Assembly (NCBI GenBank): GCA_029556915.1
Contig: JAKQIT010000131.1
Location: 1 to 64,000 of the forward strand
Origin: Pseudomonadota bacterium
GTDB taxonomy: Bacteria > Pseudomonadota > Gammaproteobacteria > Burkholderiales > Methylophilaceae
Direction: 5' to 3'
Length of the DNA stretch: 64,000 nt
Below the pieces are notes generated by a model, which did not search any database, was not told the origin of the DNA, and saw only the letters and a program-made list of their open reading frames with translations. Positions 1 to 64,000 of the stretch are shown here, piece after piece (positions within the stretch are counted from its first letter, which is position 1; each line of letters starts with the position of its first letter). The translations under genes and the position numbers were made by a program.

Positions 1-49
1 TATCAAGGTTACACAACTGAGTCTTGAGGACTGAGTTGTCAGAAGTCAA

Positions 50-90
50 AGAAAAGGCCTTGCCGGGCGCTGCCCGGCAAGGCCTTTTCT
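50..90 (-). terminator. Rho-independent terminator after dsbD
   Basis: A perfect 19-bp inverted repeat with a 3-nt loop (arms 50-68 and 72-90) lies 12 bp beyond the dsbD stop codon. The arms end in AAAAG/CTTTT, so the hairpin is flanked by T-rich sequence on either strand and could work in both directions. Its position points to termination of dsbD transcription on the minus strand. Confidence 0.85.
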
Positions 91-101
91 CCGGCAGTCA
101 G

Positions 102-1961
102 TTAATGAACTGCAGCGCTACTCAGCGAAGCCAGAAAGTCAGCAGGTGCCTGATAACCAACCACCTTGTGGGTGACTTTGGCTGCCGAAGCACCATCAAA
201 GAACACAATGCCAGGAGGGCCAAACAGGCTGAAGCGCTTAAGTAAAGCCTTGTCTTCAGCACTGTTGGCCGTTACGTCTGCCTGAAGCAGCCGGACCTTA
301 CCCAACCGACTCTTCACCTCAGGGTTGCTGAAGGTAAACGTTTCGTACTCCTTGCAGGCGACACACCAGTCTGCATAAAAGTCCAGCATGACGGTCTCAC
401 CCTTTTGCTGGGCCTGGGCCAAGGCCGCATCCAGGGCCTGGACGCTGGCAACTTTCTCGAACTTCAGTCCAGTAGAGGCGGCGGTTACACCGGCAACTCC
501 ACCCGAGCCCTGGAAATGAGCCAGCGGCTGCAAAACAGACTGTCCACCCGATGCCGCACCGACCAGTAGCAGCCCGGCCACTGCCAGCGACCCGAAACCA
601 GCTGTGCGTGCAGGCAGTGGCGTGTGCGAATGTTGTGGCGTGGCTGCGCCAAAAGCCCCCAACAGAGCAGCCGCTGCCAGCAACCAGGTAGCCCACAAGA
701 GCATGTGCACCGGGGCGGGAACAACCGGAGACACCATCCAGATAGCCACACCCAATAGCATCATGCCAAACACCTGTTTGACCCGGTCCATCCAGGCTCC
801 TGCCCTGGGCAGGAGACTACCGGCAGAGACTCCGACCAGCAGCAAAGGCACGCTCATGCCCAATGCCATGGCAAACAGGGCCAATCCACCCAACACCACA
901 TCATGCGTCTGGCTGATATAGACCAGTGCTCCGGCAAGCGGGGCGGCTACACATGGCCCGACGACAAGTGCCGATACACCACCCATGATGAACACGCCAA
1001 TGAAGGAACCGCCCTGGAAGCTGTTTGACCACTCTGTCGCGCGACTCTGAATGGCACTGGGCATTTGCAGCTCATAAAATCCAAACATCGACATGGCCAG
1101 CGTGGACAACAAAAGGGCAAAACCACCCAAAACCCAGGGGTTTTGCAGAGCGGCAGCGAGCCCCTCGCCAGCCAGCCCCGCGGCCACACCAAAGCCGGCA
1201 TATATGAGCGCCATGCCAAGTGAATAGGCCAACGCCAGACCAAAACCTTTGCTCCGACTGACCGGGCCCGTTTGCCCTGCAATCAACGACGACAGGATCG
1301 GCACCATGGGAAGCACGCAAGGCGTGAAGGCCAGCAGCAAACCGGCCAGCCAGAACACACCCATGGTGCGCAACAAGCTGCCGGAAGCCAGCGTGGACGC
1401 TATTGAATCTGTAGCTGGTGGCGCTTCTTTAACGGGGGCTTCTGCTACCTTTGTATAAGAAACTGGAATGATTTGCGCGGGAGAGCCTCCCATGGTGACG
1501 AGGTTCTGCGATGCACCCAATCCGGTCAGGGCCACTTGCATCTGCGCGCTGTCTGGCGGATAGCACAACCCGGCGTCAGCACAGCCCTGCCAACCCACGG
1601 TCACGGGCGTAGCTGCGCTGCCCTGGGTTACTTTGATATCCACGTCCAGGGCGTCTTCATAGATCACCATGGTTTTGTTGAAGTTGGTGTCGAACTTGTC
1701 TTTGCCTTTGGGCAAGTTCAGCGGGGCCAGTTGTGCACCCTGCGCATCGGCCTGCACACTGATGCGTTCGCGATACAGATGGTAGCCCGGCGCTATGTCC
1801 CAGTGCAGCCGCACAGTACTGTCATCCACCACTTTTGCAGAAAAGGCAAACGCTTTTTCGGGCGGCAGAAAATCGTCGGCCTGGACCGTTGCGGTCCACA
1901 AGCCCAATGCTGTTGTCAGGCATAGAAACAGCTTGCGTGAAATACTTGTCCAATGCGCCAT
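102..1961 (-). CDS. dsbD: Thiol:disulfide interchange protein DsbD
   Basis: DsbD is an inner-membrane protein that carries electrons from cytoplasmic thioredoxin to periplasmic oxidoreductases such as DsbC. The 619-residue protein has the full three-part layout. It has a signal peptide, then a periplasmic alpha domain with a cysteine pair (GCADAGLCYPP). A membrane domain of about eight helices follows, with the redox cysteines in FTPCVLP and VGPCVAAP. The C-terminal thioredoxin-like gamma domain carries DWCVACK (Cys533 and Cys536). An AGGTTT-type ribosome site precedes the ATG. The gene is much richer in GC than the DNA beyond 2.3 kb, so it probably represents the host chromosome. Length and motifs are normal for the family. 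Confidence 0.97.
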   Translation of the reverse strand: MAHWTSISRKLFLCLTTALGLWTATVQADDFLPPEKAFAFSAKVVDDSTVRLHWDIAPGYHLYRERISVQADAQGAQLAPLNLPKGKDKFDTNFNKTMVIYEDALDVDIKVTQGSAATPVTVGWQGCADAGLCYPPDSAQMQVALTGLGASQNLVTMGGSPAQIIPVSYTKVAEAPVKEAPPATDSIASTLASGSLLRTMGVFWLAGLLLAFTPCVLPMVPILSSLIAGQTGPVSRSKGFGLALAYSLGMALIYAGFGVAAGLAGEGLAAALQNPWVLGGFALLLSTLAMSMFGFYELQMPSAIQSRATEWSNSFQGGSFIGVFIMGGVSALVVGPCVAAPLAGALVYISQTHDVVLGGLALFAMALGMSVPLLLVGVSAGSLLPRAGAWMDRVKQVFGMMLLGVAIWMVSPVVPAPVHMLLWATWLLAAAALLGAFGAATPQHSHTPLPARTAGFGSLAVAGLLLVGAASGGQSVLQPLAHFQGSGGVAGVTAASTGLKFEKVASVQALDAALAQAQQKGETVMLDFYADWCVACKEYETFTFSNPEVKSRLGKVRLLQADVTANSAEDKALLKRFSLFGPPGIVFFDGASAAKVTHKVVGYQAPADFLASLSSAAVH

Positions 1962-2110
1962 GACGAAACCTCCAGCAACTCAGAAGGTTCAATTGAATCA
2001 CGTATTTGGGAATATTTCCCGAATTGACACAACTTGTTGCAATGGCAACGCTTACGTGACACAGGAAAAAAGAAAGGGACTCAACCGCTTGATTGAATCC
2101 CTCATTTGAG

Positions 2111-2186
2111 TGGTGGGTCCTGACAGATTCGAACTGTCGACCTACGGATTAAGAGTCCGCTGCTCTACCAACTGAGCTAAGAACCC
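2111..2186 (-). tRNA. tRNA-Lys (anticodon CTT)
   Basis: On the minus strand 76 nt fold as a complete tRNA. The acceptor stem GGGTTCT pairs with AGGACCC, followed by an encoded CCA end. The D-arm TAGCTCAGTTGGTAGAGC, the anticodon loop with CTT and the T-arm with GTTCGAATC are all present. It lies just outside the integrated element and appears intact. Confidence 0.97.
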
Positions 2187-2206
2187 ACTTGTATTGCCAA
2201 ACAAGA

Positions 2207-2232
2207 AAGGCCTGAATTTTCGCTCAGGCCTT
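2207..2232. terminator. Hairpin between the two tRNA-Lys sequences
   Basis: A 9-bp perfect stem (AAGGCCTGA / TCAGGCCTT) with an 8-nt loop sits between the intact tRNA-Lys and the tRNA-Lys fragment. On the minus strand the distal arm ends CCTTTCTT. It could be a tRNA operon terminator or processing hairpin, but the T run is short. Confidence 0.5.
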
Positions 2233-2239
2233 CGTAAAC

Positions 2240-2300
2240 TGGTGGGATGTGCGGGGGTCGAACCCACGACAAACGGATTAAAAGTCCGCTGCTCTACCAA
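2240..2300 (-). other. 3' fragment of tRNA-Lys (TTT): probable attL
   Basis: On the minus strand 61 nt correspond to the last four fifths of a tRNA-Lys with anticodon TTT: D-loop end, anticodon arm, variable loop, T-arm and CCA. The 5' acceptor strand and the first half of the D-arm are missing. The match to the neighbouring tRNA-Lys stops inside CTACCAA and gives way to AT-rich DNA. A tyrosine integrase gene starts 183 bp further on. This is the expected left junction of an element integrated into a tRNA gene, where the complete tRNA is rebuilt at the other end. No second copy was seen in the window. Confidence 0.85.
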
Positions 2301-2482
2301 AATAAAATAAAGAAAATATTTATTAAATCATTATAAATCAATATATTAAAACATCTCTGTAAAATTTAGCTTGCCTTAACAAACCTCAATTATTCTCGAT
2401 TAACCTCATTTTTAGGGAGCCTCTAGGGAGCCTTATATGAGTTGTTGTGATATTATGAAATTTTACTTCACCAATATTGCAT

Positions 2483-3928
2483 ATGACTGAGAAAAAACTT
2501 TTGACGCTAGCAGTTGCAAAAAATGCGACTATTCGTAATACAGATTATACAATACGCGACACTAAGACTCCTGGACTAGGATTAAGAATCTATCCATCGG
2601 GAACAAAAACTTGGATTTTTCAAATGAAACTTGGTCTCAAGCCTGTTAGGTTGGCACTGGGTCCTGCATTAAGTCATCCGCTAGAATCTAAATTTGATCC
2701 TGCAACGGGTGAAACATTTAAAGGCGCTCGTCAACTTGCTGAAGAGGCTGCAGCGTTTATACGCCAAGGACTAGATCCAAGTTTAGAAAAGAAGAAAAAA
2801 CAGGTTCAAACACAAAAAGAAATTTCTAAAAGTAAAGTTACTTCGAAAGTTGCGTGGGAACTATATGTTGAATATAAAAAATCTCTGGCAGGCAAAAATA
2901 AAACAAGGGAAAGAACATTGCAAGATTATGAGCGCGCAGCCTTAAAGTTAAAAGAAAGTAATCTTTGGAATCGTTCAATTTTAGATATTACAGGCGATGA
3001 CCTTCATGATGAAATAATAAGACAAACTAGATCTATAACTTCCAAGAGTGCTTCAAATGGCGGCATGACCCAAGCAAGTGTCACGATGCGATATTTTAGG
3101 GCAGCATTTAATTACACAGTACTTAAAAAAGAATTGACTATTGATAGTCCATTTAAAAAACTCAATAAATTATTACCTAAATGGCACAATAGTAATTCTA
3201 GGAATCGTAGATTGGGAGAAACAGAAGGGTCCTTAAAGTTATGGTGGGAAGCAGTTGAGAATTTAAGAAGTAGAGAAAGCAGAGACTCCCTAGCAATTGC
3301 TGATTGGCTTCAGCTCAGCGTCTTTTTTGGTACGAGAAAATCAGAATTATTGAAATTAAAATGGGAAAATGTCGATTTAAATAACAACATAATTACCCTG
3401 CCAGATTATACAACAAAGGGGCGCAGGGAGCATATTATCCCGCTTACAAGATACGTTAGGGAGATTCTTGCAAGACGTGAAATTGAAAATAATGAGAGAA
3501 ATTACACTAAAAGAGATGGCACAAAAGTTGGTCAGTCAATTTGGGTATTTCAATCAAGTAGGAGAAGTCCATTGACAAAGCAAATGAAGCATATAGTCTC
3601 ACCTAATAAAACTATACAGCAACTCATTTCGCAAACAGGATTAAAATTTTCGCCACATGATCTAAGACGGACATTTGCTACACTGTTAAACGAGGAGGGC
3701 GTATCAAATATAACTATTGAAAATGCGCTCAACCATGCGCCAGCCACTGTAGCGGCTAAGAATTATATTAATAATCCACGCATCTTAAGTCTTCGCAAAA
3801 TCTTTCAATCTTTAGAGGACTCAATATTGGAAGAAGTTGGTATCAAAAAAGTGAGTATTGAGACAGTTCAAATTACTGTTGCAGATTATGAGCTATTTTT
3901 AAAGGCAAAAAAGGACGGGAAGATTTAA
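2483..3928 (+). CDS. Tyrosine-type site-specific integrase
   Basis: Phage or island integrase of the tyrosine recombinase superfamily, about 481 residues. The N-terminus (residues 1-90) resembles the arm-binding domain of tRNA-targeting integrases (TPGLGLRIYPSGTKTWIFQ). A core-binding domain follows. The C-terminal catalytic domain shows the Arg of FFGTRKSELL, the HDLRRTF box, the second His in LNHAPATV and the nucleophilic Tyr in KNYINN. An in-frame TTG lies two codons upstream at 2477, but the ATG at 2483 is preferred. It sits next to the tRNA-Lys fragment and points into the element, so it probably catalysed the integration there. AT-rich composition contrasts with dsbD. Confidence 0.95.
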   Translation: MTEKKLLTLAVAKNATIRNTDYTIRDTKTPGLGLRIYPSGTKTWIFQMKLGLKPVRLALGPALSHPLESKFDPATGETFKGARQLAEEAAAFIRQGLDPSLEKKKKQVQTQKEISKSKVTSKVAWELYVEYKKSLAGKNKTRERTLQDYERAALKLKESNLWNRSILDITGDDLHDEIIRQTRSITSKSASNGGMTQASVTMRYFRAAFNYTVLKKELTIDSPFKKLNKLLPKWHNSNSRNRRLGETEGSLKLWWEAVENLRSRESRDSLAIADWLQLSVFFGTRKSELLKLKWENVDLNNNIITLPDYTTKGRREHIIPLTRYVREILARREIENNERNYTKRDGTKVGQSIWVFQSSRRSPLTKQMKHIVSPNKTIQQLISQTGLKFSPHDLRRTFATLLNEEGVSNITIENALNHAPATVAAKNYINNPRILSLRKIFQSLEDSILEEVGIKKVSIETVQITVADYELFLKAKKDGKI

Positions 3929-4237
3929 GATGCCAGGTGAAGTTAATCATTAAATTAAACAAAGAAAAACAATTCATGTGGCATTAGAATGTTGAATTGC
4001 ACACATATTTGACCCCCTCTAGGTATAAATTGCACTAAAAATTCAGTAATTTCGTATAGTTAGTAATTACGCCATTTACAGATGAATCATAATTAAATTT
4101 GTTGCAGTTATTTCTACAAAATTTGTAGGAATTCTTGAATTATAAATCGCCATCTCTTGAATTCGTGAAATTTACCCCCATCTTAAGTTATATGAGGAAA
4201 AAAATGAAGTAAACAAAATCACCGTAAAGGATTAGCT
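3929..4237. other. Gene-free spacer between integrase and CBASS operon
   Basis: About 310 bp of AT-rich DNA without a plausible reading frame. It must carry the CBASS operon promoter, but no confident -35/-10 pair could be assigned by eye. AAAGG at 4226-4230 is the probable ribosome site for the GTG start at 4238. Confidence 0.6.
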
Positions 4238-5383
4238 GTGGCCGAAAACCGGTTTGACACCGACCCTAAGGTTAAAAATTATGTATGGAGCCGCGCAGCT
4301 GGTCACTGCGAATTATGTAGTCTTGATTTAACACAAGATTTAATTACACTCACCCCGGCAAAACTGGGTGAAGTTGCTCATATAATTCCAGCTAGCCCCA
4401 AAGGGCCAAGGTCCGATACAAATCAGACACCTGAAATCTCAGAAGCCTTGACTGACGATCCGAACAACCTGATGTTGCTTTGTCCGACATGTCACAACAT
4501 AATCGATAAAACACCGGATGGTTATCCCAAAGATGATTTAACAGCAGTTCACCAAGCATTTCTCTCTAAAGTGGAGTTTGCAGCAAACCATGCAATTACT
4601 CATCCTTCTGCTGGAATCATTATTATCGGTAAGCATTTTGAAACGCCGGTCAGAATCGATCCTGGCGAATTACAGCAGGCCTTATGGCGAGATGCGATTC
4701 AACCCATATGCAGACCTCTGACCATTGAAGGGCCTGTAGTTGATCGTTATGGCCGTGATGACAGATATTACGAGCAGTTCAAATCAAACATCAATCAAAA
4801 ACTTGAGCATGATTTAACCCTCTATAGAGGCAGACTTGGAGATAATCCAATCATTGGTGTTGTCGGTATTGCTGATATTCCCAGTTTAATGATTTTCGGG
4901 CAGCAGCTTGGCGACAGGATTCGCCACAAAATCTATTCATCCAACAGAAATACTAGGCTGCGTTGGCCAGATGTGAATGCACCTGTACCTGAATTCAAAT
5001 TTTCATTTACTGAAAATGGCGATGCCGAATATGCACTCGTTATGTCCATTTCTGGTGATATTCCTGACCGAGATGTGTTAAGTATTTTGCCAAATTGCTC
5101 AATTGCGAAATTTTCTGCAACTATGCCTAATTACAACATTGTTCAGAATGAAGAAGCAATCTCACACTTTGGAATTGAGATTCAAAAAGCACTGAGCCAA
5201 CTGGAAGCATCAAGCCCTAAACCAATTCATGTATTTGCAGCTATTCCCGCCGCAATGGCGATCAAATTTGGTTCATTATTAACCACCAACCATAAACATC
5301 CATATGCCATTTATGATCGCGATCCCCCAAGTAACGCTTTCAGATTGCATATAAAGCTTAACGAACTTAAGGAGAAACGATGA
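4238..5383 (+). CDS. cap5: CBASS effector Cap5: HNH endonuclease with SAVED sensor
   Basis: Effector nuclease of a CBASS system. In the characterised family, cyclic oligonucleotide binding to the SAVED domain activates degradation of DNA. The first 110 residues form an HNH fold: zinc-type cysteines in CELC (24, 27), His48 in EVAHIIPAS, Asn76/77 in DPNNLMLLC, then CPTCH (82-86). From about residue 170 to the end, alternating strands and helices (IIGVVGIAD, ALVMSISG, IHVFAAIPAAMAIKFG) match a SAVED domain. The start is GTG with an AAAGG ribosome site. The stop overlaps the next start by 4 bp (ATGA), so expression is translationally coupled to the cyclase. The ligand cannot be told from sequence. 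Confidence 0.92.
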   Translation: MAENRFDTDPKVKNYVWSRAAGHCELCSLDLTQDLITLTPAKLGEVAHIIPASPKGPRSDTNQTPEISEALTDDPNNLMLLCPTCHNIIDKTPDGYPKDDLTAVHQAFLSKVEFAANHAITHPSAGIIIIGKHFETPVRIDPGELQQALWRDAIQPICRPLTIEGPVVDRYGRDDRYYEQFKSNINQKLEHDLTLYRGRLGDNPIIGVVGIADIPSLMIFGQQLGDRIRHKIYSSNRNTRLRWPDVNAPVPEFKFSFTENGDAEYALVMSISGDIPDRDVLSILPNCSIAKFSATMPNYNIVQNEEAISHFGIEIQKALSQLEASSPKPIHVFAAIPAAMAIKFGSLLTTNHKHPYAIYDRDPPSNAFRLHIKLNELKEKR

Positions 5384-6633
5384 GTACTGCGTTTGAAGAT
5401 TCACGTAAGAAAAGTTGGGAGGCGGTTCTGTTACAGGCTGCTTACGATATTTCCATTCCACCGTCACTTTATGAAACCATTAATGCCCGTTACGCCACCT
5501 TGGGCGCTATTTTAAATGGAGCGGATGACCCGGTTCTGAAAAGTGCTCACATCTTTCCACAAGGTTCAATCAGGCTTAAAACTGCGATTAAACCACTTCA
5601 AGATGCAAAAGATGATTTGGGCACAGTTGATGCAGATGCGGTTGTTTGGCTTGAAAATGCTTCAACTACTTCTGCAGAAGATGTGCTCACAGCCATCCAG
5701 AAGAGATTCCAAGATGGTAAGAGGGTTACTGCAGATATTGAAGAGTTGCGCCGTGGTATCCGCATAAAATATGCAGATGAAAACCCTGGTTTTCACATCG
5801 ATGTTACGCCTGCGAGAAACTTGAAAGGTAACGTGGAAGATTGCGGTAAAGGTGCTTTAGAAGTTCCGGATCGCAAGCAAGGTTGGAAAGCAAGCAGCCC
5901 AATTGAATATAGTGATTGGCTTAACAATATTTCAGAAAAAACATTACCGGTGATGGCAATGGATAGCTTCCGTGAAAGCACTGAAATAGTCAGTAAAGCG
6001 TCAGTGGAAAACATGCCTGAGTATGGCGAATACGTTGACCCAAATGTTTTAAGAGCGTTGATAAAACTGATTAAACGCACTCGTGACATTTGGGCGCAAA
6101 AGAATCCATCAAAAAAAGATTATCGTCCAATTTCTGCCATATTAACGACCCTGGCAGGGTTTGCCTACGAAAAGCTTGCGAACAATCAAACGAATATTGT
6201 GATTCATAACCCATTCGAAGTAATGCAGGCCGTAATTGAAACCATGCCTGAGTTTATCAAAGGTACACCTGGTCACTGGGAAGTGCTTAATCCAGTCAAT
6301 AAAAATGAAAATTTTGCCGAAAAATGGAACAGAGAGGATGGGGAAAATTACCAAGCTGCTTTTTTTGACTGGTACTCAGGTGCAGTCACAGCTTTTTCTA
6401 TTGGCTTGCAGGAGTTTTCTTCAAATGCTTTATTCCAGGAGGCGTTGAATGAATCATTCAGTATTGGCCCATCCACAGTTGATAAGACGCTACGTTACCT
6501 CCCTCAAGACTGGAATTTGCCAGGCCGTGAATTAGGTAAAACTGGTGCAACAGTAGCACTTGCAACAATGAGTGGGCAGGCAGTTGCTTCTAACAAACCT
6601 CAGTCAATTCAGCATTCTGGTCGTTTAGGATAA
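5380..6633 (+). CDS. CBASS cyclic oligonucleotide synthase (CD-NTase)
   Basis: cGAS/DncV-like nucleotidyltransferase expected to make the cyclic signal that activates Cap5 after phage infection. The catalytic signature is visible: PQGSIRLKTAIKP with Gly-Ser at 62-63, the metal-binding pair Asp84/Asp86 in GTVDADAVV, and the third acidic residue Asp141 in FHIDVTPARN. At 417 residues the length fits the family. It overlaps the effector gene by 4 bp and lies 9 bp before cap2. In type II CBASS, Cap2 conjugates the C-terminus of the synthase, and this protein ends in a flexible-looking tail (QSIQHSGRLG) that could be the conjugated end. The clade (CdnA, B, D, G) was not resolved. Confidence 0.93.
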   Translation: MSTAFEDSRKKSWEAVLLQAAYDISIPPSLYETINARYATLGAILNGADDPVLKSAHIFPQGSIRLKTAIKPLQDAKDDLGTVDADAVVWLENASTTSAEDVLTAIQKRFQDGKRVTADIEELRRGIRIKYADENPGFHIDVTPARNLKGNVEDCGKGALEVPDRKQGWKASSPIEYSDWLNNISEKTLPVMAMDSFRESTEIVSKASVENMPEYGEYVDPNVLRALIKLIKRTRDIWAQKNPSKKDYRPISAILTTLAGFAYEKLANNQTNIVIHNPFEVMQAVIETMPEFIKGTPGHWEVLNPVNKNENFAEKWNREDGENYQAAFFDWYSGAVTAFSIGLQEFSSNALFQEALNESFSIGPSTVDKTLRYLPQDWNLPGRELGKTGATVALATMSGQAVASNKPQSIQHSGRLG

Positions 6634-6642
6634 GTCAGTTAC

Positions 6643-8388
6643 ATGAGTGAGGAGTTGGAACGAGGGATCGCCGAGCTAAAACGTTTTTTAGGCGATTCAG
6701 CATACCAACTGAAGCTAGTAAAAACAAAATTGGAAGAAACTGCAGCTTTTAGTTATCTGCTTCCACCAGACTACACAGGGGTTAGGCGAACATTACGGAT
6801 TAGTTTTCCAAAAGAGTTTCCATATGAATTGCCGGTGTTTGCAATTACTCCATCGGCATTTCAAGTCTGGCCTCACGTAATGAGCTATGGAGTTTGCTTA
6901 TTTGCTGCAAACCAAGAGCCCATAACTACCTCGCCAGAGGAAGCAGTTTCTGTCGCAATGAATCAGCTAGTTAAATTGATACAGTTTTCATTGGAGGGTT
7001 CTGATACAGTTGCTAGAGAAACGGAGTTCTCAAGCGAAATCAGATCATATTGGGCGCATCAGCTGGATGAATCACCAAGCAGATTTACTTTGGTCAAGTT
7101 GCCAATTCAAAGCTGTCCATTATTCGTGGTTAGTGCAAATGCCAATAATCCCTTGATTAGCGGGCAGTACATTGGCGGGGAAACCTATGAGGCTATCTCT
7201 CGATTTGAAAAAAGATACAAGCGTAGTACATTGAAGCAACGAGCAACAGCGAAGCCAGCTTTTTTTCTTAAACTAGATACAACACCTTCAAATGTTATCA
7301 AAAAGGATGACTTGCTTGGCTGGATCAAAGATCATGTGAAGCCAGATCTATTTTTTATGCTTACCAGATGGTTTGAGGATAACTCTGGCCTGCCGATTAA
7401 GTGGTTAATTCTTTCGTTGCCGACTGATGAGATTGCGTTACAAGGTTTTGTATTTACAGAAAAGAACATTGATTTAAAGAAAAAACATGCCACACTTTAT
7501 GGCAGGAGAACAACCAGACGAAAATTCTTCTCGAACAAAGTGAACCTGAATGTTAGGTTCTCAACTATTGATGTACTAGATGCAGAGGTCATTCATCAAC
7601 GAGCAGGTCCAGCTGCGCTGGGCTTGGCAAATAAAATGGTGGTCTTAGTAGGTGCAGGCAGCCTTGGCGGTGAAGTTGCTGTACTACTCGCAAGATCTGG
7701 AGTAGGCAAACTCTTTCTGATCGATCACGATAGATTTGAAGATGTAAACATAGGACGACATACTCTTGGCGTTTCAGAGCTAGGAGAATATAAAGCTAAA
7801 GCTCTGGCAGATAGAGTTAACCGAGATGTACCCACTGTTGAAGTTGATTATAGTACTCAAAAAATTCAATCAGATAATAGGAGTCACGCCAAAGTTTTAT
7901 CAGAAGCAGATTTGGTTATAGTAACCACTGCAAACTGGAACTCAGAAGATTATTTATGGAATTTGAAATCGAAAGGGACAGATTGGTCCATGATCCAAGC
8001 TTGGAGTGAGCCTCATGGAATTGTTGGCCATATTCTGAGTGCGCCCGAAGGGGGGAAGCATGATGGTCGATACCTTTTTGAAAAAGGAGTATTTGCTAAA
8101 ACCATGTCAGAGTGGCCCGATGGTGGAGTTAAAGCACTGCCTGCATGTGGAGGTGGTTATATTCCTGGAGGGCCAGTTGCATTAGCAAGGATTGCAGGAA
8201 AAACTGTTCAATATGCATTGAACCAACTTATTAAACCAATTGAAAAACCAGAATGGCATGCACTTGTTGGAAGCACAAAAAAAATTGAAGAATATGGTGG
8301 CACGTATAAAGGACCGCCTCTTCCCGCAGAAATGGGAAGTTGCGAGTTCATCTTCCCATGGCCAGTACCAGAGTCCGCTGGAGGATAG
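6643..8388 (+). CDS. cap2: CBASS Cap2: E2-E1 ubiquitin-like conjugating enzyme
   Basis: A fused E2-E1 protein that primes the CD-NTase by attaching its C-terminus to a target, as shown for type II CBASS. Residues 1-110 are E2-like, with FPKEFPYELPVF and candidate catalytic Cys85 in SYGVCLF. After a linker domain, a ThiF/MoeB-type adenylation domain starts near residue 325: nucleotide-binding VLVGAGSLGGEVA, then LIDHDRFEDVNIGRH. The E1 catalytic cysteine is probably Cys502 in LPACGGGYIPGG. The 581-residue length is typical. Its 3' end overlaps the upstream-extended frame of the JAMM protease gene. Confidence 0.93.
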   Translation: MSEELERGIAELKRFLGDSAYQLKLVKTKLEETAAFSYLLPPDYTGVRRTLRISFPKEFPYELPVFAITPSAFQVWPHVMSYGVCLFAANQEPITTSPEEAVSVAMNQLVKLIQFSLEGSDTVARETEFSSEIRSYWAHQLDESPSRFTLVKLPIQSCPLFVVSANANNPLISGQYIGGETYEAISRFEKRYKRSTLKQRATAKPAFFLKLDTTPSNVIKKDDLLGWIKDHVKPDLFFMLTRWFEDNSGLPIKWLILSLPTDEIALQGFVFTEKNIDLKKKHATLYGRRTTRRKFFSNKVNLNVRFSTIDVLDAEVIHQRAGPAALGLANKMVVLVGAGSLGGEVAVLLARSGVGKLFLIDHDRFEDVNIGRHTLGVSELGEYKAKALADRVNRDVPTVEVDYSTQKIQSDNRSHAKVLSEADLVIVTTANWNSEDYLWNLKSKGTDWSMIQAWSEPHGIVGHILSAPEGGKHDGRYLFEKGVFAKTMSEWPDGGVKALPACGGGYIPGGPVALARIAGKTVQYALNQLIKPIEKPEWHALVGSTKKIEEYGGTYKGPPLPAEMGSCEFIFPWPVPESAGG

Positions 8389-8884
8389 TGACTCACCATA
8401 TGCTTGGCAGTGGTATTTCAGAGAGATCGGAGTCAAGCTCTTGGTTTCAAAATCGGTTTATAACTTGTTTGACACAAACAGGCAGTTTGGTAAACAGCAT
8501 GAGTGTGGTGGTTTATTGTTTGTACACAACAATCACCAGGACGGAGTGGTGCTGTGTCTAGCAACCCCCCCCAATTCTAAAGATAAATCTACAAGATACT
8601 CTTTGGATTTCGATCACGAGCGTTGCCGCATAGAGACTAAGGAAGCCAATGAGAATAATCTTAGATTAATAGGCTATTGGCATTCTCATCCTGAGGATAT
8701 TCCAAATTTGTCCTCGCAGGATATGCAAAGTTTTCATCAGTTAATCAAAGACAATCAACATGAACTGCCTTCGCCTATTGCCATTATTGTTGGACGCAAT
8801 CTAGGTTCGGAAGGTATCAGAGCTTGGCTAGTTCGAGGCAATACTCGATTTCAGGCGGAATTTCAGGCTATTAGAAAGGAGTAA
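8294..8884 (+). CDS. cap3: CBASS Cap3: JAMM/MPN isopeptidase
   Basis: Metalloprotease that removes the Cap2-made conjugate. The JAMM signature is complete: Glu in HECGGLL, then HSHPEDIPNLSSQD supplying the two His and the Asp. The start is uncertain. The only in-frame ATGs (8240, 8258, 8294) lie inside cap2 and would give a 95-149 bp overlap. A TTG at 8441 with GGAG eight bases upstream is an alternative, but it would cut into the first strand of the domain (VKLLVSKSVYNLF). The ATG at 8294 is used here as a compromise. The gene ends 3 bp before the exonuclease gene. Confidence 0.88.
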   Translation: MVARIKDRLFPQKWEVASSSSHGQYQSPLEDSDSPYAWQWYFREIGVKLLVSKSVYNLFDTNRQFGKQHECGGLLFVHNNHQDGVVLCLATPPNSKDKSTRYSLDFDHERCRIETKEANENNLRLIGYWHSHPEDIPNLSSQDMQSFHQLIKDNQHELPSPIAIIVGRNLGSEGIRAWLVRGNTRFQAEFQAIRKE

Positions 8885-8887
8885 GGA

Positions 8888-9439
8888 ATGGCAAGTAATC
8901 CTGAATTATTTATTTCTGTTGATATTGAGGCATCTGGTCCAGTGCCAGGCTTGTATAGCATGCTCTCTATCGGTGCCTGTAATGTATATGCACCGGAACA
9001 ATCTTTCGAATGCCTGTTAAAACCGACTGGTAAATTTGTTGATGAAGAAGCTTTGAAAGTGACAGGTTTTGACTTAGAAGTGCTATCAAAAGTAGGTTTG
9101 GATCCTGCACTAGCGATGCAGCAGTTTCGTGACTGGGTTATCAAGGTTTCTGGGGCGAACTCAAAGCCTATTTTTGTTGGATTGAATGCATGCTTTGATT
9201 GGTCTTTCATTAACTACTATTTTTATGATGCTCAAGTTGAAAATCCATTTGGATTTGCCTCGTTGGATATCAAAGCGATGTATTTTGCTGTCACAAATAA
9301 TCAGTGGAGTCAGTCAAAATCAAGTGTGATGATTAAGGACCTTCAGCCAAAATCTTCTGCAAATCATGATGCACTTGCTGATGCGATTGCACAAGCAGAG
9401 CTGTTTCGCTTAATTATTGAGAAGTATAAGAAAGCATAA
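8888..9439 (+). CDS. DEDDh 3'-5' exonuclease, CBASS accessory (Cap18-type)
   Basis: A 183-residue DnaQ-like exonuclease. The four acidic residues and histidine of the DEDDh family are visible: Asp and Glu in SVDIEASG near the N-terminus, Asp in GLNACFDWSF, and NHDALADAIAQAELF with the catalytic His and last Asp. It begins 3 bp after cap3 with an AGGA ribosome site, so it belongs to the same operon. Exonucleases of this kind are described as accessory genes in a subset of CBASS loci (Cap18). Whether it trims nucleic acid from phage or the signal itself is unknown. Confidence 0.88.
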   Translation: MASNPELFISVDIEASGPVPGLYSMLSIGACNVYAPEQSFECLLKPTGKFVDEEALKVTGFDLEVLSKVGLDPALAMQQFRDWVIKVSGANSKPIFVGLNACFDWSFINYYFYDAQVENPFGFASLDIKAMYFAVTNNQWSQSKSSVMIKDLQPKSSANHDALADAIAQAELFRLIIEKYKKA

Positions 9440-9814
9440 CAACTGAACCTTCGGATGAGACTGAATCAAGCAAACAGCAATTCTCATAGAACATAATAGC
9501 TTCAGAATGATATGTAGGTCATTACTAAATAAGAAATTTGGTTCAGCATATCAAATTAATTTTATATTCTCCAAGAAATTACTTAACAAATTAGTAAATT
9601 TAGAATCAGATTAAGGGAGTTAATTTACTGTCAGCTTTGGGGATTTTTTTGCCAATCGGTAATTTAATTTTCTTTATTTTGACTACTATTTTAAATTGAA
9701 TGTGGCTCACATTACGTAATAGAAAGTGGCTAGTTTGACTTAGAAAAGGTGGTGCCTTTAAGCAATATTACTCACCCCTGTGAATTTACCACCCTAAGCC
9801 ATTTTTAAATCTAT
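9440..9814. other. Convergent intergenic region after CBASS
   Basis: About 375 bp of AT-rich DNA between the convergent CBASS operon and the 9815-10159 gene. No gene was seen. A segment at 9773-9793 (CACCCCTGTGAATTTACCAC...) recurs with two changes at 11340-11360. A CTTTGGGGAT motif near 9635 resembles the start of the dispersed repeats at 34.9 and 39.0 kb. Confidence 0.5.
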
Positions 9815-10159
9815 TCAGTCAAATAATGCTGGAATTTCAGATCTATTTTTTATATTATTTTCATGAATTTTAACTTTTATACTTTTTTCATCAAGTTTGT
9901 TTAAATAATTATAGGCAACTTCAAATCCCTCAACAGAATCAAGATTGCAAACAAACTGAACGAGATCAATTGCAGATGTAATTGTTTTGCCATTGGTGAT
10001 TTTAATAGAGGCGCAATCATTTGACATTTTGGCTTCCCAATTATCTGTTTGAAAGGAACCACGAAAATTTCTATAAATATCAAATGAGGCTAACACAAAC
10101 TCCAAATTCATTTTTCTAAGTAATTTCATGCGGCGATATTTATTGTTCATGTTAGCCAT
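9815..10159 (-). CDS. Hypothetical protein (114 aa)
   Basis: No family was recognised. The protein is Lys/Asn-rich, has no signal peptide or membrane segment, and has a basic N-terminus (NNKYRRMKLLRKM). It starts 3 bp after the stop of 10163-10660, so the two are almost certainly co-transcribed. The pairing with a winged-helix DNA-binding protein suggests a small replication, regulatory or accessory module of the island, but this is inference from position only. Confidence 0.7.
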   Translation of the reverse strand: MANMNNKYRRMKLLRKMNLEFVLASFDIYRNFRGSFQTDNWEAKMSNDCASIKITNGKTITSAIDLVQFVCNLDSVEGFEVAYNYLNKLDEKSIKVKIHENNIKNRSEIPALFD

Positions 10160-10162
10160 ATT

Positions 10163-10660
10163 TTAATTCCTACTCTGGCCAATTGAGTTTAGATAACTGT
10201 AATGATCATTAATAATTGATATTACGCTGGGATTATTAAACCCGGCTTTTATCAAACAACTCTTTGCAATTTTAAGGGATCTAATCTTATCCGCAATTTC
10301 TTGATTCGGAGTTCTTGTTTTTGAAAAAGTCAATTTTTTTGGTGCTGATTTAACTTTAGTATATTTGATTGACAGTTGAGAAACCGCTATCAACGAATAT
10401 GTTTTAGGAGTTGGCGTTAACTTATTTGTTTGCTGCAGACCTCGCTTAAATTGTTTTTTTCTATTAACATAATCCTCTTTTTCCAGCCATTTAATGGAAT
10501 TTCTTAGCGTCGAGTCATTAATGTTGATTGCTTTTGCCATTGTGTCAACTGAGGAGTAACAATAACCGTGTTTTTGACTATTATTAATAATATAACTCAG
10601 CACTAGACTGTCTCTTGGAGACATAGTGTTTGCAATCGTATCGTAAACTTTAAAATACAT
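10163..10660 (-). CDS. Winged helix-turn-helix DNA-binding protein
   Basis: A 165-residue protein. The N-terminal 85 residues resemble the helix-turn-helix of phage or plasmid replication and primosome proteins: SPRDSLVLSYIINNSQKHG, YSSVDTMAKAININDSTLRN, then SIKWLEKEDYVNRKK as the wing. The C-terminal half is basic (KSAPKKLTFSKTRTP) and unassigned. This N-terminal layout is common in replication-initiation helpers of mobile elements, so a role in island maintenance is possible. The function is not established by the sequence. Confidence 0.75.
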   Translation of the reverse strand: MYFKVYDTIANTMSPRDSLVLSYIINNSQKHGYCYSSVDTMAKAININDSTLRNSIKWLEKEDYVNRKKQFKRGLQQTNKLTPTPKTYSLIAVSQLSIKYTKVKSAPKKLTFSKTRTPNQEIADKIRSLKIAKSCLIKAGFNNPSVISIINDHYSYLNSIGQSRN

Positions 10661-11399
10661 TCTTAACTACCTTTTCTTTATATAAAATAGATATTCTCAG
10701 AACTGTGCTTCAAGATATTTATTTTGAAGTAAGTAGTGAACCCATTTATTAATTTAGCATTTGATAAATTTATGTCTAGGAAATTTTTTTGTAGATGTAA
10801 ATGCAATGTAACGCTTAATAATATTTTTTATTTGAAGATGTGGCAGAAGAGTATTTATAAATTAAGTGTTGGTGGTTTCGGATATTAAGTACATTTTTAA
10901 GTTAAATTGACTTGTCATTCTTAGATTGCGTCTCGAAATGACTTATGATTCCAGCTAGGTTAAGGGAGGGGATAATTTGTCTAATATGCCTTCGCAGCAC
11001 TTCAATTATTGCCGAAGTGAATATTTTTTACTTTTGCCTAATCTGCTCAAATGCGATGCGCTACGCGCTTATTAAGTTAACTAAATAGAGAATGATGGTA
11101 ATTGATTACTTCTGTTTACCCCAATTCAATTTACTGACAAATTATGTCTCGATATACTGGTTGATGTTTAGCTAAGAATTTAATTATTATGCTTAGATTT
11201 TTAGTGACTGCTTTTGGTTTTGACTTTGGCGCCAGATATGGCGTAGGCCCGTTTTAACGGGATAAGTAAACTAGAAATATAACTAAATTGGGTTTTGTAT
11301 AATACAAAATAAAAGTAATCTTATTGCCACGATAAATACCACCCCTATGAATTTACTACCATTACTAGCATCTTGTTAAGAATAGACATGCTTGATGAA

Positions 11400-11428
11400 A
11401 TCAAAAAAGTTAGTCATCTCGTCACCAA
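11400..11428 (+). repeat. 29-bp direct repeat, copy 1
   Basis: ATCAAAAAAGTTAGTCATCT and the following bases recur at 11677-11705 with one mismatch in 29. The two copies are 277 bp apart in a gene-free region upstream of the HTH gene read from 12541. The role is unknown. Confidence 0.8.
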
Positions 11429-11676
11429 ATATATAGGCAAAATAAATTAAATTTGAAGTAGGTAAACAATCGACCAACCAGAAAACGAGACAAATTACAA
11501 AATTCGGCCAATGACAACTACAACACATGCACCAGAAGATTATTAGGAGATTTTTGATTCAGGAAAGCTTACTTTAATGGGACTAACACCTGTGAAAAGC
11601 AATCAAAATCCCACAGAAATATCTAACAAAGACAAAATAAAAGAACAGTAAGCTTAGAAATAGATGACTTTAATCA

Positions 11677-11705
11677 ATCAAAAAAGTTAGTCATCTCATC
11701 ACCAA
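11677..11705 (+). repeat. 29-bp direct repeat, copy 2
   Basis: Second copy of the repeat at 11400-11428, with one mismatch. It lies 38 bp beyond the stop codon of the HTH gene at 11744. Confidence 0.8.
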
Positions 11706-11743
11706 TTTAAAATATTATTTATTAAAATCAATAAGTTATATTT

Positions 11744-12541
11744 TTAGTCGTCTTTGCGCATTTTAGATAGTTCATGCTCGTAAAACTCCCTATATATCAA
11801 ATCCCGGTTTTCATGATTTAACAGCGTATTTTTTGGGTTAACTATTCTTAGCTCTCGCAACAAGGATCTGACAATTGCTTTAAGCCCAGCATTTTCGGCA
11901 GTCTTTTCTGTAATGATACTTTGATAAGCATTTAGTTGATCAATATCCTGCTGATCATTGTATGTGTTGGATTCGCTATTGAAAGTTTTAAGATAAAGAG
12001 AAAACTCCGTCCAAAATTGTGTGGATGACAACAATGTGGCATCCCACCAATTTAGCCACTGCTCACTCGATATATTTACCTTCTCACTATCTTTTCCAAA
12101 TCCCAATTTTGCGCTTTTTACTGGGAATCCAACGGCTTGCCTGTTTTCAGCTGAAATTAATATGGTCAAATTGCCTGTTGGTTGTGGAATTTGAATCAGG
12201 TTATGTTTTTTAGACTCAGTCTCGTTATAACCATCAATTTCAATAAAGTAGATTACTGCCTGATTTAAGAAATCTTGGCTCACAAAGTGTTTAAGCACAC
12301 TTTTTAAATTATCCACTTCAAAATCAACTTGCCATCGGTAAACAATTTCAGGCGATAGTTTGCCTTTGATTATCCCCAAAATATTGAAGAGACTTTCAAT
12401 ATTGCCATCTGATAGCGCTTGCGTCTTTCCACCTTGCCAAGTGTACAAGTTAGGCCGTTTCACGCCAGCTAAGTCTGCTATCTTAGCTGCATTAAAATTT
12501 GAAAGACTGACTAAAGTTTTAAATAAATCGCGCACGTCCAT
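11744..12541 (-). CDS. HTH (XRE/CI-like) protein with unknown C-terminal domain
   Basis: A 265-residue protein. Residues 1-55 look like a Cro/CI-type helix-turn-helix (LSNFNAAKIADLAGVKRPNL, then YTWQGGKTQALSDGNIESL). The middle is mixed alpha/beta without a known signature, and the C-terminal part (residues 195-265) is likely a coiled coil (QSIITEKTAENAGLKAIVRS). No autoprotease motif was seen. It stands alone between non-coding stretches, so it may be an orphan regulator of the element. The target is unknown. Confidence 0.75.
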   Translation of the reverse strand: MDVRDLFKTLVSLSNFNAAKIADLAGVKRPNLYTWQGGKTQALSDGNIESLFNILGIIKGKLSPEIVYRWQVDFEVDNLKSVLKHFVSQDFLNQAVIYFIEIDGYNETESKKHNLIQIPQPTGNLTILISAENRQAVGFPVKSAKLGFGKDSEKVNISSEQWLNWWDATLLSSTQFWTEFSLYLKTFNSESNTYNDQQDIDQLNAYQSIITEKTAENAGLKAIVRSLLRELRIVNPKNTLLNHENRDLIYREFYEHELSKMRKDD

Positions 12542-12876
12542 TTGTATATATATTTATCTATTGACTTTAGAAAGTATAATAGATATAATACCTTTTATAG
12601 TAAATTATTTGACCATTAAGTATATCAAACTTAATGAGGTCGAACTAATAATAGATTGATTGCCTTTATCAATTGGAATTTAAGGGTCTATATGATTAGC
12701 TTAGTAGGTTAATCACATAATTAAGAAGTCGTAATGTTGAAGTTTAAATGCACGAATTATTTTGCAGCGATAACCAACTCAGTAATCACTGAGAGGGACG
12801 GCCCTCTGTAGCCTAAATTTTGATGATTTAGTACAGAACAAGGCCTCTTTATGAGGCCTTTTTTTGGATATTACAT
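12542..12876. other. Divergent intergenic region 12.5-12.9 kb
   Basis: About 335 bp between divergent genes. The left half is very AT-rich. The right part carries a short GAGGG/CCCTC hairpin (12792-12805) and then a strong terminator hairpin at 12840-12865. Such a pair just before a gene could belong to a small RNA or a leader attenuator of the phosphoesterase gene. No start or product for such an RNA can be shown. Confidence 0.45.
12840..12865 (+). terminator. Rho-independent terminator
   Basis: The stem AAGGCCTC / GAGGCCTT with a short loop is followed by seven T residues. It ends 11 bp before the ATG of the phosphoesterase gene. It therefore ends an upstream transcript or works as a leader attenuator. 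Confidence 0.8.
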
Positions 12877-13698
12877 ATGAAAATACTAGTTTTAAGTGAT
12901 CTACATCTTGAGTTCTCCAACATGCAAAAGCCCACTGCTGAAGCAGATGTAGTAGTGCTAGCAGGGGATATTTGGCAAGGTGATCGAGGCATTTACTGGG
13001 CTCGACAAACTTGGCCAAATAACGAGATTGCTTATGTCGCCGGCAATCATGAATTTTATGGAAATGACCGTAAAAATGTACTCGCTATGCTTCGTATTGC
13101 AGCAAAAAAAACTGGTGTGCATTTCCTTGATAATGATGAAGTCATTATCAATGGAGTCCGCTTTCTGGGTACAACCCTTTGGACTGATTTCAAATTATTT
13201 GGTGAAGCACTTAAAAAAATTTGTATCGTTGAAGGTCAAAATTGTTTGAATGATTTTAGAGTCATTAGCAATGGCGAATGGATGTTTACCGCACAGGACA
13301 GTATTGATTTGCACGATGAATCAGTGGCCTGGCTGAATGAAAAACTAAAAGCTGAGAAATTCACTGGCAAAACGGTTGTGGTAACACATCATTTACCATC
13401 TCAGCTATCAGTGGCAGAGCGCTATAAACAAAGTCATTTGAGCGCTTGTTTTGCGAGTAATCTTGATGACCTTTTTGGGTACAGTAATGCCTGGATACAT
13501 GGACATACCCATGATTCATTCGATTATCAAGCATTCCACCCAAGTTCACACTCTTATGACAATACAGAAAAGATGCAAGATGCAGGGCTAGTCAATGCTG
13601 ACGGAACCAGAATCGTTTGTAATCCCAGGGGCTATTGTCGATACCCAGACGGTGAAGAAAATCGTGACTTTAATCCAAATTATATTATTGAGATTTAA
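12877..13698 (+). CDS. Calcineurin-like metallophosphoesterase A
   Basis: Two-metal phosphoesterase of the calcineurin-like superfamily, 273 residues, cytoplasmic. All motifs are visible in order: LSDLHLEF, VLAGDIWQGD, VAGNHEFYGN, VVTHHLPS and IHGHTHDSFDY. The substrate cannot be told; members hydrolyse nucleotides, nucleic acids, NTP derivatives or phosphoproteins. It opens a co-directional cluster of phosphatases and an ATPase (12.9-17.7 kb). The ATG lies directly after a strong terminator with no clear ribosome site, so leader control is possible. Confidence 0.9.
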   Translation: MKILVLSDLHLEFSNMQKPTAEADVVVLAGDIWQGDRGIYWARQTWPNNEIAYVAGNHEFYGNDRKNVLAMLRIAAKKTGVHFLDNDEVIINGVRFLGTTLWTDFKLFGEALKKICIVEGQNCLNDFRVISNGEWMFTAQDSIDLHDESVAWLNEKLKAEKFTGKTVVVTHHLPSQLSVAERYKQSHLSACFASNLDDLFGYSNAWIHGHTHDSFDYQAFHPSSHSYDNTEKMQDAGLVNADGTRIVCNPRGYCRYPDGEENRDFNPNYIIEI

Positions 13699-13723
13699 GT
13701 TAAAAAATTTGACTGGAGAAAAA

Positions 13724-14182
13724 ATGAATAAAGAAAAAGCACAGAAATTAACTGAATCCTATCCCATGTTGTTCAGAAAGCACAACGGTGAAGTGTGTAG
13801 TTTAGATGAAACATTTGGTTTTGAATGTGGTAGCGGTTGGTACGACTTAATTAATGAACTATGCGCTGAAATTTCGGAAATTGTGCAAAGTTCTGAAATG
13901 CAACTTTGGCCAAATGTCGTACAAGTGAAAGAAAAGTTTGGTGGCCTGCGCTTTTATATCCACACCTCAGATTTTACAAACGCAATGGTGACCGAGGCAG
14001 ACAAATTAGCATCGGACGCGATGATTGAAAAAATATACCAATCTATTTCAAAAGCAGAATCTAAAAGCCTTGTGACTTGTGAAGAATGTGGGCTACCAGG
14101 AAAACTTTATCAAGCTTCCTGGGTGCATGTGAAATGTAAAACTTGTGAGGCAATCTATCAACAAAAGGACATCTTAAAATAA
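13724..14182 (+). CDS. Hypothetical protein with C-terminal zinc ribbon
   Basis: A 152-residue protein of unknown family. The ATG at 13724 was chosen because TGGAGAA lies just upstream; the frame is open further back without a good start. The N-terminal part contains FECGSGWYDLINELCAEI and VKEKFGGLRFYI, a pattern seen in uncharacterised proteins. The C-terminus has two cysteine pairs (TCEECG, KCKTCE) typical of a zinc ribbon. Its last base overlaps the start of the AAA gene, so the two are translationally coupled. Confidence 0.78.
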   Translation: MNKEKAQKLTESYPMLFRKHNGEVCSLDETFGFECGSGWYDLINELCAEISEIVQSSEMQLWPNVVQVKEKFGGLRFYIHTSDFTNAMVTEADKLASDAMIEKIYQSISKAESKSLVTCEECGLPGKLYQASWVHVKCKTCEAIYQQKDILK

Positions 14183-15615
14183 TGGACGAACTCCCAAATG
14201 TTGAATGTCCTGAAATGCCTAAATGGTTAAAAGCGGCTGACTCGGCCATGCGTCAGGATAAACCTAAAAAGGTCTCTGACGCTCTATTAGAATTGTTAGC
14301 GCTATATAGGAGCGCCTATGATAGGAATCCTAACAGTGCAAATCAACTTGCTTTACGAATTGAGTCGGGTGATGTACCGCGTTCAAACGGTCTAGAAGAG
14401 GCCATTAAGTGGCATCAATGGGCGGCTCATTTAGGTCATGTAGGCTCTAAGGTAAGACTCGTGCAACTGCTATTTTTTATCAATGAAAATACTGAAATGA
14501 TAGACCAAGCAAAACTGCATGCGAAGGAATTTTTGGCCCATATTGTGATGTCGAAACGGATAAGCATTACTGAAATGCATCGCGCCGCTACTGTAATTAA
14601 CCTGGCTTTAGAGAACGAACCAGACGAAGAGTGTTTTGAGTTGATAGAAGAGGTACTTAAAGCAAATAATTTTGATAAACATCCAGACTTTAATTTGCTG
14701 CAACTAAAAATGCAAGGAAATGCAGATGCTAATGGCAAGCACCCTTTAAGTTTGCAAGTCATCAAGCAAAAGATTCCTGAAGACAGCGATTTTAAGCCTG
14801 GCATTTATAAAAAATTAGAGCGAAATTTACCGCTTATTCGATTGCCAGATCCTGAGTTAGTTAAGTCAACTTTAGACAAAGAGTTTCCTTGGTTTAGCAA
14901 TATTAATGCGATTGTGTACCAGCAATTATTAATACAACAATACAACGCTAAGCCAGCCTTTAAGTTAAGGCCACTGCTGATAGCGGGCGATTCAGGACTC
15001 GGTAAAACCACATGGGCGCGTAGAGTTGCAGAGTTATGTAATGTACCTTTCAGAACCATTATGGTGGGCGGCAGTAACGATAGCATGTTGTTGAAAGGTT
15101 TGGCACGTGGCTGGTCTTCAACCCGTCCGAGTTTAGTGTTGCAAACCATTGCCACCGAAAGTATTACCAACCCAATGATTTTGTTGGATGAGCTTGATAA
15201 AGCTAGTCCTGATGCTAGAAATGGACGCATATGGGATGTACTTCTTGGGTTGTTGGAACCTGCCAATAGCAGAAACTTTTTTGATGAATGTTTAAGCATG
15301 CCTTGTGATTTATCTTGGGTGAGCTGGATTGCCACAGCCAATGCCATTGGGTCACTGCCAATGCCATTGCTGGAGCGCTTTCACATTGTCGTCGTAAAAG
15401 CACCAGGTCCAGAACACTTTATGGCTTTACTCAATGGTGCACGCAAAGCATTTGCGTCTGAATTAGGTTTAGATACACGTATGTTGCCTGACTTAACCCT
15501 TCTGGATATTGAAGTCATAAAACAAAGTGCTAGCCCAAGAAAAATTAACCAAACGACAAGGTTTCTAATTGAAAAGCATATGGTCAACGAGTCACAAAAT
15601 GCGATGCGAAATTAA
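14182..15615 (+). CDS. AAA ATPase with Sel1-like N-terminal region
   Basis: A 477-residue protein. The N-terminal half is helical and resembles Sel1/TPR-type repeats (IKWHQWAAHLGHVGSKVRL). From residue 250 an AAA module follows: Walker A GDSGLGKTTWARR, Walker B MILLDELDKAS, a sensor-like region WIATANAIGSLPMPLLERFH (arginine-finger candidate), and a C-terminal lid. The spacing is closest to Lon/MoxR-like ATPases. No protease or nuclease domain is attached. It overlaps the preceding gene by 1 bp and lies 3 bp before the next, in the middle of the phosphatase cluster. It may remodel a partner encoded beside it. Confidence 0.85.
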   Translation: MDELPNVECPEMPKWLKAADSAMRQDKPKKVSDALLELLALYRSAYDRNPNSANQLALRIESGDVPRSNGLEEAIKWHQWAAHLGHVGSKVRLVQLLFFINENTEMIDQAKLHAKEFLAHIVMSKRISITEMHRAATVINLALENEPDEECFELIEEVLKANNFDKHPDFNLLQLKMQGNADANGKHPLSLQVIKQKIPEDSDFKPGIYKKLERNLPLIRLPDPELVKSTLDKEFPWFSNINAIVYQQLLIQQYNAKPAFKLRPLLIAGDSGLGKTTWARRVAELCNVPFRTIMVGGSNDSMLLKGLARGWSSTRPSLVLQTIATESITNPMILLDELDKASPDARNGRIWDVLLGLLEPANSRNFFDECLSMPCDLSWVSWIATANAIGSLPMPLLERFHIVVVKAPGPEHFMALLNGARKAFASELGLDTRMLPDLTLLDIEVIKQSASPRKINQTTRFLIEKHMVNESQNAMRN

Positions 15616-15618
15616 TTC

Positions 15619-15975
15619 ATGAAAGAAAAGAAATTCGTTTTAGTAGGAGTTTCTGGTGGTGTACACCCAGTGGCTTCATTGACTGCGCAACCAAACGTTC
15701 AATTAACTCAATGGTGCATTAAAGAGTCTAAAAATTCTGAAGGAGTTATTTCCAGACATTTCATCGGTTACGACTGTATGTGCCGGGAAGGCAGGGTCTC
15801 GTCTGACATTGTTGAATTTAACCCGTTAAGGTTACGAGGTAAAACAAGCTCTGGACGGATTTATGAGCTGTGTGGGCCATCAAGCCAAAATGCAGATGCC
15901 AATTATGTCTGGGCTAAATGGAGGCTTATTAATCGCACTGTTAATGAAAAGGATATAACGATTGAGGATTGGTAA
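15619..15975 (+). CDS. Hypothetical protein (118 aa)
   Basis: No family recognised. Predicted soluble, mostly beta, with a short Gly-rich start (LVGVSGGVHPVAS) and two Cys in DCMCREG. It lies 3 bp after the AAA gene and 3 bp before the second phosphoesterase gene, so it is an integral part of the operon. The tight packing suggests a partner or substrate adaptor of the neighbours, which is inference. Confidence 0.75.
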   Translation: MKEKKFVLVGVSGGVHPVASLTAQPNVQLTQWCIKESKNSEGVISRHFIGYDCMCREGRVSSDIVEFNPLRLRGKTSSGRIYELCGPSSQNADANYVWAKWRLINRTVNEKDITIEDW

Positions 15976-15978
15976 AAG

Positions 15979-16725
15979 ATGATTTTAATGTTTGGCGATG
16001 TACATGGTTCATTTGAGCATGTTTTACCAGTGGTAAAGCATGAAAAACCTTGTGCCATCATCTTTTTAGGTGACTTACAAGCACAAAGACCGCTTGAGAT
16101 TGAGTTGGCTGAAGTAATGGAGCTAACAGAAGTCTTCTATATCCATGGCAACCACGATTCAGACTCAAAAGCTGACCATGACAATCTTTTCAATTCAGCA
16201 ATCGCAGATCGTAATTTGCATGGGCGCGTGGTGGAAATTGATGGCATCAGAGTGGCAGGGTTGGGGGGTATTTTTAGAGAAAAAATCTGGTGGCCTGATC
16301 CGGTCGATGCAAATCCAAATCATGATTCATATGATGCCTTATCACAACATTTGAACACCGAAGTGGTTTATCACAAAATCAGCTCTCAAAAATCAGATAT
16401 GCAATTACGCAAACATAAAACGAGTATTTTTCATGATGTTTGGTTAAATCTATATGGTCAGCATGCAGATATTTTAGTAACACACGAAGCACCAAGTTGT
16501 CATCCACATGGATTTAAAATTATTGATTTATTGGCGAAAAGTATGAAGGTGAAATATAGCTTTCACGGGCACCACCACGATCGACTGAATTATTCTGCCC
16601 ATGAAAATGCGCTAGGGTTTAGCGCGCATGGGGTTGGATTTCGCGGTGTCACTGACATGTTTGGCGGCATGATTGTGGCCGGTGGTGAGGATGAGCATCG
16701 CATTTACCGCCAGGAAAAAGTTTAA
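15979..16725 (+). CDS. Calcineurin-like metallophosphoesterase B
   Basis: Second two-metal phosphoesterase of the cluster, 248 residues. Motifs are FGDVHGSFEH, IFLGDLQAQ, IHGNHDSDSK, LVTHEAPSCHPHG and FHGHHHDRLNY. It is not a close copy of the first one (12877), since motif spacing and flanking sequences differ, so the two probably have different substrates. It follows the 118-residue protein by 3 bp. A 48-bp gap with its own AGAGGAG site separates it from the next gene. Confidence 0.9.
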   Translation: MILMFGDVHGSFEHVLPVVKHEKPCAIIFLGDLQAQRPLEIELAEVMELTEVFYIHGNHDSDSKADHDNLFNSAIADRNLHGRVVEIDGIRVAGLGGIFREKIWWPDPVDANPNHDSYDALSQHLNTEVVYHKISSQKSDMQLRKHKTSIFHDVWLNLYGQHADILVTHEAPSCHPHGFKIIDLLAKSMKVKYSFHGHHHDRLNYSAHENALGFSAHGVGFRGVTDMFGGMIVAGGEDEHRIYRQEKV

Positions 16726-16773
16726 ATAATTGCGGTTGAAGTTTAAGTTGGAAATTTAAGAGGAGTAATCTAG

Positions 16774-17187
16774 ATGTTGAACAAAACGATGTTCGTCGGT
16801 CGGGCCACTGCAGAAACAACACCAGGTTGGAATAACTGGGCAATCATCAGTATCTCAGAGCCGGATTCGGCTTTTGGGGAAGCTAAGCTATTAGATGGAT
16901 GGCATGCATTGCATAGAAGCGAATTTCACGATATTGAAGTTGAAATGTTATATGAGCCTAATGTTTTGATGACTCCCCAACATGCACTTGAGATAGTTAG
17001 TTTTGTGAATGCCATTGCGCCAAATGTCGAAGGTATTATGGTGCATTGTAAAGCTGGCATTTCCAGAAGCGCTGCTGTTGCAAAGTGGATCGCAACGGCT
17101 TATAAGCTTCAATTTAACCATGAGTATAGCTATTACAATAAGCATGTATATAACATGTTAACCGAAGCAAACAAGTTAAGAAAATAG
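16774..17187 (+). CDS. Cysteine-based (dual-specificity-like) phosphatase
   Basis: A 137-residue protein with the HC-X5-R signature of the protein tyrosine/dual-specificity phosphatase fold: MVHCKAGISRSAAVAKWIA, with Cys as nucleophile and Arg in the phosphate loop. The N-terminal part contains a possible general-acid region. Small bacterial proteins like this act on phosphotyrosine, nucleotides or RNA 5' ends. A good ribosome site (AGAGGAG) precedes the ATG. It is the third phosphatase fold in a row in this cluster. Confidence 0.83.
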   Translation: MLNKTMFVGRATAETTPGWNNWAIISISEPDSAFGEAKLLDGWHALHRSEFHDIEVEMLYEPNVLMTPQHALEIVSFVNAIAPNVEGIMVHCKAGISRSAAVAKWIATAYKLQFNHEYSYYNKHVYNMLTEANKLRK

Positions 17188-17197
17188 GTAAAGCAAT

Positions 17198-17719
17198 ATG
17201 ATTATATATTTAGATTTTGATGGGGTGCTACACCCAGATGCGGTCTTTAACCCACCAAATCGGCCCTTAGTATTGAGAGCTGAGGGGGAGCTATTCATGC
17301 ATGCTCAAATTCTAGATGATGCCTTAGCACCATATTCTCAGGCCAAGATTGTGCTTTCAACGAGCTGGGTACGCGTGCTTGGCTATGACCGCACACTTAG
17401 TAAAATGCCATTGAAACTTAAAGAACGTGTGATTGGAGCGACTTGGCACAGCCAAATGAACCACCAAATGTACCAAAACTCCTATGGTGGCAACATGAAC
17501 AGATTTGAACAAATAGAATGTCATGCAAGCAGAACTGGTTTTAAAAAGTGGTTAGCAATTGATGATTTATTCTCAGGCTATGAGGTGGATGAGTGGCCAG
17601 AAAGTCATCGCCATCACTTAATTTTGACAGATCAAGAAAAAGGCTTGAGTTGCAAAAACATCCAGGCAGAACTTAAAGAAAAATTACTGGAGCTACATCG
17701 TGAATGTCTTATTTGTTAA
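17198..17719 (+). CDS. HAD-superfamily phosphatase (SAK-HAD type)
   Basis: A 173-residue HAD protein. Motif I is IYLDFDGVLHPDAVF with the nucleophile and acid/base Asp. Motif II is VLSTSWVRVLG, and a late acidic motif is AIDDLFSGYE. The DFDGVLHP start and the STSW motif fit the HAD domains described in predicted RNA-repair (Swiss Army Knife) proteins; that link is by motif resemblance. It lies 10 bp after the Cys phosphatase gene, closing the cluster. Polynucleotide 3'- or 5'-phosphatase activity is a reasonable guess. Confidence 0.82.
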   Translation: MIIYLDFDGVLHPDAVFNPPNRPLVLRAEGELFMHAQILDDALAPYSQAKIVLSTSWVRVLGYDRTLSKMPLKLKERVIGATWHSQMNHQMYQNSYGGNMNRFEQIECHASRTGFKKWLAIDDLFSGYEVDEWPESHRHHLILTDQEKGLSCKNIQAELKEKLLELHRECLIC

Positions 17720-17725
17720 GTTGTA

Positions 17726-17754
17726 TTGACGCGCAACAGTATGTACATTATTGT
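17726..17754 (+). promoter_or_regulatory. Sigma-70-like promoter of the HU gene
   Basis: TTGACG and TATTGT are separated by 17 bp, 57 bp upstream of the HU start codon. The AAAGGAAA ribosome site follows just before the ATG. Confidence 0.55.
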
Positions 17755-17810
17755 ACTCACACAAAATTTCGCAATACCCGTATAACAACTAAATTTATCA
17801 AAGGAAACTC

Positions 17811-18083
17811 ATGAACAAATCAGAATTAATTGCCAACCTAGCTGCATTATCAGGGGTCACACAAGCGGATGCTGGTCGTGTACTAGAAGCATTTATTACC
17901 ACCATTGGTGACCGCTTAAAGGCGGGTGACAATGTTGCCTTAGTCGGCTTTGGCACATTTCAAGTGAACAAGAAACCAGCACGCACAGGCCGTAATCCAT
18001 CTACAGGTAAAGAAATCCAAATCGCAGCTAAAAATGCACCTGTATTTAAAGCAGGTAAAACGCTTAAAGACAAAGTGAACTAA
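17811..18083 (+). CDS. hup: DNA-binding protein HU
   Basis: A 90-residue histone-like protein, exactly the family length. [20 protein letters not shown] starts the dimerisation helices, and [20 protein letters not shown] with TGKEIQIAA is the hallmark beta-arm region with the conserved GRNP. It binds and bends DNA without strong sequence specificity. It has its own promoter and terminator. A HU copy inside an accessory region is frequent on large islands and plasmids. Confidence 0.96.
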
Positions 18084-18103
18084 ATTACAGTTAGCCTGAA
18101 ACT

Positions 18104-18126
18104 AGGACGCTAATGCGTCCTTTTTT
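18104..18126 (+). terminator. Rho-independent terminator after HU
   Basis: AGGACGC and GCGTCCT form a 7-bp stem with a TAAT loop, followed by T residues, 20 bp after the HU stop codon. Confidence 0.88.
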
Positions 18127-18173
18127 ATTGAGTTAACTTTTTATTATGAGCAGAAGGTTTGTTTATAAGTAAA

Positions 18174-18303
18174 AAAAGGCCGATAGTTTTTAATTATCGG
18201 CCTTTTAAAAAAATGAGTAAAACTCATTTTTTTCTAACCCACTTATTCGGTGGTTAACTTCACACTACTTTACTACTTCTAACCCACTTATTCAGTGGTT
18301 AAC
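18174..18303. repeat. Cluster of hairpins and a 26-bp direct repeat
   Basis: Two perfect 12-bp hairpins follow one another: AAAAGGCCGATA with its complement (18174-18206) and AAAAAAATGAGT with its complement (18207-18233). Then TCTAACCCACTTATTCGGTG plus six bases (18233-18258) recurs at 18278-18303 with one change. Each repeat ends in GTGGTTAAC and has weak internal dyad symmetry (AACC...GGTT). The first hairpins may be bidirectional terminators between HU and umuC. The repeats could be protein-binding sites or remnants of an array. The rest of 18304-18554 is AT-rich and empty. Confidence 0.7.
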
Positions 18304-18554
18304 ATAAATTTTCTTTATTCAGTTAATTTAAAATTTCAATTAACTATACTTACTATATCACATATTTAAATAATGTAAATATAATTATTTGTATTTTGCT
18401 AATATTTTAAGTAGCTAAAGTAAATTTTGTGATAAAAATGTATTTTTGTTGTATTTTAGTCACTTTAATTTAATTTATTTATACCTACCCAATTTGAGTA
18501 ACTAGTAGTAAATGGGGTAGGTATAAATAAAGTAATTTCTAATATGCGTTAGTC

Positions 18555-19829
18555 TCAGCCAACCACCACCAAATCTTCCCACTTCGTCGTATAGCAAGGG
18601 CTCTTGTTTTCTTGTTTCATTTTCCAAGGTCGCTTAAAACCTTCACTGGCTAGCTTGATGGACTCTTTGCCCATTTTCTGATTAATCTGGTCTAAGGTGG
18701 TCATGAGTTTGCTGGATTTAGGGTTCACTTGTACGGATGAGAATAGGTCGGTTTGTATGCCTTGCACTGGCACCAGTTCACTCAGCATCACCCCAGCTTT
18801 AGCGTAGTTATAGTGTGGCTTAAACAGTTGCTTTAGCCCCCATAAGGCAACGTTCACCAGTAGTCTCGTATCATCCGTAGCCGTGGGGAGTGGGATGGTC
18901 ATGCCATTACTGTAAAAGGGTTCTTTTTCTTTAAAGGGTGAAGTGCGGATATACACATACACTGAACCTGCATAGGACTGTTGTTTGCGTAGTTTCTCCG
19001 CTGCACGGCTTATATACAGTGTGATGGATTCTGCTAAGCTTTGGTAGTCGGTGACCTGATGACCAAAGCTACGCGAACTCACGATTTGCTTCTTAGCAGG
19101 GGCGAGCTCTTCCATTTCAATACATACTTCACCATTGAGTTCACGAATGGTTTTTTGCATCACCACGCTAAACTGTTGCCGTAAGTGTTGATGGTTGGCT
19201 TGTTTTAAATCGCGCACGGTCTGAATCCCCATGGCTTCTAGCTTAGGGGCGAGTTGTCTGCCAATACCCCACACTTCTCCCACAGCAATCTCACCAAGCA
19301 GTTGATTCAACTCTTGTTGGGGCATGGTGTTGAAGTTGCATACACCTTCATACACTGGTCGCTTTTTAGCACAATGGTTAGCCAGTTTCGCTAATGTCTT
19401 GGTAGCACCAATGCCGACACAGACCGGGAGCCCCGTCCATCGCAGAATGCGACTCCGCATATCTTGTCCATATTGGATAAGATCACGTTTGGCAAAGCCA
19501 GTGAGGTCTAAAAAGCTTTCATCAATAGAGTAGATTTCTTGGTCTGGGCTAAAGTCTCTAAGAATCTCCATGACCCGATTACTCATATCGGCATACAAAG
19601 CATAATTACTGGAGAATGCCACAATGCCATGTTGTTTAGCGAGGTCTTTAAACTTAAACCATGGCGCACCCATGCCAATACCGAGTGCTTTGACCTCATT
19701 ACTACGAGCCACTGCACAACCATCATTGTTGCTCAGAACAACGACGGGTCGATTGATCAGTTTGGGATTGAATACCCGTTCACAACTCACATAGAAGTTG
19801 TTAACGTCAATTAAGGCAATGTGACGCAT
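18555..19829 (-). CDS. umuC: Translesion DNA polymerase V catalytic subunit UmuC
   Basis: Y-family error-prone polymerase, 424 residues, matching the usual length of about 422. Visible are the N-terminal [17 protein letters not shown], the palm motif [11 protein letters not shown] with the catalytic acidic pair, [15 protein letters not shown], and the C-terminal little-finger domain. It acts with processed UmuD to copy past DNA lesions. The gene starts 2 bp after umuD, so the two form one operon read leftward. Confidence 0.96.
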
Positions 19830-19831
19830 GA

Positions 19832-20458
19832 CTAAAACTTATGCACTGCACCGGTAATCACACCCCATATCTCAAAGTCCATGTCATCGGTAATCAGGAT
19901 GTTTTCAATAGTCGGGTCACCCTCATTAGCTTTGAGTAACAAGGGTTTGTTTTGCTTAGTGACGGAAAAGATTTTCATGGTGAATTCTTCATTAATTCTT
20001 ACCATGACGGGCTGACCGACTCGGACGGGAAGGGAACGATCCACAATGGCAATATCGCCTTTGATAATCCCGAGGTCTAAGAGGGAGTTACCACCCACGC
20101 GAGCCAGAAATACGTAAGGTTTATCCGTTTGAAAAAACTCATTGAGGTCTAATCGTTTCTCGACATGATCATCAGCAGGTGAGGGAAAGCCAGCAGGGAC
20201 TTGGCTAGAGTACAGATTCAGAAAGACTTTGGGAGGGTCGATGGCGGGTAGGATGATTTCTATGTCTTCGCCATAGCTAGTCTGCTTGGTCTTTTGTTGA
20301 TAGGCGGTTAGGAAATCTTTGACGTTAGATTCTAAACTCGTCGGTATGCGAATCACAGAGGTTGGCTCACCGAACTTACCAGTGCCTACCTTACGGCCAG
20401 CGCCGGGTTTATTTTTACGGGGAGCTATTTTGCTCACTTTAGAGTTTGGTGTGTCCAT
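19832..20458 (-). CDS. umuD: UmuD-like autoprotease with N-terminal DNA-binding-like extension
   Basis: Self-cleaving partner of UmuC. The C-terminal 130 residues match UmuD: cleavage site Ala-Gly in [20 protein letters not shown], catalytic Ser in [11 protein letters not shown] and Lys in EFTMKIFSV. Standard UmuD is about 140 residues. Here some 75 residues precede it ([20 protein letters not shown], then [19 protein letters not shown]), resembling a ribbon-helix-helix type DNA-binding segment. The ATG at 20458 was chosen; an upstream TTG at 20503 would run through the operator palindrome. Such a fusion could act as its own SOS-inducible repressor, by analogy with UmuDAb-type regulators (inference). 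Confidence 0.92.
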
Positions 20459-20481
20459 ATAATTATTGTAACAATAATTAT
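20459..20481. promoter_or_regulatory. 23-bp perfect palindrome upstream of umuD (operator)
   Basis: AATTATTGT and ACAATAATT flank a central A, and the symmetry extends two more bases on each side. The palindrome abuts the ATG of umuD. It is unlike the common CTG-N10-CAG LexA box, so it is more likely bound by the UmuD N-terminal extension or another local regulator. Confidence 0.7.
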
Positions 20482-20596
20482 GTTTATAATCACCAAATAT
20501 CAATATTTATTAATTCGTGCAAATTTTAAAGATTATTTCTAGTTACTTTAAAAATGCTATATGATTTGTCAAGTTTCGCCATCACTATTGAGTAAT

Positions 20597-21700
20597 ATGA
20601 GAGTTAGACAAAAAGGTTTCACATTGATTGAGTTATCTGTGGTGCTTGTCATCATGGGGCTTTTGATGGGTGCAATTTTTGGGGCTGGTTCAACTCAGAT
20701 AGCACAGGCAAGAATTACAAGCACAAAACAAAAACAGGAAGCAATCAAACTCGCTTTAATTAGCTTTATTGCAAGAAACAATCGATTACCGTGCCCTGCT
20801 GTTTCAAATTTAGCCCTTGGAGCAGCAGGTTATGGATTGGAGGCCGCTACACCCGGGACTTGCACAGGCGCGACCATCAACGGTCAAGTTGCAACTGGAA
20901 TAGTGCCATGGGCTAGCTTATCTTTATCTGATGAAAATGGAACAGATGGGTATTACAACCGTTTCACGTATCAGGTCACTTTGAATGCGACCAATACCAC
21001 TTCAGAAACTATTGCTGGCTTAAAGGGGGCAATATCAACTCATTCAGGAACTCCTGCCGTATTACCTCCGGCTGCCGGAGCCAATCAAACAAATAACTGC
21101 ACACCTGTCGGTGGCAACTATAATCCATGTTCAGTTGTTGTAGTGGTTATGTCGCATGGTGCTGATGGTGCAGGTGCATTCGATAGAGACGGGATACAAA
21201 AAGCTGCTCCAGCAGGAGCAGATGAAATTGAAAACACCAATAATGACAGTAAGTTTGTCATTAAAGATTATTCTGATGCAGTAGCTAACCCATTTGATGA
21301 TATTTTGTTGCCATTGTCCGCTCCGGATTTACTTGCCGGACTTACTACACATGGCACAATTGGGGATTATCGCGCTTCTATTAGTGAAGATTTGTCTAAT
21401 ATTAAAAATAGCATCATCGCTGATGCAGTCAGAAATAGAGCAGGAGCACCAGGAGCTTTTATCTATCCAATAGCTGCGGCCTTACCTGCCCTGCCCGCTA
21501 GTACGACATTAGATCCTTGGGGTAATAATTATGTATACGCAAGAAATATCGCCTCAGTAAGCAATGCAACAGCAGGGAATATTTTAACTTACACAGTAAC
21601 TTCTTATGGACCAGATTTAGTCGTTGGTGGTAATGATGATATTGTCACGCAAATCAACGTAAATGTATTACAGGATGCCTTTGCTAAGGCAGGTTGGTAA
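20597..21700 (+). CDS. Prepilin-type N-terminal cleavage/methylation protein
   Basis: A 367-residue type IV pilin or pseudopilin-like protein. It starts with a short basic leader and the prepilin peptidase site KGFTLIELSVVLVIMGLLMG (cleavage after Gly, Glu at +5, hydrophobic helix). The ATG at 20597 gives a 7-residue leader; the more distant ATG at 20561 would give an unusually long one. The exported part is Ala/Gly/Thr/Asn-rich and unassigned. No pilus assembly genes are nearby, so it either uses a machinery encoded elsewhere or is a stray minor pilin. Confidence 0.85.
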   Translation: MRVRQKGFTLIELSVVLVIMGLLMGAIFGAGSTQIAQARITSTKQKQEAIKLALISFIARNNRLPCPAVSNLALGAAGYGLEAATPGTCTGATINGQVATGIVPWASLSLSDENGTDGYYNRFTYQVTLNATNTTSETIAGLKGAISTHSGTPAVLPPAAGANQTNNCTPVGGNYNPCSVVVVVMSHGADGAGAFDRDGIQKAAPAGADEIENTNNDSKFVIKDYSDAVANPFDDILLPLSAPDLLAGLTTHGTIGDYRASISEDLSNIKNSIIADAVRNRAGAPGAFIYPIAAALPALPASTTLDPWGNNYVYARNIASVSNATAGNILTYTVTSYGPDLVVGGNDDIVTQINVNVLQDAFAKAGW

Positions 21701-21722
21701 TTTACCAAAAACTAGGAACAAC

Positions 21723-21938
21723 ATGTCTGAAAATTCAAAAACAAAAACTAGAATTTACCGATCATTACCTTTAATTCCAGTATTTCTTGCAATATTCTCA
21801 CTCATAGTGATGTTGTCACCAATGGTTTGGCAGTCTGGTGGATTGGTCTATTTCATGTTTGGGGCAATAGGCTTAAGCTTAGTGTGTGCTTATTGTGCAA
21901 CAATGTTTATGGATCAATATTTTGAAGCTAATCGCTAA
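21723..21938 (+). CDS. Small membrane protein (71 aa)
   Basis: Two hydrophobic segments (YRSLPLIPVFLAIFSLIVML and GLVYFMFGAIGLSLVCAYCA) after a polar N-terminus. It starts 22 bp after the pilin gene in the same direction, so it may be co-transcribed with it. No family was recognised. Confidence 0.65.
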   Translation: MSENSKTKTRIYRSLPLIPVFLAIFSLIVMLSPMVWQSGGLVYFMFGAIGLSLVCAYCATMFMDQYFEANR

Positions 21939-22017
21939 CAACGATAAAAGCAGTTAATTTAATACAGGTGGTGGGAAAGCTTAGTATAAACAATTATTAC
22001 TTTTAAAAGCTTGTTAC

Positions 22018-22299
22018 ATGCCAGATTTGAACCGATTTCAACAATACTTAAAACTAGCAGATCAGCTTGCAAGCTTTGCTTCTAAAGAAGAGTTGGCTGA
22101 ATGTGCGCGATTACTAGCCATTAATATTGCGCATTATGAGTCTGTACACGGCGCTTTGCCATTAGATGAAACGCTACAGATGGCTTACTCTGAGGAACCA
22201 AATCAAGCACAAATTGATTTAATGACGCGTGGCATGGAAACGATGGTCGGTGTATTAGGTGGAATAGTTCAAGGGTTCGAGCCAAAGCAAAATCACTAA
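22018..22299 (+). CDS. Hypothetical helical protein (93 aa)
   Basis: A small acidic protein predicted all-helical (FQQYLKLADQLASFASKEEL). No signal peptide, membrane segment or known motif. It lies 79 bp after the small membrane protein gene. The ATG follows GCTTGTTAC with no strong ribosome site. Function unknown. Confidence 0.65.
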   Translation: MPDLNRFQQYLKLADQLASFASKEELAECARLLAINIAHYESVHGALPLDETLQMAYSEEPNQAQIDLMTRGMETMVGVLGGIVQGFEPKQNH

Positions 22300-22423
22300 T
22301 AATCGTAACCAAAAGCTGGTTTCATATAACCACCTAATTAGCTTATTTCAGCCACTAGTTATCTTCCCATACGTTTTTATCAGCTAACGGATTGATTTAT
22401 TTAATGCAGTTATTATTGTATGG

Positions 22424-22726
22424 ATGTTGCTGTATGATTTATCTGACATGGTTTACGGTAGATATGTGGATATTGATTGGCACAAGCAGGATCATTATGG
22501 TCGGGTAGTTGGCAAAGTGCTCGTTAACGGCGTTGATGTCAATCTAGAACAAGTCCATCGTGGCATGGCTTGGTTTTATCGGAAATACCAAAAAGAATTG
22601 GTTGTGGAAGATCGCCTAGCTTATCATCAAGCTGAAGAGTATGCGCAAAACAATGCGGTAGGTTTATGGCTAGATGCTGAAGTCATCGCGCCATGGGACT
22701 TCAGAAAACGGAAGAAACAACATTAA
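22424..22726 (+). pseudogene. Truncated staphylococcal-nuclease (thermonuclease) remnant
   Basis: The 100 residues match the second half of secreted thermonuclease-like proteins: LSDMVYGRYVDIDWHKQDHY, GRVVGKVLVNG, VNLEQVHRGMAWFYRKYQ and a closing VGLWLDAEVIAPWDFRKRK. The first half, including the signal peptide, the calcium-binding acids and the first catalytic Arg and Glu, is absent. Only the Arg of DHYGR remains. Upstream DNA does not encode the missing part in any frame that was noticed. A catalytically dead remnant is most likely. Confidence 0.75.
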
Positions 22727-22830
22727 TCATTTAATTCAAGCAATAGTTAGTAGCTTACTTTCAATATTAGCTGACTAAACGAGAGCAAAATTTTTAAAAA
22801 GTTAACTTACTTTTAGTGTTCAATAACCAG

Positions 22831-22882
22831 AATTATTAAAAATTAAAGTCTACTCCTGGGTTGACTTTAATTTTTAATAATT
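22831..22882. terminator. Strong bidirectional hairpin between convergent genes
   Basis: A perfect 20-bp stem (22831-22850 with 22863-22882) encloses a 12-nt loop. The arms are AT-rich with a GTC/GAC top. It lies between the convergent nuclease remnant and the DsbC-like gene, where a two-way terminator is expected. Confidence 0.7.
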
Positions 22883-23020
22883 AAGATTTTTTTTAAATAT
22901 GTAATTGATATATATGGGTAATTTTCAATATTTGAAATTTATCTTTGCAAGCATTTTACCGTATTGAAAATTGACTCTAAAGCTGCGTGTTTTAGGGATG
23001 CTTTTATATAAATGGAATTG

Positions 23021-23953
23021 TTATTTGCAATCGTTTAGATTTGCTGTTTGTCCTAAATTAGTTTTATTAATTAACTTTGGAATTGCATCACAATAACCTG
23101 AGAAGGCGGCAGATTCACTTTCTGTGAATAAAATTGTTGTTGGAAATCCCCTCATTAATTTTGCTGTCCTAAGTACATGATGAATTTCATCTTTTGCCAG
23201 GTAGTAGTCATATTTTTCAGTACATGCCTCTAAATTTTTGAATGGGATGTTATTTACCATTTTATCAATCCAAGGCTTTTCACCACCACACACTATTTGA
23301 ATATCTCTAGCACGTCCCAACTGCGTATCCGTATTGGTCATACTGTAATCGGGCAATACATAATGACTAACTTTCGCTTTATATAGATTCTTTTCTAGCT
23401 TCCGACAAAATGGGCAATCCGCAGCACTTATTACATAGGCTTTCGGTTCAATTGAATTGTATGTAATTTTTATAAATAGGCCATGATTGATTTTTGGTAA
23501 CATTCTTGTTTTAACAAAAGTTTCATAACTCTGTGTCGACGGGATTAGTTTCTGATTTGCGACTTCGTAAAGTATTTTTTGATGTGCGTTTTTGAAGTTA
23601 CTATCTGAACCAATAACAAAATTGTCTGTTTTTGAAAAATGCATCCCATTAGGCCACCAAACATCATCAGAACCTTTCGCTATTAGGGTATAAAAGCCTT
23701 CAAAAGCTGGACTATCTATAACATCAATTACTTCACCCTTAAACCAGCCTAAGCCTTGCAAAAAACGCTTAACTTCATCAGGTGACTTAAATCCATTTTC
23801 TCCCAATTTTGCATCTTCTGCTGGTTGCGCTACAGGGCTCTGGGTAACTTTCTTAAATAAATCTCCTAAACTAATGCTGTTAGTTTCAGATAATGCCAAT
23901 AAAGGAATAGCGAGCGAACAGGCAATAATCAATTTAAATAGTTGTTTTTTCAT
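23021..23953 (-). CDS. DsbC/G-like periplasmic thioredoxin-fold protein
   Basis: A 310-residue exported protein. A signal peptide (MKKQLFKLIIACSLAIPLLA) is followed by a polar region of about 140 residues. The thioredoxin-like domain carries VISAADCPFCRKLEKNLYKA with Cys180-Cys183. A further cysteine pair (VCGGEKPW, LEACTEKY) and the cis-Pro region RGFPTTILF follow. The CPFC site and the N-terminal extension resemble DsbC/DsbG disulfide isomerases, but the total length is greater and the N-terminal part is not clearly the DsbC dimer domain. It is followed leftward by the hairpin at 22831 and preceded by two exported-protein genes in the same direction. Confidence 0.82.
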   Translation of the reverse strand: MKKQLFKLIIACSLAIPLLALSETNSISLGDLFKKVTQSPVAQPAEDAKLGENGFKSPDEVKRFLQGLGWFKGEVIDVIDSPAFEGFYTLIAKGSDDVWWPNGMHFSKTDNFVIGSDSNFKNAHQKILYEVANQKLIPSTQSYETFVKTRMLPKINHGLFIKITYNSIEPKAYVISAADCPFCRKLEKNLYKAKVSHYVLPDYSMTNTDTQLGRARDIQIVCGGEKPWIDKMVNNIPFKNLEACTEKYDYYLAKDEIHHVLRTAKLMRGFPTTILFTESESAAFSGYCDAIPKLINKTNLGQTANLNDCK

Positions 23954-24015
23954 GATTAGGTATAGGGTAAATGATTGAGCTGGTTATTTTTAGAAAAGTG
24001 AATTGATATATAGCG

Positions 24016-24384
24016 CTAAATATCAACATCGATCTCTTCTGTTTCCATTGTTGCGGCCACGGTAGTGGTGCAGTATTTTTTATCGCCTTTTTTTAGTTTC
24101 AGTTTTTTAGCTTCCTTGTATTCAACAGGAAACTCTCCGCCGATGTCAAACTGTACAAATACAAATAATGCTTTTTTATTCTTTTGGTAGGCTTCCATTT
24201 GAGTAGCGCCTGTGCTGGCCTGGAATGCGGTCGCTAGTTTTGGTTCAGATACTGTTGTTATCACGGCTAACTCTGATGCTTTACAGCTATTACCAACAGG
24301 GTCCTTGATAATCTTTTCTTTTGCTAAACATGCACTGCTAAAAACAAATGAAGTCAATAAAGCGATTGTGACTGATAGTTTCAT
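24016..24384 (-). CDS. Secreted hypothetical protein (122 aa)
   Basis: A cleavable signal peptide (LSVTIALLTSFVFSSACLA) leads a small lysine-rich protein with two further cysteines (NSCKASEL, KKYCTTT). It ends in an acidic tail (ETEEIDVDI). No family recognised. It lies between the DsbC-like and lipoprotein genes in the same direction, so an envelope role together with them is plausible. A cysteine pair in the mature part could be a substrate of the neighbouring thiol enzyme (inference). Confidence 0.72.
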   Translation of the reverse strand: MKLSVTIALLTSFVFSSACLAKEKIIKDPVGNSCKASELAVITTVSEPKLATAFQASTGATQMEAYQKNKKALFVFVQFDIGGEFPVEYKEAKKLKLKKGDKKYCTTTVAATMETEEIDVDI

Positions 24385-24456
24385 TTTTCTTCCTTAATTT
24401 GAACTTTGCGGGTTGTGCTTCCTGAGTTAAATAATTTAAGCAAGCTTATTAGCTGA

Positions 24457-25263
24457 CTACTGTGAATACAGCTCAACGCCTTCTTTATTTTGCAGTGAAA
24501 CTTTCATCACTTGCGCTTTGACTGTACGTGTTTGATTTGAATCACTACCAGCATCTTGCAAATATATATAAACCATCATCTGTAATTTTCCGGCACTGCG
24601 ACCAGTTTCAATTTCTCTGGCTTTCGACTCGTCTTCTACTTTAAAATCTTTAAAATTTTCGGCATTTGTTAAAGTAATATTGTTACTAAAATTATTCCCT
24701 ATTCTTAAACTAGATTCACTAGTAAAACTCTTATCACTGAATGTTTTTGTATTAAAATCATAAGGTTGTAAATTTGGTAGCATTAATATCTTTTTATAAC
24801 GATCATTTTTCGCCGCTTCTACTTTTTGATCAATTTTAGGAATCAACACCTTTAATTGATCTTGCTTTTTAAAAGCATCTTTTATTTTTCTATATTCTTC
24901 GAATTCGTCTTTTTCATTGTTAATGCTTGCAAAATCTACGATAGTACGAGTTCTGGTATAACTGCTGAGGAAGGCTTCATAGTCAATGGGTTTTGCATTG
25001 AGAGCATAATAAGCATACATCACATCATTACCATCACTTAACTCTGTATATTGTTCTAGAGGAATTTTGGTATCCCCTTTTGGTAAGACCGAAACTGCAA
25101 CTTGCGCCTGATTCTTTTGTGATAATGCATCTGTCAAGTTCGGTACTGCATTTTTCTCAGCTTCCTTGTTTGTGCTGTTTTCATCGTTTTTTGAGCATCC
25201 AGAAAATCCAGCGATTAAAGCAAGTGAGCAAATGATGAGTCGTGTGTTTTTAGTGTTTTTCAT
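24457..25263 (-). CDS. Lipoprotein, unknown function (268 aa)
   Basis: Lipobox LIAGFSGC after a hydrophobic stretch (RLIICSLALIAGFSGC) marks a lipoprotein. The ATG at 25263 was chosen over an upstream TTG at 25278. The mature part is Lys/Asn-rich and partly helical (KKQDQLKVLIPKIDQKVEAA), with a beta-rich end. No family recognised. It belongs to the leftward run of exported proteins at 23.0-26.1 kb. Confidence 0.75.
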   Translation of the reverse strand: MKNTKNTRLIICSLALIAGFSGCSKNDENSTNKEAEKNAVPNLTDALSQKNQAQVAVSVLPKGDTKIPLEQYTELSDGNDVMYAYYALNAKPIDYEAFLSSYTRTRTIVDFASINNEKDEFEEYRKIKDAFKKQDQLKVLIPKIDQKVEAAKNDRYKKILMLPNLQPYDFNTKTFSDKSFTSESSLRIGNNFSNNITLTNAENFKDFKVEDESKAREIETGRSAGKLQMMVYIYLQDAGSDSNQTRTVKAQVMKVSLQNKEGVELYSQ

Positions 25264-25309
25264 GAAAATTTTCTGCAAGATGATATTGATATTGCGGTTG
25301 AATGTTCCC

Positions 25310-26107
25310 TTATGCTTTTGCAGCCAAGAATTTTTTTATCCCCACAAATGCAAGATAGCTACTTGCAATTATTGCAACATAGGCACCTAGTCCAATGTGC
25401 AGAGCTTGCATTACTGAATTTAGCATCGCGCTGGCCATTTCTTGCGAGTATTTATTATATCCACCATAAGCTGATCGTAAATTCTGCGTAGCTTCCAAGC
25501 TTTCTTGTAAGTTGTAATAAACTGAAAATGCGACAACTAGCATCAATACCAAGGGTAGGCAGTAGCCTAAGTACGCTTTTGGATCTTTCCAAAATTGTGA
25601 AAGAAATGGGCCAGCTAAAGCAAATATGGCAAATAATCCATAAATGCCCGCACTACCGCTCCCGCCGCCTTGCAATGAGGTTAAGCCAGCCGCACCATTA
25701 TTTGCGATACTCAAAATATTCCAAAATGGGATTTTAAATGCCACTGCTTGGGCAGCCTGCACAGTAATTGCGCTGAGAAAGAACCATGAAATGGCAACGA
25801 TACCTGTTGCAATGAGTACTGGCATACCAACTTTAGCAACCATGCCATCCAACACTGCACCACCCTTTTCTTTGACGGCTAGCATGGCTTTTTCAGCCTG
25901 CTCTTTAGCTAAATCAGACTCACTGACACTTTTGACACTTATAACTTTACCTGCATCATCTAGTTCAAATTCCACAACCATATTTGCCTGAGGGCTAATG
26001 TCCGACTTCCACATGCCTTCTAACTTAAACTCATATTGTTGACCATTTGCTGAAATTAAGCCCGTGCCAGTGGATGTGTCACGCAGAATGCGTCCTCGTT
26101 GCAGCAT
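25310..26107 (-). CDS. Membrane protein with N-terminal beta-barrel-like cap
   Basis: The ATG at 26107 was chosen because AAGGGG lies just upstream. Residues 1-60 (LQRGRILRDTSTGTGLISAN and following) look like a small OB/cold-shock-like fold. A helical linker and three or four membrane segments follow (VLIATGIVAISWFFLSAITV, YGLFAIFALAGPFLSQFW, YLGYCLPLVLMLVVAFSVYY, LHIGLGAYVAIIASSYLAFV). The role is unknown. It is divergent from the XRE regulator at 26215. Two palindromes in the gap make it a likely target of that regulator. Confidence 0.75.
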   Translation of the reverse strand: MLQRGRILRDTSTGTGLISANGQQYEFKLEGMWKSDISPQANMVVEFELDDAGKVISVKSVSESDLAKEQAEKAMLAVKEKGGAVLDGMVAKVGMPVLIATGIVAISWFFLSAITVQAAQAVAFKIPFWNILSIANNGAAGLTSLQGGGSGSAGIYGLFAIFALAGPFLSQFWKDPKAYLGYCLPLVLMLVVAFSVYYNLQESLEATQNLRSAYGGYNKYSQEMASAMLNSVMQALHIGLGAYVAIIASSYLAFVGIKKFLAAKA

Positions 26108-26163
26108 AATTACCCCTTTTTTGTTTTCTTTAATTATTTGGGCAATTGCTTGCCGAATCAAAT

Positions 26164-26180
26164 ACTAAGGAATCCTTAGT
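26164..26180. promoter_or_regulatory. Operator palindrome 1 (XRE regulator)
   Basis: ACTAAGGAATCCTTAGT is a 17-bp palindrome in the divergent gap between the membrane protein gene and the XRE gene. A related dyad follows at 26199. Confidence 0.7.
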
Positions 26181-26198
26181 TTCAAGTCAAGCAAAAAA

Positions 26199-26213
26199 CT
26201 AAGAAAATCTTAG
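26199..26213. promoter_or_regulatory. Operator palindrome 2 (XRE regulator)
   Basis: CTAAGAAAATCTTAG, a 15-bp palindrome sharing CTAAG...CTTAG with the first and centred 34 bp away. It ends one base before the GTG start of the XRE gene, so occupation would block its expression. Confidence 0.7.
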
Positions 26214-26214
26214 C

Positions 26215-26511
26215 GTGACTGCAAACTCAGATAAATTGATAAAAAAAGAGCTGCCCGTTTTTTCTAAACGTTTAAAAGAGGCGCGGCTTAAACTTGGCAT
26301 TTCGCAAGCAAAACTTGGTATTGCCGCAAAAATTGATGAATCTAGTTCGAGTGCCAGAGTAAATCAATACGAGCGCGGTAAGCATTATCCAGACTATCAA
26401 ACTGCAGAGCGCTTAGCACAAATACTTAATGTGCCAACCCCTTATTTGTTTGCACGAGAGGATGAGTTGGCTGAGTGGATTTTGCAATATAAAACAACAA
26501 TGATTAGATAA
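26215..26511 (+). CDS. XRE-family transcriptional regulator
   Basis: A 98-residue Cro/CI-type repressor: FSKRLKEARLKLGISQAKLG, then ESSSSARVNQYERGKHYPDY and TAERLAQILNVPTPYLFARE. The domain is complete and nothing is added. The start is GTG with almost no leader, directly beside operator palindrome 2, which suggests autoregulation from a leaderless or near-leaderless message. The divergent operon of exported proteins is the probable second target. Confidence 0.88.
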   Translation: MTANSDKLIKKELPVFSKRLKEARLKLGISQAKLGIAAKIDESSSSARVNQYERGKHYPDYQTAERLAQILNVPTPYLFAREDELAEWILQYKTTMIR

Positions 26512-26540
26512 GCTTAAATTTACATATAATTTAAATCGGC

Positions 26541-27179
26541 TTACCTTGGCGCAGACTCACTAACCAAAAAACCACTAGGGCTTAAATGTAGCAATTCTTT
26601 AGCAGTACGCTGATCAGCATTTAACCATGGAAGATATTGTGATTCGTTTAGCACGACGATAGAACGTTTTTCATCTTCTGGTTTATGAAAATGCTGCATC
26701 ACGGGATGACCATCAGCATTAATCGTTAGCATGGAAAAAGAGAAGATAATCTCACCCGTTTCTTTATCAATAAAACGCTCCCAGATTGAGGCCACAGCTA
26801 CAGGTTCAGAATCAGTACGTTTTATGCGCCAGCGAATGGCCTTACCGGTTTCCCAGTTGGGCTCATAAAAGCTTTCCATGATAGCTAAGCCAAAGCGACG
26901 TTCCTTCCAAGCTGAACGATAACTTGGCTTCTCAGCAACAGTTTCACTTCTCGCGTTGTAAGTACGCAAACCAAACTTCTTCTTATCGGCAGCCCAGTGC
27001 GGCACTAAACCAAATTGCGCTAATTCACATTTGGGTTGGCCATTCTCTAGATAGATGAAAGGTGCTGGGTAAGTGGGGTAAGTTTCTGCTTGCCATGGCG
27101 CATTAGGCAAGTCACAGCCGAAGTGCTGATTGACCCAAGGGTTATGTTCTGGTTTTATGGGTTGAAAGTTGCTGCACAT
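26541..27179 (-). CDS. SRAP-family protein (HMCES/YedK), abasic-site shield
   Basis: A 212-residue SOS response-associated peptidase family protein. The catalytic Cys2 follows the initiator Met (MCSNFQP). Conserved blocks are AQFGLVPHWA, TYNARSETVAEKPSYRSAWK, RFGLAIMESFYEPNWETGK, FSMLTINADGHPVMQHFHKP and EKRSIVVL. The family crosslinks covalently to abasic sites in single-stranded DNA. Together with umuDC some 7 kb away it adds a DNA-damage tolerance function to the region. Confidence 0.93.
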   Translation of the reverse strand: MCSNFQPIKPEHNPWVNQHFGCDLPNAPWQAETYPTYPAPFIYLENGQPKCELAQFGLVPHWAADKKKFGLRTYNARSETVAEKPSYRSAWKERRFGLAIMESFYEPNWETGKAIRWRIKRTDSEPVAVASIWERFIDKETGEIIFSFSMLTINADGHPVMQHFHKPEDEKRSIVVLNESQYLPWLNADQRTAKELLHLSPSGFLVSESAPR

Positions 27180-27300
27180 TGCAAAAAACTAAATTATTAG
27201 ATTATTGAAAATATCAGATATGTTTGAAACAAGTATAGACTATGACTACTATATTTGAAGCGTTTTGAAAAATGAAGTATGAAATTATTGATTTATTCTA

Positions 27301-27330
27301 CGGCTAATTTGGGGGACAAAGCGGTCATAC
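27301..27330 (+). repeat. Dispersed repeat A, copy 1
   Basis: A 30-bp segment around TTTGGGGGACAAAGC matches 39029-39058 at 27 of 30 positions, and a weaker match continues about 40 bp further (TACTATT...AAAGCGG). A degenerate third copy lies at 34923-34970. All are intergenic. Confidence 0.65.
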
Positions 27331-27458
27331 AAGATTTACAACTCTTCTACTACTATTGGCTTAAAGCGGTCAATCGATGAACTCTATTCTGAGTTTATTA
27401 CCACTGATGTAAGGATAACCCTATAATTCGACTGTTTAGCATTAATTGTGCACTAATC

Positions 27459-29090
27459 CTACTGGATAATTATGCTATCAGTTGTCAAATCAATCCCTAC
27501 TATTTTCATAGTATCTATATATATTTTACGGTGTGTGTCATTTGTCCATGGCGGCTCAATTATTTTGGATTTATCTCCACCCAAAATAGAATAATAAGCT
27601 TCACGTGCTTCAATCATTTCCTTTTCCATTCCAACTAGTGCGTAAGTGGAGGCAAGGTACATAAAGTTTGGTGGAAATGTCCCATTCATCGCGCACCCGC
27701 GCTTGAAGGCAGCAATCGCTTTGTCGTAATTCATCAAAACGAAATGTGCTAATCCCAATGTAAATTCATAGAAAGGGGATGAGTGCGGGTTCATGCGCTG
27801 CGCCTTTTCAATGTAATACAACGCTTCTTCACCATAACCAGCGCTAGACAAGGTCATGGATAAGAAGATATAAGCCTCGAAATTATTCGGGTCTATGGCA
27901 ACCGCCTGTCTGCATGCGCTGATAGATTCATCTTTATGTCGATGCCATAGATGTGCCCATCCTAGGATAGATTGAACATAAGGCAAATTGATATTGATCT
28001 CAGCCGCTTTTTTTGCATGGGCAAGTGCCTGGTGATGAAGATTTACATCCGAATCCCAACGCATCACCCATAAAAATAATAATGTTCTTGCAAGCCACGC
28101 ATGGGCGGAAGCATAGTTGGGATCTAATTCGACGGCTTTTGTAAAATGCATGCGCGCCTCTGCAACAAATTTTGGGGCATATTTCCAGTGGCACGCCATA
28201 CCACGCAACAAGGCATCATGTGCTTCAATACTCTCGGTGCCTTCATGACCAAACAACTGAGCTTCGGCTGGTGAGAGCTTAATTTGCAACTGCTTAACAA
28301 TATTCAGGGTAATCTCGTCTTGTAAGGCAAAAATCTCCTCTAGATTGCCTTCAAAGCGATTTGCCCAAACACTTAATTCTGTTGCAGTGTCTATTAGTTT
28401 TACAGTTACTCGGACACGCTTTCCCGAAAGCTGAACATTGCCTTCCAGTAAATACCTCACACCAAGTAAGATTCCAATCTCTTGTGCAGATTTATCAGAA
28501 TTGCGGTAACGGAAAGTGGATTGTCTGGAGATCACCAATAGACCAGACAATTGTGAAAGCTCAAAAATCAGGTTATCAACAATACCATCGATAAAATACT
28601 CTTGATCAGGATTGGCAGACAAGTTAGAAAAAGGAAGGACTGCTAATGTAATTTCTTCAGCAAAAAGCTCGCTTACTTGTCTGGGAGCAACAAACTCAAG
28701 GGGCTTATTTATCTGTGAGTGTTCCTGCAAGGTAATGTTAATGGCATAACTCCCTTTTGGAAGCGCAAATGTCACTTCATCATTTTTACCCGATTCTTCG
28801 TAATATTCTCTTAACTTAGTTCTGAGCCTGCCCACTTCCACTCGCACAATTGCATCAGTGGCCGGGTCGAAATCTGAACTTCGGCCAAAAATTTCCACCC
28901 CAAGAGTATAGCCTTTTAGGCGTTCGGATTTACCCGCGAGGGTTTCTTTCACTAAATAACGCAGTAACTCTTGCTGGCGGGGGGATTTATCAAAAGGAGC
29001 GCTGGATAAAATTTTATTCAAACACGCATATACCAGTGTCTGTGCAGGTGCTTCAGTCTTTTGTATTAAAGCATCCATGTTGATGACCAT
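27459..29090 (-). CDS. OmpR-type winged-helix regulator with TolB-like and TPR domains
   Basis: A 543-residue cytoplasmic protein. Residues 15-120 form a DNA-binding segment (LLRYLVKETLAGKSERLKGY, VRVEVGRLRTKLREYYEESG, LPKGSYAINI). Residues 140-270 resemble the TolB-N/FlgO-like nucleotide-cyclase-associated domain (LAVLPFSNLSANPDQEYFID, RYLLEGNVQLSGKRVRVTVK). The rest is TPR repeats (ELDPNYASAHAWLARTLLFL, AIDPNNFEAYIFLSMTLSSA). No kinase or cyclase domain is attached. It is divergent from the aldehyde dehydrogenase gene with 139 bp between, so it may control that gene. Confidence 0.82.
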   Translation of the reverse strand: MVINMDALIQKTEAPAQTLVYACLNKILSSAPFDKSPRQQELLRYLVKETLAGKSERLKGYTLGVEIFGRSSDFDPATDAIVRVEVGRLRTKLREYYEESGKNDEVTFALPKGSYAINITLQEHSQINKPLEFVAPRQVSELFAEEITLAVLPFSNLSANPDQEYFIDGIVDNLIFELSQLSGLLVISRQSTFRYRNSDKSAQEIGILLGVRYLLEGNVQLSGKRVRVTVKLIDTATELSVWANRFEGNLEEIFALQDEITLNIVKQLQIKLSPAEAQLFGHEGTESIEAHDALLRGMACHWKYAPKFVAEARMHFTKAVELDPNYASAHAWLARTLLFLWVMRWDSDVNLHHQALAHAKKAAEININLPYVQSILGWAHLWHRHKDESISACRQAVAIDPNNFEAYIFLSMTLSSAGYGEEALYYIEKAQRMNPHSSPFYEFTLGLAHFVLMNYDKAIAAFKRGCAMNGTFPPNFMYLASTYALVGMEKEMIEAREAYYSILGGDKSKIIEPPWTNDTHRKIYIDTMKIVGIDLTTDSIIIQ

Positions 29091-29229
29091 TCTCTTACTG
29101 TGGACTGTAACAGGTAACTTTTAACATCAATGTAACAGTTAGTTACTTTTCACGCAATACGTACCGGATTATTCTGCAATTGCAACTTCAATTGGCCAAT
29201 TTTAATTTGCATTTTAAGGATAAATAGAC

Positions 29230-30990
29230 ATGAAAACAGCAAACTATCAATTCAATAGTTATTCAAGTTATAACTCCGATGCCGTTGTTAAAGCACCGGC
29301 TGAGTCTAGTCAAAGCTACATTAGTCAAACGGTGGCAAAGCTTAAGGCTTCGGCAAATAACTTTGCCAACTTGACTATAGATCAACGTATTGAGCTTGCC
29401 GGATCTATGCAACGCGGTTTGTTGCAGGTTGCCGAACGTAGCGTGCAAGCAGGTTGCAAAGCTAAAGGTATCACCATTGGCTCGCCTGCTGAGGCAGAAG
29501 AATGGGCGACAAATCCTTGGGGCAGCGTACGCCAGTTACGCCTGATTATCGAATCATTGCGAGCAATTAAAAGTAAAGGTAACACGCCAATTGGCAAGGT
29601 GACCAAAACGGTTGCGGGAAATTTGGCGGTAAATGTTTTTCCTAACAACGCCATTGATGGCATGTTGTTTAAAGAGGTCACGGTAGATGTTTACATGCAA
29701 CCGCAAGTGACTGAAAAGAGCTTGGAAACAGACCGCGCAAGCTTTTATAAAAAGCCAGCGCATCAAGGCAAGGTTGTTTTGGTGCTGGGAGCAGGCAATA
29801 TTGGCGCCATCGGGGTGATGGATGTGCTCACCAAAATGTTTAATGAGGGCAAAGTATGCCTGCTAAAGATGAACCCCGTGAATGCTTATCTAGGCCCATT
29901 TCTTGAAGAAGCCTTTAAGGAAGCTATTAATCGCCATTATTTTGCAGTGGTTTATGGGGGTGTTGAAGTTGGTCGGCATCTAGTTTATCACCCAGACATT
30001 GATGAAGTGCATCTGACTGGTTCGGATAAAACCCATGACCAAATTGTGTGGGGGCCACCAGGAACTGAACAGCAAGAAAGAAAAGAACGTAAAGAGCCGT
30101 TACTTAAAAAGACAATCACTTCAGAACTAGGCAATGTTTCACCTGTGATTGTGGTGCCTGGCCCTTATAGCGAGAAAGAAATCGCCTTTCAAGCCGAGGC
30201 GGTAGCAGCGGTCATGACCATGAATGCTTCATTCTTCTGTAACGCCGCCAAAATGATGGTGATGCCCAAAGGCTGGGCTGGCAGTAATCAATTTATGCGT
30301 GCCATTCAGAGAATATGTGAATCTGTTGAGCCTCGGCAAGCTTATTACCCAGGCGCGCAAGATCGCTGGCAAGCACTGACGCAAGGTCGTACAAACGTCA
30401 TTCGTGTGGGCAAACCGCAATCAGGCGCATTGCCATGGACTTTCATTTCTGGGCTTGATGCGCAAGATGAAAACGAAATACTGTTCCACGAAGAGCCATT
30501 TTGCTCGGTACTTTCTGAAGTGCTGGTAGGTAGCCAGAACCCAATAGAATTTCTAGAAAAAGCGGTGGAATTTTGCAACAGCAAACTGTGGGGCACGCTC
30601 AATGCCACCATCATCGTACACCCAAAATCACTTAAAGACCCTGTTGTTAAAGCTGCTTTTGAGCAAGCAATCTGTAAGCTCGAATATGGCACAGTTGCAG
30701 TCAACACATTCCCAGGGCTTTCATTTGTACACGCATCGCCACCCTGGGGCGCGTACCCAGGAAGCACTTTGGAGAACATTCAAAGTGGTACTGGTTTTGT
30801 ACACAACACCGCCATGCTGGAAAGCATCGAAAAAGTTGTCATTCGTGCACCATTAACGGTGTTTCCAAAACCAGGCTGGTTTCCCAGTCATAAAACAGCG
30901 CAAATCACCACGCGGCGCATTGTGGAGATGGAGGAAAAGGCCAGTTGGGCAAGGGTTCCGGGAATTATTTGGGCGGCGATGCGTGGCTAG
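29230..30990 (+). CDS. Aldehyde dehydrogenase family protein (586 aa)
   Basis: NAD(P)-dependent aldehyde dehydrogenase fold, longer than the usual 480-500 residues. The catalytic elements are visible: the general base Glu299 in ITSELGNVSPVIV, the nucleophile Cys337 in MTMNASFFCNAAK, and the nucleotide-binding region GKVVLVLGAGNIGAIGVMDV and VHLTGSDKTHD. Insertions around PPGTEQQERKERKEPLLKK account for part of the extra length. The substrate cannot be told. It is followed by a small secreted protein gene 38 bp downstream. Confidence 0.9.
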   Translation: MKTANYQFNSYSSYNSDAVVKAPAESSQSYISQTVAKLKASANNFANLTIDQRIELAGSMQRGLLQVAERSVQAGCKAKGITIGSPAEAEEWATNPWGSVRQLRLIIESLRAIKSKGNTPIGKVTKTVAGNLAVNVFPNNAIDGMLFKEVTVDVYMQPQVTEKSLETDRASFYKKPAHQGKVVLVLGAGNIGAIGVMDVLTKMFNEGKVCLLKMNPVNAYLGPFLEEAFKEAINRHYFAVVYGGVEVGRHLVYHPDIDEVHLTGSDKTHDQIVWGPPGTEQQERKERKEPLLKKTITSELGNVSPVIVVPGPYSEKEIAFQAEAVAAVMTMNASFFCNAAKMMVMPKGWAGSNQFMRAIQRICESVEPRQAYYPGAQDRWQALTQGRTNVIRVGKPQSGALPWTFISGLDAQDENEILFHEEPFCSVLSEVLVGSQNPIEFLEKAVEFCNSKLWGTLNATIIVHPKSLKDPVVKAAFEQAICKLEYGTVAVNTFPGLSFVHASPPWGAYPGSTLENIQSGTGFVHNTAMLESIEKVVIRAPLTVFPKPGWFPSHKTAQITTRRIVEMEEKASWARVPGIIWAAMRG

Positions 30991-31028
30991 CGTAATTTTT
31001 AACATTTTTTAACAAGAGGAGAATCATC

Positions 31029-31544
31029 ATGAAAACAGCTTCAAACAACATCTTATCATTGGTCGTTTTGTCAGTTTTCGCATTTTCAAGCAATCAAGCG
31101 CTTGCTGAGGGCGGAAATATTTCAGGATCTGCGGCATTGAATTACAGTAAACAAGATGCATCACTTGCTCCGTCAGCGGATGGGCACATGCTGGTATTTG
31201 GCGAGTTAACAGGGAGTAATAAAAACACCGGAAGCACCGACTATATGAATGGGGCAGATGTGACTAATCGGGAAATCGGCCAGTTGTTTCAAGGCAATGG
31301 GCCGCATAGTGGCTATTACACCATGAGTAAAGATGGCAACTCGACTACAGCATTATGGAAAGGTGAAGTAGCGACTGTGCTAGCAGCCGATGGCACGCCG
31401 CAAACTAGTTTCAAAGGTACATGGGAGTATGTGGCTGGAACAGGGAAATACAACGGCATTCAAGGTAAGGGCAAATATAGCGGCTACTTTACATCGAAAA
31501 CCAGCTATAACGTGGATTGGAATGGTGAGTATTCCATAAAATAA
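31029..31544 (+). CDS. Secreted beta-rich protein (171 aa)
   Basis: Signal peptide ILSLVVLSVFAFSSNQALA, then a Gly/Ser/Thr-rich mature protein with repeated beta-strand-like segments (GSAALNYSKQD, FKGTWEYVAGTGKYNGIQGK, GKYSGYFTSKTS). The closing part resembles uncharacterised small beta-barrel secreted proteins. AAGAGGAG precedes the ATG. It lies 38 bp after the aldehyde dehydrogenase gene and is probably in the same operon. Function unknown. Confidence 0.75.
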   Translation: MKTASNNILSLVVLSVFAFSSNQALAEGGNISGSAALNYSKQDASLAPSADGHMLVFGELTGSNKNTGSTDYMNGADVTNREIGQLFQGNGPHSGYYTMSKDGNSTTALWKGEVATVLAADGTPQTSFKGTWEYVAGTGKYNGIQGKGKYSGYFTSKTSYNVDWNGEYSIK

Positions 31545-31575
31545 CATAGTGAGAGTTTGAATGGTGATAATAGAT

Positions 31576-31646
31576 TCAGGTCAATCAGCCAGTGATTTCG
31601 GCAACAAGTTGTCGACGTAGCCAGCTAACTAAGTTGATTGACCTGA
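31576..31646. promoter_or_regulatory. Long dyad upstream of the LuxR gene
   Basis: TCAGGTCAATCA (31576-31587) pairs with TGATTGACCTGA (31635-31646) around a 47-nt interior that has further short pairing. It lies between the secreted-protein gene and the LuxR-type gene. It could be a terminator-like structure or a regulator site. There is no T run, so a regulator site or structured leader is more likely. Confidence 0.45.
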
Positions 31647-31730
31647 TGCATGAAAGTGGAATGCATCCTGACAGATTCACTCATGCAAAATATATTGCCC
31701 AATTATCCATTCTTAGCTTAGGGAGGCAAA

Positions 31731-32894
31731 ATGCAAGCATCACAATATGATCAAATGATAGCGCAAATCTATACCGCAGCATCTGGCAAAATTGATTGGA
31801 TGCCAGCGCTGGATGCGGTTTCAGACCATCTGGATTTGTGGGGCACCCAAATCATCGGCATCAGCAAAAAGAACGGCAGTTTATTATTCAGCCTAGAGGG
31901 CGGTATTGGATCAAGAAAGCCGGAAATGGTGCTTGATTATCTCAGGCACTATCACTCCATCAACCCTCGCGTTCCGCCATCACTCAAACTGGATATGGAA
32001 GGATGGATGCACTGCCATGAACATTTCGATGATCACTTTGTGGCCACAAGCCCTTTTTATCAGGAATTCTTGATTCCCCATGGCGCCCGTTACATGACAG
32101 GCACCAAGCTCATGGACAATAACGAATATCTGGTGCTGATGGGAGCGATACGGGCGGTAGGTAAAACACCGCTGAATGTTGAAGAAATTGAGGTGTTAGG
32201 TCAAATCAAACAGCACCTCATCAAAGCCATGGATATTCATCTACATTTACGCACCACTTACGCAGAAGCAGATCTCGCCAAGTACTTGATCAATCAGCTT
32301 CGCTACCCAGTGTTATTGGTCGATGATACACGAGGTATCTGGTTACGAAATCAGGCGGCAAATGCCATGCTACAAGAAACGGAATGCATCATTGAGAGAG
32401 ATGGTTTGCTGGGTTGCATTGATGCGACAGACGACAAAAGCCTCATGCTCGCCATTCGTCAGTTGAATTTACATGACAAACCTGATCAAGACACACAATC
32501 AGACAAAGTTTTTTTACGCCTTCAAAAACGGCATCAGAACAGTTTTGTCGGGGCTTACTTTATGGCTGTTCGTCCGCAAAAAGTCATGGGGGCATTTGGT
32601 GCAACACCGCTAGCATTGGTGTTGCTGCATGACCCAACAGTTAATTCAAACCTCGACCCATTTATTGTGGCAGAAACATTTGACCTGACGCCTGCCGAGG
32701 CAAGAGTGGCAGTGCAAATGGTGAACGGGCAAACTGCGGATGAAATAGCGGAAAAATCTGGTGTATCAGTGAATACAGTGAAAAGCCAGATTAAGTCGTT
32801 GTTCCAGAAAACTGGCACCACACGGCAGGCCGAACTGGTCAGCGTGATTCATCGCATGCCGGAACTGGATTCTTTTACGAAGCCGTATCAATGA
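31731..32894 (+). CDS. LuxR-type helix-turn-helix transcriptional regulator
   Basis: A 387-residue regulator. The C-terminal 60 residues are a LuxR/GerE HTH: DLTPAEARVAVQMVNGQTAD, EIAEKSGVSVNTVKSQIKSL, FQKTGTTRQAELV. The N-terminal part (residues 1-300) has no receiver or autoinducer signature but looks like a PAS-type sensor (YPVLLVDDTRGIWLRNQAAN). GGGAGG precedes the ATG. Located between the aldehyde dehydrogenase operon and two PEP-CTERM genes, it may control either. Confidence 0.88.
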   Translation: MQASQYDQMIAQIYTAASGKIDWMPALDAVSDHLDLWGTQIIGISKKNGSLLFSLEGGIGSRKPEMVLDYLRHYHSINPRVPPSLKLDMEGWMHCHEHFDDHFVATSPFYQEFLIPHGARYMTGTKLMDNNEYLVLMGAIRAVGKTPLNVEEIEVLGQIKQHLIKAMDIHLHLRTTYAEADLAKYLINQLRYPVLLVDDTRGIWLRNQAANAMLQETECIIERDGLLGCIDATDDKSLMLAIRQLNLHDKPDQDTQSDKVFLRLQKRHQNSFVGAYFMAVRPQKVMGAFGATPLALVLLHDPTVNSNLDPFIVAETFDLTPAEARVAVQMVNGQTADEIAEKSGVSVNTVKSQIKSLFQKTGTTRQAELVSVIHRMPELDSFTKPYQ

Positions 32895-33054
32895 TAAAAA
32901 TCAGTACTATTTTATTAACCATGCAATGGCATTAGTCCGAATGGGTTAACGAATATCTGCTTCGTATCATCTAAATGGATGATGGAAAACTTTATTTTTA
33001 AATCTAGAATATATACAAAAGCTAAATGTAGCTAAATGAAATAAGGAGTAAATA

Positions 33055-33810
33055 ATGTTTAAGAAACTTTTCGCAGTTATTGCACTAGGCGTTTCGGTAA
33101 TTATCTATGCAGGTACGGCACAAGCTGCCTTGAATGACCGTGGTGGTGGCCTGCTCTATGACGACGTACTCAACATCACTTGGTTGCAGGATGCCAACTA
33201 TGCCAAGACAAGTGGCTATGACGTCGATGGCTTGATGTACTGGAATGACGCCGCTGCTTGGGCTGGAAATCTGTCTTACGGCGGTTATGATGATTGGCGA
33301 CTTGCAAGCCACTCCCCGGTCAACAGTATTAGCTGGAATTATAACTCATCCAATGACGGTAGCGCTGATTTTGGCTATAACATCAGCAGCCCTAATAGCG
33401 AGCTAGCCTATATGTACTACGTGAACCTTGGGTTGAAGGGTCAATATAGTCCTAGCGGTATCATACAGCCAGACTGGGGGATCTTCGGAAATGGCACTTT
33501 AAATGGGGTGGATCTCTCTAGCTACGGTCAGAATGATGTCGGCCTAGTGAAAAATCTGCAGCCTCACACATACTGGTCTGGGACCGCATATGAACCAGAT
33601 ACTATTTTGAATTGGTACTTTGCGCCCAGCATCGGCTATCAAGGCGTGACTATAAATGTCAATAACTTATATGCTTGGGCCGTACGTGACGGTGATGTTG
33701 CAGCGGTGCCAGAACCTGAAACTTATGCCATGTTGTTAGCAGGTTTAGGTTTGGTGGGTTTTAGTGTAAAGCGCAGAAAACAATACGCAAACATGATTGC
33801 AACTAGTTAG
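33055..33810 (+). CDS. PEP-CTERM exported protein 1
   Basis: A 251-residue exported protein. Signal peptide LFAVIALGVSVIIYAGTAQA, then a Trp/Tyr/Asn/Gly-rich domain (LLYDDVLNITWLQDANYAKT, DDWRLASHSPVN, YWSGTAYEPDTILNWYFAP) of the type often found in PEP-CTERM and DUF1566-like proteins. The C-terminus is a sorting signal: VPEPETYAMLLAGLGLVGF followed by a basic tail. Such proteins are sorted by an exosortase, which is not encoded here. AAGGAG precedes the ATG. Confidence 0.87.
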   Translation: MFKKLFAVIALGVSVIIYAGTAQAALNDRGGGLLYDDVLNITWLQDANYAKTSGYDVDGLMYWNDAAAWAGNLSYGGYDDWRLASHSPVNSISWNYNSSNDGSADFGYNISSPNSELAYMYYVNLGLKGQYSPSGIIQPDWGIFGNGTLNGVDLSSYGQNDVGLVKNLQPHTYWSGTAYEPDTILNWYFAPSIGYQGVTINVNNLYAWAVRDGDVAAVPEPETYAMLLAGLGLVGFSVKRRKQYANMIATS

Positions 33811-33820
33811 GAGAAAAATC

Positions 33821-34816
33821 ATGAAAACAAGCACTCTGTTTAATACCGGTGTCGCAGTTTTGCTGGGAATAAGCTTCGCAACTACTGCAAAAGCTGAGCT
33901 TGGAGATTCGATTGGAATTGCCCTATCTGTTCAGGCTGGCAATACCCCCCGGAATTTCTTGGACACCAATGACCCGATTTATTCCAACTCTTATGAGCAC
34001 CAATTATCACAGCAGTCAAATCAGGTTATTGAAAGGTTGGGCTTTGACGATCACCAAAATCTGATTACTTACTATATGCATGAAATAGCCTCAGCCACGA
34101 CTTCTGCAAGCCTCTATACTGGGCAACTTAAGGCGATTGCCAAAGGCAGTCCACCTATCCAATTTTTTGATAGTGGTGGAAATACCTATTGGCATAATTA
34201 CTCTCAATCCTACACACATGCGCAGATGCGTGATGTACTCCATTTTCAAATCCCGTTAGCTTTGTTTGATAATAATAATTTTGCGCATATCCCTTTATCA
34301 CTCGAATTTGAAGGGTCGATTACTGGAGGGGCTGAATCATTTGGATCGGCTAGTTATTGGGTTTATCTTTCAGGAAGTGGATTTGGTACTAATTTAACAT
34401 TTCAGAATTCATTTCAAAAAGACTCTGTAGGAAACCTGACTCCCTATAACAACGGAATTACTGTTGATTTTACACGAGATGGAGGTGTTGACTTAACGAC
34501 CACGGACAATATGCATTGGAACGGCGCATTGCCCGTTCATTTAAGTAGCGGGGTAATTTCAGGAGATAGTGTATTGTTTACAGCCGATTTCTTTTCACAA
34601 CTCTCCACTTCAGCCGCCGGTTCTTTTGTAGCCTACGGTAACACGGCGGGAATATCCTTTAACTTGCCAGAAGGAGTGCTGCTTACTTCGGATTCAGGCG
34701 TATTTTTGACCGCTGCACCTGTCCCAGAACCTGAAACTTATGCCATGTTATTGGCTGGTTTAGGGCTTCTAGGATTCACGGTGCGGCGAAGAGAAAAGAA
34801 TAAAGCTGCTAATTAG
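33821..34816 (+). CDS. PEP-CTERM exported protein 2
   Basis: A 331-residue exported protein. The ATG at 33821, preceded by AGGAGA, was chosen over an upstream ATG in frame. Signal peptide LFNTGVAVLLGISFATTAKA, beta-rich mature part, and the C-terminal sorting signal VPEPETYAMLLAGLGLLGF plus RRREK. The sorting tail is almost identical to that of the gene 10 bp upstream, although the rest differs. The pair is probably co-transcribed and sorted by the same exosortase encoded elsewhere. Confidence 0.87.
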   Translation: MKTSTLFNTGVAVLLGISFATTAKAELGDSIGIALSVQAGNTPRNFLDTNDPIYSNSYEHQLSQQSNQVIERLGFDDHQNLITYYMHEIASATTSASLYTGQLKAIAKGSPPIQFFDSGGNTYWHNYSQSYTHAQMRDVLHFQIPLALFDNNNFAHIPLSLEFEGSITGGAESFGSASYWVYLSGSGFGTNLTFQNSFQKDSVGNLTPYNNGITVDFTRDGGVDLTTTDNMHWNGALPVHLSSGVISGDSVLFTADFFSQLSTSAAGSFVAYGNTAGISFNLPEGVLLTSDSGVFLTAAPVPEPETYAMLLAGLGLLGFTVRRREKNKAAN

Positions 34817-34922
34817 CGTTTAATCCCAACCGATTACAGGGTTATACCCGTTTTTAATTTTAGATACTTGGAATGAACGTCTCAAATTGGTAGATTCAGG
34901 AATTTCCCCCTCCAAACTTGAC

Positions 34923-34970
34923 CGTCAACTTTGGGGATGATTGAGTCTAAGGGGGGCAAAGCAGCCGCAG
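34923..34970 (+). repeat. Dispersed repeat A, degenerate copy
   Basis: CTTTGGGGAT, then GGGGGGCAAAGCAGCC, in the same order as in the 39.0-kb copy but with more changes and a shortened middle. Lies between the convergent PEP-CTERM and CDF genes. Confidence 0.45.
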
Positions 34971-35033
34971 AGTTTTCAACTTCAGAGAGTACTGTCGGCC
35001 ATTAACCGCCATTAAAACTTACATGATCCTCAT

Positions 35034-35657
35034 CTATTCATTTGTCAACTCTGTCCGTGCGTGTTTAATTACCTCCCAAGCAGCGTGCAAAGCAAGCGAG
35101 GCCATAATAGAGGCAACAATTAAATCAGGCCATGATTTACCTGTGCCAAATACGCCGACTGCCGCAAGAATCACCGCAAGATTGCCTAGTGCATCATTAC
35201 GTGTGCAAAGCCAAACACTACGCATATTACTGTCACCTTCACGGTAGGTATATAGTAACCCTGCAATGCTTAGATTTGCGACGAATGCCAACACACCAAC
35301 AATCCCCATTGTCTCTGCACTTGGGAGAACTCCTGTAGTTGCATTCCATATAGCATTTCCAACTACCCATAATCCAAATGCCCCCATGGTTAACGCCTTG
35401 AATAAAGAAGCTTTGGCACGAACAGCTACACTCATTCCCAGTACCCACAGGCTAATACCGTAATTAGCTGAATCACCCAGAAAGTCCAAAGAGTCGGCAA
35501 ACAATGATACAGAGTTGGCTTTCACACCTGATGCAATCTCTACGATAAACATCGTGAAATTTACAACCAGAGCAATCCACAAAACTTTACGATACCCCCC
35601 TTGATGGCTTTTGCCATTATTTGGATCATGGTCATGCTGACAGCAATCTGCGCTCAT
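35034..35657 (-). CDS. Cation diffusion facilitator (CDF) family transporter
   Basis: A 207-residue inner-membrane protein. A His/Cys-rich N-terminus (CCQHDHDPNNGKSH) could bind metal. Six membrane segments follow (VLWIALVVNFTMFIVEIASG and others). The metal-site motifs are SLFADSLDFLGDSANY in helix 2 and RNDALGNLAVILAA in helix 5, matching HxxxD/DxxxD patterns of CDF proteins. It is short and lacks the usual C-terminal cytoplasmic domain. It is divergent from a MerR regulator and carries that family's typical promoter, so a role in metal efflux is likely. Zn, Co or Cd cannot be told apart. Confidence 0.9.
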   Translation of the reverse strand: MSADCCQHDHDPNNGKSHQGGYRKVLWIALVVNFTMFIVEIASGVKANSVSLFADSLDFLGDSANYGISLWVLGMSVAVRAKASLFKALTMGAFGLWVVGNAIWNATTGVLPSAETMGIVGVLAFVANLSIAGLLYTYREGDSNMRSVWLCTRNDALGNLAVILAAVGVFGTGKSWPDLIVASIMASLALHAAWEVIKHARTELTNE

Positions 35658-35685
35658 CCTGCTTCCTTTCTAACTTAGAGTGTGT

Positions 35686-35716
35686 ATCATAAAGTCTGTA
35701 GTTACTACAGGGTCAA
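35686..35716 (-). promoter_or_regulatory. MerR-type promoter and operator of the CDF gene
   Basis: On the minus strand TTGACC and TATGAT are separated by 19 bp, the over-long spacing that MerR activators correct. The palindrome CTGTAGTTACTACAG (35696-35710) fills the spacer. The MerR gene itself starts 3 bp beyond the -35 box on the other strand. Confidence 0.85.
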
Positions 35717-35719
35717 GTT

Positions 35720-36136
35720 ATGATTGAAGAATATACAATTGGCGTATTAAGCAAAGAATCTGGAGTCAATCTTGAAACCATTCGCTATTACGAGAAGATT
35801 AATTTACTGCCCAAACCACCACGTACTGCCAGTGGTTATAGACGTTATGATGACAATGCAGCTAAACGTCTAATGTTCATCCGTAGAGGTAGAGAGTTAG
35901 GTTTTGGGATTGATGAAATTAAAACATTGCTTGAACTTGCAGACCACCCAGATCAAACTTGCAGCGAAGCTGATAAACTAGCTGAAGCGCACCTAATAGA
36001 AGTAGAAACCAAAATTAAGGATTTAATTGCAATGCGCGACGTGTTGACTCAAATAGTTGCCTGCCAAAGTGATACAGCAGAGCATTGCAGATTAATAGAA
36101 ACACTTGACCAACGGTTATGTTGCAATCACGAGTAA
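35720..36136 (+). CDS. MerR-family metal-responsive regulator
   Basis: A 138-residue activator. Winged HTH IGVLSKESGVNLETIRYYEK and TASGYRRYDDNAAKRLMFIR, dimer helix with ELGFGIDEIKTLLELADHPD, and metal-binding candidates Cys in DQTCSEA, VACQ, EHCRL and the C-terminal LCCNHE. The cysteine-rich end fits a heavy-metal sensor such as Cd/Pb/Zn-type CadR/ZntR. It controls the divergent CDF gene through the 19-bp-spacer promoter. Confidence 0.92.
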   Translation: MIEEYTIGVLSKESGVNLETIRYYEKINLLPKPPRTASGYRRYDDNAAKRLMFIRRGRELGFGIDEIKTLLELADHPDQTCSEADKLAEAHLIEVETKIKDLIAMRDVLTQIVACQSDTAEHCRLIETLDQRLCCNHE

Positions 36137-36160
36137 TGTTGATATTTGATAAGGAGTAGC

Positions 36161-36482
36161 ATCATTAAGCATGGCATCGTTATCAATTCAAATGAACCTG
36201 AAACAGTCAAGAATGTTTTCGCATAGGTGTTTTTTAATGCAAACAAGGTGGTACGGTTTCAATATTTCTGCTTGGCATGGATGTTTAGGCCGAAATTTTG
36301 AAAATGAAAAGTTCGATGTTGCTGGGCATATACACTCTTTTTTAGAAGCTGACGTTTCAATTCTAGCTTGTGGTAATCTCCTTAAAATTCGCCAGTCTGA
36401 AAGGTCAGATATATGTCCAATTTTAAGCATGCAAGATTTATATGCGATGATTAATCACTCAGATAAATTGTTAAGTTATTAA
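36161..36482 (+). pseudogene. Decayed DsrE-family gene
   Basis: Read in pieces, the DNA still encodes a DsrE-like domain. The start frame gives IKHGIVINSNEPETVKNVFA and then a stop. A shifted frame gives FLLGMDV, then TAG where Glu is expected, then Ala-Glu. After a further frame change ENEKFDVAGHIHSF, DVSILACGNLLKIR, CPILSMQDLYAMI and SDKLLSY follow. The usual ATG is ATC. Thus a start mutation, two in-frame stops and at least one frameshift are present. An open frame of 103 codons (36171-36482) survives but its first 35 residues are out of frame. It lies between the MerR and methyltransferase genes. Confidence 0.75.
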
Positions 36483-36493
36483 GGAATTTAATT

Positions 36494-37114
36494 ATGGATA
36501 AAGAACAACATTGGGAACAGGTTTACACTACGAAAGCATCTGATAGTGTTAGCTGGTTTCAGGAGCATGCTGATCAGTCTTTGGCATTAATTCACCATAC
36601 AGGTGTAAGTAAAGCTTCCGCAATTATTGATGTAGGTGGTGGCGCATCAATTCTGGTGGATAATCTTATGGAAGAAGGTTATTCAGACTTAACAGTATTA
36701 GATATTTCTTCAGCAGCACTTGATGTGGCAAAACAACGATTAAAACTACATGCTGAATCTATCCAATGGATAGTTGGCGATATAACTAAAGTTGAGCTAG
36801 AAGAAAGTCGTTATGATGTCTGGCATGATCGTGCAGTATTTCACTTCTTGACTGAACCTGATGACCGTCAAGCTTATGTAGAACAAGTCATGCGTTCAGT
36901 TCGCCCAAATGGTCATGTGATCATTGCTACATTCTCAGAAGATGGTCCAGAGAAATGCAGTGGTTTACCAGTAAGACGATATAAACCAGAGTCATTACTT
37001 GCAGAGTTTGGAGAAAACTTCTTGCTGGTAGCGCATGAGAAAGAAGCACATAACACGCCGTTTGGAACTGTTCAACAATTTGTTTATTGCTATTGTCGCA
37101 AGATGAATAGCTAG
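36494..37114 (+). CDS. Class I SAM-dependent methyltransferase
   Basis: A 206-residue methyltransferase. Motif I is ASAIIDVGGGASILVDNL, the acidic residue after strand 2 is in LTVLDISSAAL, then WIVGDITKVEL and the conserved DVWHDRAVFHFLTEPDDRQ. The start MDKEQHWEQVYTTK, SVSWFQ and the VWHDRAVFHF block are typical of a family often found near metal or metalloid resistance genes. The substrate is unknown. It lies 11 bp after the DsrE pseudogene with GGAATT before the ATG. Confidence 0.88.
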   Translation: MDKEQHWEQVYTTKASDSVSWFQEHADQSLALIHHTGVSKASAIIDVGGGASILVDNLMEEGYSDLTVLDISSAALDVAKQRLKLHAESIQWIVGDITKVELEESRYDVWHDRAVFHFLTEPDDRQAYVEQVMRSVRPNGHVIIATFSEDGPEKCSGLPVRRYKPESLLAEFGENFLLVAHEKEAHNTPFGTVQQFVYCYCRKMNS

Positions 37115-37192
37115 TTTGGTTATAAATTTGTCGTTAAGATACTTTTACTGACTGGCCGCTATGGGGATTGCTTGAGTCTAATTGCGCAACAT

Positions 37193-37828
37193 TTACACTT
37201 GAGCATGTCCTGGCCAGTTCTTCATGGCAAGATCAACAACACCCATTAACGCATCCTTACTTGCCCCACTAGAAGCTTGAACAGAAATCCCCTGATGAAT
37301 GGTGGCGATATATTTAGCCAGTGCTGTTGTATTGGTATCATTGGACAAATCTTTATTATCCTTCGCTAAATCAAAGCGTTTTTTAAAACTTTCTTCTAAA
37401 TTGGCACGATAAGCGATGAGTTTTTTCTGAATCATTTCTGCTTCTGGCCCACAAGATAAAGCCCCTTGCACTATCATGCATCCTCGCGAATTTTGATGTT
37501 GGGTTAGCAACTCCACGGCTTTAGTCAGAAATGCTTTAGCAACTAAATAAGAAGTAGGTTCTGCTAATGCTTCCTTCACAAATGCACTAGGACCTGAAAC
37601 ATATTTATCTAGTACTTTGTTAAACAAAGCTTCTTTATTACCAAAGGCCGCATATATGCTCGGTTTATTCATATTCATCGCTTCGATAAGTGCAGCCATG
37701 GACGTGCCTTCGTAACCATACATCCAAAACGCCAGCATGGCTTTTTCTAGCGCATCATCGTGGTTAAACGCAGGTGGTCTTCCTCGGCGTTTTATAGCAT
37801 CGGTATTTGTATTTTCTGAAAGAGTCAT
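37193..37828 (-). CDS. TetR/AcrR-family repressor
   Basis: A 211-residue repressor. The ATG at 37828 with GAGGT upstream was chosen over one four codons earlier. The N-terminal HTH is RRGRPPAFNHDDALEKAMLA, YGYEGTSMAALIEAMNMNKP and SIYAAFGNKEALFNKVLDKY. The ligand domain is typical (GCMIVQGALSC). It is divergent from an SDR oxidoreductase gene. A pair of TACC(A/G)TTTGGTA sites in between makes it the likely repressor of both. Confidence 0.92.
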   Translation of the reverse strand: MTLSENTNTDAIKRRGRPPAFNHDDALEKAMLAFWMYGYEGTSMAALIEAMNMNKPSIYAAFGNKEALFNKVLDKYVSGPSAFVKEALAEPTSYLVAKAFLTKAVELLTQHQNSRGCMIVQGALSCGPEAEMIQKKLIAYRANLEESFKKRFDLAKDNKDLSNDTNTTALAKYIATIHQGISVQASSGASKDALMGVVDLAMKNWPGHAQV

Positions 37829-37859
37829 CAGTAACCTCACTAGTTATTTATTAATATTA

Positions 37860-37926
37860 TACCATTTGGTAATAAATGTGTTGACAAAAATAATCATGCC
37901 CATTATTATTTATTTACCGTTTGGTA
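37860..37926 (+). promoter_or_regulatory. Promoter flanked by two TetR operators
   Basis: TACCATTTGGTA (37860-37871) and TACCGTTTGGTA (37915-37926) bracket a consensus promoter, TTGACA (37881-37886), 17 bp, TATTAT (37904-37909), reading toward the SDR gene. The first site lies close to the TetR start. Binding to both would silence the SDR gene and the regulator. Confidence 0.85.
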
Positions 37927-37964
37927 CATATTAATTAAGTAACGCAATATTATGGAGATGAAAA

Positions 37965-38708
37965 ATGAGTAATTTTGAAAACAAAGTAGCTTTTATCAGT
38001 GGGGCGAATCGTGGCATCGGCTTTGAAACAGCGAAGAAATTAGGTGAACTTGGCATGACAGTTGTTATTGGTGCACGTGATGTGGCAAAGGGCAAAGCAG
38101 CGGCGAGTGAGTTAGTATCAAAAGGAATAAACGCTGAGGCAATATACTACGACGCGAATGACTCAACATCAGCAAACGATGTATGTGCTTATCTTGATAA
38201 GCATTATGGGAAGTTAGATATTCTTGTTAACAATGCAGGCGTCAACCACGAGCAATTGATGGGTAAGAATAATAGTAGCTCTGTGAGCAAAGATGCATTA
38301 CAGAATACATTCCAAACTAACCTATTTTCTGTGATTGAGCTTACACAGCAGTTACTGCCCTTGATTAAAAAAGCCCCAGAAGGACGTATTGTGAATTTGT
38401 CCAGCATACTTGCATCACTTACCTTGCACAGCATGCCAAACTCTCCAATAGACCCTGCTAAAGCATTTGCCTATAACGCTTCAAAGACAGCATTGAATGT
38501 GTATACGGTTCATTTAGCCCACGAGTTACGCGATACCCAAATCAAAGTGAATTCGGCACATCCAGGCTGGGTTAAAACTGAGCTTGGCGGTGAGCATGCG
38601 CCAATGGAAATTGCTGACAGTTACAAAACCAGCTTGCACCTTGCCACATTAGACAAAAATGGGCCTAGTGGCGGATTCTTCCATGAAACCGATGGATTGC
38701 CTTGGTAA
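37965..38708 (+). CDS. Short-chain dehydrogenase/reductase
   Basis: A 247-residue classical SDR. Cofactor motif FISGANRGIGFETAKKLGEL (TGxxxGIG type), DILVNNAGVNHE, the catalytic Ser in VNLSSILASL, and the active-site pair in FAYNASKTALNVYTVHLA (YxxxK). The order is that of carbonyl-reductase-like SDRs that reduce quinones or aldehydes with NADPH. Regulated by the divergent TetR protein. It is followed 15 bp later by a small membrane protein gene, probably in the same operon. Confidence 0.93.
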   Translation: MSNFENKVAFISGANRGIGFETAKKLGELGMTVVIGARDVAKGKAAASELVSKGINAEAIYYDANDSTSANDVCAYLDKHYGKLDILVNNAGVNHEQLMGKNNSSSVSKDALQNTFQTNLFSVIELTQQLLPLIKKAPEGRIVNLSSILASLTLHSMPNSPIDPAKAFAYNASKTALNVYTVHLAHELRDTQIKVNSAHPGWVKTELGGEHAPMEIADSYKTSLHLATLDKNGPSGGFFHETDGLPW

Positions 38709-38723
38709 GAAAGAATAACAATC

Positions 38724-38960
38724 ATGGCTAAAAAAATTCCATTCCGTTACCGCATATATTGCTTTGCGTTAATCATGTCGTTTTTTACATCCATGATTGT
38801 ATCCGCAACGGTAATAGGTTTGCGCTTTGGCTTTACTGCAAAATTTATTCAGATTTGGCCATCTTCATTTGCGATTGCATGGCCAATTGTGTTTATCTCC
38901 ATTCTGATTATCGCACCGCTTGTTAACAAACTTTTAAATATGTTTATTGAGCCAAGTTAA
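38724..38960 (+). CDS. DUF2798-type small membrane protein
   Basis: A 78-residue protein with two membrane helices (IYCFALIMSFFTSMIVSATV and WPSSFAIAWPIVFISILIIA) and the short basic start KKIPFRYR, the pattern of DUF2798 proteins. It lies 15 bp after the SDR gene under the same TetR-controlled promoter. Function unknown. Confidence 0.8.
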   Translation: MAKKIPFRYRIYCFALIMSFFTSMIVSATVIGLRFGFTAKFIQIWPSSFAIAWPIVFISILIIAPLVNKLLNMFIEPS

Positions 38961-39028
38961 GTGTAGTCAAAAAGAAATATAGAAATTAATTATGCAAGGA
39001 ATGGCGGCTTTGGGGATTTATATGCCTT

Positions 39029-39058
39029 CGGCAAATTTGGGGGACAAAGCAGCCATAC
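39029..39058 (+). repeat. Dispersed repeat A, copy 2
   Basis: Matches 27301-27330 at 27 of 30 positions around TTTGGGGGACAAAGC. A CTTTGGGGAT segment 20 bp upstream recurs near 34.9 and 9.6 kb. It lies in the convergent gap after the SDR operon. Confidence 0.65.
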
Positions 39059-39139
39059 GTTTAAATATACTCAACCTATACTATTTACCAAAAGCGGACA
39101 TTTAAATTAGCTTATTTACTTATCAAAGCAATATGAAGT

Positions 39140-40066
39140 TTAAATAATTAACCTTCCCTGTCTATCGGCAATACCTATTTTGGCTGTGGTTCCTACGTTA
39201 AACTCCATGTAATCAGCTTCTATTCCGTCACTAAATATTACTCCATTCTCTGGCATGCGTGACTCTAAGCTTAAAGCTTTATCCTGCGTTACTGTGCCAT
39301 ATACTATATTTGCTTGTGACGCTTTACTTAAAAATGGCTCTCTAACTGCAAACATGAGATCTTCGCTATCCCATGATCTGCTTTGATATGCTTCCATGTT
39401 TTCATTTTGTGCTAATGCTCTGGCACCCATATAGATGCTGCGCATCCAGCCTGTTGAACCCAAGCCAGTTGCTACAATAATGCCACTAGACCATTGGGTC
39501 TCGTGCGCATCACCATAATATATTTCGTACCTTGCGGTAGTATGGGTTTTGGGTCCAATAAAAAAGTCATTTACAGCATACAAAATTTGCCCATCTGTTA
39601 ATTTTGCCATTGCCATGGTGACACTTTGGTATTGTCTTTTTTCAAGCATGGTGTCAATAATTAACTGTTGGCTAATATCCTTTACATCATAAGGAAGTAA
39701 TACCCCATCATATTGGTATGGATCTGGGTTAACACCCAACAATGCTTGCCCGTTTAAATATTTCATGGTGTTAGCCACAAGCCCATCCTGCCCAAGCGCA
39801 ATCACGACATCATCAGGACCAAAAATAAAGTTTGGCAAATACATTCTATCAATTACTTGAAACCGACCAGTAAGCGCAAGTTTATCTAACACGTTTTGCT
39901 TAGCATCCAAATAAGTTTTGTGCTCCATTTCATAGGCATGAAAGTCTTGACCTAAATGCTCAATATAAAACCTAGCTTGCGCTAGCGTTTGAAAGCGAAT
40001 CACCAACTCTTCCAAACGCGTTTTGCGCGTCACTAAGACTACTTTCTTATCCGTATTGACTGTCAT
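39140..40066 (-). CDS. NAD kinase-like protein
   Basis: A 308-residue protein resembling ATP-NAD kinases of the diacylglycerol-kinase fold. The family GGDG motif appears as DDVVIALGQDGLVANTMKY, followed by LLGVNPDPYQYDGVLLPY. The second conserved block is IVATGLGSTGWMRSIYMGAR (GTGSTG-like). One Gly of GGDG is replaced by Gln, so activity or specificity may differ. It overlaps the end of the SPFH gene by 20 bp and is translationally coupled to it. Both lie under the NrtR-type operator, so a link to NAD(P) metabolism is well supported by context. Confidence 0.8.
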   Translation of the reverse strand: MTVNTDKKVVLVTRKTRLEELVIRFQTLAQARFYIEHLGQDFHAYEMEHKTYLDAKQNVLDKLALTGRFQVIDRMYLPNFIFGPDDVVIALGQDGLVANTMKYLNGQALLGVNPDPYQYDGVLLPYDVKDISQQLIIDTMLEKRQYQSVTMAMAKLTDGQILYAVNDFFIGPKTHTTARYEIYYGDAHETQWSSGIIVATGLGSTGWMRSIYMGARALAQNENMEAYQSRSWDSEDLMFAVREPFLSKASQANIVYGTVTQDKALSLESRMPENGVIFSDGIEADYMEFNVGTTAKIGIADRQGRLII

Positions 40067-41099
40067 TTAATTCACCGTTTTCTCTACTTTTTGGCTTCAT
40101 TAAGCTTTCTAATAATTCAGATGACACATTTAATTGACCAATTTTCCCTGCATTTTCAGCCAATCCGGCAAAGGCTTGCGCAATTAACTGACTAGGCTCC
40201 ATGCCAATCGCAGCAATCGCTTGTACCAATTTAGGATCAATATTTTGCAAGGCATTGGTAATTGCACTTATTTTTTGCGCTTCTGCATCTGCCAAGGTTT
40301 TAATATTCTCAGCATTAATGGCAACAAACTCCTTACGTTTGGTTTCTATTGACACATCTGACTGCATATCAGCTGCACGTAAAGCGTGTTTCTTCTGACG
40401 CACACTTGCTTCCGCATCCATTTGTGTTTCACGAATGGTACGTTTTTTAACTTCTACTGCGACTTCAGTATCTAATTCGCTTTCACGAATAGCGCGCTCT
40501 TGCTCTACTGCAGCATTACGTCTAGAAAAAACTGCTTCATCTGCATTGCGTAAAATTAACTCACGTGCTTCTGCCTCTAACGCTTTAGCAGTTTCAGGCG
40601 TTGGTTTAACTGCTAAAATAGAGGCACGTAAAATTTCTAAACCAAGCGATTGAATTTCGGTTTGATTGGTTAAACCATCCGCTACTGTTTTAGCAATACT
40701 GTCAGAGGCAAGCAAAGCCTGCTTTAAAGTCAACTCTTTAACTGCAGATTGAATTAATACCTTCACCACCCCAAAAACACGGTCATTTAACTTTTCAGGG
40801 TCGGTAGAAATATAACCCTTACCATCCTGCTTTAAAGAATAATTCAACATATTGGCAAGCTTTTGAGGGCTACTCACCCTAAAAGTTACTTGCCCTTGAA
40901 CCGTAACCGTTTGGAAGTCTGAAGTGACTGGTTGATCAATAAAATCAAGAATGCGACTACCGACTGGCACTGCAACTAATGAAGTGGTTGGTCCAAAGTA
41001 AAGCATGCTCATACCAGCACCTTCTTTAACAATTTTACCTTTTTGAAAAGCCATTAAATAAGTACTTGGCTCGGTTTTAATAAATTGTAACCCTAACAT
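40047..41099 (-). CDS. SPFH/band 7 domain protein
   Basis: A 350-residue prohibitin/flotillin-like protein. The ATG at 41099 with AAGGAGT upstream was chosen. The SPFH domain spans residues 15-190 (VPVGSRILDFIDQPVTSDFQ, VQGQVTFRVSSPQKLANMLN). A long charged coiled coil follows (RNAAVEQERAIRESELDTEV and KKRTIRETQMDAEASVRQKK). No N-terminal membrane helix is evident, so attachment would be peripheral. The gene is the first of a two-gene operon with the NAD kinase-like gene, divergent from the NUDIX regulator. SPFH proteins scaffold membrane complexes; the partner here may be the NAD enzyme. Confidence 0.85.
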   Translation of the reverse strand: MLGLQFIKTEPSTYLMAFQKGKIVKEGAGMSMLYFGPTTSLVAVPVGSRILDFIDQPVTSDFQTVTVQGQVTFRVSSPQKLANMLNYSLKQDGKGYISTDPEKLNDRVFGVVKVLIQSAVKELTLKQALLASDSIAKTVADGLTNQTEIQSLGLEILRASILAVKPTPETAKALEAEARELILRNADEAVFSRRNAAVEQERAIRESELDTEVAVEVKKRTIRETQMDAEASVRQKKHALRAADMQSDVSIETKRKEFVAINAENIKTLADAEAQKISAITNALQNIDPKLVQAIAAIGMEPSQLIAQAFAGLAENAGKIGQLNVSSELLESLMKPKSRENGELNDSQYG

Positions 41100-41132
41100 T
41101 TTGTACTCCTTCTTAAGTGAATAGTTTGTTTG

Positions 41133-41173
41133 TGCAACTAACTTAGTTGTCGTATACAACTAAGTTAGTTGCA
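41133..41173. promoter_or_regulatory. Perfect 41-bp inverted operator (NrtR-type)
   Basis: Two 18-bp arms (41133-41150 and 41156-41173) are perfect inverted copies around a 5-bp centre. Each arm contains the 13-bp palindrome AACTAACTTAGTT or its complement, so two binding sites exist. It lies in the divergent gap between the SPFH/NAD-kinase-like operon and the NUDIX regulator gene. Confidence 0.85.
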
Positions 41174-41241
41174 CTGTATCACTAAGTAATTTATAATGTC
41201 AAGCATTCATATAAAAATATATTTTAAAGGGTGTAATTTAG

Positions 41242-41958
41242 ATGACTACTCAACAGGATTTAGCTTTCCCTAGGCCGCTTACGTTTGTAGATGTAGTAAT
41301 CTTTTGCGTTCAAGAATCGCAACTTAAAGTGCTATTAATTAAACGAAAACCGAGTGATAAGTTGCCTAATCAGCCACAATGGGGATTAGTTGGCGGGTTT
41401 GTAGATATTGATAAAGACGAAAACCTAGAAGCGACTGCTTTACGTAAACTAAAAGAAAAAACTAACGTCACAAGTCCCTATTTAGAGCAACTAGGTAGTT
41501 GGGGAAGTCGTACTCGAGACCCACGTGGATGGTCTGTTACAAATGTCTATTTTGCGTTAATTTCGCCTGAATTTGCCTCACCTCTCCAACATGGTGGAAA
41601 TGCGGAAGATGCACAATGGGTCACAATAGAAGGAAGTGGTGTGAAATACGCCTTAGCATTTGACCATCATGAAATTCTTGAAACTGCGATTACTCGGCTG
41701 CGCAATAAAGTTGAATATACCTCACTACCTGCCTATTTAATGCCCAACACCTTTACCATGGCCGAGCTTCAAAAAAGTTATGAGGTTGTACTTGGGAGAA
41801 GTTTAGAAAAAAGTGCTTTTAGAACACGTGTACTTTCTACTGATTTATTAGAGCCAATTGATGATTTTAAATTAGGCTCTAACCGACCAGCACAACTGTA
41901 TAAAATTAAAAATCGCGCTAATGCGGTATTTTTTCAGCGTACGTTTAAGCCTGTTTAA
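41242..41958 (+). CDS. nrtR: NrtR-type NUDIX transcriptional regulator
   Basis: A 238-residue regulator. The N-terminal NUDIX-like domain (residues 10-145) has PQWGLVGGFVDIDKDENLEA and ALRKLKEKTNV. The canonical GX5EX7REUXEEXGU box is broken at the RE and EE positions, as in non-catalytic sensor members. The C-terminal winged helix is NTFTMAELQKSYEVVLGRSL plus EKSAFRTRVLSTD. In characterised NrtR proteins ADP-ribose or related NAD products relieve repression of NAD genes. The perfect operator beside it and the NAD-kinase-like gene across it support the call. Confidence 0.9.
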   Translation: MTTQQDLAFPRPLTFVDVVIFCVQESQLKVLLIKRKPSDKLPNQPQWGLVGGFVDIDKDENLEATALRKLKEKTNVTSPYLEQLGSWGSRTRDPRGWSVTNVYFALISPEFASPLQHGGNAEDAQWVTIEGSGVKYALAFDHHEILETAITRLRNKVEYTSLPAYLMPNTFTMAELQKSYEVVLGRSLEKSAFRTRVLSTDLLEPIDDFKLGSNRPAQLYKIKNRANAVFFQRTFKPV

Positions 41959-41964
41959 GTCAAA

Positions 41965-42615
41965 TCAAGAACATATCCCCAACATAAATGCTTTGGCATC
42001 ATGCAGTGAATTTAAAACCCTAAAGCTATTTTCAATCACAAACTCACTCGGTTGTTTTAAGTCTGGCACCACTACTACATTTAGCCCTGCGGCAATGGCA
42101 GCGCGGGCACCGAATTCGCTGTCTTCAAAGGCGATGCTGTCTTTTGCGGCAATGCCTAACTTTTCTAATGCGAGCAAATAAATATCAGGGTGGGGTTTGC
42201 CGCGTTGAACTTCATCACCACTAGTGATGGCATTGAAATATTGAATAATGCCCACTTGGCTTAAGCGGTGTTTTATCACTGGTTGATAAGATGATGACGC
42301 CACACCACAGGGGATATTTTGCGCATGAAAATGTTGAATGATTTCCAACGCGCCTGCTTTAAGGGGGAAGTGATTTGCCTCATCATTTAACAGTTCATCT
42401 ACGCGCTGTATCACTTGTTTAAATTGCGCTTCCCCGCCCAATTGCGCAGTCATGATACGTGTGGAGTCAGGCGCAGCTCTGCCAATAAGCTCAACATAAT
42501 CGCTTGGTGTATACGCAATGCCAAACTCACTGGCTGCGGCAATACAAGCTTGCATGATGATGCGCTCAGAATCAATCAGCAAGCCATCCATATCAAATAT
42601 TGCCGCTTTAAACAC
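41965..42615 (-). CDS. HAD-family hydrolase (beta-phosphoglucomutase-like)
   Basis: A 216-residue HAD phosphatase or phosphomutase of subfamily I with an alpha-helical cap. Motif I is AIFDMDGLLIDSERI, motif II CGVASSSYQPVIKHRL, the Lys is in DEVQRGKPHPDIY and motif IV is AFEDSEFGARAAIAAG. It resembles YniC/Gph-like 2-deoxyglucose-6-phosphate or sugar-phosphate phosphatases. The start is ATG without a strong ribosome site. It ends 6 bp from the convergent NrtR gene. Confidence 0.9.
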   Translation of the reverse strand: MFKAAIFDMDGLLIDSERIIMQACIAAASEFGIAYTPSDYVELIGRAAPDSTRIMTAQLGGEAQFKQVIQRVDELLNDEANHFPLKAGALEIIQHFHAQNIPCGVASSSYQPVIKHRLSQVGIIQYFNAITSGDEVQRGKPHPDIYLLALEKLGIAAKDSIAFEDSEFGARAAIAAGLNVVVVPDLKQPSEFVIENSFRVLNSLHDAKAFMLGICS

Positions 42616-42838
42616 GTGTGTTACCCTTTTAAAAACTTAACTCTAACATAACACTTTGGGACAACACGAATTTAAGCCAAGACGTGATTTGTTAAAACAT
42701 AAAGCCTTTAAGTGCTAACTTTCACTTTGTAAATTAAGTTTGAAACTTGGTTTATTAGTGGCTAAATGTACTTATAATTCTATTAACCTTGGTTGAGCTT
42801 TGAGATTTATTTTTTTATAGACATTAACGAGAATTAAC

Positions 42839-43519
42839 ATGATATTTGTTACTTCATTGAAAAACCTTGTTACGACTATGGCTCTTGTCGTAGTTTTTGG
42901 CGTTGCCGCAAATGATGCCCACGCGCTGGATTTCGGCTGCCGTGACAAGGATCAAATATCAAGAGAGCTGGAAGCGGAAAATCAGGGTACACTCGTCAAA
43001 TTCTTTATCGATGGTCGTGAACGCGGCGCAAAAAACCCTGAATGGATTGAGGTATTTTATACCGCAGATTTGAAAACAGGCAATGGATATCGCCTTCAAC
43101 GTTCTGGGGGCGACAAGATGTGCGTATCTGCCTCTACAACCAATACCAAATTATTCAACAATATAACCCTTGACCAAAAAGCCTACCTCGATGCTCCTGA
43201 AGCTGATAAAAAAGGCGGGGTTAATAATATAATATACGGCAATTCTCAATTAATAGGGGCAAACCCCATGTTGCGTGTTGTTGAGCACGACCCCTATTTG
43301 AAAACAACTAATATCAAATTTTTGTTAGGGAATCCTGACCCTAAAACAGGGAAAGGTGGTCTTGTCGCATCAACACTGGATGGACAACTGATAGAAAAAT
43401 ATACTAAAGGCGTTCCAAGTTCTAGCGAAGCCCTCCATGGTGCAGAATATACAAAATATGCTAAATCTCTTTTGGGTGTTACAGAAGATGAATTAGACCA
43501 TCAATTGGTAATACCGTAA
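42839..43519 (+). CDS. Exported protein, three-copy family, member 1
   Basis: A 226-residue protein of an unrecognised family with two more copies at 44880 and 46827. After a hydrophobic export signal (MALVVVFGVAANDAHA) the mature part starts LDFGCRDKDQISRELEAENQ. Shared blocks are FIDGRERGAKNPEWIEVFYT, KTGNGYRLQRSGGDKMCVSA, TTNTKLFNN, LDQKAYLDAPEADKKG and GGLVASTLDGQLIEKYTKG. Only two cysteines, both conserved (GCRD, MCV), suggest one disulfide. It is in the opposite orientation to the other two and has a different upstream region. No ECF-type promoter motif is seen. Confidence 0.8.
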   Translation: MIFVTSLKNLVTTMALVVVFGVAANDAHALDFGCRDKDQISRELEAENQGTLVKFFIDGRERGAKNPEWIEVFYTADLKTGNGYRLQRSGGDKMCVSASTTNTKLFNNITLDQKAYLDAPEADKKGGVNNIIYGNSQLIGANPMLRVVEHDPYLKTTNIKFLLGNPDPKTGKGGLVASTLDGQLIEKYTKGVPSSSEALHGAEYTKYAKSLLGVTEDELDHQLVIP

Positions 43520-43639
43520 TAATATTCACTTCATATTCACTCAACGCTTTTCGCCCTCCAACCTAAAGGTGAACTTAACGCTTTAACTGTCCCAAAAAGT
43601 CTGGCATGATTTTGCTATTCACTCTAAGCAAATACCGCC

Positions 43640-44101
43640 ATGATTCATCAACCGCCTTTTACTATTAAATCCCCATTGCATGATGTCACCATTATTGCGT
43701 GGCATAAAGTTTCGCTACGCAATTTCCATGTGGCCATTCCAAACCAGCATTTTAAAAATGGCGAGCAAATTACCATTACTGTGCACCCTGATGGTTGCTT
43801 GCTGCTTTATCCGATTACCACATGGACACCGATTGAAAATATGTTAAAAAAGCTGGCGACCAATAAACTAGAGCGCGCAAGCAAAAGTGAACCCTCTGCT
43901 TTAGAAAGATTATTGAACAGCGTTTCAAACGAGACAATACATGACCAACGGGTGGGCATTCCTGAAATGTTTTTAAATTATGCCGCGCTGGATGATGAAG
44001 TGATTTGGGCAGAAACCGCCACCCATGTGCAGCTTTGGCAGCCAGCACGGTTTGCAGAGAAAATTGCGCAATCGAACAATCATGATGTTGAAAATGCATA
44101 A
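43640..44101 (+). CDS. Divergent MraZ-like (AbrB-fold) protein
   Basis: A 153-residue protein whose pattern matches the tandem SpoVT/AbrB fold of MraZ. The first half has FHVAIPNQHFK, ITITVHPDGCLLLYPITTWT and IENMLKKLATN. The second half has HDQRVGIPEMFLNYAALDDE and VQLWQPARFAEKI. Standard MraZ is about 150 residues and lies in the division/cell-wall cluster; no such genes are here. The conserved Arg-rich DNA-contact residues are partly lost. It lies 8 bp before a truncated sigma-like gene. A repressor-like DNA-binding role is inferred. Confidence 0.68.
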   Translation: MIHQPPFTIKSPLHDVTIIAWHKVSLRNFHVAIPNQHFKNGEQITITVHPDGCLLLYPITTWTPIENMLKKLATNKLERASKSEPSALERLLNSVSNETIHDQRVGIPEMFLNYAALDDEVIWAETATHVQLWQPARFAEKIAQSNNHDVENA

Positions 44102-44109
44102 GGCCAACG

Positions 44110-44367
44110 ATGAAACTAACCCACATATTTAACAATGCACAAGCCTTGCACAGCTTGCACGAAAGCATGTTGGCGCGAGTAGAAACCATTGCAATGGGTG
44201 CGTGCAAAGACCAAAAAATCCCCCGATGTTTGTGGCAAAGCATGGTGAATGAAATTATTAAAAGAGTGACTGAAAGCTGGCACCAATACCAGCACCAATG
44301 CAGAGCCAGCATTTGGATTTACAGCGTGGCTAAAAACGTCTGTATCGAAACCATGCGCCAACCATAA
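44110..44367 (+). pseudogene. Truncated ECF sigma-like protein (region 2 only)
   Basis: The 85 residues align with the first half of the sigma factor encoded at 55043. The compared segments are CKDQKIPRCLWQSMVNEII with CRDLRVFDQLKDDIVQDVA, and SIWIYSVAKNVCIETMRQ with SVWIYSIARNRCLDEMRK. The region 4 half that binds the -35 box is missing and the frame ends at TAA. It is thus a decayed paralogue or a deliberately short region-2 protein that could compete for core polymerase. It is packed 8 bp after the MraZ-like gene. Confidence 0.65.
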
Positions 44368-44392
44368 ATAGCCAATATAAAAGCCAGCCACG

Positions 44393-44698
44393 ATGCTAAA
44401 CGACTTACTACATTTTATTAATGCAAAAATGGATGAGTATGCCCAAACTAGCGGCAATCTCTTAGGTGAATGCCCAATTATTAACCCACAAAATATACCA
44501 GACCATCACATTGCTATACTGTATATTTGGGATGAAAGCTTTCACGACGCGCATTTAGTGGCTAGCTGGTTTAACGAATTTGGTATTGATGAGTTAAGTA
44601 TTATTCAAACGCTTTATGATGCCAATAATTTGGATGATGAGTTGGAAGAAAACGAGCGAAAATGGGATGTGTATTTTGTCGTGCCAGATGACTATTAA
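44393..44698 (+). CDS. Hypothetical acidic protein (101 aa)
   Basis: Small, very acidic cytoplasmic protein (DANNLDDELEENERKWD) with no recognised family. It lies 25 bp after the sigma-like fragment in the same direction and ends before a REP-like hairpin repeat. The composition resembles immunity or inhibitor proteins, but this is only a resemblance. Confidence 0.65.
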   Translation: MLNDLLHFINAKMDEYAQTSGNLLGECPIINPQNIPDHHIAILYIWDESFHDAHLVASWFNEFGIDELSIIQTLYDANNLDDELEENERKWDVYFVVPDDY

Positions 44699-44742
44699 AA
44701 CACCTGATTTAGTAATCAATTACATTGCCCAAATAACCCGAG

Positions 44743-44788
44743 AAAATTTGACGCCCCTGAAAGCCGCATGGATACTGGCTTACAGAGG
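44743..44788 (+). repeat. REP-like repeat, copy 1
   Basis: AAAATTTGACGCCCCTG, AAGCCGCATGGATACTGGCT and TACAGAGG, a 46-bp unit repeated at 46696-46740 and 57904-57949. The hairpin is imperfect here. Intergenic, downstream of the 101-residue protein gene. Confidence 0.8.
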
Positions 44789-44879
44789 AGGTGAAATGAT
44801 TTGTTGTGTTTTTTAAGATGAAAAACTCGGTTAGCAAGTGTTTGCGCCATGCTAAACTCCAACAGCGGAAACACTTAAA

Positions 44880-45635
44880 TTATTGCGGTTTTTCCGCCTG
44901 TTGGTCAGCAACTTCTTGTCCGGCTGGTGTAAAAATAGCCCCATGGTCAACACCCGCGACTGATTTTGCCAGCATATCTTCTGCCGCAGGGGTGTATCGT
45001 GCGCCGTGTTGTGCGCCATCTTCACCAGCGGCTGGGATGCCCTTGCTATGTTTCTTGACCCATTGTCCATCTAATGTTGCGGCTACAAGTGAGCCTCTCC
45101 CTGTTTGGGGGTTGCTCAGTAAATATTTAACATCGGTTGCTTTTAGATAGGGATTTGTTTCAACAACACGGAACATTGGATTTTCGCCATCATTTATAGA
45201 TGTTCCATAGATCAGATTATTAATACCAACACCCTTTTTGTCCGCATCTGGTGCATCAAGATAGGCTTTTTGGTCAAGTGTCTGGTTATTGAATAATTTG
45301 GTATTGGTTGTGGAGGCAGATACGCACATCTTGTCGCCCCCAGAACGTTGAAGGCGGTATCCATTTCCTGTTTTAAGATCTGCGGTATAAAATACCTCAA
45401 TCCATTCAGGGTTTTTTGCGCCGCGTTCACGACCATCAATCAGGAAATTAACAATTGGAACTTGGTTTTCGGCCATTAATTCTTTTTTGATTTGTTCCTT
45501 ATCACGGCAACCATAGTCGAGCGCATGCGCCTCAACGGCGGCACCCGCAAATGCGGCGACCAAAACCACTAGGGATAATTCACGACTCATCAAATAAGTT
45601 GCAACGAAATTTTTTACAGAGTCAACAACAGCCAT
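44880..45635 (-). CDS. Exported protein, three-copy family, member 2
   Basis: A 251-residue paralogue of 42839 and 46827. The hydrophobic N-terminus (ATYLMSRELSLVVLVAAFAG) is almost the same as in member 3 but not member 1. The mature part starts LDYGCRDKEQIKKELMAENQ and keeps all family blocks, including NPEWIEVFYTADLKTGNGYR and the two cysteines. It has a C-terminal extension (YTPAAEDMLAKSVAGVDHGA). About 80 bp upstream of the ATG are nearly identical to the upstream region of member 3, so gene and promoter were duplicated together. Confidence 0.8.
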   Translation of the reverse strand: MAVVDSVKNFVATYLMSRELSLVVLVAAFAGAAVEAHALDYGCRDKEQIKKELMAENQVPIVNFLIDGRERGAKNPEWIEVFYTADLKTGNGYRLQRSGGDKMCVSASTTNTKLFNNQTLDQKAYLDAPDADKKGVGINNLIYGTSINDGENPMFRVVETNPYLKATDVKYLLSNPQTGRGSLVAATLDGQWVKKHSKGIPAAGEDGAQHGARYTPAAEDMLAKSVAGVDHGAIFTPAGQEVADQQAEKPQ

Positions 45636-45878
45636 TTTTAATCCTTTTATTCAATCTTAAAATTCATTTTACAGTAATGGTAAACGTGCATTAAGCCCAT
45701 GCGTTTACGGCACTTTGCTTTTTCCCTATTTTTTTGCCTTATCAAGCAAGCTTACATTCTGCGCACATCTTCTGCCGCCGCTGTTGCGGGCGGTGAGCGC
45801 CTGAGCGCAATATCTAGCCTATCACGGGCAACTTGGTTTGGGAGAGCATAATAACGTCACAAGTTATTATGAGATTAT

Positions 45879-46652
45879 TTAACAATATCCGGGGTAGTAT
45901 TCAGAAGAAAACATCGCGTAACTGTCGGCTAATTTTGCAAATTCTACTGGGTTAAGTGCAAAAGGTGCGGTGCTAATCACCACTTGTGCAAGGCCATCGC
46001 CTAGCTCATCTACACGTGTTTTATATAGTTGCGCTTGCACTTGCGCACTGGCTTCAGCAGGCGCAACCTCTGCCAGTGGTTGGTAATAAGAAAAACCAAC
46101 AGCGGGTTGCCCAAAATATAAACACGGCTTAACTTGCCGAACCTTTGCCCAAGGTAAAGTAAACGTGATTTCACCACACTTTTTATCTGCCTGCGTGATT
46201 TTTAAATACAGTGCGCTCATTTCAAAACACAGCACGGGCGGCGCTTTGTACAGATGCGCAACACTATGGCGTAGGTGAAACAGCGGGTTGTCATATTCGT
46301 TACGCACAAATGGGTTAAGCCTGCGTAAACTTAGCCAGTAAATGGTCAAAATTTTAGACTTCACTAAAATTTCCACCATTAATGCAAAGACCAACACTAT
46401 AAATACAAGGCCAAGCACCAGCCATAATATTTCGCGTGATTGCCAATAAAACACGGCAAACCACAGCGCAAACGCAAGGCAAACCACCAAACCTAGCCAA
46501 CTCACCCAGCAAGATTTAAATTGCAACTGGCGGTCTTGCAAATAATGAGGCAAGGCAGCTTTAACAGTTTGCGTATATGCCGCCAACGCCTCACCCTCAA
46601 GTTGATGCTGATAATTTACAGTGGGCGGCGGGTTTAGAGCATTAAATGACAT
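45879..46652 (-). CDS. Membrane protein with soluble C-terminal domain (257 aa)
   Basis: Two adjacent membrane helices (SWLGLVVCLAFALWFAVFYW and ILWLVLGLVFIVLVFALMVE) follow a short N-terminal part. A cytoplasmic-looking beta-rich domain of about 150 residues follows, ending in PCLYFGQPAVGFSYYQPLAE and related strands. The layout resembles small membrane proteins with a PH-like domain, such as the product of 47619, but no family was confirmed. It lies between two members of the three-copy exported family. Confidence 0.7.
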   Translation of the reverse strand: MSFNALNPPPTVNYQHQLEGEALAAYTQTVKAALPHYLQDRQLQFKSCWVSWLGLVVCLAFALWFAVFYWQSREILWLVLGLVFIVLVFALMVEILVKSKILTIYWLSLRRLNPFVRNEYDNPLFHLRHSVAHLYKAPPVLCFEMSALYLKITQADKKCGEITFTLPWAKVRQVKPCLYFGQPAVGFSYYQPLAEVAPAEASAQVQAQLYKTRVDELGDGLAQVVISTAPFALNPVEFAKLADSYAMFSSEYYPGYC

Positions 46653-46695
46653 TATTTTTTTAAACGCAACTTAGTTATGCTAAAAACCCCCGAAG

Positions 46696-46740
46696 AAATT
46701 TTATACCCCTGGAAGCCGCATGGATACTGGCTTGCAGAGG
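46696..46740 (+). repeat. REP-like repeat, copy 2
   Basis: AAATTTTATACCCCTG, GAAGCCGCATGGATACTGGC and TTGCAGAGG; 45 bp closely matching the copies at 44743 and 57904. Intergenic between the membrane protein gene and family member 3. Confidence 0.8.
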
Positions 46741-46826
46741 AGATAAAAAGATGTTGAGCGGATTTTTAATATTTTAATGAAGTTTTTTTGATGGGGTTCG
46801 CGTTGCTCAACCTACCCTACGCTGGG

Positions 46827-47540
46827 CTATTGTGCAGCAGGCTTTTCAGCTTGCTGGTCTGCATCATCCATACCCAAAAGCAATTTTCCTGTATTTGTAT
46901 ACTGAGCACCATGTGGGGCTCCATCCAGACCCTTGGCAGGAATACCTTTGCTAAACTTGCTGATATATTGACCATCCAATGTTGATGCAACAAGTCCGCC
47001 TTCACCTGTTTTAGGATGAATCAACAACAACATAACATCAACTCTCTTCCAATAAGGGTCATGTTCCACAACCCGCAACATCGGGTTTTCACCATCATTG
47101 ATTGATGTACCATAGATAAGGTTATTAATCCCTGTTCCTTTTTTATCTGCATCCGGGGCATCTAAATAGGCTTTTTCATCAAGTGTTGCATTGTTAAATA
47201 AACGAGTATTGGTCGTTGTTGCCATTACGCACATTTTATTATTGTCTGAATGTAGTAGGCGATACCCATTTCCTGTTTTAATATCTGTGGTGTAATACAC
47301 TTCTGTCCAGTCAGGGGTTTCTGCTCCGCGTTTACGACCATCGATGAAGAATTTGACGATAGGGGCTTGATTTTCTGCTTCTAGTTCTCTTGATACTTGT
47401 TCCTTGTCACGGCAACCGAAGTCCAGCGCATGCGCTTCTTTGGCGGCACCTGCAAATGCGGCGACCAAAACCACTAGGGATAATTCACGGCTCATCAAAT
47501 AAGTTGCAACGAAATTTTTCAAAGAATGCGCAACAGCCAT
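46827..47540 (-). CDS. Exported protein, three-copy family, member 3
   Basis: A 237-residue paralogue of 42839 and 44880. It has an N-terminal hydrophobic signal (ATYLMSRELSLVVLVAAFAG), then DFGCRDKEQVSRELEAENQ, FIDGRKRGAETPDWTEVYYT, KTGNGYRLLHSDNNKMCVMA, LDEKAYLDAPDADKKG, NPMLRVVEHDPYWKR and GGLVASTLDGQYISKFSKG. The upstream 80 bp duplicate those of member 2. Charge and several core residues differ from the others, so the copies are diverging. Function unknown. Confidence 0.8.
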   Translation of the reverse strand: MAVAHSLKNFVATYLMSRELSLVVLVAAFAGAAKEAHALDFGCRDKEQVSRELEAENQAPIVKFFIDGRKRGAETPDWTEVYYTTDIKTGNGYRLLHSDNNKMCVMATTTNTRLFNNATLDEKAYLDAPDADKKGTGINNLIYGTSINDGENPMLRVVEHDPYWKRVDVMLLLIHPKTGEGGLVASTLDGQYISKFSKGIPAKGLDGAPHGAQYTNTGKLLLGMDDADQQAEKPAAQ

Positions 47541-47618
47541 TTTTATTCCTTTTATTCAATCTTAAATTTCATTTTACAGTAATGGTAAACGTGCATTAAG
47601 CCCATGCGTTTACGGCAC

Positions 47619-48164
47619 TTATTTTTTGTACTGGTTTAGCGATTGCTGGCATAACGCTAGCAGTGCATCAAAGCTGGTTTTAAGCGTGCTTGCCGTAATT
47701 ACCCACGGGCTGCCCACCAATTTAGTATTGGCAATAAAGCCTAGTTTGCGCATTGCGGTTGCGCTTTCAATATAGGGTTGCGGATTTTCTAAGTAAATCA
47801 CCAACATTTTTTGTTTGTGTATTTCTGCTACATCAAAGCCTTTTATATCACGCCAAGGTACTGGGTTGGGCGAGAAGTGGCTGACATGGTCTAATATCCC
47901 TTGCGCACTAATTACTAGGCCGGGTTTGGTATCAAACAGTTTTTTAATGCCAACCAATAAACACAGCCCAAAAAATGCAATGCATAAATAAGCAATGCCA
48001 TGCACGATTGCAGGGTTTCTATATTTGGCAGTTTGCCCAGCGAGCGCGGCGGTGTCTAAAGTCAACATCCATAAACCAATGGCAACAAAAGCAATTGAGC
48101 CAAATATTAGCATCCAAATTTTGGTTTTGCTGAGCGGGATAGTAGTTTGGTTGGTATCTGTCAT
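47619..48164 (-). CDS. STM3941-like membrane protein with PH-like domain
   Basis: A 181-residue protein. Two membrane helices (IWMLIFGSIAFVAIGLWML and AIVHGIAYLCIAFFGLCLLV) precede a small beta domain (LVISAQGILDHVSHFSPNPV, PWRDIKGFDVAEIHKQKMLV), the pattern of STM3941-type proteins. It starts 28 bp after the stop of the large lipoprotein gene 48193, with which it could be co-transcribed from the sigma-type promoter at 49921. Confidence 0.75.
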   Translation of the reverse strand: MTDTNQTTIPLSKTKIWMLIFGSIAFVAIGLWMLTLDTAALAGQTAKYRNPAIVHGIAYLCIAFFGLCLLVGIKKLFDTKPGLVISAQGILDHVSHFSPNPVPWRDIKGFDVAEIHKQKMLVIYLENPQPYIESATAMRKLGFIANTKLVGSPWVITASTLKTSFDALLALCQQSLNQYKK

Positions 48165-48192
48165 TTAATAGCCTTTATTTGACTTTTATACA

Positions 48193-49872
48193 TTAGTTAT
48201 TATGTATCTGATCCAATTGTCTTCTGTATTGTATCGCATCACTTGCGCTTACTCCGCAAGCAGGAAATCTTGGATCTGGAATACATTCTGGGGATGAATT
48301 TGTCCCTGAGCTTGGTGGTGGTGGGATGTAGTATGCAACTTCAATAGCTTTTTCTGCAATTAAACCTTCCATCGTCCAGTAGAACAAGCTGTTCCTTCTA
48401 ACTTGCTTCTCACTATTAACATCAACTGCGGCTCCAAAAACAAATGGGATTTCCTTGTATCTTTCATCATAAGAGCATCTTTGCTTGATACCCTCTTTAC
48501 GACAAGTTAAATTTTCAACAGCAATCCGCATTTCGGTAGATTTAAATTCGTAACCAAGAATATTGCTGATTTTGTCATAGGAGTAGCCACTCGTGATAAC
48601 CGTGTGAGATAGCTTAAGCTCACCGTTTGTTTTTTCAACACTTGCTTTCAGAATTGCTCTTTGGACATCATCAACACTTGGGCTACTATTGTTTTTAATT
48701 TTCAACTTTGCTTGCCGAGCAGACTCCTCTGCCAGCCTTCTTTGTTGCTCCTCATATTTTCTTTGTTCTTCAGCTTTAATTTGTGTGGATCGAGCTTTAA
48801 ATACGCTCGCAACGGCAGGAGTATTAAAGGCCACACGTTTTAAATCATCCGTGGGATATAAATAGCTAAATTCAGTTTCAATTCCAGCGCTTGTAGTTGA
48901 TGCTTTAAATTTTTTGATCGCATCATCAGCACCAGCTATAACCACACTTGTTGCATACTTTTCGTAAGGTGAGTTCGCGAATGATCTATCATTGACCAGT
49001 TCGCTTGGCCAAGAAACCTTGCTTGAAGTTCTGGCATATATGCACTCATAAATATTATCTGTGCGGAAACGACTGAATTGCTTGAGTGTTTCTGTTCCTA
49101 TGCTGCTTACTGGGATGCTAATCAAGTTGTTAAGGGCATTATTGTAAACACTCGATAATTTACTCACGTAGTTTTGTTCAATACTTGAAATTTGCTGATC
49201 TTGTGCAGCTAATACACTTCTGTTGTAATCCAAGTCGCGCTTAAATTCCTCATATGCATTTTCCTCAGCCTTTTGCCTTTCTACCACTGGATCTTTTTTC
49301 TCTAAACCCAAGCCACGCAGTATGTCCTTAGATAGCTTTCTACTATCTAAACGCCCAGTTCTTGTTACATATCCAGCATCCTGATCTCGTTGCTCTTTTT
49401 GAGCTCGCGCAGCTTTAGTTTGCTCGTAACGTTGCCTAGGGACCGCTTGGTCAGCTTTATTAGTTTCTTCAATATTAAACTTCCAGATTGCTCGCATTTG
49501 AATGGCTTCTTTGCCTAGCGCTACTGCTTGACTATAAGCTTGAGTATCTACAATTGACATTCCTTCGCTATTCGTAACTTTTACCAATCCACTACTGCTA
49601 CATAGATTCTGGATTTCAGAAGACTCCTGAACCTTTGGAGCTTGCGCGGAGTAATCTAAAATTACTTCTTTTGTTACTACACCTTTTAGATCACGCCCTA
49701 TAGAGTTCTTAGGTTTATATAATGTCCTAAGTGTTGCATTTGTTAATCCAGTGTTAGTTGCAACATTTGAGCTCGTATGCGTGGATTCTGCTGTTTTATT
49801 CTGAATTGTTCCAGAAGTTGCGCATCCCGTAAGAGCTGCTAAATAAATTAAACTTATAATCTTTTTATTCAT
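48193..49872 (-). CDS. Large lipoprotein, unknown function (559 aa)
   Basis: The signal with lipobox (IISLIYLAALTGC) marks a lipoprotein. The mature part is Ser/Thr/Asn-rich at first, with a long charged helical middle (QRYEQTKAARAQKEQRDQDA) and coiled-coil stretches (EEQRKYEEQQRRLAEESARQ). A beta-rich C-terminal part contains several cysteines (ENLTCRKEGIKQRCSY, ECIPDPRFPACG). No family recognised. It has its own copy of the CCTGAC-N16-CGTCAA promoter about 50 bp upstream, so it belongs to the sigma regulon. Confidence 0.78.
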   Translation of the reverse strand: MNKKIISLIYLAALTGCATSGTIQNKTAESTHTSSNVATNTGLTNATLRTLYKPKNSIGRDLKGVVTKEVILDYSAQAPKVQESSEIQNLCSSSGLVKVTNSEGMSIVDTQAYSQAVALGKEAIQMRAIWKFNIEETNKADQAVPRQRYEQTKAARAQKEQRDQDAGYVTRTGRLDSRKLSKDILRGLGLEKKDPVVERQKAEENAYEEFKRDLDYNRSVLAAQDQQISSIEQNYVSKLSSVYNNALNNLISIPVSSIGTETLKQFSRFRTDNIYECIYARTSSKVSWPSELVNDRSFANSPYEKYATSVVIAGADDAIKKFKASTTSAGIETEFSYLYPTDDLKRVAFNTPAVASVFKARSTQIKAEEQRKYEEQQRRLAEESARQAKLKIKNNSSPSVDDVQRAILKASVEKTNGELKLSHTVITSGYSYDKISNILGYEFKSTEMRIAVENLTCRKEGIKQRCSYDERYKEIPFVFGAAVDVNSEKQVRRNSLFYWTMEGLIAEKAIEVAYYIPPPPSSGTNSSPECIPDPRFPACGVSASDAIQYRRQLDQIHNN

Positions 49873-49920
49873 AATTCTCTCATTTCAAAATTTATCACCA
49901 TTAAGACCCCAAGTACTCAT

Positions 49921-49948
49921 TTGACGGGGTATGAACACAGTGGTCAGG
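49921..49948 (-). promoter_or_regulatory. ECF-type promoter (regulon site 1)
   Basis: On the minus strand CCTGAC (49943-49948), 16 bp, CGTCAA (49921-49926), 48 bp before the start of the large lipoprotein gene. Confidence 0.85.
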
Positions 49949-50008
49949 AAAGAAAAGGAAATAGTCACGTTCCCATATAGTCAGGCTCGTTGTAATATTG
50001 CTTAATTC

Positions 50009-51208
50009 CTAACTACCATATTCATATAACACTCTAGTCGCACCTTTGCCCTGAGAGTGTTTGATATTGGTGTTAAGCAACACCATCTTTTTTGCTTCAC
50101 CCTCAGTACCCATAATGGTGATTAAATCTCCCTCGGTTAATTTTCCATCTCTAAAACGTATCATGTGATAACCTTGAAGTAGTACTTTTAAACCTTTAGT
50201 TTGGTAATTTTTAATTGCTGAATCCAGGTCGCCGCAATACTCTTTTTTTCTTTCAAGTTGACATGCGAGTTCAACTTTTTCTAAATCAGGTTCAATATTC
50301 GCTTGCTTAATGCTGCTATGCTCAGGGGCAATGGAAATAATCTTAATTACATACTGTGGCGCACACATTTCACTAAACATTATCCAAGCATAGCTTTGCA
50401 ATTGATTATCTATTTTCTCTACACCCAACTCAATACCACTAACATTACTTAATATATCAAGATGATTTCCTGCAAGTTGTGAATACTTAGCATATGCTGA
50501 ACTATACGACTTTGGAATCACTGAGTAGTCTTTTGAACAGCCTTGGTAGTAAGGAAATAGCAGTGGCTTTTCTAACGCTTTTGGCTCTACAGGCTGGGGG
50601 TTCGCATATTCATAATAGCGACTCTCATAACTTTTCCATGTGGTTAAATCAGCAAACAAAACATCAACTAATTGCTGTCTATCTTTAAAATAACAATACC
50701 CGCCTTCACCCTTACCTTCTTTACCATAAATAACACCTGATTTAGCCAGACTTGTTACAAATGCATCTTTGATACCGCTACATTTTTTATCCTCTATAGA
50801 AAAGCTATCCTCATCTGTCTTATCAAGTAACGAATAAAGAAACATCCTATATCTAGGGTCATTCTTCTGGGCAATGTATGTATTTCTCTTATGCGTAGTA
50901 AAAAAATCAATATATGCTTCATCACTATCTGTTGGTGTTACCTGAGTGGCATCATCACCTCCATAAACTCTATACTGTCCTTTATTTGATGTGATTCTGC
51001 TAGTATCAATTTTATCCAAGTATTGCTCACCATTTTCGTCAACATTAAATTGTCGATAAATGTAATAACCACTTTTAATAGGCGTTGCTAATTGCCAATC
51101 ACCATATGGGAAAAGCTTTTTTTCAGAGGCTAGGCAGCCAGCTAATAGCAAAAAACTCGCTAATATAATTAGTAGTTTCTTATTTAAATACTGCATTTCA
51201 GATTTCAT
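50009..51208 (-). CDS. Lipoprotein, unknown function (399 aa)
   Basis: Lipobox LLAGC after KLLIILASFLLLAGCLASEK marks a lipoprotein; an alternative ATG four codons downstream would give the same mature protein. The mature part is beta-rich and Tyr/Lys-rich with a few cysteines (KKCSGIKDAF, QGCSKDYS). No family recognised. It starts 12 bp after the stop of the next lipoprotein gene (51221), so the two form one operon under the site-2 promoter. Confidence 0.75.
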   Translation of the reverse strand: MKSEMQYLNKKLLIILASFLLLAGCLASEKKLFPYGDWQLATPIKSGYYIYRQFNVDENGEQYLDKIDTSRITSNKGQYRVYGGDDATQVTPTDSDEAYIDFFTTHKRNTYIAQKNDPRYRMFLYSLLDKTDEDSFSIEDKKCSGIKDAFVTSLAKSGVIYGKEGKGEGGYCYFKDRQQLVDVLFADLTTWKSYESRYYEYANPQPVEPKALEKPLLFPYYQGCSKDYSVIPKSYSSAYAKYSQLAGNHLDILSNVSGIELGVEKIDNQLQSYAWIMFSEMCAPQYVIKIISIAPEHSSIKQANIEPDLEKVELACQLERKKEYCGDLDSAIKNYQTKGLKVLLQGYHMIRFRDGKLTEGDLITIMGTEGEAKKMVLLNTNIKHSQGKGATRVLYEYGS

Positions 51209-51220
51209 TTAGTCAATGCG

Positions 51221-51874
51221 CTATTTATTTTTTTGGCTTATTCTACCTACTACAGCAAAAGATATATTTTGATTGTTTGATAGTAATTTCATAATCCTGC
51301 TGAGATTTTCTATTGAGGGTTTCTTTATATTAAGGCTACCATCAACCCCAAACTTAAATTGGGTGACTTTACGCAGTTCTGTTTTTAAATTTTCATCAAA
51401 TGAACGACCATCTGGCAAAAAGTATTGCCATATATTTTCATCTTTATTATGGCGTACAAAACCATAGAAGATTTTTTTAGGTTGAGCTAGATTCGATTCT
51501 GAATCTTGCGCTGTAACACCAATTATATTCAAATCTTCAGAAAGTCCATTAATTACTTCTAATTGGAAAAGATAGAGGTTACCTTCAATGTTTTTGAGTG
51601 ATATTAAGTAATAGCCTTTATTATTATTTATAGCAACCAACTCGCCACTTTTTACACGAATTAACCGTAACGAATTGCAGTCGTTGGTTTTTGCTAAATT
51701 AGCATAATCTTTCTCCGCTAGGCAATTACTGTAGTCACCTAATTGCAAACCTAAATCTGTTGAATACTGCATCGGCAAAACGGCCTTTTCAGACTCAACT
51801 AAACAACCTGTGAGGGCAAGTGTCATTAATAATAAGCCAATGCCCACCGTAAAATTAATTAACATAGAACGCAT
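51221..51874 (-). CDS. Lipoprotein, unknown function (217 aa)
   Basis: Hydrophobic signal ending in LTLALTGC (lipobox) followed by a small beta-rich mature domain (GELVAINNNKGYYLISLKNI, GNLYLFQLEVING). First gene of the operon that includes 50009. Its start lies 43 bp after the ECF-type promoter site 2. No family recognised. It lies just downstream of the CHAT gene, which has a separate promoter. Confidence 0.78.
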   Translation of the reverse strand: MRSMLINFTVGIGLLLMTLALTGCLVESEKAVLPMQYSTDLGLQLGDYSNCLAEKDYANLAKTNDCNSLRLIRVKSGELVAINNNKGYYLISLKNIEGNLYLFQLEVINGLSEDLNIIGVTAQDSESNLAQPKKIFYGFVRHNKDENIWQYFLPDGRSFDENLKTELRKVTQFKFGVDGSLNIKKPSIENLSRIMKLLSNNQNISFAVVGRISQKNK

Positions 51875-51916
51875 TTAATAACTTCCTTTACTTTAAAAAA
51901 TTACGACAACTCATAT

Positions 51917-51944
51917 TCGACGATTCACTATTGCATCTGTCAGG
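51917..51944 (-). promoter_or_regulatory. ECF-type promoter (regulon site 2)
   Basis: On the minus strand CCTGAC (51939-51944), 16 bp, CGTCGA (51917-51922), 42 bp before the 217-residue lipoprotein gene. It sits in the 74-bp gap after the CHAT gene. Confidence 0.85.
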
Positions 51945-51948
51945 CAAT

Positions 51949-54768
51949 CTACCGCCAGTTTCCTGAAATCACAAAACCCGCCCAATGATGTGGTGACTTC
52001 CAGTCAGCATTTCCTGCTTTTCCTGATGCCATTTCCAGTTGCACCGCCCTTAAGGCTTCTGCCTTGTTTAAGCCTTGGTTACGTTTTGCATAGTAATCTT
52101 GCATGAGTTTTGCTGTGCTTTGGTCAGAAACTTTCCAAAGCGTTGCCATCACAGCTTGCGCACCTTGGCGCTGGGTTTGCGCACTCAGGCTTTCAATTTC
52201 TTTACCAGTGCCATCATTACTGCCAGTCACGGCGGTTTGGCATGCTGAATAAGTAACTAAATCAAAGTTTTTAAAGTTGAGCGGGATTGCACTCATTTCT
52301 CTCAGGCTAAACTTTGTGCCATCGCCCATATAAAGTGATGATTCACCTGGGTCACTAGGTTGCAATTCAAAATGGCTGGCGACATGCAGCACATTGTATA
52401 GTTTGTTATTAGTTGACTTGGTTACATCTATAAACTGTCCACGAGTAAATGTGGCATCTAAATATTCATCCCCTTCTAAACCACTTGTTTTTAAAATACC
52501 TGCCAATTCATTTGGCACTGCCGTAAGCGCTCTTAATCCATTGACCGATTTTGACAAACCCATGGCGGCAACACGCCATTTTGGATTACTTGGTTTTTCT
52601 AACGCTTGGTTGGCCGCTTCGTTGTAAATAGCAACGGTGTAATTTTCTAACAAATAATGATTATTAGAATCCATGAGGGCGGCAAATGGCAATAGCCTAA
52701 GTTGGCTATCTAGCGAGAGCATAAGCGTCTTGGCTTTAAACTTTTTTAGCTCTGGCAGAATGGGGGTTATTAGTAAAGTGTATAACTCTTTTAAAGCTGG
52801 AGAGTAATATTTAGCATCAGCTTTTGGATTTTGAATCTGCTTGGTGACTAACACTACATTTTGATAAAAGCTTGTGTAAGTTATTGGTACTTCCTTGAAA
52901 ACAGGCTGAGCATTTGGCACATTCATCACAATAATAAGCTTACCTTTAGTGACTAAATACTGAATACCAATCGCAGCAGCCTTGGGCTCTGAAATGGCTA
53001 GATTATTAATGGTTTTTTGCAGAGCCGTTGTTTCAGCCACCACACTATCATTATTTTGTGTGGCTTTAGAAGAGGTTATTTTGACTGCGGCATCAATCTC
53101 TGCCAGCCGGCCTTTGATTTCTTTAGAAAAATCTTCATAAGATTTCGGTATATTTTTAGTAGCGACTTGATTTTGTTTTAAATATTTATTGTAACTATCT
53201 AATGCAGCCTGCTCTGCTGAAGTATATTTCAATCGCATCTTGCGTGGATCATCTGCCGCGTCGCGCAAACTTTCGTACAGTTCCCTCTCTTTAAGCATTT
53301 GCAGCACTTGTTGCGCCTCAGCACTTCTGCCTTGATAAAACATCAATGCAGGAACAACTTCATAAGACAGGCGTGAAACAACATCAAACATACCATTAAA
53401 ATTAGAATTTAGATTATTTTCTGATTGTTTGATTGTTTGCAAAGTATTAATTGCTTGTTTACCCCAAAAAATCGAAAGATCTGGCTTTTCTTTTGCCGCG
53501 TAAAGCAGGCTTAGCAAAGTTTTCGACATGGCAGCAGTAATATTTTCAGGGCCATTAGGGCTGGAGTACTGAATTGATGAGTGCAAAATACTGGCAAGCT
53601 CATCCATATCACCAGTTTCATTCGCAATTTGAACAAACGCTAGCCAGAATAATGCAATGCTTAATTGAGGTTCTGCATTGGGGACCTTTTGTAACTCCAG
53701 AATACCTTTCTTAGCCTTTGAAATTGATAAATCTAACCACTTAGCCTGGTTAAGTATCTCTTTAACATTGGTGGGTTTTTGATTACTATTTTTTACCGTT
53801 TGATATTTTTGATTATAATCAATCGACAACTGAATATAGTTTTGAGCCAATGTAAACTGATTGTGTTGCGGGTCACTCTCTAATTTACTGATATGAGCTT
53901 CCAATATTTTTATAGCCCCGTCAATGTCTCCTTTTTTAATTTTTTCATCATGGCTAGGAGGCGTGAAGTTAAATGCAGATGGCAAATCATCACTAGAGGT
54001 CGAACTAAAGCTAACTTTATTCTTATTAGCATTTAAGCGATCATATTGCGCTTGAATAACTGCATATCGATAGCGGGGCAAAGAGGAGTCTTGTTCAAAA
54101 ATTGCTAAACTTTTTGCTTGATATTCCAAAGCTTTGTTAAGGTTGTTTTGTTGAACTTTAACTTCTGCCCAACTGTTGTAAACCTCTGCAATCAGAAAGT
54201 TATTTTTTTTAACGTTACCTGAGTCATCTCTAGTTTGAATATACTCAAAAAATTTTGTTATCGCTGTTTCAGCTTTATCAAGTTGCTTGGTGGTTAAATA
54301 TGCATTCGCTAAATTTAATACTACGATACTAAGCTTAGGTGAGTAGATAATTTTCTGTTTGTTATTCTTTTTAGCATCATGAATTGCGTACTCTTGATAG
54401 GCATTATTCATTTCTTCTAAATATGGAATTGCCTTTAAAGGTTCACCATCATCCAAATAAAATTCTGCTAAACCTAGTTTAACATCATCAACAATTTTTG
54501 TTTGCTTACCGTATTTAGCTTCTACTTGGTTAATCAGTTTAACAATAAGATTTTTATGTTTTTCTCTGTAAACCAAATCCGACATGTAAAATTTTTCTAA
54601 GTCATATGTAGCCTGATTGTGTTCATCAGACAACTCACCATATTTACTCTTGGCCAAATCAACTTGCTTAATAAGCATCGCTTCTTTATTGGCATCCTCA
54701 GCCCAAGCAGTAGAAAGTGAATTTAACGTAAAGCAGAAAACTAAAAAAAGGCTAATGAATTTTTTCAT
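51949..54768 (-). CDS. Exported TPR-CHAT protein (caspase-like protease fold)
   Basis: A 939-residue protein with signal peptide FISLFLVFCFTLNSLSTAWA, so the whole protein is exported. About 500 residues of TPR-like helical repeats follow (LNLANAYLTTKQLDKAETAI, AEVYNSWAEVKVQQNNLNKA). A coiled-coil stretch leads to the C-terminal CHAT domain. The catalytic dyad is visible: His799 in LHVASHFEL and Cys843 in LVTYSACQTAVTGS, with the family end ALRAVQLEMAS and HWAGFVISGNW. It is a putative cysteine protease in the periplasm. The gene is divergent from the sigma gene and has its own ECF-type promoter. Proteolysis of the nearby membrane protein (55662) is a testable idea. Confidence 0.9.
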   Translation of the reverse strand: MKKFISLFLVFCFTLNSLSTAWAEDANKEAMLIKQVDLAKSKYGELSDEHNQATYDLEKFYMSDLVYREKHKNLIVKLINQVEAKYGKQTKIVDDVKLGLAEFYLDDGEPLKAIPYLEEMNNAYQEYAIHDAKKNNKQKIIYSPKLSIVVLNLANAYLTTKQLDKAETAITKFFEYIQTRDDSGNVKKNNFLIAEVYNSWAEVKVQQNNLNKALEYQAKSLAIFEQDSSLPRYRYAVIQAQYDRLNANKNKVSFSSTSSDDLPSAFNFTPPSHDEKIKKGDIDGAIKILEAHISKLESDPQHNQFTLAQNYIQLSIDYNQKYQTVKNSNQKPTNVKEILNQAKWLDLSISKAKKGILELQKVPNAEPQLSIALFWLAFVQIANETGDMDELASILHSSIQYSSPNGPENITAAMSKTLLSLLYAAKEKPDLSIFWGKQAINTLQTIKQSENNLNSNFNGMFDVVSRLSYEVVPALMFYQGRSAEAQQVLQMLKERELYESLRDAADDPRKMRLKYTSAEQAALDSYNKYLKQNQVATKNIPKSYEDFSKEIKGRLAEIDAAVKITSSKATQNNDSVVAETTALQKTINNLAISEPKAAAIGIQYLVTKGKLIIVMNVPNAQPVFKEVPITYTSFYQNVVLVTKQIQNPKADAKYYSPALKELYTLLITPILPELKKFKAKTLMLSLDSQLRLLPFAALMDSNNHYLLENYTVAIYNEAANQALEKPSNPKWRVAAMGLSKSVNGLRALTAVPNELAGILKTSGLEGDEYLDATFTRGQFIDVTKSTNNKLYNVLHVASHFELQPSDPGESSLYMGDGTKFSLREMSAIPLNFKNFDLVTYSACQTAVTGSNDGTGKEIESLSAQTQRQGAQAVMATLWKVSDQSTAKLMQDYYAKRNQGLNKAEALRAVQLEMASGKAGNADWKSPHHWAGFVISGNWR

Positions 54769-54802
54769 ATTATTTTTATCGCACGCGTTTGTATTGCAAA
54801 AT

Positions 54803-54830
54803 AAGACGTATGAATTTACAAAACGTCAGG
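54803..54830 (-). promoter_or_regulatory. ECF-type promoter of the CHAT gene (regulon site 3)
   Basis: On the minus strand CCTGAC (54825-54830), 16 bp, CGTCTT (54803-54808), 34 bp before the CHAT start. Perfect match to the consensus. Confidence 0.88.
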
Positions 54831-54937
54831 TTAACAACTTTAATTTCTACAGCCAACCTGACCAATTTAATGCTTTTGCGTCATAGCAGAAATATCTCAG
54901 TGTATTCACATTATATTTGAGATATTTTTAAAGCTTT

Positions 54938-54965
54938 TCTGACTTAACAAAACTTTAAACGTCTA
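54938..54965 (+). promoter_or_regulatory. ECF-type promoter of the sigma gene (regulon site 4)
   Basis: TCTGAC (54938-54943), 16 bp, CGTCTA (54960-54965), 77 bp before the sigma gene. Two bases differ from the consensus, which could mean weaker autoregulation. Confidence 0.75.
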
Positions 54966-55042
54966 TTATCCATAAATATAGCATGGTTGATTTTATCTGA
55001 TATTATTTTACTTATCTAAGGGAGCAAAAGGGTGAGGGTTCA

Positions 55043-55660
55043 ATGCAGGGTGAGGAGTTTGTGCGTCGAATGCGTAAGGGGGATGCTGGCGTGTGGGATG
55101 ATCTAATGCCAGTATTGCGAAAGTTAGCACTTGGTGCGTGCCGTGACTTGCGCGTGTTTGACCAGTTAAAAGACGACATTGTGCAAGATGTTGCACTTAA
55201 GGTTTTCACAAACTGGGAAAGCTTTCAAGGACAAAGTAAGCTGAGTGTATGGATTTACTCTATCGCCCGTAACCGTTGCTTGGATGAAATGCGTAAGAAT
55301 AAAGTACGAGGTGATGACCAAGACCATACACCTTACCAGGATGATGATAGTGACATTTCTGCAACGGACTTGATTGTTGACCACAGCCATTCCAACATGG
55401 AGCAACGTTTGTGCGTACAACAAATGATTGCTGAGCTTGATGCGCAACCTATTGCCCGTAAAGGCAGTATGCGCATGATAGATGTCATCCGATGGTGTGT
55501 AGAAAACAGCCCAAGTTCTGATGAGCTATCACAATATTTGGGCACTAGCGTCAGTGCTGCTAAAGAGCGTAAAAGCTACATCATTAAACACCTGCGCGAA
55601 CTCTGCCAAAAATTTTGCGGGCATGACGAATGCGCCTTTAGCAAACACGAGGTGAACTAA
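55043..55660 (+). CDS. ECF-type sigma-70 family sigma factor
   Basis: A 205-residue RNA polymerase sigma factor. Region 2: DDIVQDVALKVFTNWESFQG and SKLSVWIYSIARNRCLDEMR, the core-binding and -10 recognition part. Region 4: SSDELSQYLGTSVSAAKERK and SYIIKHLRELCQKF with the HTH for the -35 box. A 60-residue linker (DQDHTPYQDDDSDISATDLI) separates them. Region 3 is absent, as in ECF factors. A matching promoter lies upstream of its own gene and of at least eleven other transcription units nearby, making it the obvious candidate to read them. It is directly followed by a probable anti-sigma gene. Confidence 0.9.
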   Translation: MQGEEFVRRMRKGDAGVWDDLMPVLRKLALGACRDLRVFDQLKDDIVQDVALKVFTNWESFQGQSKLSVWIYSIARNRCLDEMRKNKVRGDDQDHTPYQDDDSDISATDLIVDHSHSNMEQRLCVQQMIAELDAQPIARKGSMRMIDVIRWCVENSPSSDELSQYLGTSVSAAKERKSYIIKHLRELCQKFCGHDECAFSKHEVN

Positions 55661-55661
55661 C

Positions 55662-56288
55662 ATGGCAAACACTAAAGAAACCGATTTTTTTGAAACACTT
55701 GCTGGCCGTGAAAGCGGCCACCCAGTAGCTGACAACCTGCGTGAAGCGCTACAAGCTGAAGCGGAAACCATTAAAAACGCAGAAAATGCCAAATCAGAAA
55801 AACTCCCTGATTATGAACAAGCAAGGATGGATGCTGTAAAAAAGCAACTGCTTGAAGCTGGTGTATTGAAGCAACCAAGTAATACCGAACCCTCTTGGTT
55901 AAGCAGATTTTTTAATCAATTCAAATCTAACTTTGTAGCGCATAACTGGGGGGCTGGTTTAGCCATCACGGCAAGTGTGCTAATTGTAAGTACCATACTT
56001 TTACAGCAGCCCAACCCAATTGTGGATACTGGCGACCTTGATACAGTAAGGGGTGGCAACACGCAAACCATTCTCACAGACAACCCAGCGTTAACAGTGC
56101 AAACACTTAAAGAAACACTCACAAAAGCAGGCGCGGAAGTGATTGATGCACAAATCAACGACACAGAATGGACATTAGAAATTTCAGTACCTGATAAAAG
56201 CAAAATTGAAACGGTAATGGGCTTGCTAGCCAAGGCTGGAGTAAAGGTAAGCGATGAGCCTCCTTATCAAGTGAGTGTTAAAAAATAG
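55662..56288 (+). CDS. Probable membrane anti-sigma factor
   Basis: A 208-residue protein starting 1 bp after the sigma stop. Residues 1-95 are cytoplasmic and helical (ADNLREALQAEAETIKNAEN and YEQARMDAVKKQLLEAGVLK). One membrane helix spans about 97-115 (GLAITASVLIVSTILL). About 90 periplasmic residues form a ferredoxin-like or BON-like beta-alpha domain (VQTLKETLTKAGAEVIDAQI). It lacks the HxxxCxxC zinc motif of ZAS anti-sigmas, so it is not a known anti-sigma class by motif. Gene order and topology are those of an anti-sigma factor (inference). The periplasmic part would be accessible to the CHAT protein. Confidence 0.78.
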   Translation: MANTKETDFFETLAGRESGHPVADNLREALQAEAETIKNAENAKSEKLPDYEQARMDAVKKQLLEAGVLKQPSNTEPSWLSRFFNQFKSNFVAHNWGAGLAITASVLIVSTILLQQPNPIVDTGDLDTVRGGNTQTILTDNPALTVQTLKETLTKAGAEVIDAQINDTEWTLEISVPDKSKIETVMGLLAKAGVKVSDEPPYQVSVKK

Positions 56289-56296
56289 AAAAGTTT

Positions 56297-56325
56297 CCTG
56301 ACAAGTGATACACCTATAACGTCTG
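56297..56325 (+). promoter_or_regulatory. ECF-type promoter (regulon site 5)
   Basis: CCTGAC (56297-56302), 17 bp, CGTCTG (56320-56325), 41 bp before the small membrane protein gene. The one site with a 17-bp spacer. Confidence 0.7.
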
Positions 56326-56366
56326 AAAGAAAAAGAATTAAATAAACCTAATAAAAGGGACTCAAA

Positions 56367-56537
56367 ATGAAACACATTGGTGCTGGTATAGCTGTTGCTG
56401 GATTGTACGCATTTATCGCGTATATCACTGTAAAAATTGGTAGTGGCGGGATATTCACAGTTGGATTTATAATTTTTGCATTAATTTGCACATGGAAACT
56501 AGTTGAGAGTGCTATAAGTTCAGGTGGTAAAGATTAG
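56367..56537 (+). CDS. Small two-helix membrane protein (56 aa)
   Basis: A 56-codon gene with AAAAGGGA upstream of the ATG. Two hydrophobic helices are evident (AGIAVAGLYAFIAYITV and IFTVGFIIFALICTW) and a polar tail (KDLV-type not present; it ends SSGGKD). It directly follows the ECF-type promoter site 5. A gene of this size is easily missed. Its inclusion rests on the promoter, ribosome site and coherent hydrophobic pattern. Function unknown. Confidence 0.7.
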   Translation: MKHIGAGIAVAGLYAFIAYITVKIGSGGIFTVGFIIFALICTWKLVESAISSGGKD

Positions 56538-56613
56538 TGAGTAGTTGGTTGAAGTGTTGCGATACCCAACTTAATATCAAACTAGCTTATTAAATTATCT
56601 AGAGCCCGTAAGG

Positions 56614-56666
56614 CGCACCCGTTCACGTTGCGTCGTATTGTAGCCTCAATAGTTGGCGCACTGCAT
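56614..56666. repeat. Intergenic hairpin repeat B, copy 1
   Basis: GCGCACCCGTTCACG, GCGTCGTAT and GCGCACTGCAT recur in the same order at 57428-57473 (GTGCACTCGTTCACG, GTGCCGTAT, GCGCACTGCAT). Located after the small membrane protein gene. Confidence 0.6.
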
Positions 56667-56721
56667 CACGAGTTTGCCGTACTTAATAAGTGTAAAAAAT
56701 GAGCTTAAATTAAGACTGCTT

Positions 56722-56749
56722 CCTGACAAACGTTTTGCTTTGTCGTCTT
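56722..56749 (+). promoter_or_regulatory. ECF-type promoter (regulon site 6)
   Basis: CCTGAC (56722-56727), 16 bp, CGTCTT (56744-56749), 34 bp before the lipoprotein gene at 56784. Perfect match. Confidence 0.88.
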
Positions 56750-56783
56750 ATCAGTGCAATCTATTCATCATTTGGAGTAAAAA

Positions 56784-57401
56784 TTGAAAAACTTAACATC
56801 ACTTACTGCACTTGCGCTGTTATTACCTGCACTTATGGTTGGCTGTACTCAAGAGCAACCAGAAAACGAAAAAGCCTTAGAAGGAAAAACTGGTGGAACA
56901 AACGAACTTGTAATCGCAAACGCAAACGCAGACGCAAATGCGTTGCCATCACAAGAAGAAGATTTTTCTGAAGAGACCAAAGCTAAGCTGAAAAAATTAA
57001 GAGAGGAGGCAGCGATTTTAAAAGCTGAGACTGAACTTAACAACCAGAAAGTTGAGGCAAACACTACTGCTGCCATTGTGTCCGGCACGCCAGCATCAGC
57101 AACTTTGTTTACTGGGAAACCTCGCTCAATCAGCGTTGCTAACGAAGGAAATGAAAATTATATTCCCATTGGGTTAGAGGACTTTACCAATAGAGCTAAA
57201 GGTGTTCTGTACGATCACCCTAAGTTGCAACAGGCATTGACAGAAAAATTCGTTGTGATTGCCGGACAAGACAAGGCAATGGATGAGCAGGAGGCCAAAT
57301 TGTTTCAAGAAAATGCAAATGAATTGCTCCAAAAGGCTGGTTACTCTGAAGATAAGACGAAAAAATTTGTCAATTTTATTTTTGGAAATGGAACAAACTA
57401 A
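56784..57401 (+). CDS. Lipoprotein, unknown function (205 aa)
   Basis: TTG start with GGAG eight bases upstream. The signal LTALALLLPALMVGC ends in a lipobox. The mature part has a charged Asn/Ala-rich coiled segment (LKKLREEAAILKAETELNNQ) and then a small helical domain (FVVIAGQDKAMDEQEAKLFQ). No family recognised. Regulon member through site 6. Confidence 0.78.
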   Translation: MKNLTSLTALALLLPALMVGCTQEQPENEKALEGKTGGTNELVIANANADANALPSQEEDFSEETKAKLKKLREEAAILKAETELNNQKVEANTTAAIVSGTPASATLFTGKPRSISVANEGNENYIPIGLEDFTNRAKGVLYDHPKLQQALTEKFVVIAGQDKAMDEQEAKLFQENANELLQKAGYSEDKTKKFVNFIFGNGTN

Positions 57402-57427
57402 ATCACTTTAGAGTTTGAGCCACTAGT

Positions 57428-57473
57428 GTGCACTCGTTCACGGAGTGCCGTATCTAAATACTGCGCACTGCAT
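57428..57473. repeat. Intergenic hairpin repeat B, copy 2
   Basis: Second copy of the unit at 56614-56666, with a stronger GCACTC/GAGTGC hairpin. It follows the lipoprotein gene. Confidence 0.6.
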
Positions 57474-57553
57474 ATTTAATTTAGAAAGTTATGACACGTT
57501 TACGCAGAATTCTTTGCCGATTTTAAACTTTACTCAATTATTTAAACAAGCTA

Positions 57554-57581
57554 CCTGACCAATCAACACTCCAAACGTCTT
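57554..57581 (+). promoter_or_regulatory. ECF-type promoter (regulon site 7)
   Basis: CCTGAC (57554-57559), 16 bp, CGTCTT (57576-57581), 53 bp before the zinc-finger gene at 57635. Perfect match. Confidence 0.88.
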
Positions 57582-57634
57582 ACCTTTACAGCGATATTTT
57601 TATAAACCTAAATATTCACCTAAAGGAAAAAATC

Positions 57635-57850
57635 ATGTCAGATAGACGCACATGTACAAGTTGTTATGGTTCAGGTAAAAAAACAGAGCGCGTGGCGCAA
57701 AACTGCCACTCTTGTGGCGGGGCTGGCCGAGTTTATCAATCTTATGATAATAGCTGGCAACCATGTTATGGATGCCACGGCAGTGGCGCGCGATATGAGA
57801 GCGAAGTGGTTCAATGTAATTGTTGCGGTGGCTCTGGCTATGCTTATTAA
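57635..57850 (+). CDS. DnaJ-type zinc-finger mini-protein (71 aa)
   Basis: A 71-residue protein consisting almost entirely of four CxxCxGxG motifs: CTSCYGSG, CHSCGGAG, CYGCHGSG and CNCCGGSG. This is the zinc-binding central module of DnaJ without the J and substrate domains. It should fold around two zinc ions and may act in thiol or protein folding chemistry. AAAGGAAA precedes the ATG. There is no signal peptide, so it is cytoplasmic. Regulon member through site 7. Confidence 0.85.
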   Translation: MSDRRTCTSCYGSGKKTERVAQNCHSCGGAGRVYQSYDNSWQPCYGCHGSGARYESEVVQCNCCGGSGYAY

Positions 57851-57903
57851 GTAGCAAGTTGCCACATTATTTGGGCTTAATAATCTCAGCAATTTGCGCC
57901 GAT

Positions 57904-57949
57904 AAAAATTTACGCCTCTGCAAGCCGCATCCAGACTGGCTTGCAGAGG
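57904..57949 (+). repeat. REP-like repeat, copy 3 (perfect hairpin)
   Basis: Same unit as 44743 and 46696. CCTCTGCAAGCC (57915-57926) and GGCTTGCAGAGG (57938-57949) form a perfect 12-bp stem with an 11-nt loop. It may end the zinc-finger transcript. Confidence 0.85.
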
Positions 57950-58012
57950 TGCCAGTTGAATAAGTGAATTTATTTAGCGTATTTTTAAACTATTTTTAAG
58001 AAAGAAAAAAAC

Positions 58013-58549
58013 ATGAAACACAGTCAATTACTATTTGCCGTTTTACTCACTGCATTCGTTGGTTCTGCACAGGCGGCTACTAAAACGTTTGCCGATTGGG
58101 AGGCCTGTAGAGATGCTGCTGAAGAATCTGTTGATTTTAACGAAGTAGGCAATGCTGGTGTTGAAGCTGCAATTAAAGAACAATGCGGTATGCCGCCAGC
58201 AAAAGAACCATCTAAAGCAACAGGTATTGTAGGCATGGCACCTTACGACATTGTGAGATCAAAAGCATTTAAGGCAAAGTTTAAACAAATTACCAAAGGT
58301 AAATACACGCAACTTGTAGAACGTCTTGTAGTGGCGAGTGAAACAGAGTTACAGGGAGATTGGGTAGTTGGAGAAGGCATGATGCCCCATGCGGGTGGTA
58401 GTGATGAAGCGGCAATTGCAATTAACATTAAAACTGGTAAAGTTTATGCTGCCATGCTTGAAAACGCGAAGCAAATATCTGCTTTTGGTTTTACTGACCC
58501 TAAAAACCCACCACCGTTTTTAAAAAAATGGATTGGTGAAAGGTACTAA
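58013..58549 (+). CDS. Secreted protein, unknown function (178 aa)
   Basis: Signal peptide LLFAVLLTAFVGSAQA, then a small mature protein with two cysteines near the start (WEACRDAAEE, KEQCGMPP) and a compact alpha/beta part (KYTQLVERLVVASETELQGD, AAIAINIKTGKVYAAMLEN). No family recognised. No ECF-type promoter was found directly upstream; it may be read through from site 7 or use another promoter. Confidence 0.75.
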   Translation: MKHSQLLFAVLLTAFVGSAQAATKTFADWEACRDAAEESVDFNEVGNAGVEAAIKEQCGMPPAKEPSKATGIVGMAPYDIVRSKAFKAKFKQITKGKYTQLVERLVVASETELQGDWVVGEGMMPHAGGSDEAAIAINIKTGKVYAAMLENAKQISAFGFTDPKNPPPFLKKWIGERY

Positions 58550-58583
58550 GGTAGAAATTACAAAGTAGATAGTCATCTTACAG

Positions 58584-58611
58584 CCTGACGCTCTAGGGGT
58601 TTAAGCGTCAA
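58584..58611 (+). promoter_or_regulatory. ECF-type promoter (regulon site 8)
   Basis: CCTGAC (58584-58589), 16 bp, CGTCAA (58606-58611), 53 bp before the membrane protein gene at 58665. The sequence also forms a TGACGC/GCGTCA hairpin, so it may double as a terminator for the gene before it. Confidence 0.75.
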
Positions 58612-58664
58612 ATAACAAAATGACGTGCAAGCATTGAAGAGAAATTCTAAAAGATAAAGGAAAG

Positions 58665-59051
58665 ATGATGAGTTCAGACAAACCATGGAAATTTCACCCA
58701 GCGATGATTGGTTATAGTATTGCAGGATTGGGGGCAATAATTCTAGTTATTGTAGGTATACAAAGTTTTCTTGAAATGACTGGAATTGCGAATGGTGCTA
58801 TCAGTATTCTTATAATTTTCGGTGGGTTAAGTGTTTTATTCCATTGTTGGCAGGCACTTTTGAGAAAAAATATTAATACATACACACATCTAATTTCGCC
58901 CGCAAGTGTTCTTGTACTTTTAATTTTTTTCACTTCAGCAATTACTCCACACGAGAGTAAAGTAATTGCGGCACGCGCTATATTACTCGCGGCATTGATT
59001 GGCTTAATATTTCTTTTAGTTTTTTGGAAAAGCTATAAAGCCGGTGAGTAA
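58665..59051 (+). CDS. Four-helix membrane protein (128 aa)
   Basis: Four hydrophobic segments: IGYSIAGLGAIILVIVGIQS, AISILIIFGGLSVLFHCWQA, ISPASVLVLLIFFTSAI and AILLAALIGLIFLLVFW. No motif or family recognised. The start could be either of two adjacent ATG codons. AAAGGAAAG precedes it. Regulon member through site 8. Confidence 0.75.
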   Translation: MMSSDKPWKFHPAMIGYSIAGLGAIILVIVGIQSFLEMTGIANGAISILIIFGGLSVLFHCWQALLRKNINTYTHLISPASVLVLLIFFTSAITPHESKVIAARAILLAALIGLIFLLVFWKSYKAGE

Positions 59052-59148
59052 GCTTTAATGTAAATTAAACTAGTCAAGCACAACACCATTAAATATAGGT
59101 ACTAAATAATTGACGAATTTTACTTAATTATTACTTCAAACCCCTTTC

Positions 59149-59176
59149 CCTGACCATTACAACTCTCACACGTCTT
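59149..59176 (+). promoter_or_regulatory. ECF-type promoter (regulon site 9)
   Basis: CCTGAC (59149-59154), 16 bp, CGTCTT (59171-59176), 55 bp before the lipoprotein operon at 59232. Perfect match. Confidence 0.88.
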
Positions 59177-59231
59177 AACCCTAAGTTCACAAATTTTCCA
59201 GCCAATGCTGGGCTGAATTAAGGGTTAAGAT

Positions 59232-59486
59232 ATGCTAATCAAATTTCTTCTCAAGCTTTTATTGTTGGCAGTCACTGCCACAGCTCTTTCATCTTGTAAT
59301 TCCATCCCCGCACGCCGAGCGGATGAAGTTGTTGTGAAAGCGGTTACGCGTGGCACGCTACCTGTGCGACGTGAGCTGGCGCGGACTTTTTCTCATGCGG
59401 TGCAATGCGCAATAGGCACACGTTATAATTGTGATGAGTTTAATACTAACCCAAATGAAAGTGTAGGTAACCAAAATGAAAACTAA
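59232..59486 (+). CDS. Small lipoprotein (84 aa)
   Basis: Lipobox TALSSC after LLKLLLLAVTATALSSC marks a lipoprotein. The mature part is Arg-rich (SIPARRADEVVVKAVTRGTL) with two further cysteines (AIGTRYNCDEF). No family recognised. The stop overlaps the next start by 11 bp, so it heads a four-gene operon driven by site 9. Confidence 0.72.
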   Translation: MLIKFLLKLLLLAVTATALSSCNSIPARRADEVVVKAVTRGTLPVRRELARTFSHAVQCAIGTRYNCDEFNTNPNESVGNQNEN

Positions 59487-60081
59487 AAAACGCAACGCAG
59501 AGCAATCGAATAGCATTGTTGGGCTTTTGTTATTGGCTACACTTTTATTTTTTAGTGGCTGTGCGCAAGTTGCTAACCAAAAGTCGAATGGCTCAAAATA
59601 TGGGCAACCAAACGCTGCTCGATGGAAGGCGTTAGAGACTTTACCAGTAGTCACCCCAAGTGAAGCCCCTAAAAAAATAAGTATTACCGTCATGGGGCAA
59701 TCTTTCCGCTATTTAGACGATTATCTCAGCTTTCCCTCACAAAAGCCCAATTCGGAACAATTAAATCGTAACTTAAAGGCCTTGGGGCATAATCAAAGCG
59801 CAAGTACGCAGTTTTCAAACACAGCGCTTGATAAAGTATTTAAATTTACACAGCAACGTGAAGGTATGCTCGTTTTTCATTGCGTTGGTGATTGTGCAAA
59901 TGTGGAGATTAACGTCTCAGGTGATTTTTACGCTTCACTAGGTATGAAGTCGCAGTTTCCAGCAGTTTGGTTTAAGTCCCCAACGCTGTATAGGCATACA
60001 ATTTCTGTAAGAATCTCTAACCCAGATGTAGTTGCTAAGCAACAATTTAATTTGCAAGTGTCACTATGGGATAGCGTTTAA
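59476..60081 (+). CDS. Lipoprotein, unknown function (201 aa)
   Basis: Lipobox LLFFSGC after SIVGLLLLATLLFFSGC. The mature part is beta-rich and ends in a domain with two cysteines (LVFHCVGDCANVEINVSGDF). It overlaps the preceding small lipoprotein gene by 11 bp, so the two are translationally coupled. No family recognised. Confidence 0.76.
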   Translation: MKTKKRNAEQSNSIVGLLLLATLLFFSGCAQVANQKSNGSKYGQPNAARWKALETLPVVTPSEAPKKISITVMGQSFRYLDDYLSFPSQKPNSEQLNRNLKALGHNQSASTQFSNTALDKVFKFTQQREGMLVFHCVGDCANVEINVSGDFYASLGMKSQFPAVWFKSPTLYRHTISVRISNPDVVAKQQFNLQVSLWDSV

Positions 60082-60112
60082 CCAATTGCCCAGTGTGTTA
60101 AAAAACTTAGAT

Positions 60113-60454
60113 ATGATTAAACATCAATCAACCCTATGCAAATGCAACATCCCACCATTTCACTATGCTGATTATGACTCTGTGGATTTTGATACTGGCA
60201 ATTCAATTGCAGAAATCTCGTTACAAAACTGCAAACATTGCGGCAATATCTGGCTGAAATATTTAATTGAAGACCCTTCACGCAGTGGCTCTGGGCGTTG
60301 GTGGCGCGTGCTTGTGCCAGCAAGCCAAGTGGCAAGCATCACAGCAGATAACGCCAAAGCGTTTATAGAGAACCAAACCGAAGGCATTGTGGGTGGCAGT
60401 TATTTTGGCTCTACAGGCATGAAAATTAGTGGGAGAAAAATAGAAATTAGGTAA
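60113..60454 (+). CDS. Hypothetical protein with cysteine pairs (113 aa)
   Basis: The ATG at 60113 was chosen; the frame is open further upstream into the previous gene. Two cysteine pairs (STLCKCN and QNCKHCG) suggest a zinc ribbon, then an acidic/aromatic part (SRSGSGRWWRVLVPASQVAS) and NAKAFIENQTEGIVGGSYFG. No signal peptide. Third gene of the site-9 operon. The pattern is found in small uncharacterised proteins, sometimes acting as immunity proteins; that link was not tested. Confidence 0.68.
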   Translation: MIKHQSTLCKCNIPPFHYADYDSVDFDTGNSIAEISLQNCKHCGNIWLKYLIEDPSRSGSGRWWRVLVPASQVASITADNAKAFIENQTEGIVGGSYFGSTGMKISGRKIEIR

Positions 60455-60464
60455 AACAATCATC

Positions 60465-61190
60465 ATGAACCAAGCTTATTTTGAAGCATTTATTACCAAC
60501 AAAATGCACTACGCAAGTGATGAGCAAGCCATTGCCGCGCTATTTTTCTGCAACATCAAAAACAGCACTTGGCAACAAGCATGCCTTGATAGCAAGCGGA
60601 TTAAAAATGATTGGGTAGATGGGTATTTTGAATATACTAACTATGGTCAAACCAGAACGTGGATCCACCAACCTTTCTCCAGCGAAGTCTATTACCGAAA
60701 AACATTCACCGTTCAAGAATGGTATTTACGCGACTTTTTTAAAGCCATTAAAACAGTGGAGTTAGAAGCCTATATTCTATTTGTAACCTTTGATTGCGAT
60801 AGCGCCAGCAACAAAACCGTTTACATTTACGACTTATATATCAAGCCAACAGACTTTGAAAAACTGATCCGCCCAAATCTAATTGAATTACCCACGGTAG
60901 ATTTGCATGACATTAATCAGCGAAATGACCCAGACCGCATGATATTGCTTGGGGATACGCCTATAAAAGCCATTGATTTAATCAAATATTGGAAGATTGT
61001 AGGCGCAGATACCGATGAAAAACGCGCCTGGAACACCCCGACACCTGATAAATTGGTTAAAATATTGGCGGAATTTGAGGCAAACCCAGAGGCTAAATTT
61101 GATGAATTTTCTGAGTTTGATGGGACGAATTCTCACAAACAAGATTGGTTTGATAAAGTGAAAAAGTTATTTGGGAAATTTGTTCCCTGA
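60465..61190 (+). CDS. Hypothetical protein (241 aa)
   Basis: No family recognised and no signal peptide. The N-terminal part is aromatic and mixed alpha/beta (IAALFFCNIKNSTWQQACLD, WVDGYFEYTNYGQTRTWIHQ). A central strand-rich segment (AYILFVTFDCDSASNKTVYI) and a C-terminal helical tail (WFDKVKKLFGKFVP) follow. Last gene of the site-9 operon, 10 bp after the zinc-ribbon-like gene. Confidence 0.72.
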   Translation: MNQAYFEAFITNKMHYASDEQAIAALFFCNIKNSTWQQACLDSKRIKNDWVDGYFEYTNYGQTRTWIHQPFSSEVYYRKTFTVQEWYLRDFFKAIKTVELEAYILFVTFDCDSASNKTVYIYDLYIKPTDFEKLIRPNLIELPTVDLHDINQRNDPDRMILLGDTPIKAIDLIKYWKIVGADTDEKRAWNTPTPDKLVKILAEFEANPEAKFDEFSEFDGTNSHKQDWFDKVKKLFGKFVP

Positions 61191-61213
61191 CGGTTTATTC
61201 ACAAACGCGTCAT
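61186..61213 (+). promoter_or_regulatory. ECF-type promoter (regulon site 10)
   Basis: CCTGAC (61186-61191), 16 bp, CGTCAT (61208-61213), 29 bp before the secreted protein gene at 61243. It overlaps the stop codon of the preceding gene. Confidence 0.8.
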
Positions 61214-61242
61214 ATCAATACTTAAATTATTAAGGAAATATT

Positions 61243-61761
61243 ATGATTTTCAGAAATGCTTTTAAACAGTTTGTGACGTTAGTTGTAGTTATGTTTTCTT
61301 CGATAGGGTATGCCGCACCAACGATCAAAGATGCTGAAAACTTCATATTATATAAATTTTCTAGCATTGTAGAAATGGATTCAGATGAATTTTCAACTTG
61401 GAGCATCCATGACCCCAAGATAGGCAAATCAACTGAATGGACATGGAGAGAAAATTCTGTGGTCGGAAAAGGCCATTTAGCAATTTCTAAGTTTGAAACA
61501 TATTTACTTGACCCAAGGGAGTTAGCGTACCCAGTTACTTATAAAGGAAATAAAATTTTCTTTGAATGTGCAAAAGTACGGTGTATGAGTGTAAAAATTC
61601 GTACCATGGACTCCGTCAATAATCGCTTTTTGGACACAGATGAAACAAGAACTTCAAACTGGTGGTATTTTAAAACGGAAGAAGATGCACAACGTGTTGC
61701 AAAGGCTATGAATTTTTTGCTAAAGACATATGGCGCAAAAGTAAAACAAGATCAATTTTAA
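61243..61761 (+). CDS. Secreted protein, unknown function (172 aa)
   Basis: Signal peptide FVTLVVVMFSSIGYAAP, then a mature protein with a Trp-rich middle (STWSIHDPKIGKSTEWTWRE), a Cys pair (FECAKVRCMSV) and a C-terminal WYFKTEEDAQRVAKAMNFLL. No family recognised. AAGGAAA precedes the ATG. Regulon member through site 10. Confidence 0.75.
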   Translation: MIFRNAFKQFVTLVVVMFSSIGYAAPTIKDAENFILYKFSSIVEMDSDEFSTWSIHDPKIGKSTEWTWRENSVVGKGHLAISKFETYLLDPRELAYPVTYKGNKIFFECAKVRCMSVKIRTMDSVNNRFLDTDETRTSNWWYFKTEEDAQRVAKAMNFLLKTYGAKVKQDQF

Positions 61762-62149
61762 CTAACGAATGAATATGCAAGCCTAGGCTGGCTTGAGCAA
61801 ACGCGATACCCAGCACAAAACAAAAAACTTTCTAATTAGTTATTTCAGTTAATTTGTAGACTTGCTTTATGGGTATTGGCTTTGCTACCACCCGTACTGC
61901 TGCAAACTAAACGCAATCACCAACAGATAGCTAGTGCTACAACCGTCACCTTCGTTTTAAACAAAAAATCACAGGCTTTAAGTTCTTAAATATCACGCGC
62001 AATGCGGTATTTTTTTGTTGCAAATATATAGCGCATTTTATGCGGTGATTAATGCGGCTATTCACCGCAACGCTTTCCTGACAATTTTCGTTTCTGCGCG
62101 TCTTATCATCAACAGCTTGAAAAATAACTGACAATCTAGGAGACTTATT
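61762..62149. other. Gene-free spacer with hairpins
   Basis: About 390 bp. Near 61770-61795 AAGCC...GGCTT is a decayed relative of the REP-like unit. A GCGGTGA/TCACCGC hairpin lies at 62042-62068. Site 11 of the promoter series starts at 62077. No reading frame with coding character was seen. Confidence 0.5.
62077..62104 (+). promoter_or_regulatory. ECF-type promoter (regulon site 11)
   Basis: CCTGAC (62077-62082), 16 bp, CGTCTT (62099-62104), 45 bp before the gene at 62150. Perfect match. Confidence 0.88.
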
Positions 62150-62725
62150 TTGAGCACATTGATAACAGATGGTGAAGTGTATGTTAACGGCAAATTATAT
62201 TACCGTGGAATCTACCCTGATATTTCTAGCCGTGGCTTGAGTATTTGGCGTAGAGAAAAGGATAATACTTCGCAAATCAGCCCAGATGGCCCGCATTTTG
62301 ATCTTTTATTACCAACACTCAATTTTGTACGAAGTATCAGAGATGATCTTATTAAAAAGCCTGTTGATTACACCTTTCAAGGCTCTAACTTGGGGGGTGT
62401 TAACGATAACTGGGGTGCCGCAGCCAGAAGCTTGGGGCTTGTATCTAGAACGGTCAATTTGATTGAGCTTCACATGCACTTTGAAAACAAAATTCTTTTT
62501 TTAAATATATCTGGCACTGCAATAGATGATTCACGATGGGCAAACGAGAAAACCCGATTAGAACCTAAAAACTTTGAAATTAAATGCCCCATACCAGTGG
62601 CGTTGATTAGTAGCGTCTTTGATGGCACAGAGTCGGAGATTTGGTACTTGCAAAAGCGATTTGAGTATGAGTATGATGAAGAATATTATGAAGCGACAAA
62701 AAATGGCCCACCTAAGAAAAATTAG
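62150..62725 (+). CDS. Hypothetical protein (191 aa)
   Basis: TTG start with AGGAG eight bases upstream. A soluble alpha/beta protein with no signal peptide and no recognised family (GEVYVNGKLYYRGIYPDISS at the start, NLIELHMHFENKILFLNISG in the middle). Its end overlaps the next gene by 23 bp. First gene of the site-11 operon, with a helical protein and a receiver-like protein downstream. Confidence 0.72.
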   Translation: MSTLITDGEVYVNGKLYYRGIYPDISSRGLSIWRREKDNTSQISPDGPHFDLLLPTLNFVRSIRDDLIKKPVDYTFQGSNLGGVNDNWGAAARSLGLVSRTVNLIELHMHFENKILFLNISGTAIDDSRWANEKTRLEPKNFEIKCPIPVALISSVFDGTESEIWYLQKRFEYEYDEEYYEATKNGPPKKN

Positions 62726-63068
62726 ATTTATTGAGCCTTTGCTTTTATACGGCGATGAAAATGAAGATGTTATTTTTCAGGCTTGGTACCTGATAGAGCA
62801 CGGGAAGCAATGCATCAACAAGAAGTCAGAATTAAGGCGCGGGTTAAAAAATCAGTACCCAAGTGCGAATATTTTTAAAATTGAGGCTGCTATTCAATCG
62901 GCCTTCAAGTTAAATAATGCAGTCAACTGGACATTTAATGCGCTTTATTCTGTTAGGGATTCTCAGTACGAAAAAGCCGCTCTCAGCCTAAAAGCCCAAG
63001 CCCCATGTTTAACTGAAAAGGCTTACAGCAGCGCGTTATCAAGAACAATTTATTTTCTTGTAAAGTAA
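62703..63068 (+). CDS. Hypothetical helical protein (121 aa)
   Basis: The ATG at 62703 lies inside the end of the preceding gene, a normal coupling overlap; earlier in-frame ATGs would deepen it. The protein looks all-helical (QAWYLIEHGKQCINKKSELR, IEAAIQSAFKLNNAVNWTFN). No signal peptide and no family recognised. Middle gene of the site-11 operon. Confidence 0.68.
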   Translation: MAHLRKIRFIEPLLLYGDENEDVIFQAWYLIEHGKQCINKKSELRRGLKNQYPSANIFKIEAAIQSAFKLNNAVNWTFNALYSVRDSQYEKAALSLKAQAPCLTEKAYSSALSRTIYFLVK

Positions 63069-63079
63069 GGATAAATTCC

Positions 63080-63373
63080 ATGAAAGTATATTTAGATGAT
63101 GAAAGAACGACGCCGCAAGGCTGGGTAAGAACTTACTGGCCTGACGAGGTGATTGCGTTATTAGAAACTGGTGAAGTGCAAGAGCTTAGCCTAGACCATG
63201 ACCTTGGTGATGATGAGCGCGGCACGGGGTACGATGTGGTGTTATGGATTGAAGAAGCCGTGATGACACGTGGCTTTAAACCACCCAAAATCATGGTGCA
63301 TTCAGCCAACTCCTCTGCTCGCATAAAAATGCAAGCAGGCATTGACGCAATTGAGCGATTTGCTAATAATTGA
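63080..63373 (+). CDS. Receiver-like protein of the cyclic-phosphate-processing (cREC) type
   Basis: A 97-residue protein with a short receiver-like fold: MKVYLDDERTTPQGWVRTYW, EVIALLETGEVQELSLDHDL, GTGYDVVLWIEEAVMTRGFK and KIMVHSANSSARIKMQAGID. The DDE and DHDLG motifs match the compact receiver domain described near predicted RNA-repair and cyclic-phosphate enzymes. A phosphoryl-transfer role is not shown. Last gene of the site-11 operon, 11 bp after the helical protein gene. Confidence 0.8.
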   Translation: MKVYLDDERTTPQGWVRTYWPDEVIALLETGEVQELSLDHDLGDDERGTGYDVVLWIEEAVMTRGFKPPKIMVHSANSSARIKMQAGIDAIERFANN

Positions 63374-63414
63374 TTTGGCAGGATTTAATTTTTTTTAAAA
63401 TGTCAGAATCACTT

Positions 63415-63442
63415 CCTGACCGATTGTTTATTGATTCGTCTT
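63415..63442 (+). promoter_or_regulatory. ECF-type promoter (regulon site 12)
   Basis: CCTGAC (63415-63420), 16 bp, CGTCTT (63437-63442), 60 bp before the Sel1-repeat gene at 63503. Perfect match. Confidence 0.88.
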
Positions 63443-63502
63443 ATTGTCGTTGATTGGTATCAAAAAAGTTGACCTATCCTAAATTTACTAAGGAAAATAT
63501 TA

Positions 63503-64000
63503 ATGAATACAAAATTTATAACTAAGTCTTTATTATTAACAACTGCATTAGCAATTATGCTGCTACTCTCGATGCCAAGCAGAGCTGGCTTAGAAGAGGC
63601 TAATAGCGCTTATAACAACAAAGATTATAAAACAGCATTGAGAGAATATTTACCGCTAGCTAAGAAAGGCAATGATTATGCTCAGTTTAAGGTTGGGGAG
63701 CTATATTTTGAGGGTAAAGGAGTATTACAAGATTACGAAGAGGGTTACAAATGGTTAACAAAGTCGGCCGAGCAAGAAAACCCACTGGCTCTTGCTATGC
63801 TGGCAGTGAAATTTGCTGATGGAAAAGGGGTAAAAAGAATTCTTGTTTTTGCACATGCATATATTAATCTTGCTGAGGCAAATAGATTTAAATATCCAGA
63901 ATTAAATGAAAAAATAGATGTGTTTACTAAGCTACGTGATAGCTTAGAGCAAGAAATGACTCCATCTGAAGTTGAGGCTGCTCAAGTATTTGCTAAGGCT
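63503..64000 (+). CDS. Exported Sel1-repeat protein (5' part)
   Basis: Open to the window edge; at least 166 residues. Signal peptide LLLTTALAIMLLLSMPSRAG, then Sel1-like repeats (REYLPLAKKGNDYAQFKVGE, GVLQDYEEGYKWLTKSAEQE, GVKRILVFAHAYINLAEANR). Such solenoids bind partner proteins in the periplasm. AAGGAAA lies upstream of the ATG. Regulon member through site 12. The C-terminus is outside the window. Confidence 0.85.
   Translation, partial: MNTKFITKSLLLTTALAIMLLLSMPSRAGLEEANSAYNNKDYKTALREYLPLAKKGNDYAQFKVGELYFEGKGVLQDYEEGYKWLTKSAEQENPLALAMLAVKFADGKGVKRILVFAHAYINLAEANRFKYPELNEKIDVFTKLRDSLEQEMTPSEVEAAQVFAKA

What the first reader, a model, noticed from the sequence alone, without database searches (positions are those of the whole stretch)
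48193..64000. Compact ECF-sigma regulon: twelve copies of CCTGAC-N16-CGTCTT
Directly seen: twelve sites with the same two boxes and spacing (one with 17 bp) lie 29-77 bp upstream of start codons on both strands. Sites are at 49921, 51917 and 54803 (minus) and 54938, 56297, 56722, 57554, 58584, 59149, 61186, 62077 and 63415 (plus). Seven or so match perfectly, including both boxes at the CHAT gene. Known: ECF sigma factors use short -35/-10 boxes with 16-17 bp spacing and usually activate their own gene. Inferred: the sigma factor at 55043 reads them all, giving a local regulon of lipoproteins, secreted and membrane proteins and a CHAT protein. Such a dense cluster of one ECF promoter beside its own sigma gene is unusual.
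Basis: partly seen in the sequence, partly recalled or inferred. Interest (0 to 1): 0.92.

Follow-up and report, generated by a model that had tools for sequence, protein, structure and literature searches.

The report
Island-borne sigma factor regulon with protease
A probably mobile stretch of bacterial DNA carries its own transcription switch (an ECF sigma factor) together with about thirteen nearby gene groups that bear what looks like that switch's docking sequence, including a caspase-like protease gene that may help to turn the switch on.

Summary
All twelve listed sites exist; two were missed: 54857(+), and C76:64160(+), just past the window. All 14 end 31-160 nt before a same-strand start codon. 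In the 3.28-Mb genome CCTGAC-N16/17-CGTC occurs 13 times, all in this 14.3-kb stretch; 29 other spacings give 26 together. The cluster sits in an inferred ~67.5-kb island with an integrase and a tRNA-Lys repeat at its ends.

The link to the 55043 sigma has outside support. Seven relatives of this sigma were found; in all 7 a gene for a one-TM candidate anti-sigma factor adjoins it. The 4 loci over 5 kb also carry caspase-fold proteins (CHAT or C14). The exact motif is in 4 of 7 loci (7 sites, 0.6 expected). Of the last three found, none has an exact site and one a variant.

Best reading: a self-contained, autoregulated ECF regulon of mostly lipoproteins, exported and membrane proteins, controlled through the membrane anti-sigma factor, which the exported TPR-CHAT protein possibly cuts (dyad H799/C843 conserved). 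Transcription, inhibition and cleavage are inferred, not shown. It is a new variant of a known kind; nearest are ECF54-type CHAT neighbourhoods and Craspase.

The parts
55043..55660 (+). ECF sigma factor, 205 aa
   Evidence: Sigma70_r2 E=1.1e-11; TIGR02937 sigma70-ECF 50.6 bits over cut-off 42.9; profile with relatives matches solved ECF sigmas
55662..56288 (+). Candidate anti-sigma factor, 208 aa, one TM (about 96-114), C-terminal domain predicted outside
   Evidence: One base after the sigma gene; a one-TM protein adjoins sigma in 7 of 7 relative loci (TM computed); AF2 C-terminal beta-alpha-beta-beta-alpha-beta, pLDDT blocks 58-78, most of the rest under 50; only sub-threshold Pfam matches, none to an anti-sigma family, no NCBIfam match
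51949..54768 (-). TPR-CHAT protease-like protein, 939 aa, dyad H799/C843, apparently exported
   Evidence: CHAT E=1.4e-49; H799 and C843 invariant in the 7 CHAT domains aligned; signal peptide by eye
54805..54830 (-). Promoter-like site, CHAT gene, 36 nt to start
54857..54882 (+).
54938..54963 (+). Promoter-like site TCTGAC-N16-CGTC, sigma gene, 79 nt to start
49923..49948 (-). Promoter-like site, 559-aa lipoprotein gene, 50 nt
51919..51944 (-). Promoter-like site, lipoprotein genes 51221-51874 and 50009-51208, 44 nt
56297..56323 (+). Promoter-like site with 17-bp spacer, 56-aa membrane protein gene 56367, 43 nt
56722..56747 (+). Promoter-like site, lipoprotein gene 56784, 36 nt
57554..57579 (+). 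Promoter-like site, 71-aa CxxCxGxG protein gene 57635, 55 nt
58584..58609 (+). Promoter-like site, 128-aa membrane protein gene 58665, 55 nt
59149..59174 (+). Promoter-like site, lipoprotein genes 59232 and 59476, 57 nt
61186..61211 (+). Promoter-like site, exported 172-aa protein gene 61243, 31 nt (overlaps the end of the gene before)
62077..62102 (+). Promoter-like site, gene 62150 and following, 47 nt
63415..63440 (+). Promoter-like site, exported Sel1-repeat protein gene 63503, 62 nt
2240..2299 (.). Left end repeat: 3' part of tRNA-Lys(ttt), 57 of 60 bases as in the intact copy at C76:69764-69839, outside the window
2477..3928 (+). Tyrosine integrase at the left end of the island
   Evidence: Phage_integrase E=2.2e-23; PHROG integrase

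Best explanation
A self-contained, autoregulated ECF sigma regulon on a tRNA-Lys genomic island. The sigma factor at 55043 directs RNA polymerase to CCTGAC (-35) and CGTC (-10) boxes 16-17 bp apart. These drive its own operon (with the anti-sigma gene), the divergent TPR-CHAT gene, and eleven neighbouring units, mostly lipoproteins, exported and membrane proteins. At rest the one-TM protein at 55662 holds the sigma factor at the membrane. An envelope signal inactivates it, and the sigma factor switches on the whole cluster in one positive-feedback step. Shown by sequence: sites, confinement to the cluster, placement before starts, conserved neighbours. Inferred: that this sigma reads them, that 55662 is the anti-sigma factor, and the nature of the signal.
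For: 13 of 13 genome matches at spacing 16/17 lie in one 14.3-kb stretch around the sigma gene. 14 of 14 sites end 31-160 nt before same-strand starts; a random site would lie 15-165 nt before one in 10% of cases. In seven loci of related sigmas: 7 exact sites at 16/17 versus 4 at 21 other spacings; in 79 other ECF loci 10 versus 70, a rate that predicts 0.6 in the family loci. In L091 (another class of the phylum) five sites, two exact and three with one changed base, end 32-65 nt before starts: three genes of small apparently exported proteins, a caspase gene and a Band-7 gene. A one-TM protein gene adjoins sigma in 7 of 7 relative loci.
Against: No transcription data. Of four relatives fetched after the motif had been seen in others, L094 has an exact site, L184 only a CATC variant, L185 and L186 none; L185 is 19.9 kb with the same module. 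The exact sites in L058, L059 and L094 end 15-137 nt before the nearest ORF start kept, less regular than in the window; relaxed patterns also hit inside genes (two in L059, one in L185). The model of the window's sites transfers weakly: of four relative genomes, G950 had no match at E<=10, the G664 match is away from the sigma, and only G818's touched the sigma locus, at E=0.5. The own-genome model search scored 150 of 1193 candidates. In G664 and G818 the 10-base motif also occurs elsewhere, and in all three relative genomes searched with the pattern it is no commoner than the reversed control (G950's places were not listed). 55662 matches no known anti-sigma family.
Confidence: 0.87

Rival explanations
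1. The exported TPR-CHAT protein is the activating protease: on an envelope signal it cuts the outer domain of the membrane anti-sigma factor and starts its release, an extracytoplasmic counterpart of Csx29 cutting Csx30. A refinement of the best explanation.
For: CHAT, peptidase C14 or trypsin-like genes sit in the window locus and in 4 of 4 relative loci with over 5 kb of sequence; His/Cys conserved in 7 of 7 CHAT domains aligned; the CHAT gene is divergent from sigma and carries an exact site; Csx29 precedent (PMC10028731, passages); proteolysis proposed for ECF54, which has CHAT neighbours (PMC8999054, passages).
Against: No cleavage site known; the CHAT gene may be only an effector; export rests on a signal peptide seen by eye; CHAT homologues on three plasmids have no sigma gene among their listed neighbours, though that gene table is incomplete.
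Confidence: 0.3
2. Another regulator reads the boxes: a different host sigma factor or a DNA-binding activator.
For: The genome has further ECF-like sigmas (C55, C14); two-box sites with fixed spacing could be activator half-sites; 3 of 7 relatives lack the exact motif.
Against: No further exact site at 16/17 anywhere in the genome; sites recur beside relatives of this sigma in other genomes; the layout fits -35/-10.
Confidence: 0.07
3. The sites are copies of a dispersed repeat, or chance.
For: Many copies in a short stretch of an island; spacers slightly more alike than shuffled ones.
Against: Spacers 33% and flanks 32% alike; 0 of 100 shuffles; all before starts.
Confidence: 0.01

Closest known systems
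ECF54-type ECF sigma factors with CHAT, subtilase and carboxypeptidase neighbours (PMC8999054, passages read)
   Same: ECF sigma gene beside a CHAT-domain gene; proteolytic control proposed
   Different: [quoted passage not shown] here a one-TM candidate adjoins sigma in the window and in 7 of 7 relative loci. Group membership could not be tested.
Craspase: Csx29 (TPR-CHAT), Csx30 (sigma inhibitor), CASP-sigma (PMC10028731, passages read)
   Same: TPR-CHAT protein and ECF sigma in one locus; sigma motifs within the locus (three reported for D. ishimotonii)
   Different: Here CHAT appears exported and the inhibitor candidate spans the membrane; a Cas7-11 partner was not looked for; 14 sites instead of 3
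HrpL/hrp-box regulon and the hrp pathogenicity island (recalled; listing and abstract starts)
   Same: ECF sigma with promoters concentrated on an island
   Different: HrpL is controlled by transcription and its regulon also lies elsewhere (recalled); no CHAT or caspase (recalled)
RpoE-RseA / SigW-RsiW membrane anti-sigma systems (recalled; mentioned in PMC10028731 passages)
   Same: Membrane anti-sigma gene next to sigma, envelope-type targets, autoregulation
   Different: 55662 has no match to those families (Pfam, NCBIfam); targets found here are local

Membership tests
ECF sigma factor (group IV) | Sigma region 2, ECF profile | tested here: met
   PF04542 E=1.1e-11 over cut-off; TIGR02937 50.6 vs 42.9
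ECF sigma factor (group IV) | Recognisable region 4, no region 3 | tested here: inconclusive
   No Pfam region-4 hit for the window protein; TIGR02937 aligns to residue 186; relative L091 scores 24.7 for Sigma70_r4_2, cut-off 25.7
Autoregulated ECF regulon | Shared two-box promoter before its own gene and its targets | tested here: met
   As sequence only; activity not tested
ECF sigma with membrane anti-sigma factor | Adjacent gene, one TM, cytoplasmic N-terminus | tested here: met
   Adjacent in the window and 7 of 7 relatives; one TM in all 8; more positive before than after the TM in 7 of 8, L091 neutral
ECF sigma with membrane anti-sigma factor | Known anti-sigma domain fold | tested here: inconclusive
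   No Pfam anti-sigma match; AF2 N-terminus under pLDDT 50 with two sequences
ECF54 | ECF54 profile match | not testable with these tools
   Classification paper not held
ECF54 | No anti-sigma factor | tested here: not met
   Candidate anti-sigma gene adjacent in the window and 7 of 7 relatives; its function is inferred
Craspase (type III-E CASP) | Cas7-11, Csx30, CRISPR array | not tested
   No search for Cas7-11 or arrays was run
CHAT protease | CHAT domain with His-Cys dyad | tested here: met
   that these two residues are the dyad is recalled

The most novel reading that the evidence does not exclude
A mobile, self-contained envelope alarm: an island-borne ECF sigma held by a membrane anti-sigma factor and released by an exported caspase-fold (CHAT) protease that the sigma itself induces, so the island runs a protease-driven positive-feedback switch over its own surface proteins. 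It would be an extracytoplasmic counterpart of Craspase and the expanded member of a sporadically spread sigma / anti-sigma / caspase family with a shared promoter code.
Probability: 0.28. Interest if true: 0.82.

Novelty: new variant of a known kind. Interest (0 to 1): 0.6.

Why it matters
It gives a ready-made test bed: one sigma, one candidate inhibitor, one protease-like protein and fourteen natural promoter candidates with a strict code, all inside one island. If the caspase-fold protein releases the sigma, it would suggest a role for bacterial TPR-CHAT and C14 proteins found next to ECF sigma genes. The clean motif could serve as an orthogonal promoter set, and the sporadic spread suggests how a mobile element can bring its own closed regulon.

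Tried and rejected
Rejected: chance and dispersed-repeat origin. The two genome matches with 15-bp spacing (C38:22143, C128:28321) were taken as chance: the reversed-pattern control also gives 2. Sigma hits in 29 other genomes of the host's genus (best E 6e-7) were taken as ordinary ECFs. A first genome-contig scan and a viral scan with the sigma found no relative; plasmid hits were distant ECFs of under 60% identity. CHAT was found in 1 of 187 family genomes, the own one; three of the 66 plasmid records with CHAT homologues were looked at and list no sigma neighbour.

Dropped before counting: L060 (G610), L092 (G1033), L093 (own genome, C55) and G922, weaker sigma hits that I judged generic ECFs. 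Neighbours of L060 and G922 were not examined; L092 and L093 show no caspase-like ORF that I recognised; L060, L092 and L093 have no exact motif at 16/17. So 'seven relatives' means L058, L059, L091, L094, L184, L185, L186. Of the 80 loci kept (264 matched), L094 stood apart (E 5e-43, the next 8e-14); the other 79 served as controls. Two N16 sites in L177 (genome of L094) were not counted in the statistics. L174's model match lies inside a coding ORF.

Structure of 55662: mean pLDDT 51; no fold search was made on it. The ECF classification paper is not held. PDB sequence search with the CHAT protein: no match; with the anti-sigma profile: nothing significant.

Full report
OBSERVATION. The pattern CCTGAC-N16/17-CGTCTT has 6 exact matches in the window (0 in 100 shuffles); with up to two mismatches at N16 there are 15 (expected 2.2), of which 12 belong to the set. 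All twelve reported sites are present. Two more belong to it: 54857(+) and C76:64160(+), just past the window's end. Each of the 14 sites ends 31-160 nt before a start codon on its own strand; a random site in this stretch would lie 15-165 nt before one in 10% of cases. Thirteen transcription units are marked; the genes at 58013, 60113 and 60465 have no site of their own.

CONFINEMENT. In the host genome (3,275,171 bases, 165 contigs) CCTGAC-N16/17-CGTC occurs 13 times, all in contig C76 between 49.9 and 64.2 kb. The 29 other spacings between 3 and 33 give 26 matches in all. A sequence model of 13 sites, run over the genome, returned only those 13 at E<=10, but scored 150 of 1193 first candidates.

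ISLAND. The contig holds an intact tRNA-Lys(ttt) at 69764-69839, a copy of its 3' part (57 of 60 bases) at 2240-2299 beside tRNA-Lys(ctt), and a tyrosine integrase at 2477-3928. The first 2 kb, with dsbD, have 57.6% G+C; the 2-kb bins inside have 31.5-46.2%. The inferred island is about 67.5 kb. The sigma had no match at E<=1e-12 in 368 other genomes of the class sample, and the CHAT protein none at E<=1e-10 in 186 other genomes of the family. This fits acquisition by transfer.

PROTEINS. 55043 is an ECF sigma factor. 55662 begins one base after it, has one TM at about 96-114 with positive charge before and negative after it, and a C-terminal beta-alpha-beta-beta-alpha-beta domain of moderate confidence. 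51949-54768 is a TPR-CHAT protein with an apparent signal peptide; H799 and C843 are invariant in the 7 CHAT domains aligned. Other targets are lipoproteins (48193, 50009, 51221, 56784, 59232, 59476), exported proteins (61243, 63503), membrane proteins (56367, 58665, 64259/64788) and some apparently cytoplasmic ones (57635, 62150, 63080); lipobox, export and TM calls are by eye.

RELATIVES. Searches of 399 order genomes, 398 phylum genomes, 78 genomes of G950's order, 369 class genomes and genome contigs gave seven relatives of this sigma: L058, L059, L091, L094 (record titled uncultured Methylobacillus), L184, L185 and L186. In all seven a gene for a one-TM protein follows or overlaps the sigma gene (overlaps of about 8-137 nt, using the longest ORFs, or gaps of 6-31 nt). 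These proteins are only about 20-25% identical to 55662 where measured. The four loci with more than 5 kb of sequence carry caspase-fold proteins, one also a trypsin-like one: two CHAT (L059, by BLAST and alignment), C14 and CHAT (L091), C14 (L184), two C14 (L185). L058, L094 and L186 are contigs of 3.2-4.3 kb and cannot be judged. CHASE2 genes are near L091 and L185.

PROMOTER CODE IN RELATIVES. In these seven loci (74 kb) the exact motif occurs 7 times at 16/17 and 4 times at 21 other spacings; in 79 other ECF loci (1.2 Mb) 10 and 70 times. At the control rate 0.6 would be expected. Six of 7 against 1 of 10 are intergenic by the script's rule. By locus it is 4 of 7 against 10 of 79 (Fisher p = 0.012). 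In L091 five sites (two exact, two with CATC, one with CCTGAT) end 32-65 nt before starts; in L058, L059 and L094 the exact sites end 15-137 nt before the nearest ORF start kept. L094, L184, L185 and L186 were fetched after the motif had been seen in the first three: L094 has an exact site, L184 a CATC variant 51 nt before a likely start, L185 and L186 nothing convincing. Relaxed patterns also hit inside genes in L059 and L185. The shared code is therefore well supported for part of the family, not for all of it. The window model alone gave only weak matches in four relative genomes (best E 0.34), and whole-genome counts in three of them do not exceed the reversed control.

MECHANISM. Most likely the sigma factor is held by 55662 at the membrane and, once freed, reads all 14 sites, including its own and that of the CHAT gene. 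Positive feedback follows from the layout. That the CHAT protein helps to destroy 55662 is a guess with a precedent (Csx29 cuts Csx30, which relieves inhibition of CASP-sigma; PMC10028731, passages read) and a recurrent neighbourhood; I put it at 0.3. It may equally be an effector.

KNOWN. [quoted passage not shown] Neighbourhoods with caspase and ECF sigma genes have been noted (PMC8195603, passages). Around 55% of ECFs are given as autoregulated in another review (PMC8103513, passages). In my searches (top listings only where many papers matched) I found no paper on a sigma / anti-sigma / caspase module with this promoter; the motif itself was not searched for, and the library lacks most subscription journals and the main ECF classification paper, so this is weak evidence of novelty. 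Verdict: a real and well-defined new variant of a known kind.

Noticed in passing
window 4238-8884 (+): CBASS-like defence operon: SAVED-HNH effector, oligonucleotide cyclase, E1-E2 and JAB proteins, so the island also seems to carry anti-phage functions.
   Followed up: partly
window 44110-44367 and 43640-44101 (+): An 85-aa relative of the sigma factor with region 2 only (E 5.5e-11 to the sigma; sub-threshold Pfam region 2) directly after a MraZ-like ORF; a remnant or a truncated regulator.
   Followed up: partly
window 42839-43519, 44880-45635, 46827-47540: Three paralogues of 61-69% identity (one member tested, no Pfam family) and a 558-bp repeat of 81% identity; no motif site in front of them.
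   Followed up: no
L016:7789-8793 (C76:67789-68793): A second, weak integrase-like protein near the right end of the island (PHROG E=4.6e-6; no Pfam match).
   Followed up: no
window 63080-63373 (+): cREC_REC cyclic-phosphate processing receiver domain protein inside the presumed regulon.
   Followed up: no
L177 422-447 and 1504-1529 (-): Two N16 sites 69 and 23 nt before small ORFs (exported or membrane by eye) in the genome of L094, on a stretch where no sigma gene was seen: possible distant regulon members.
   Followed up: partly
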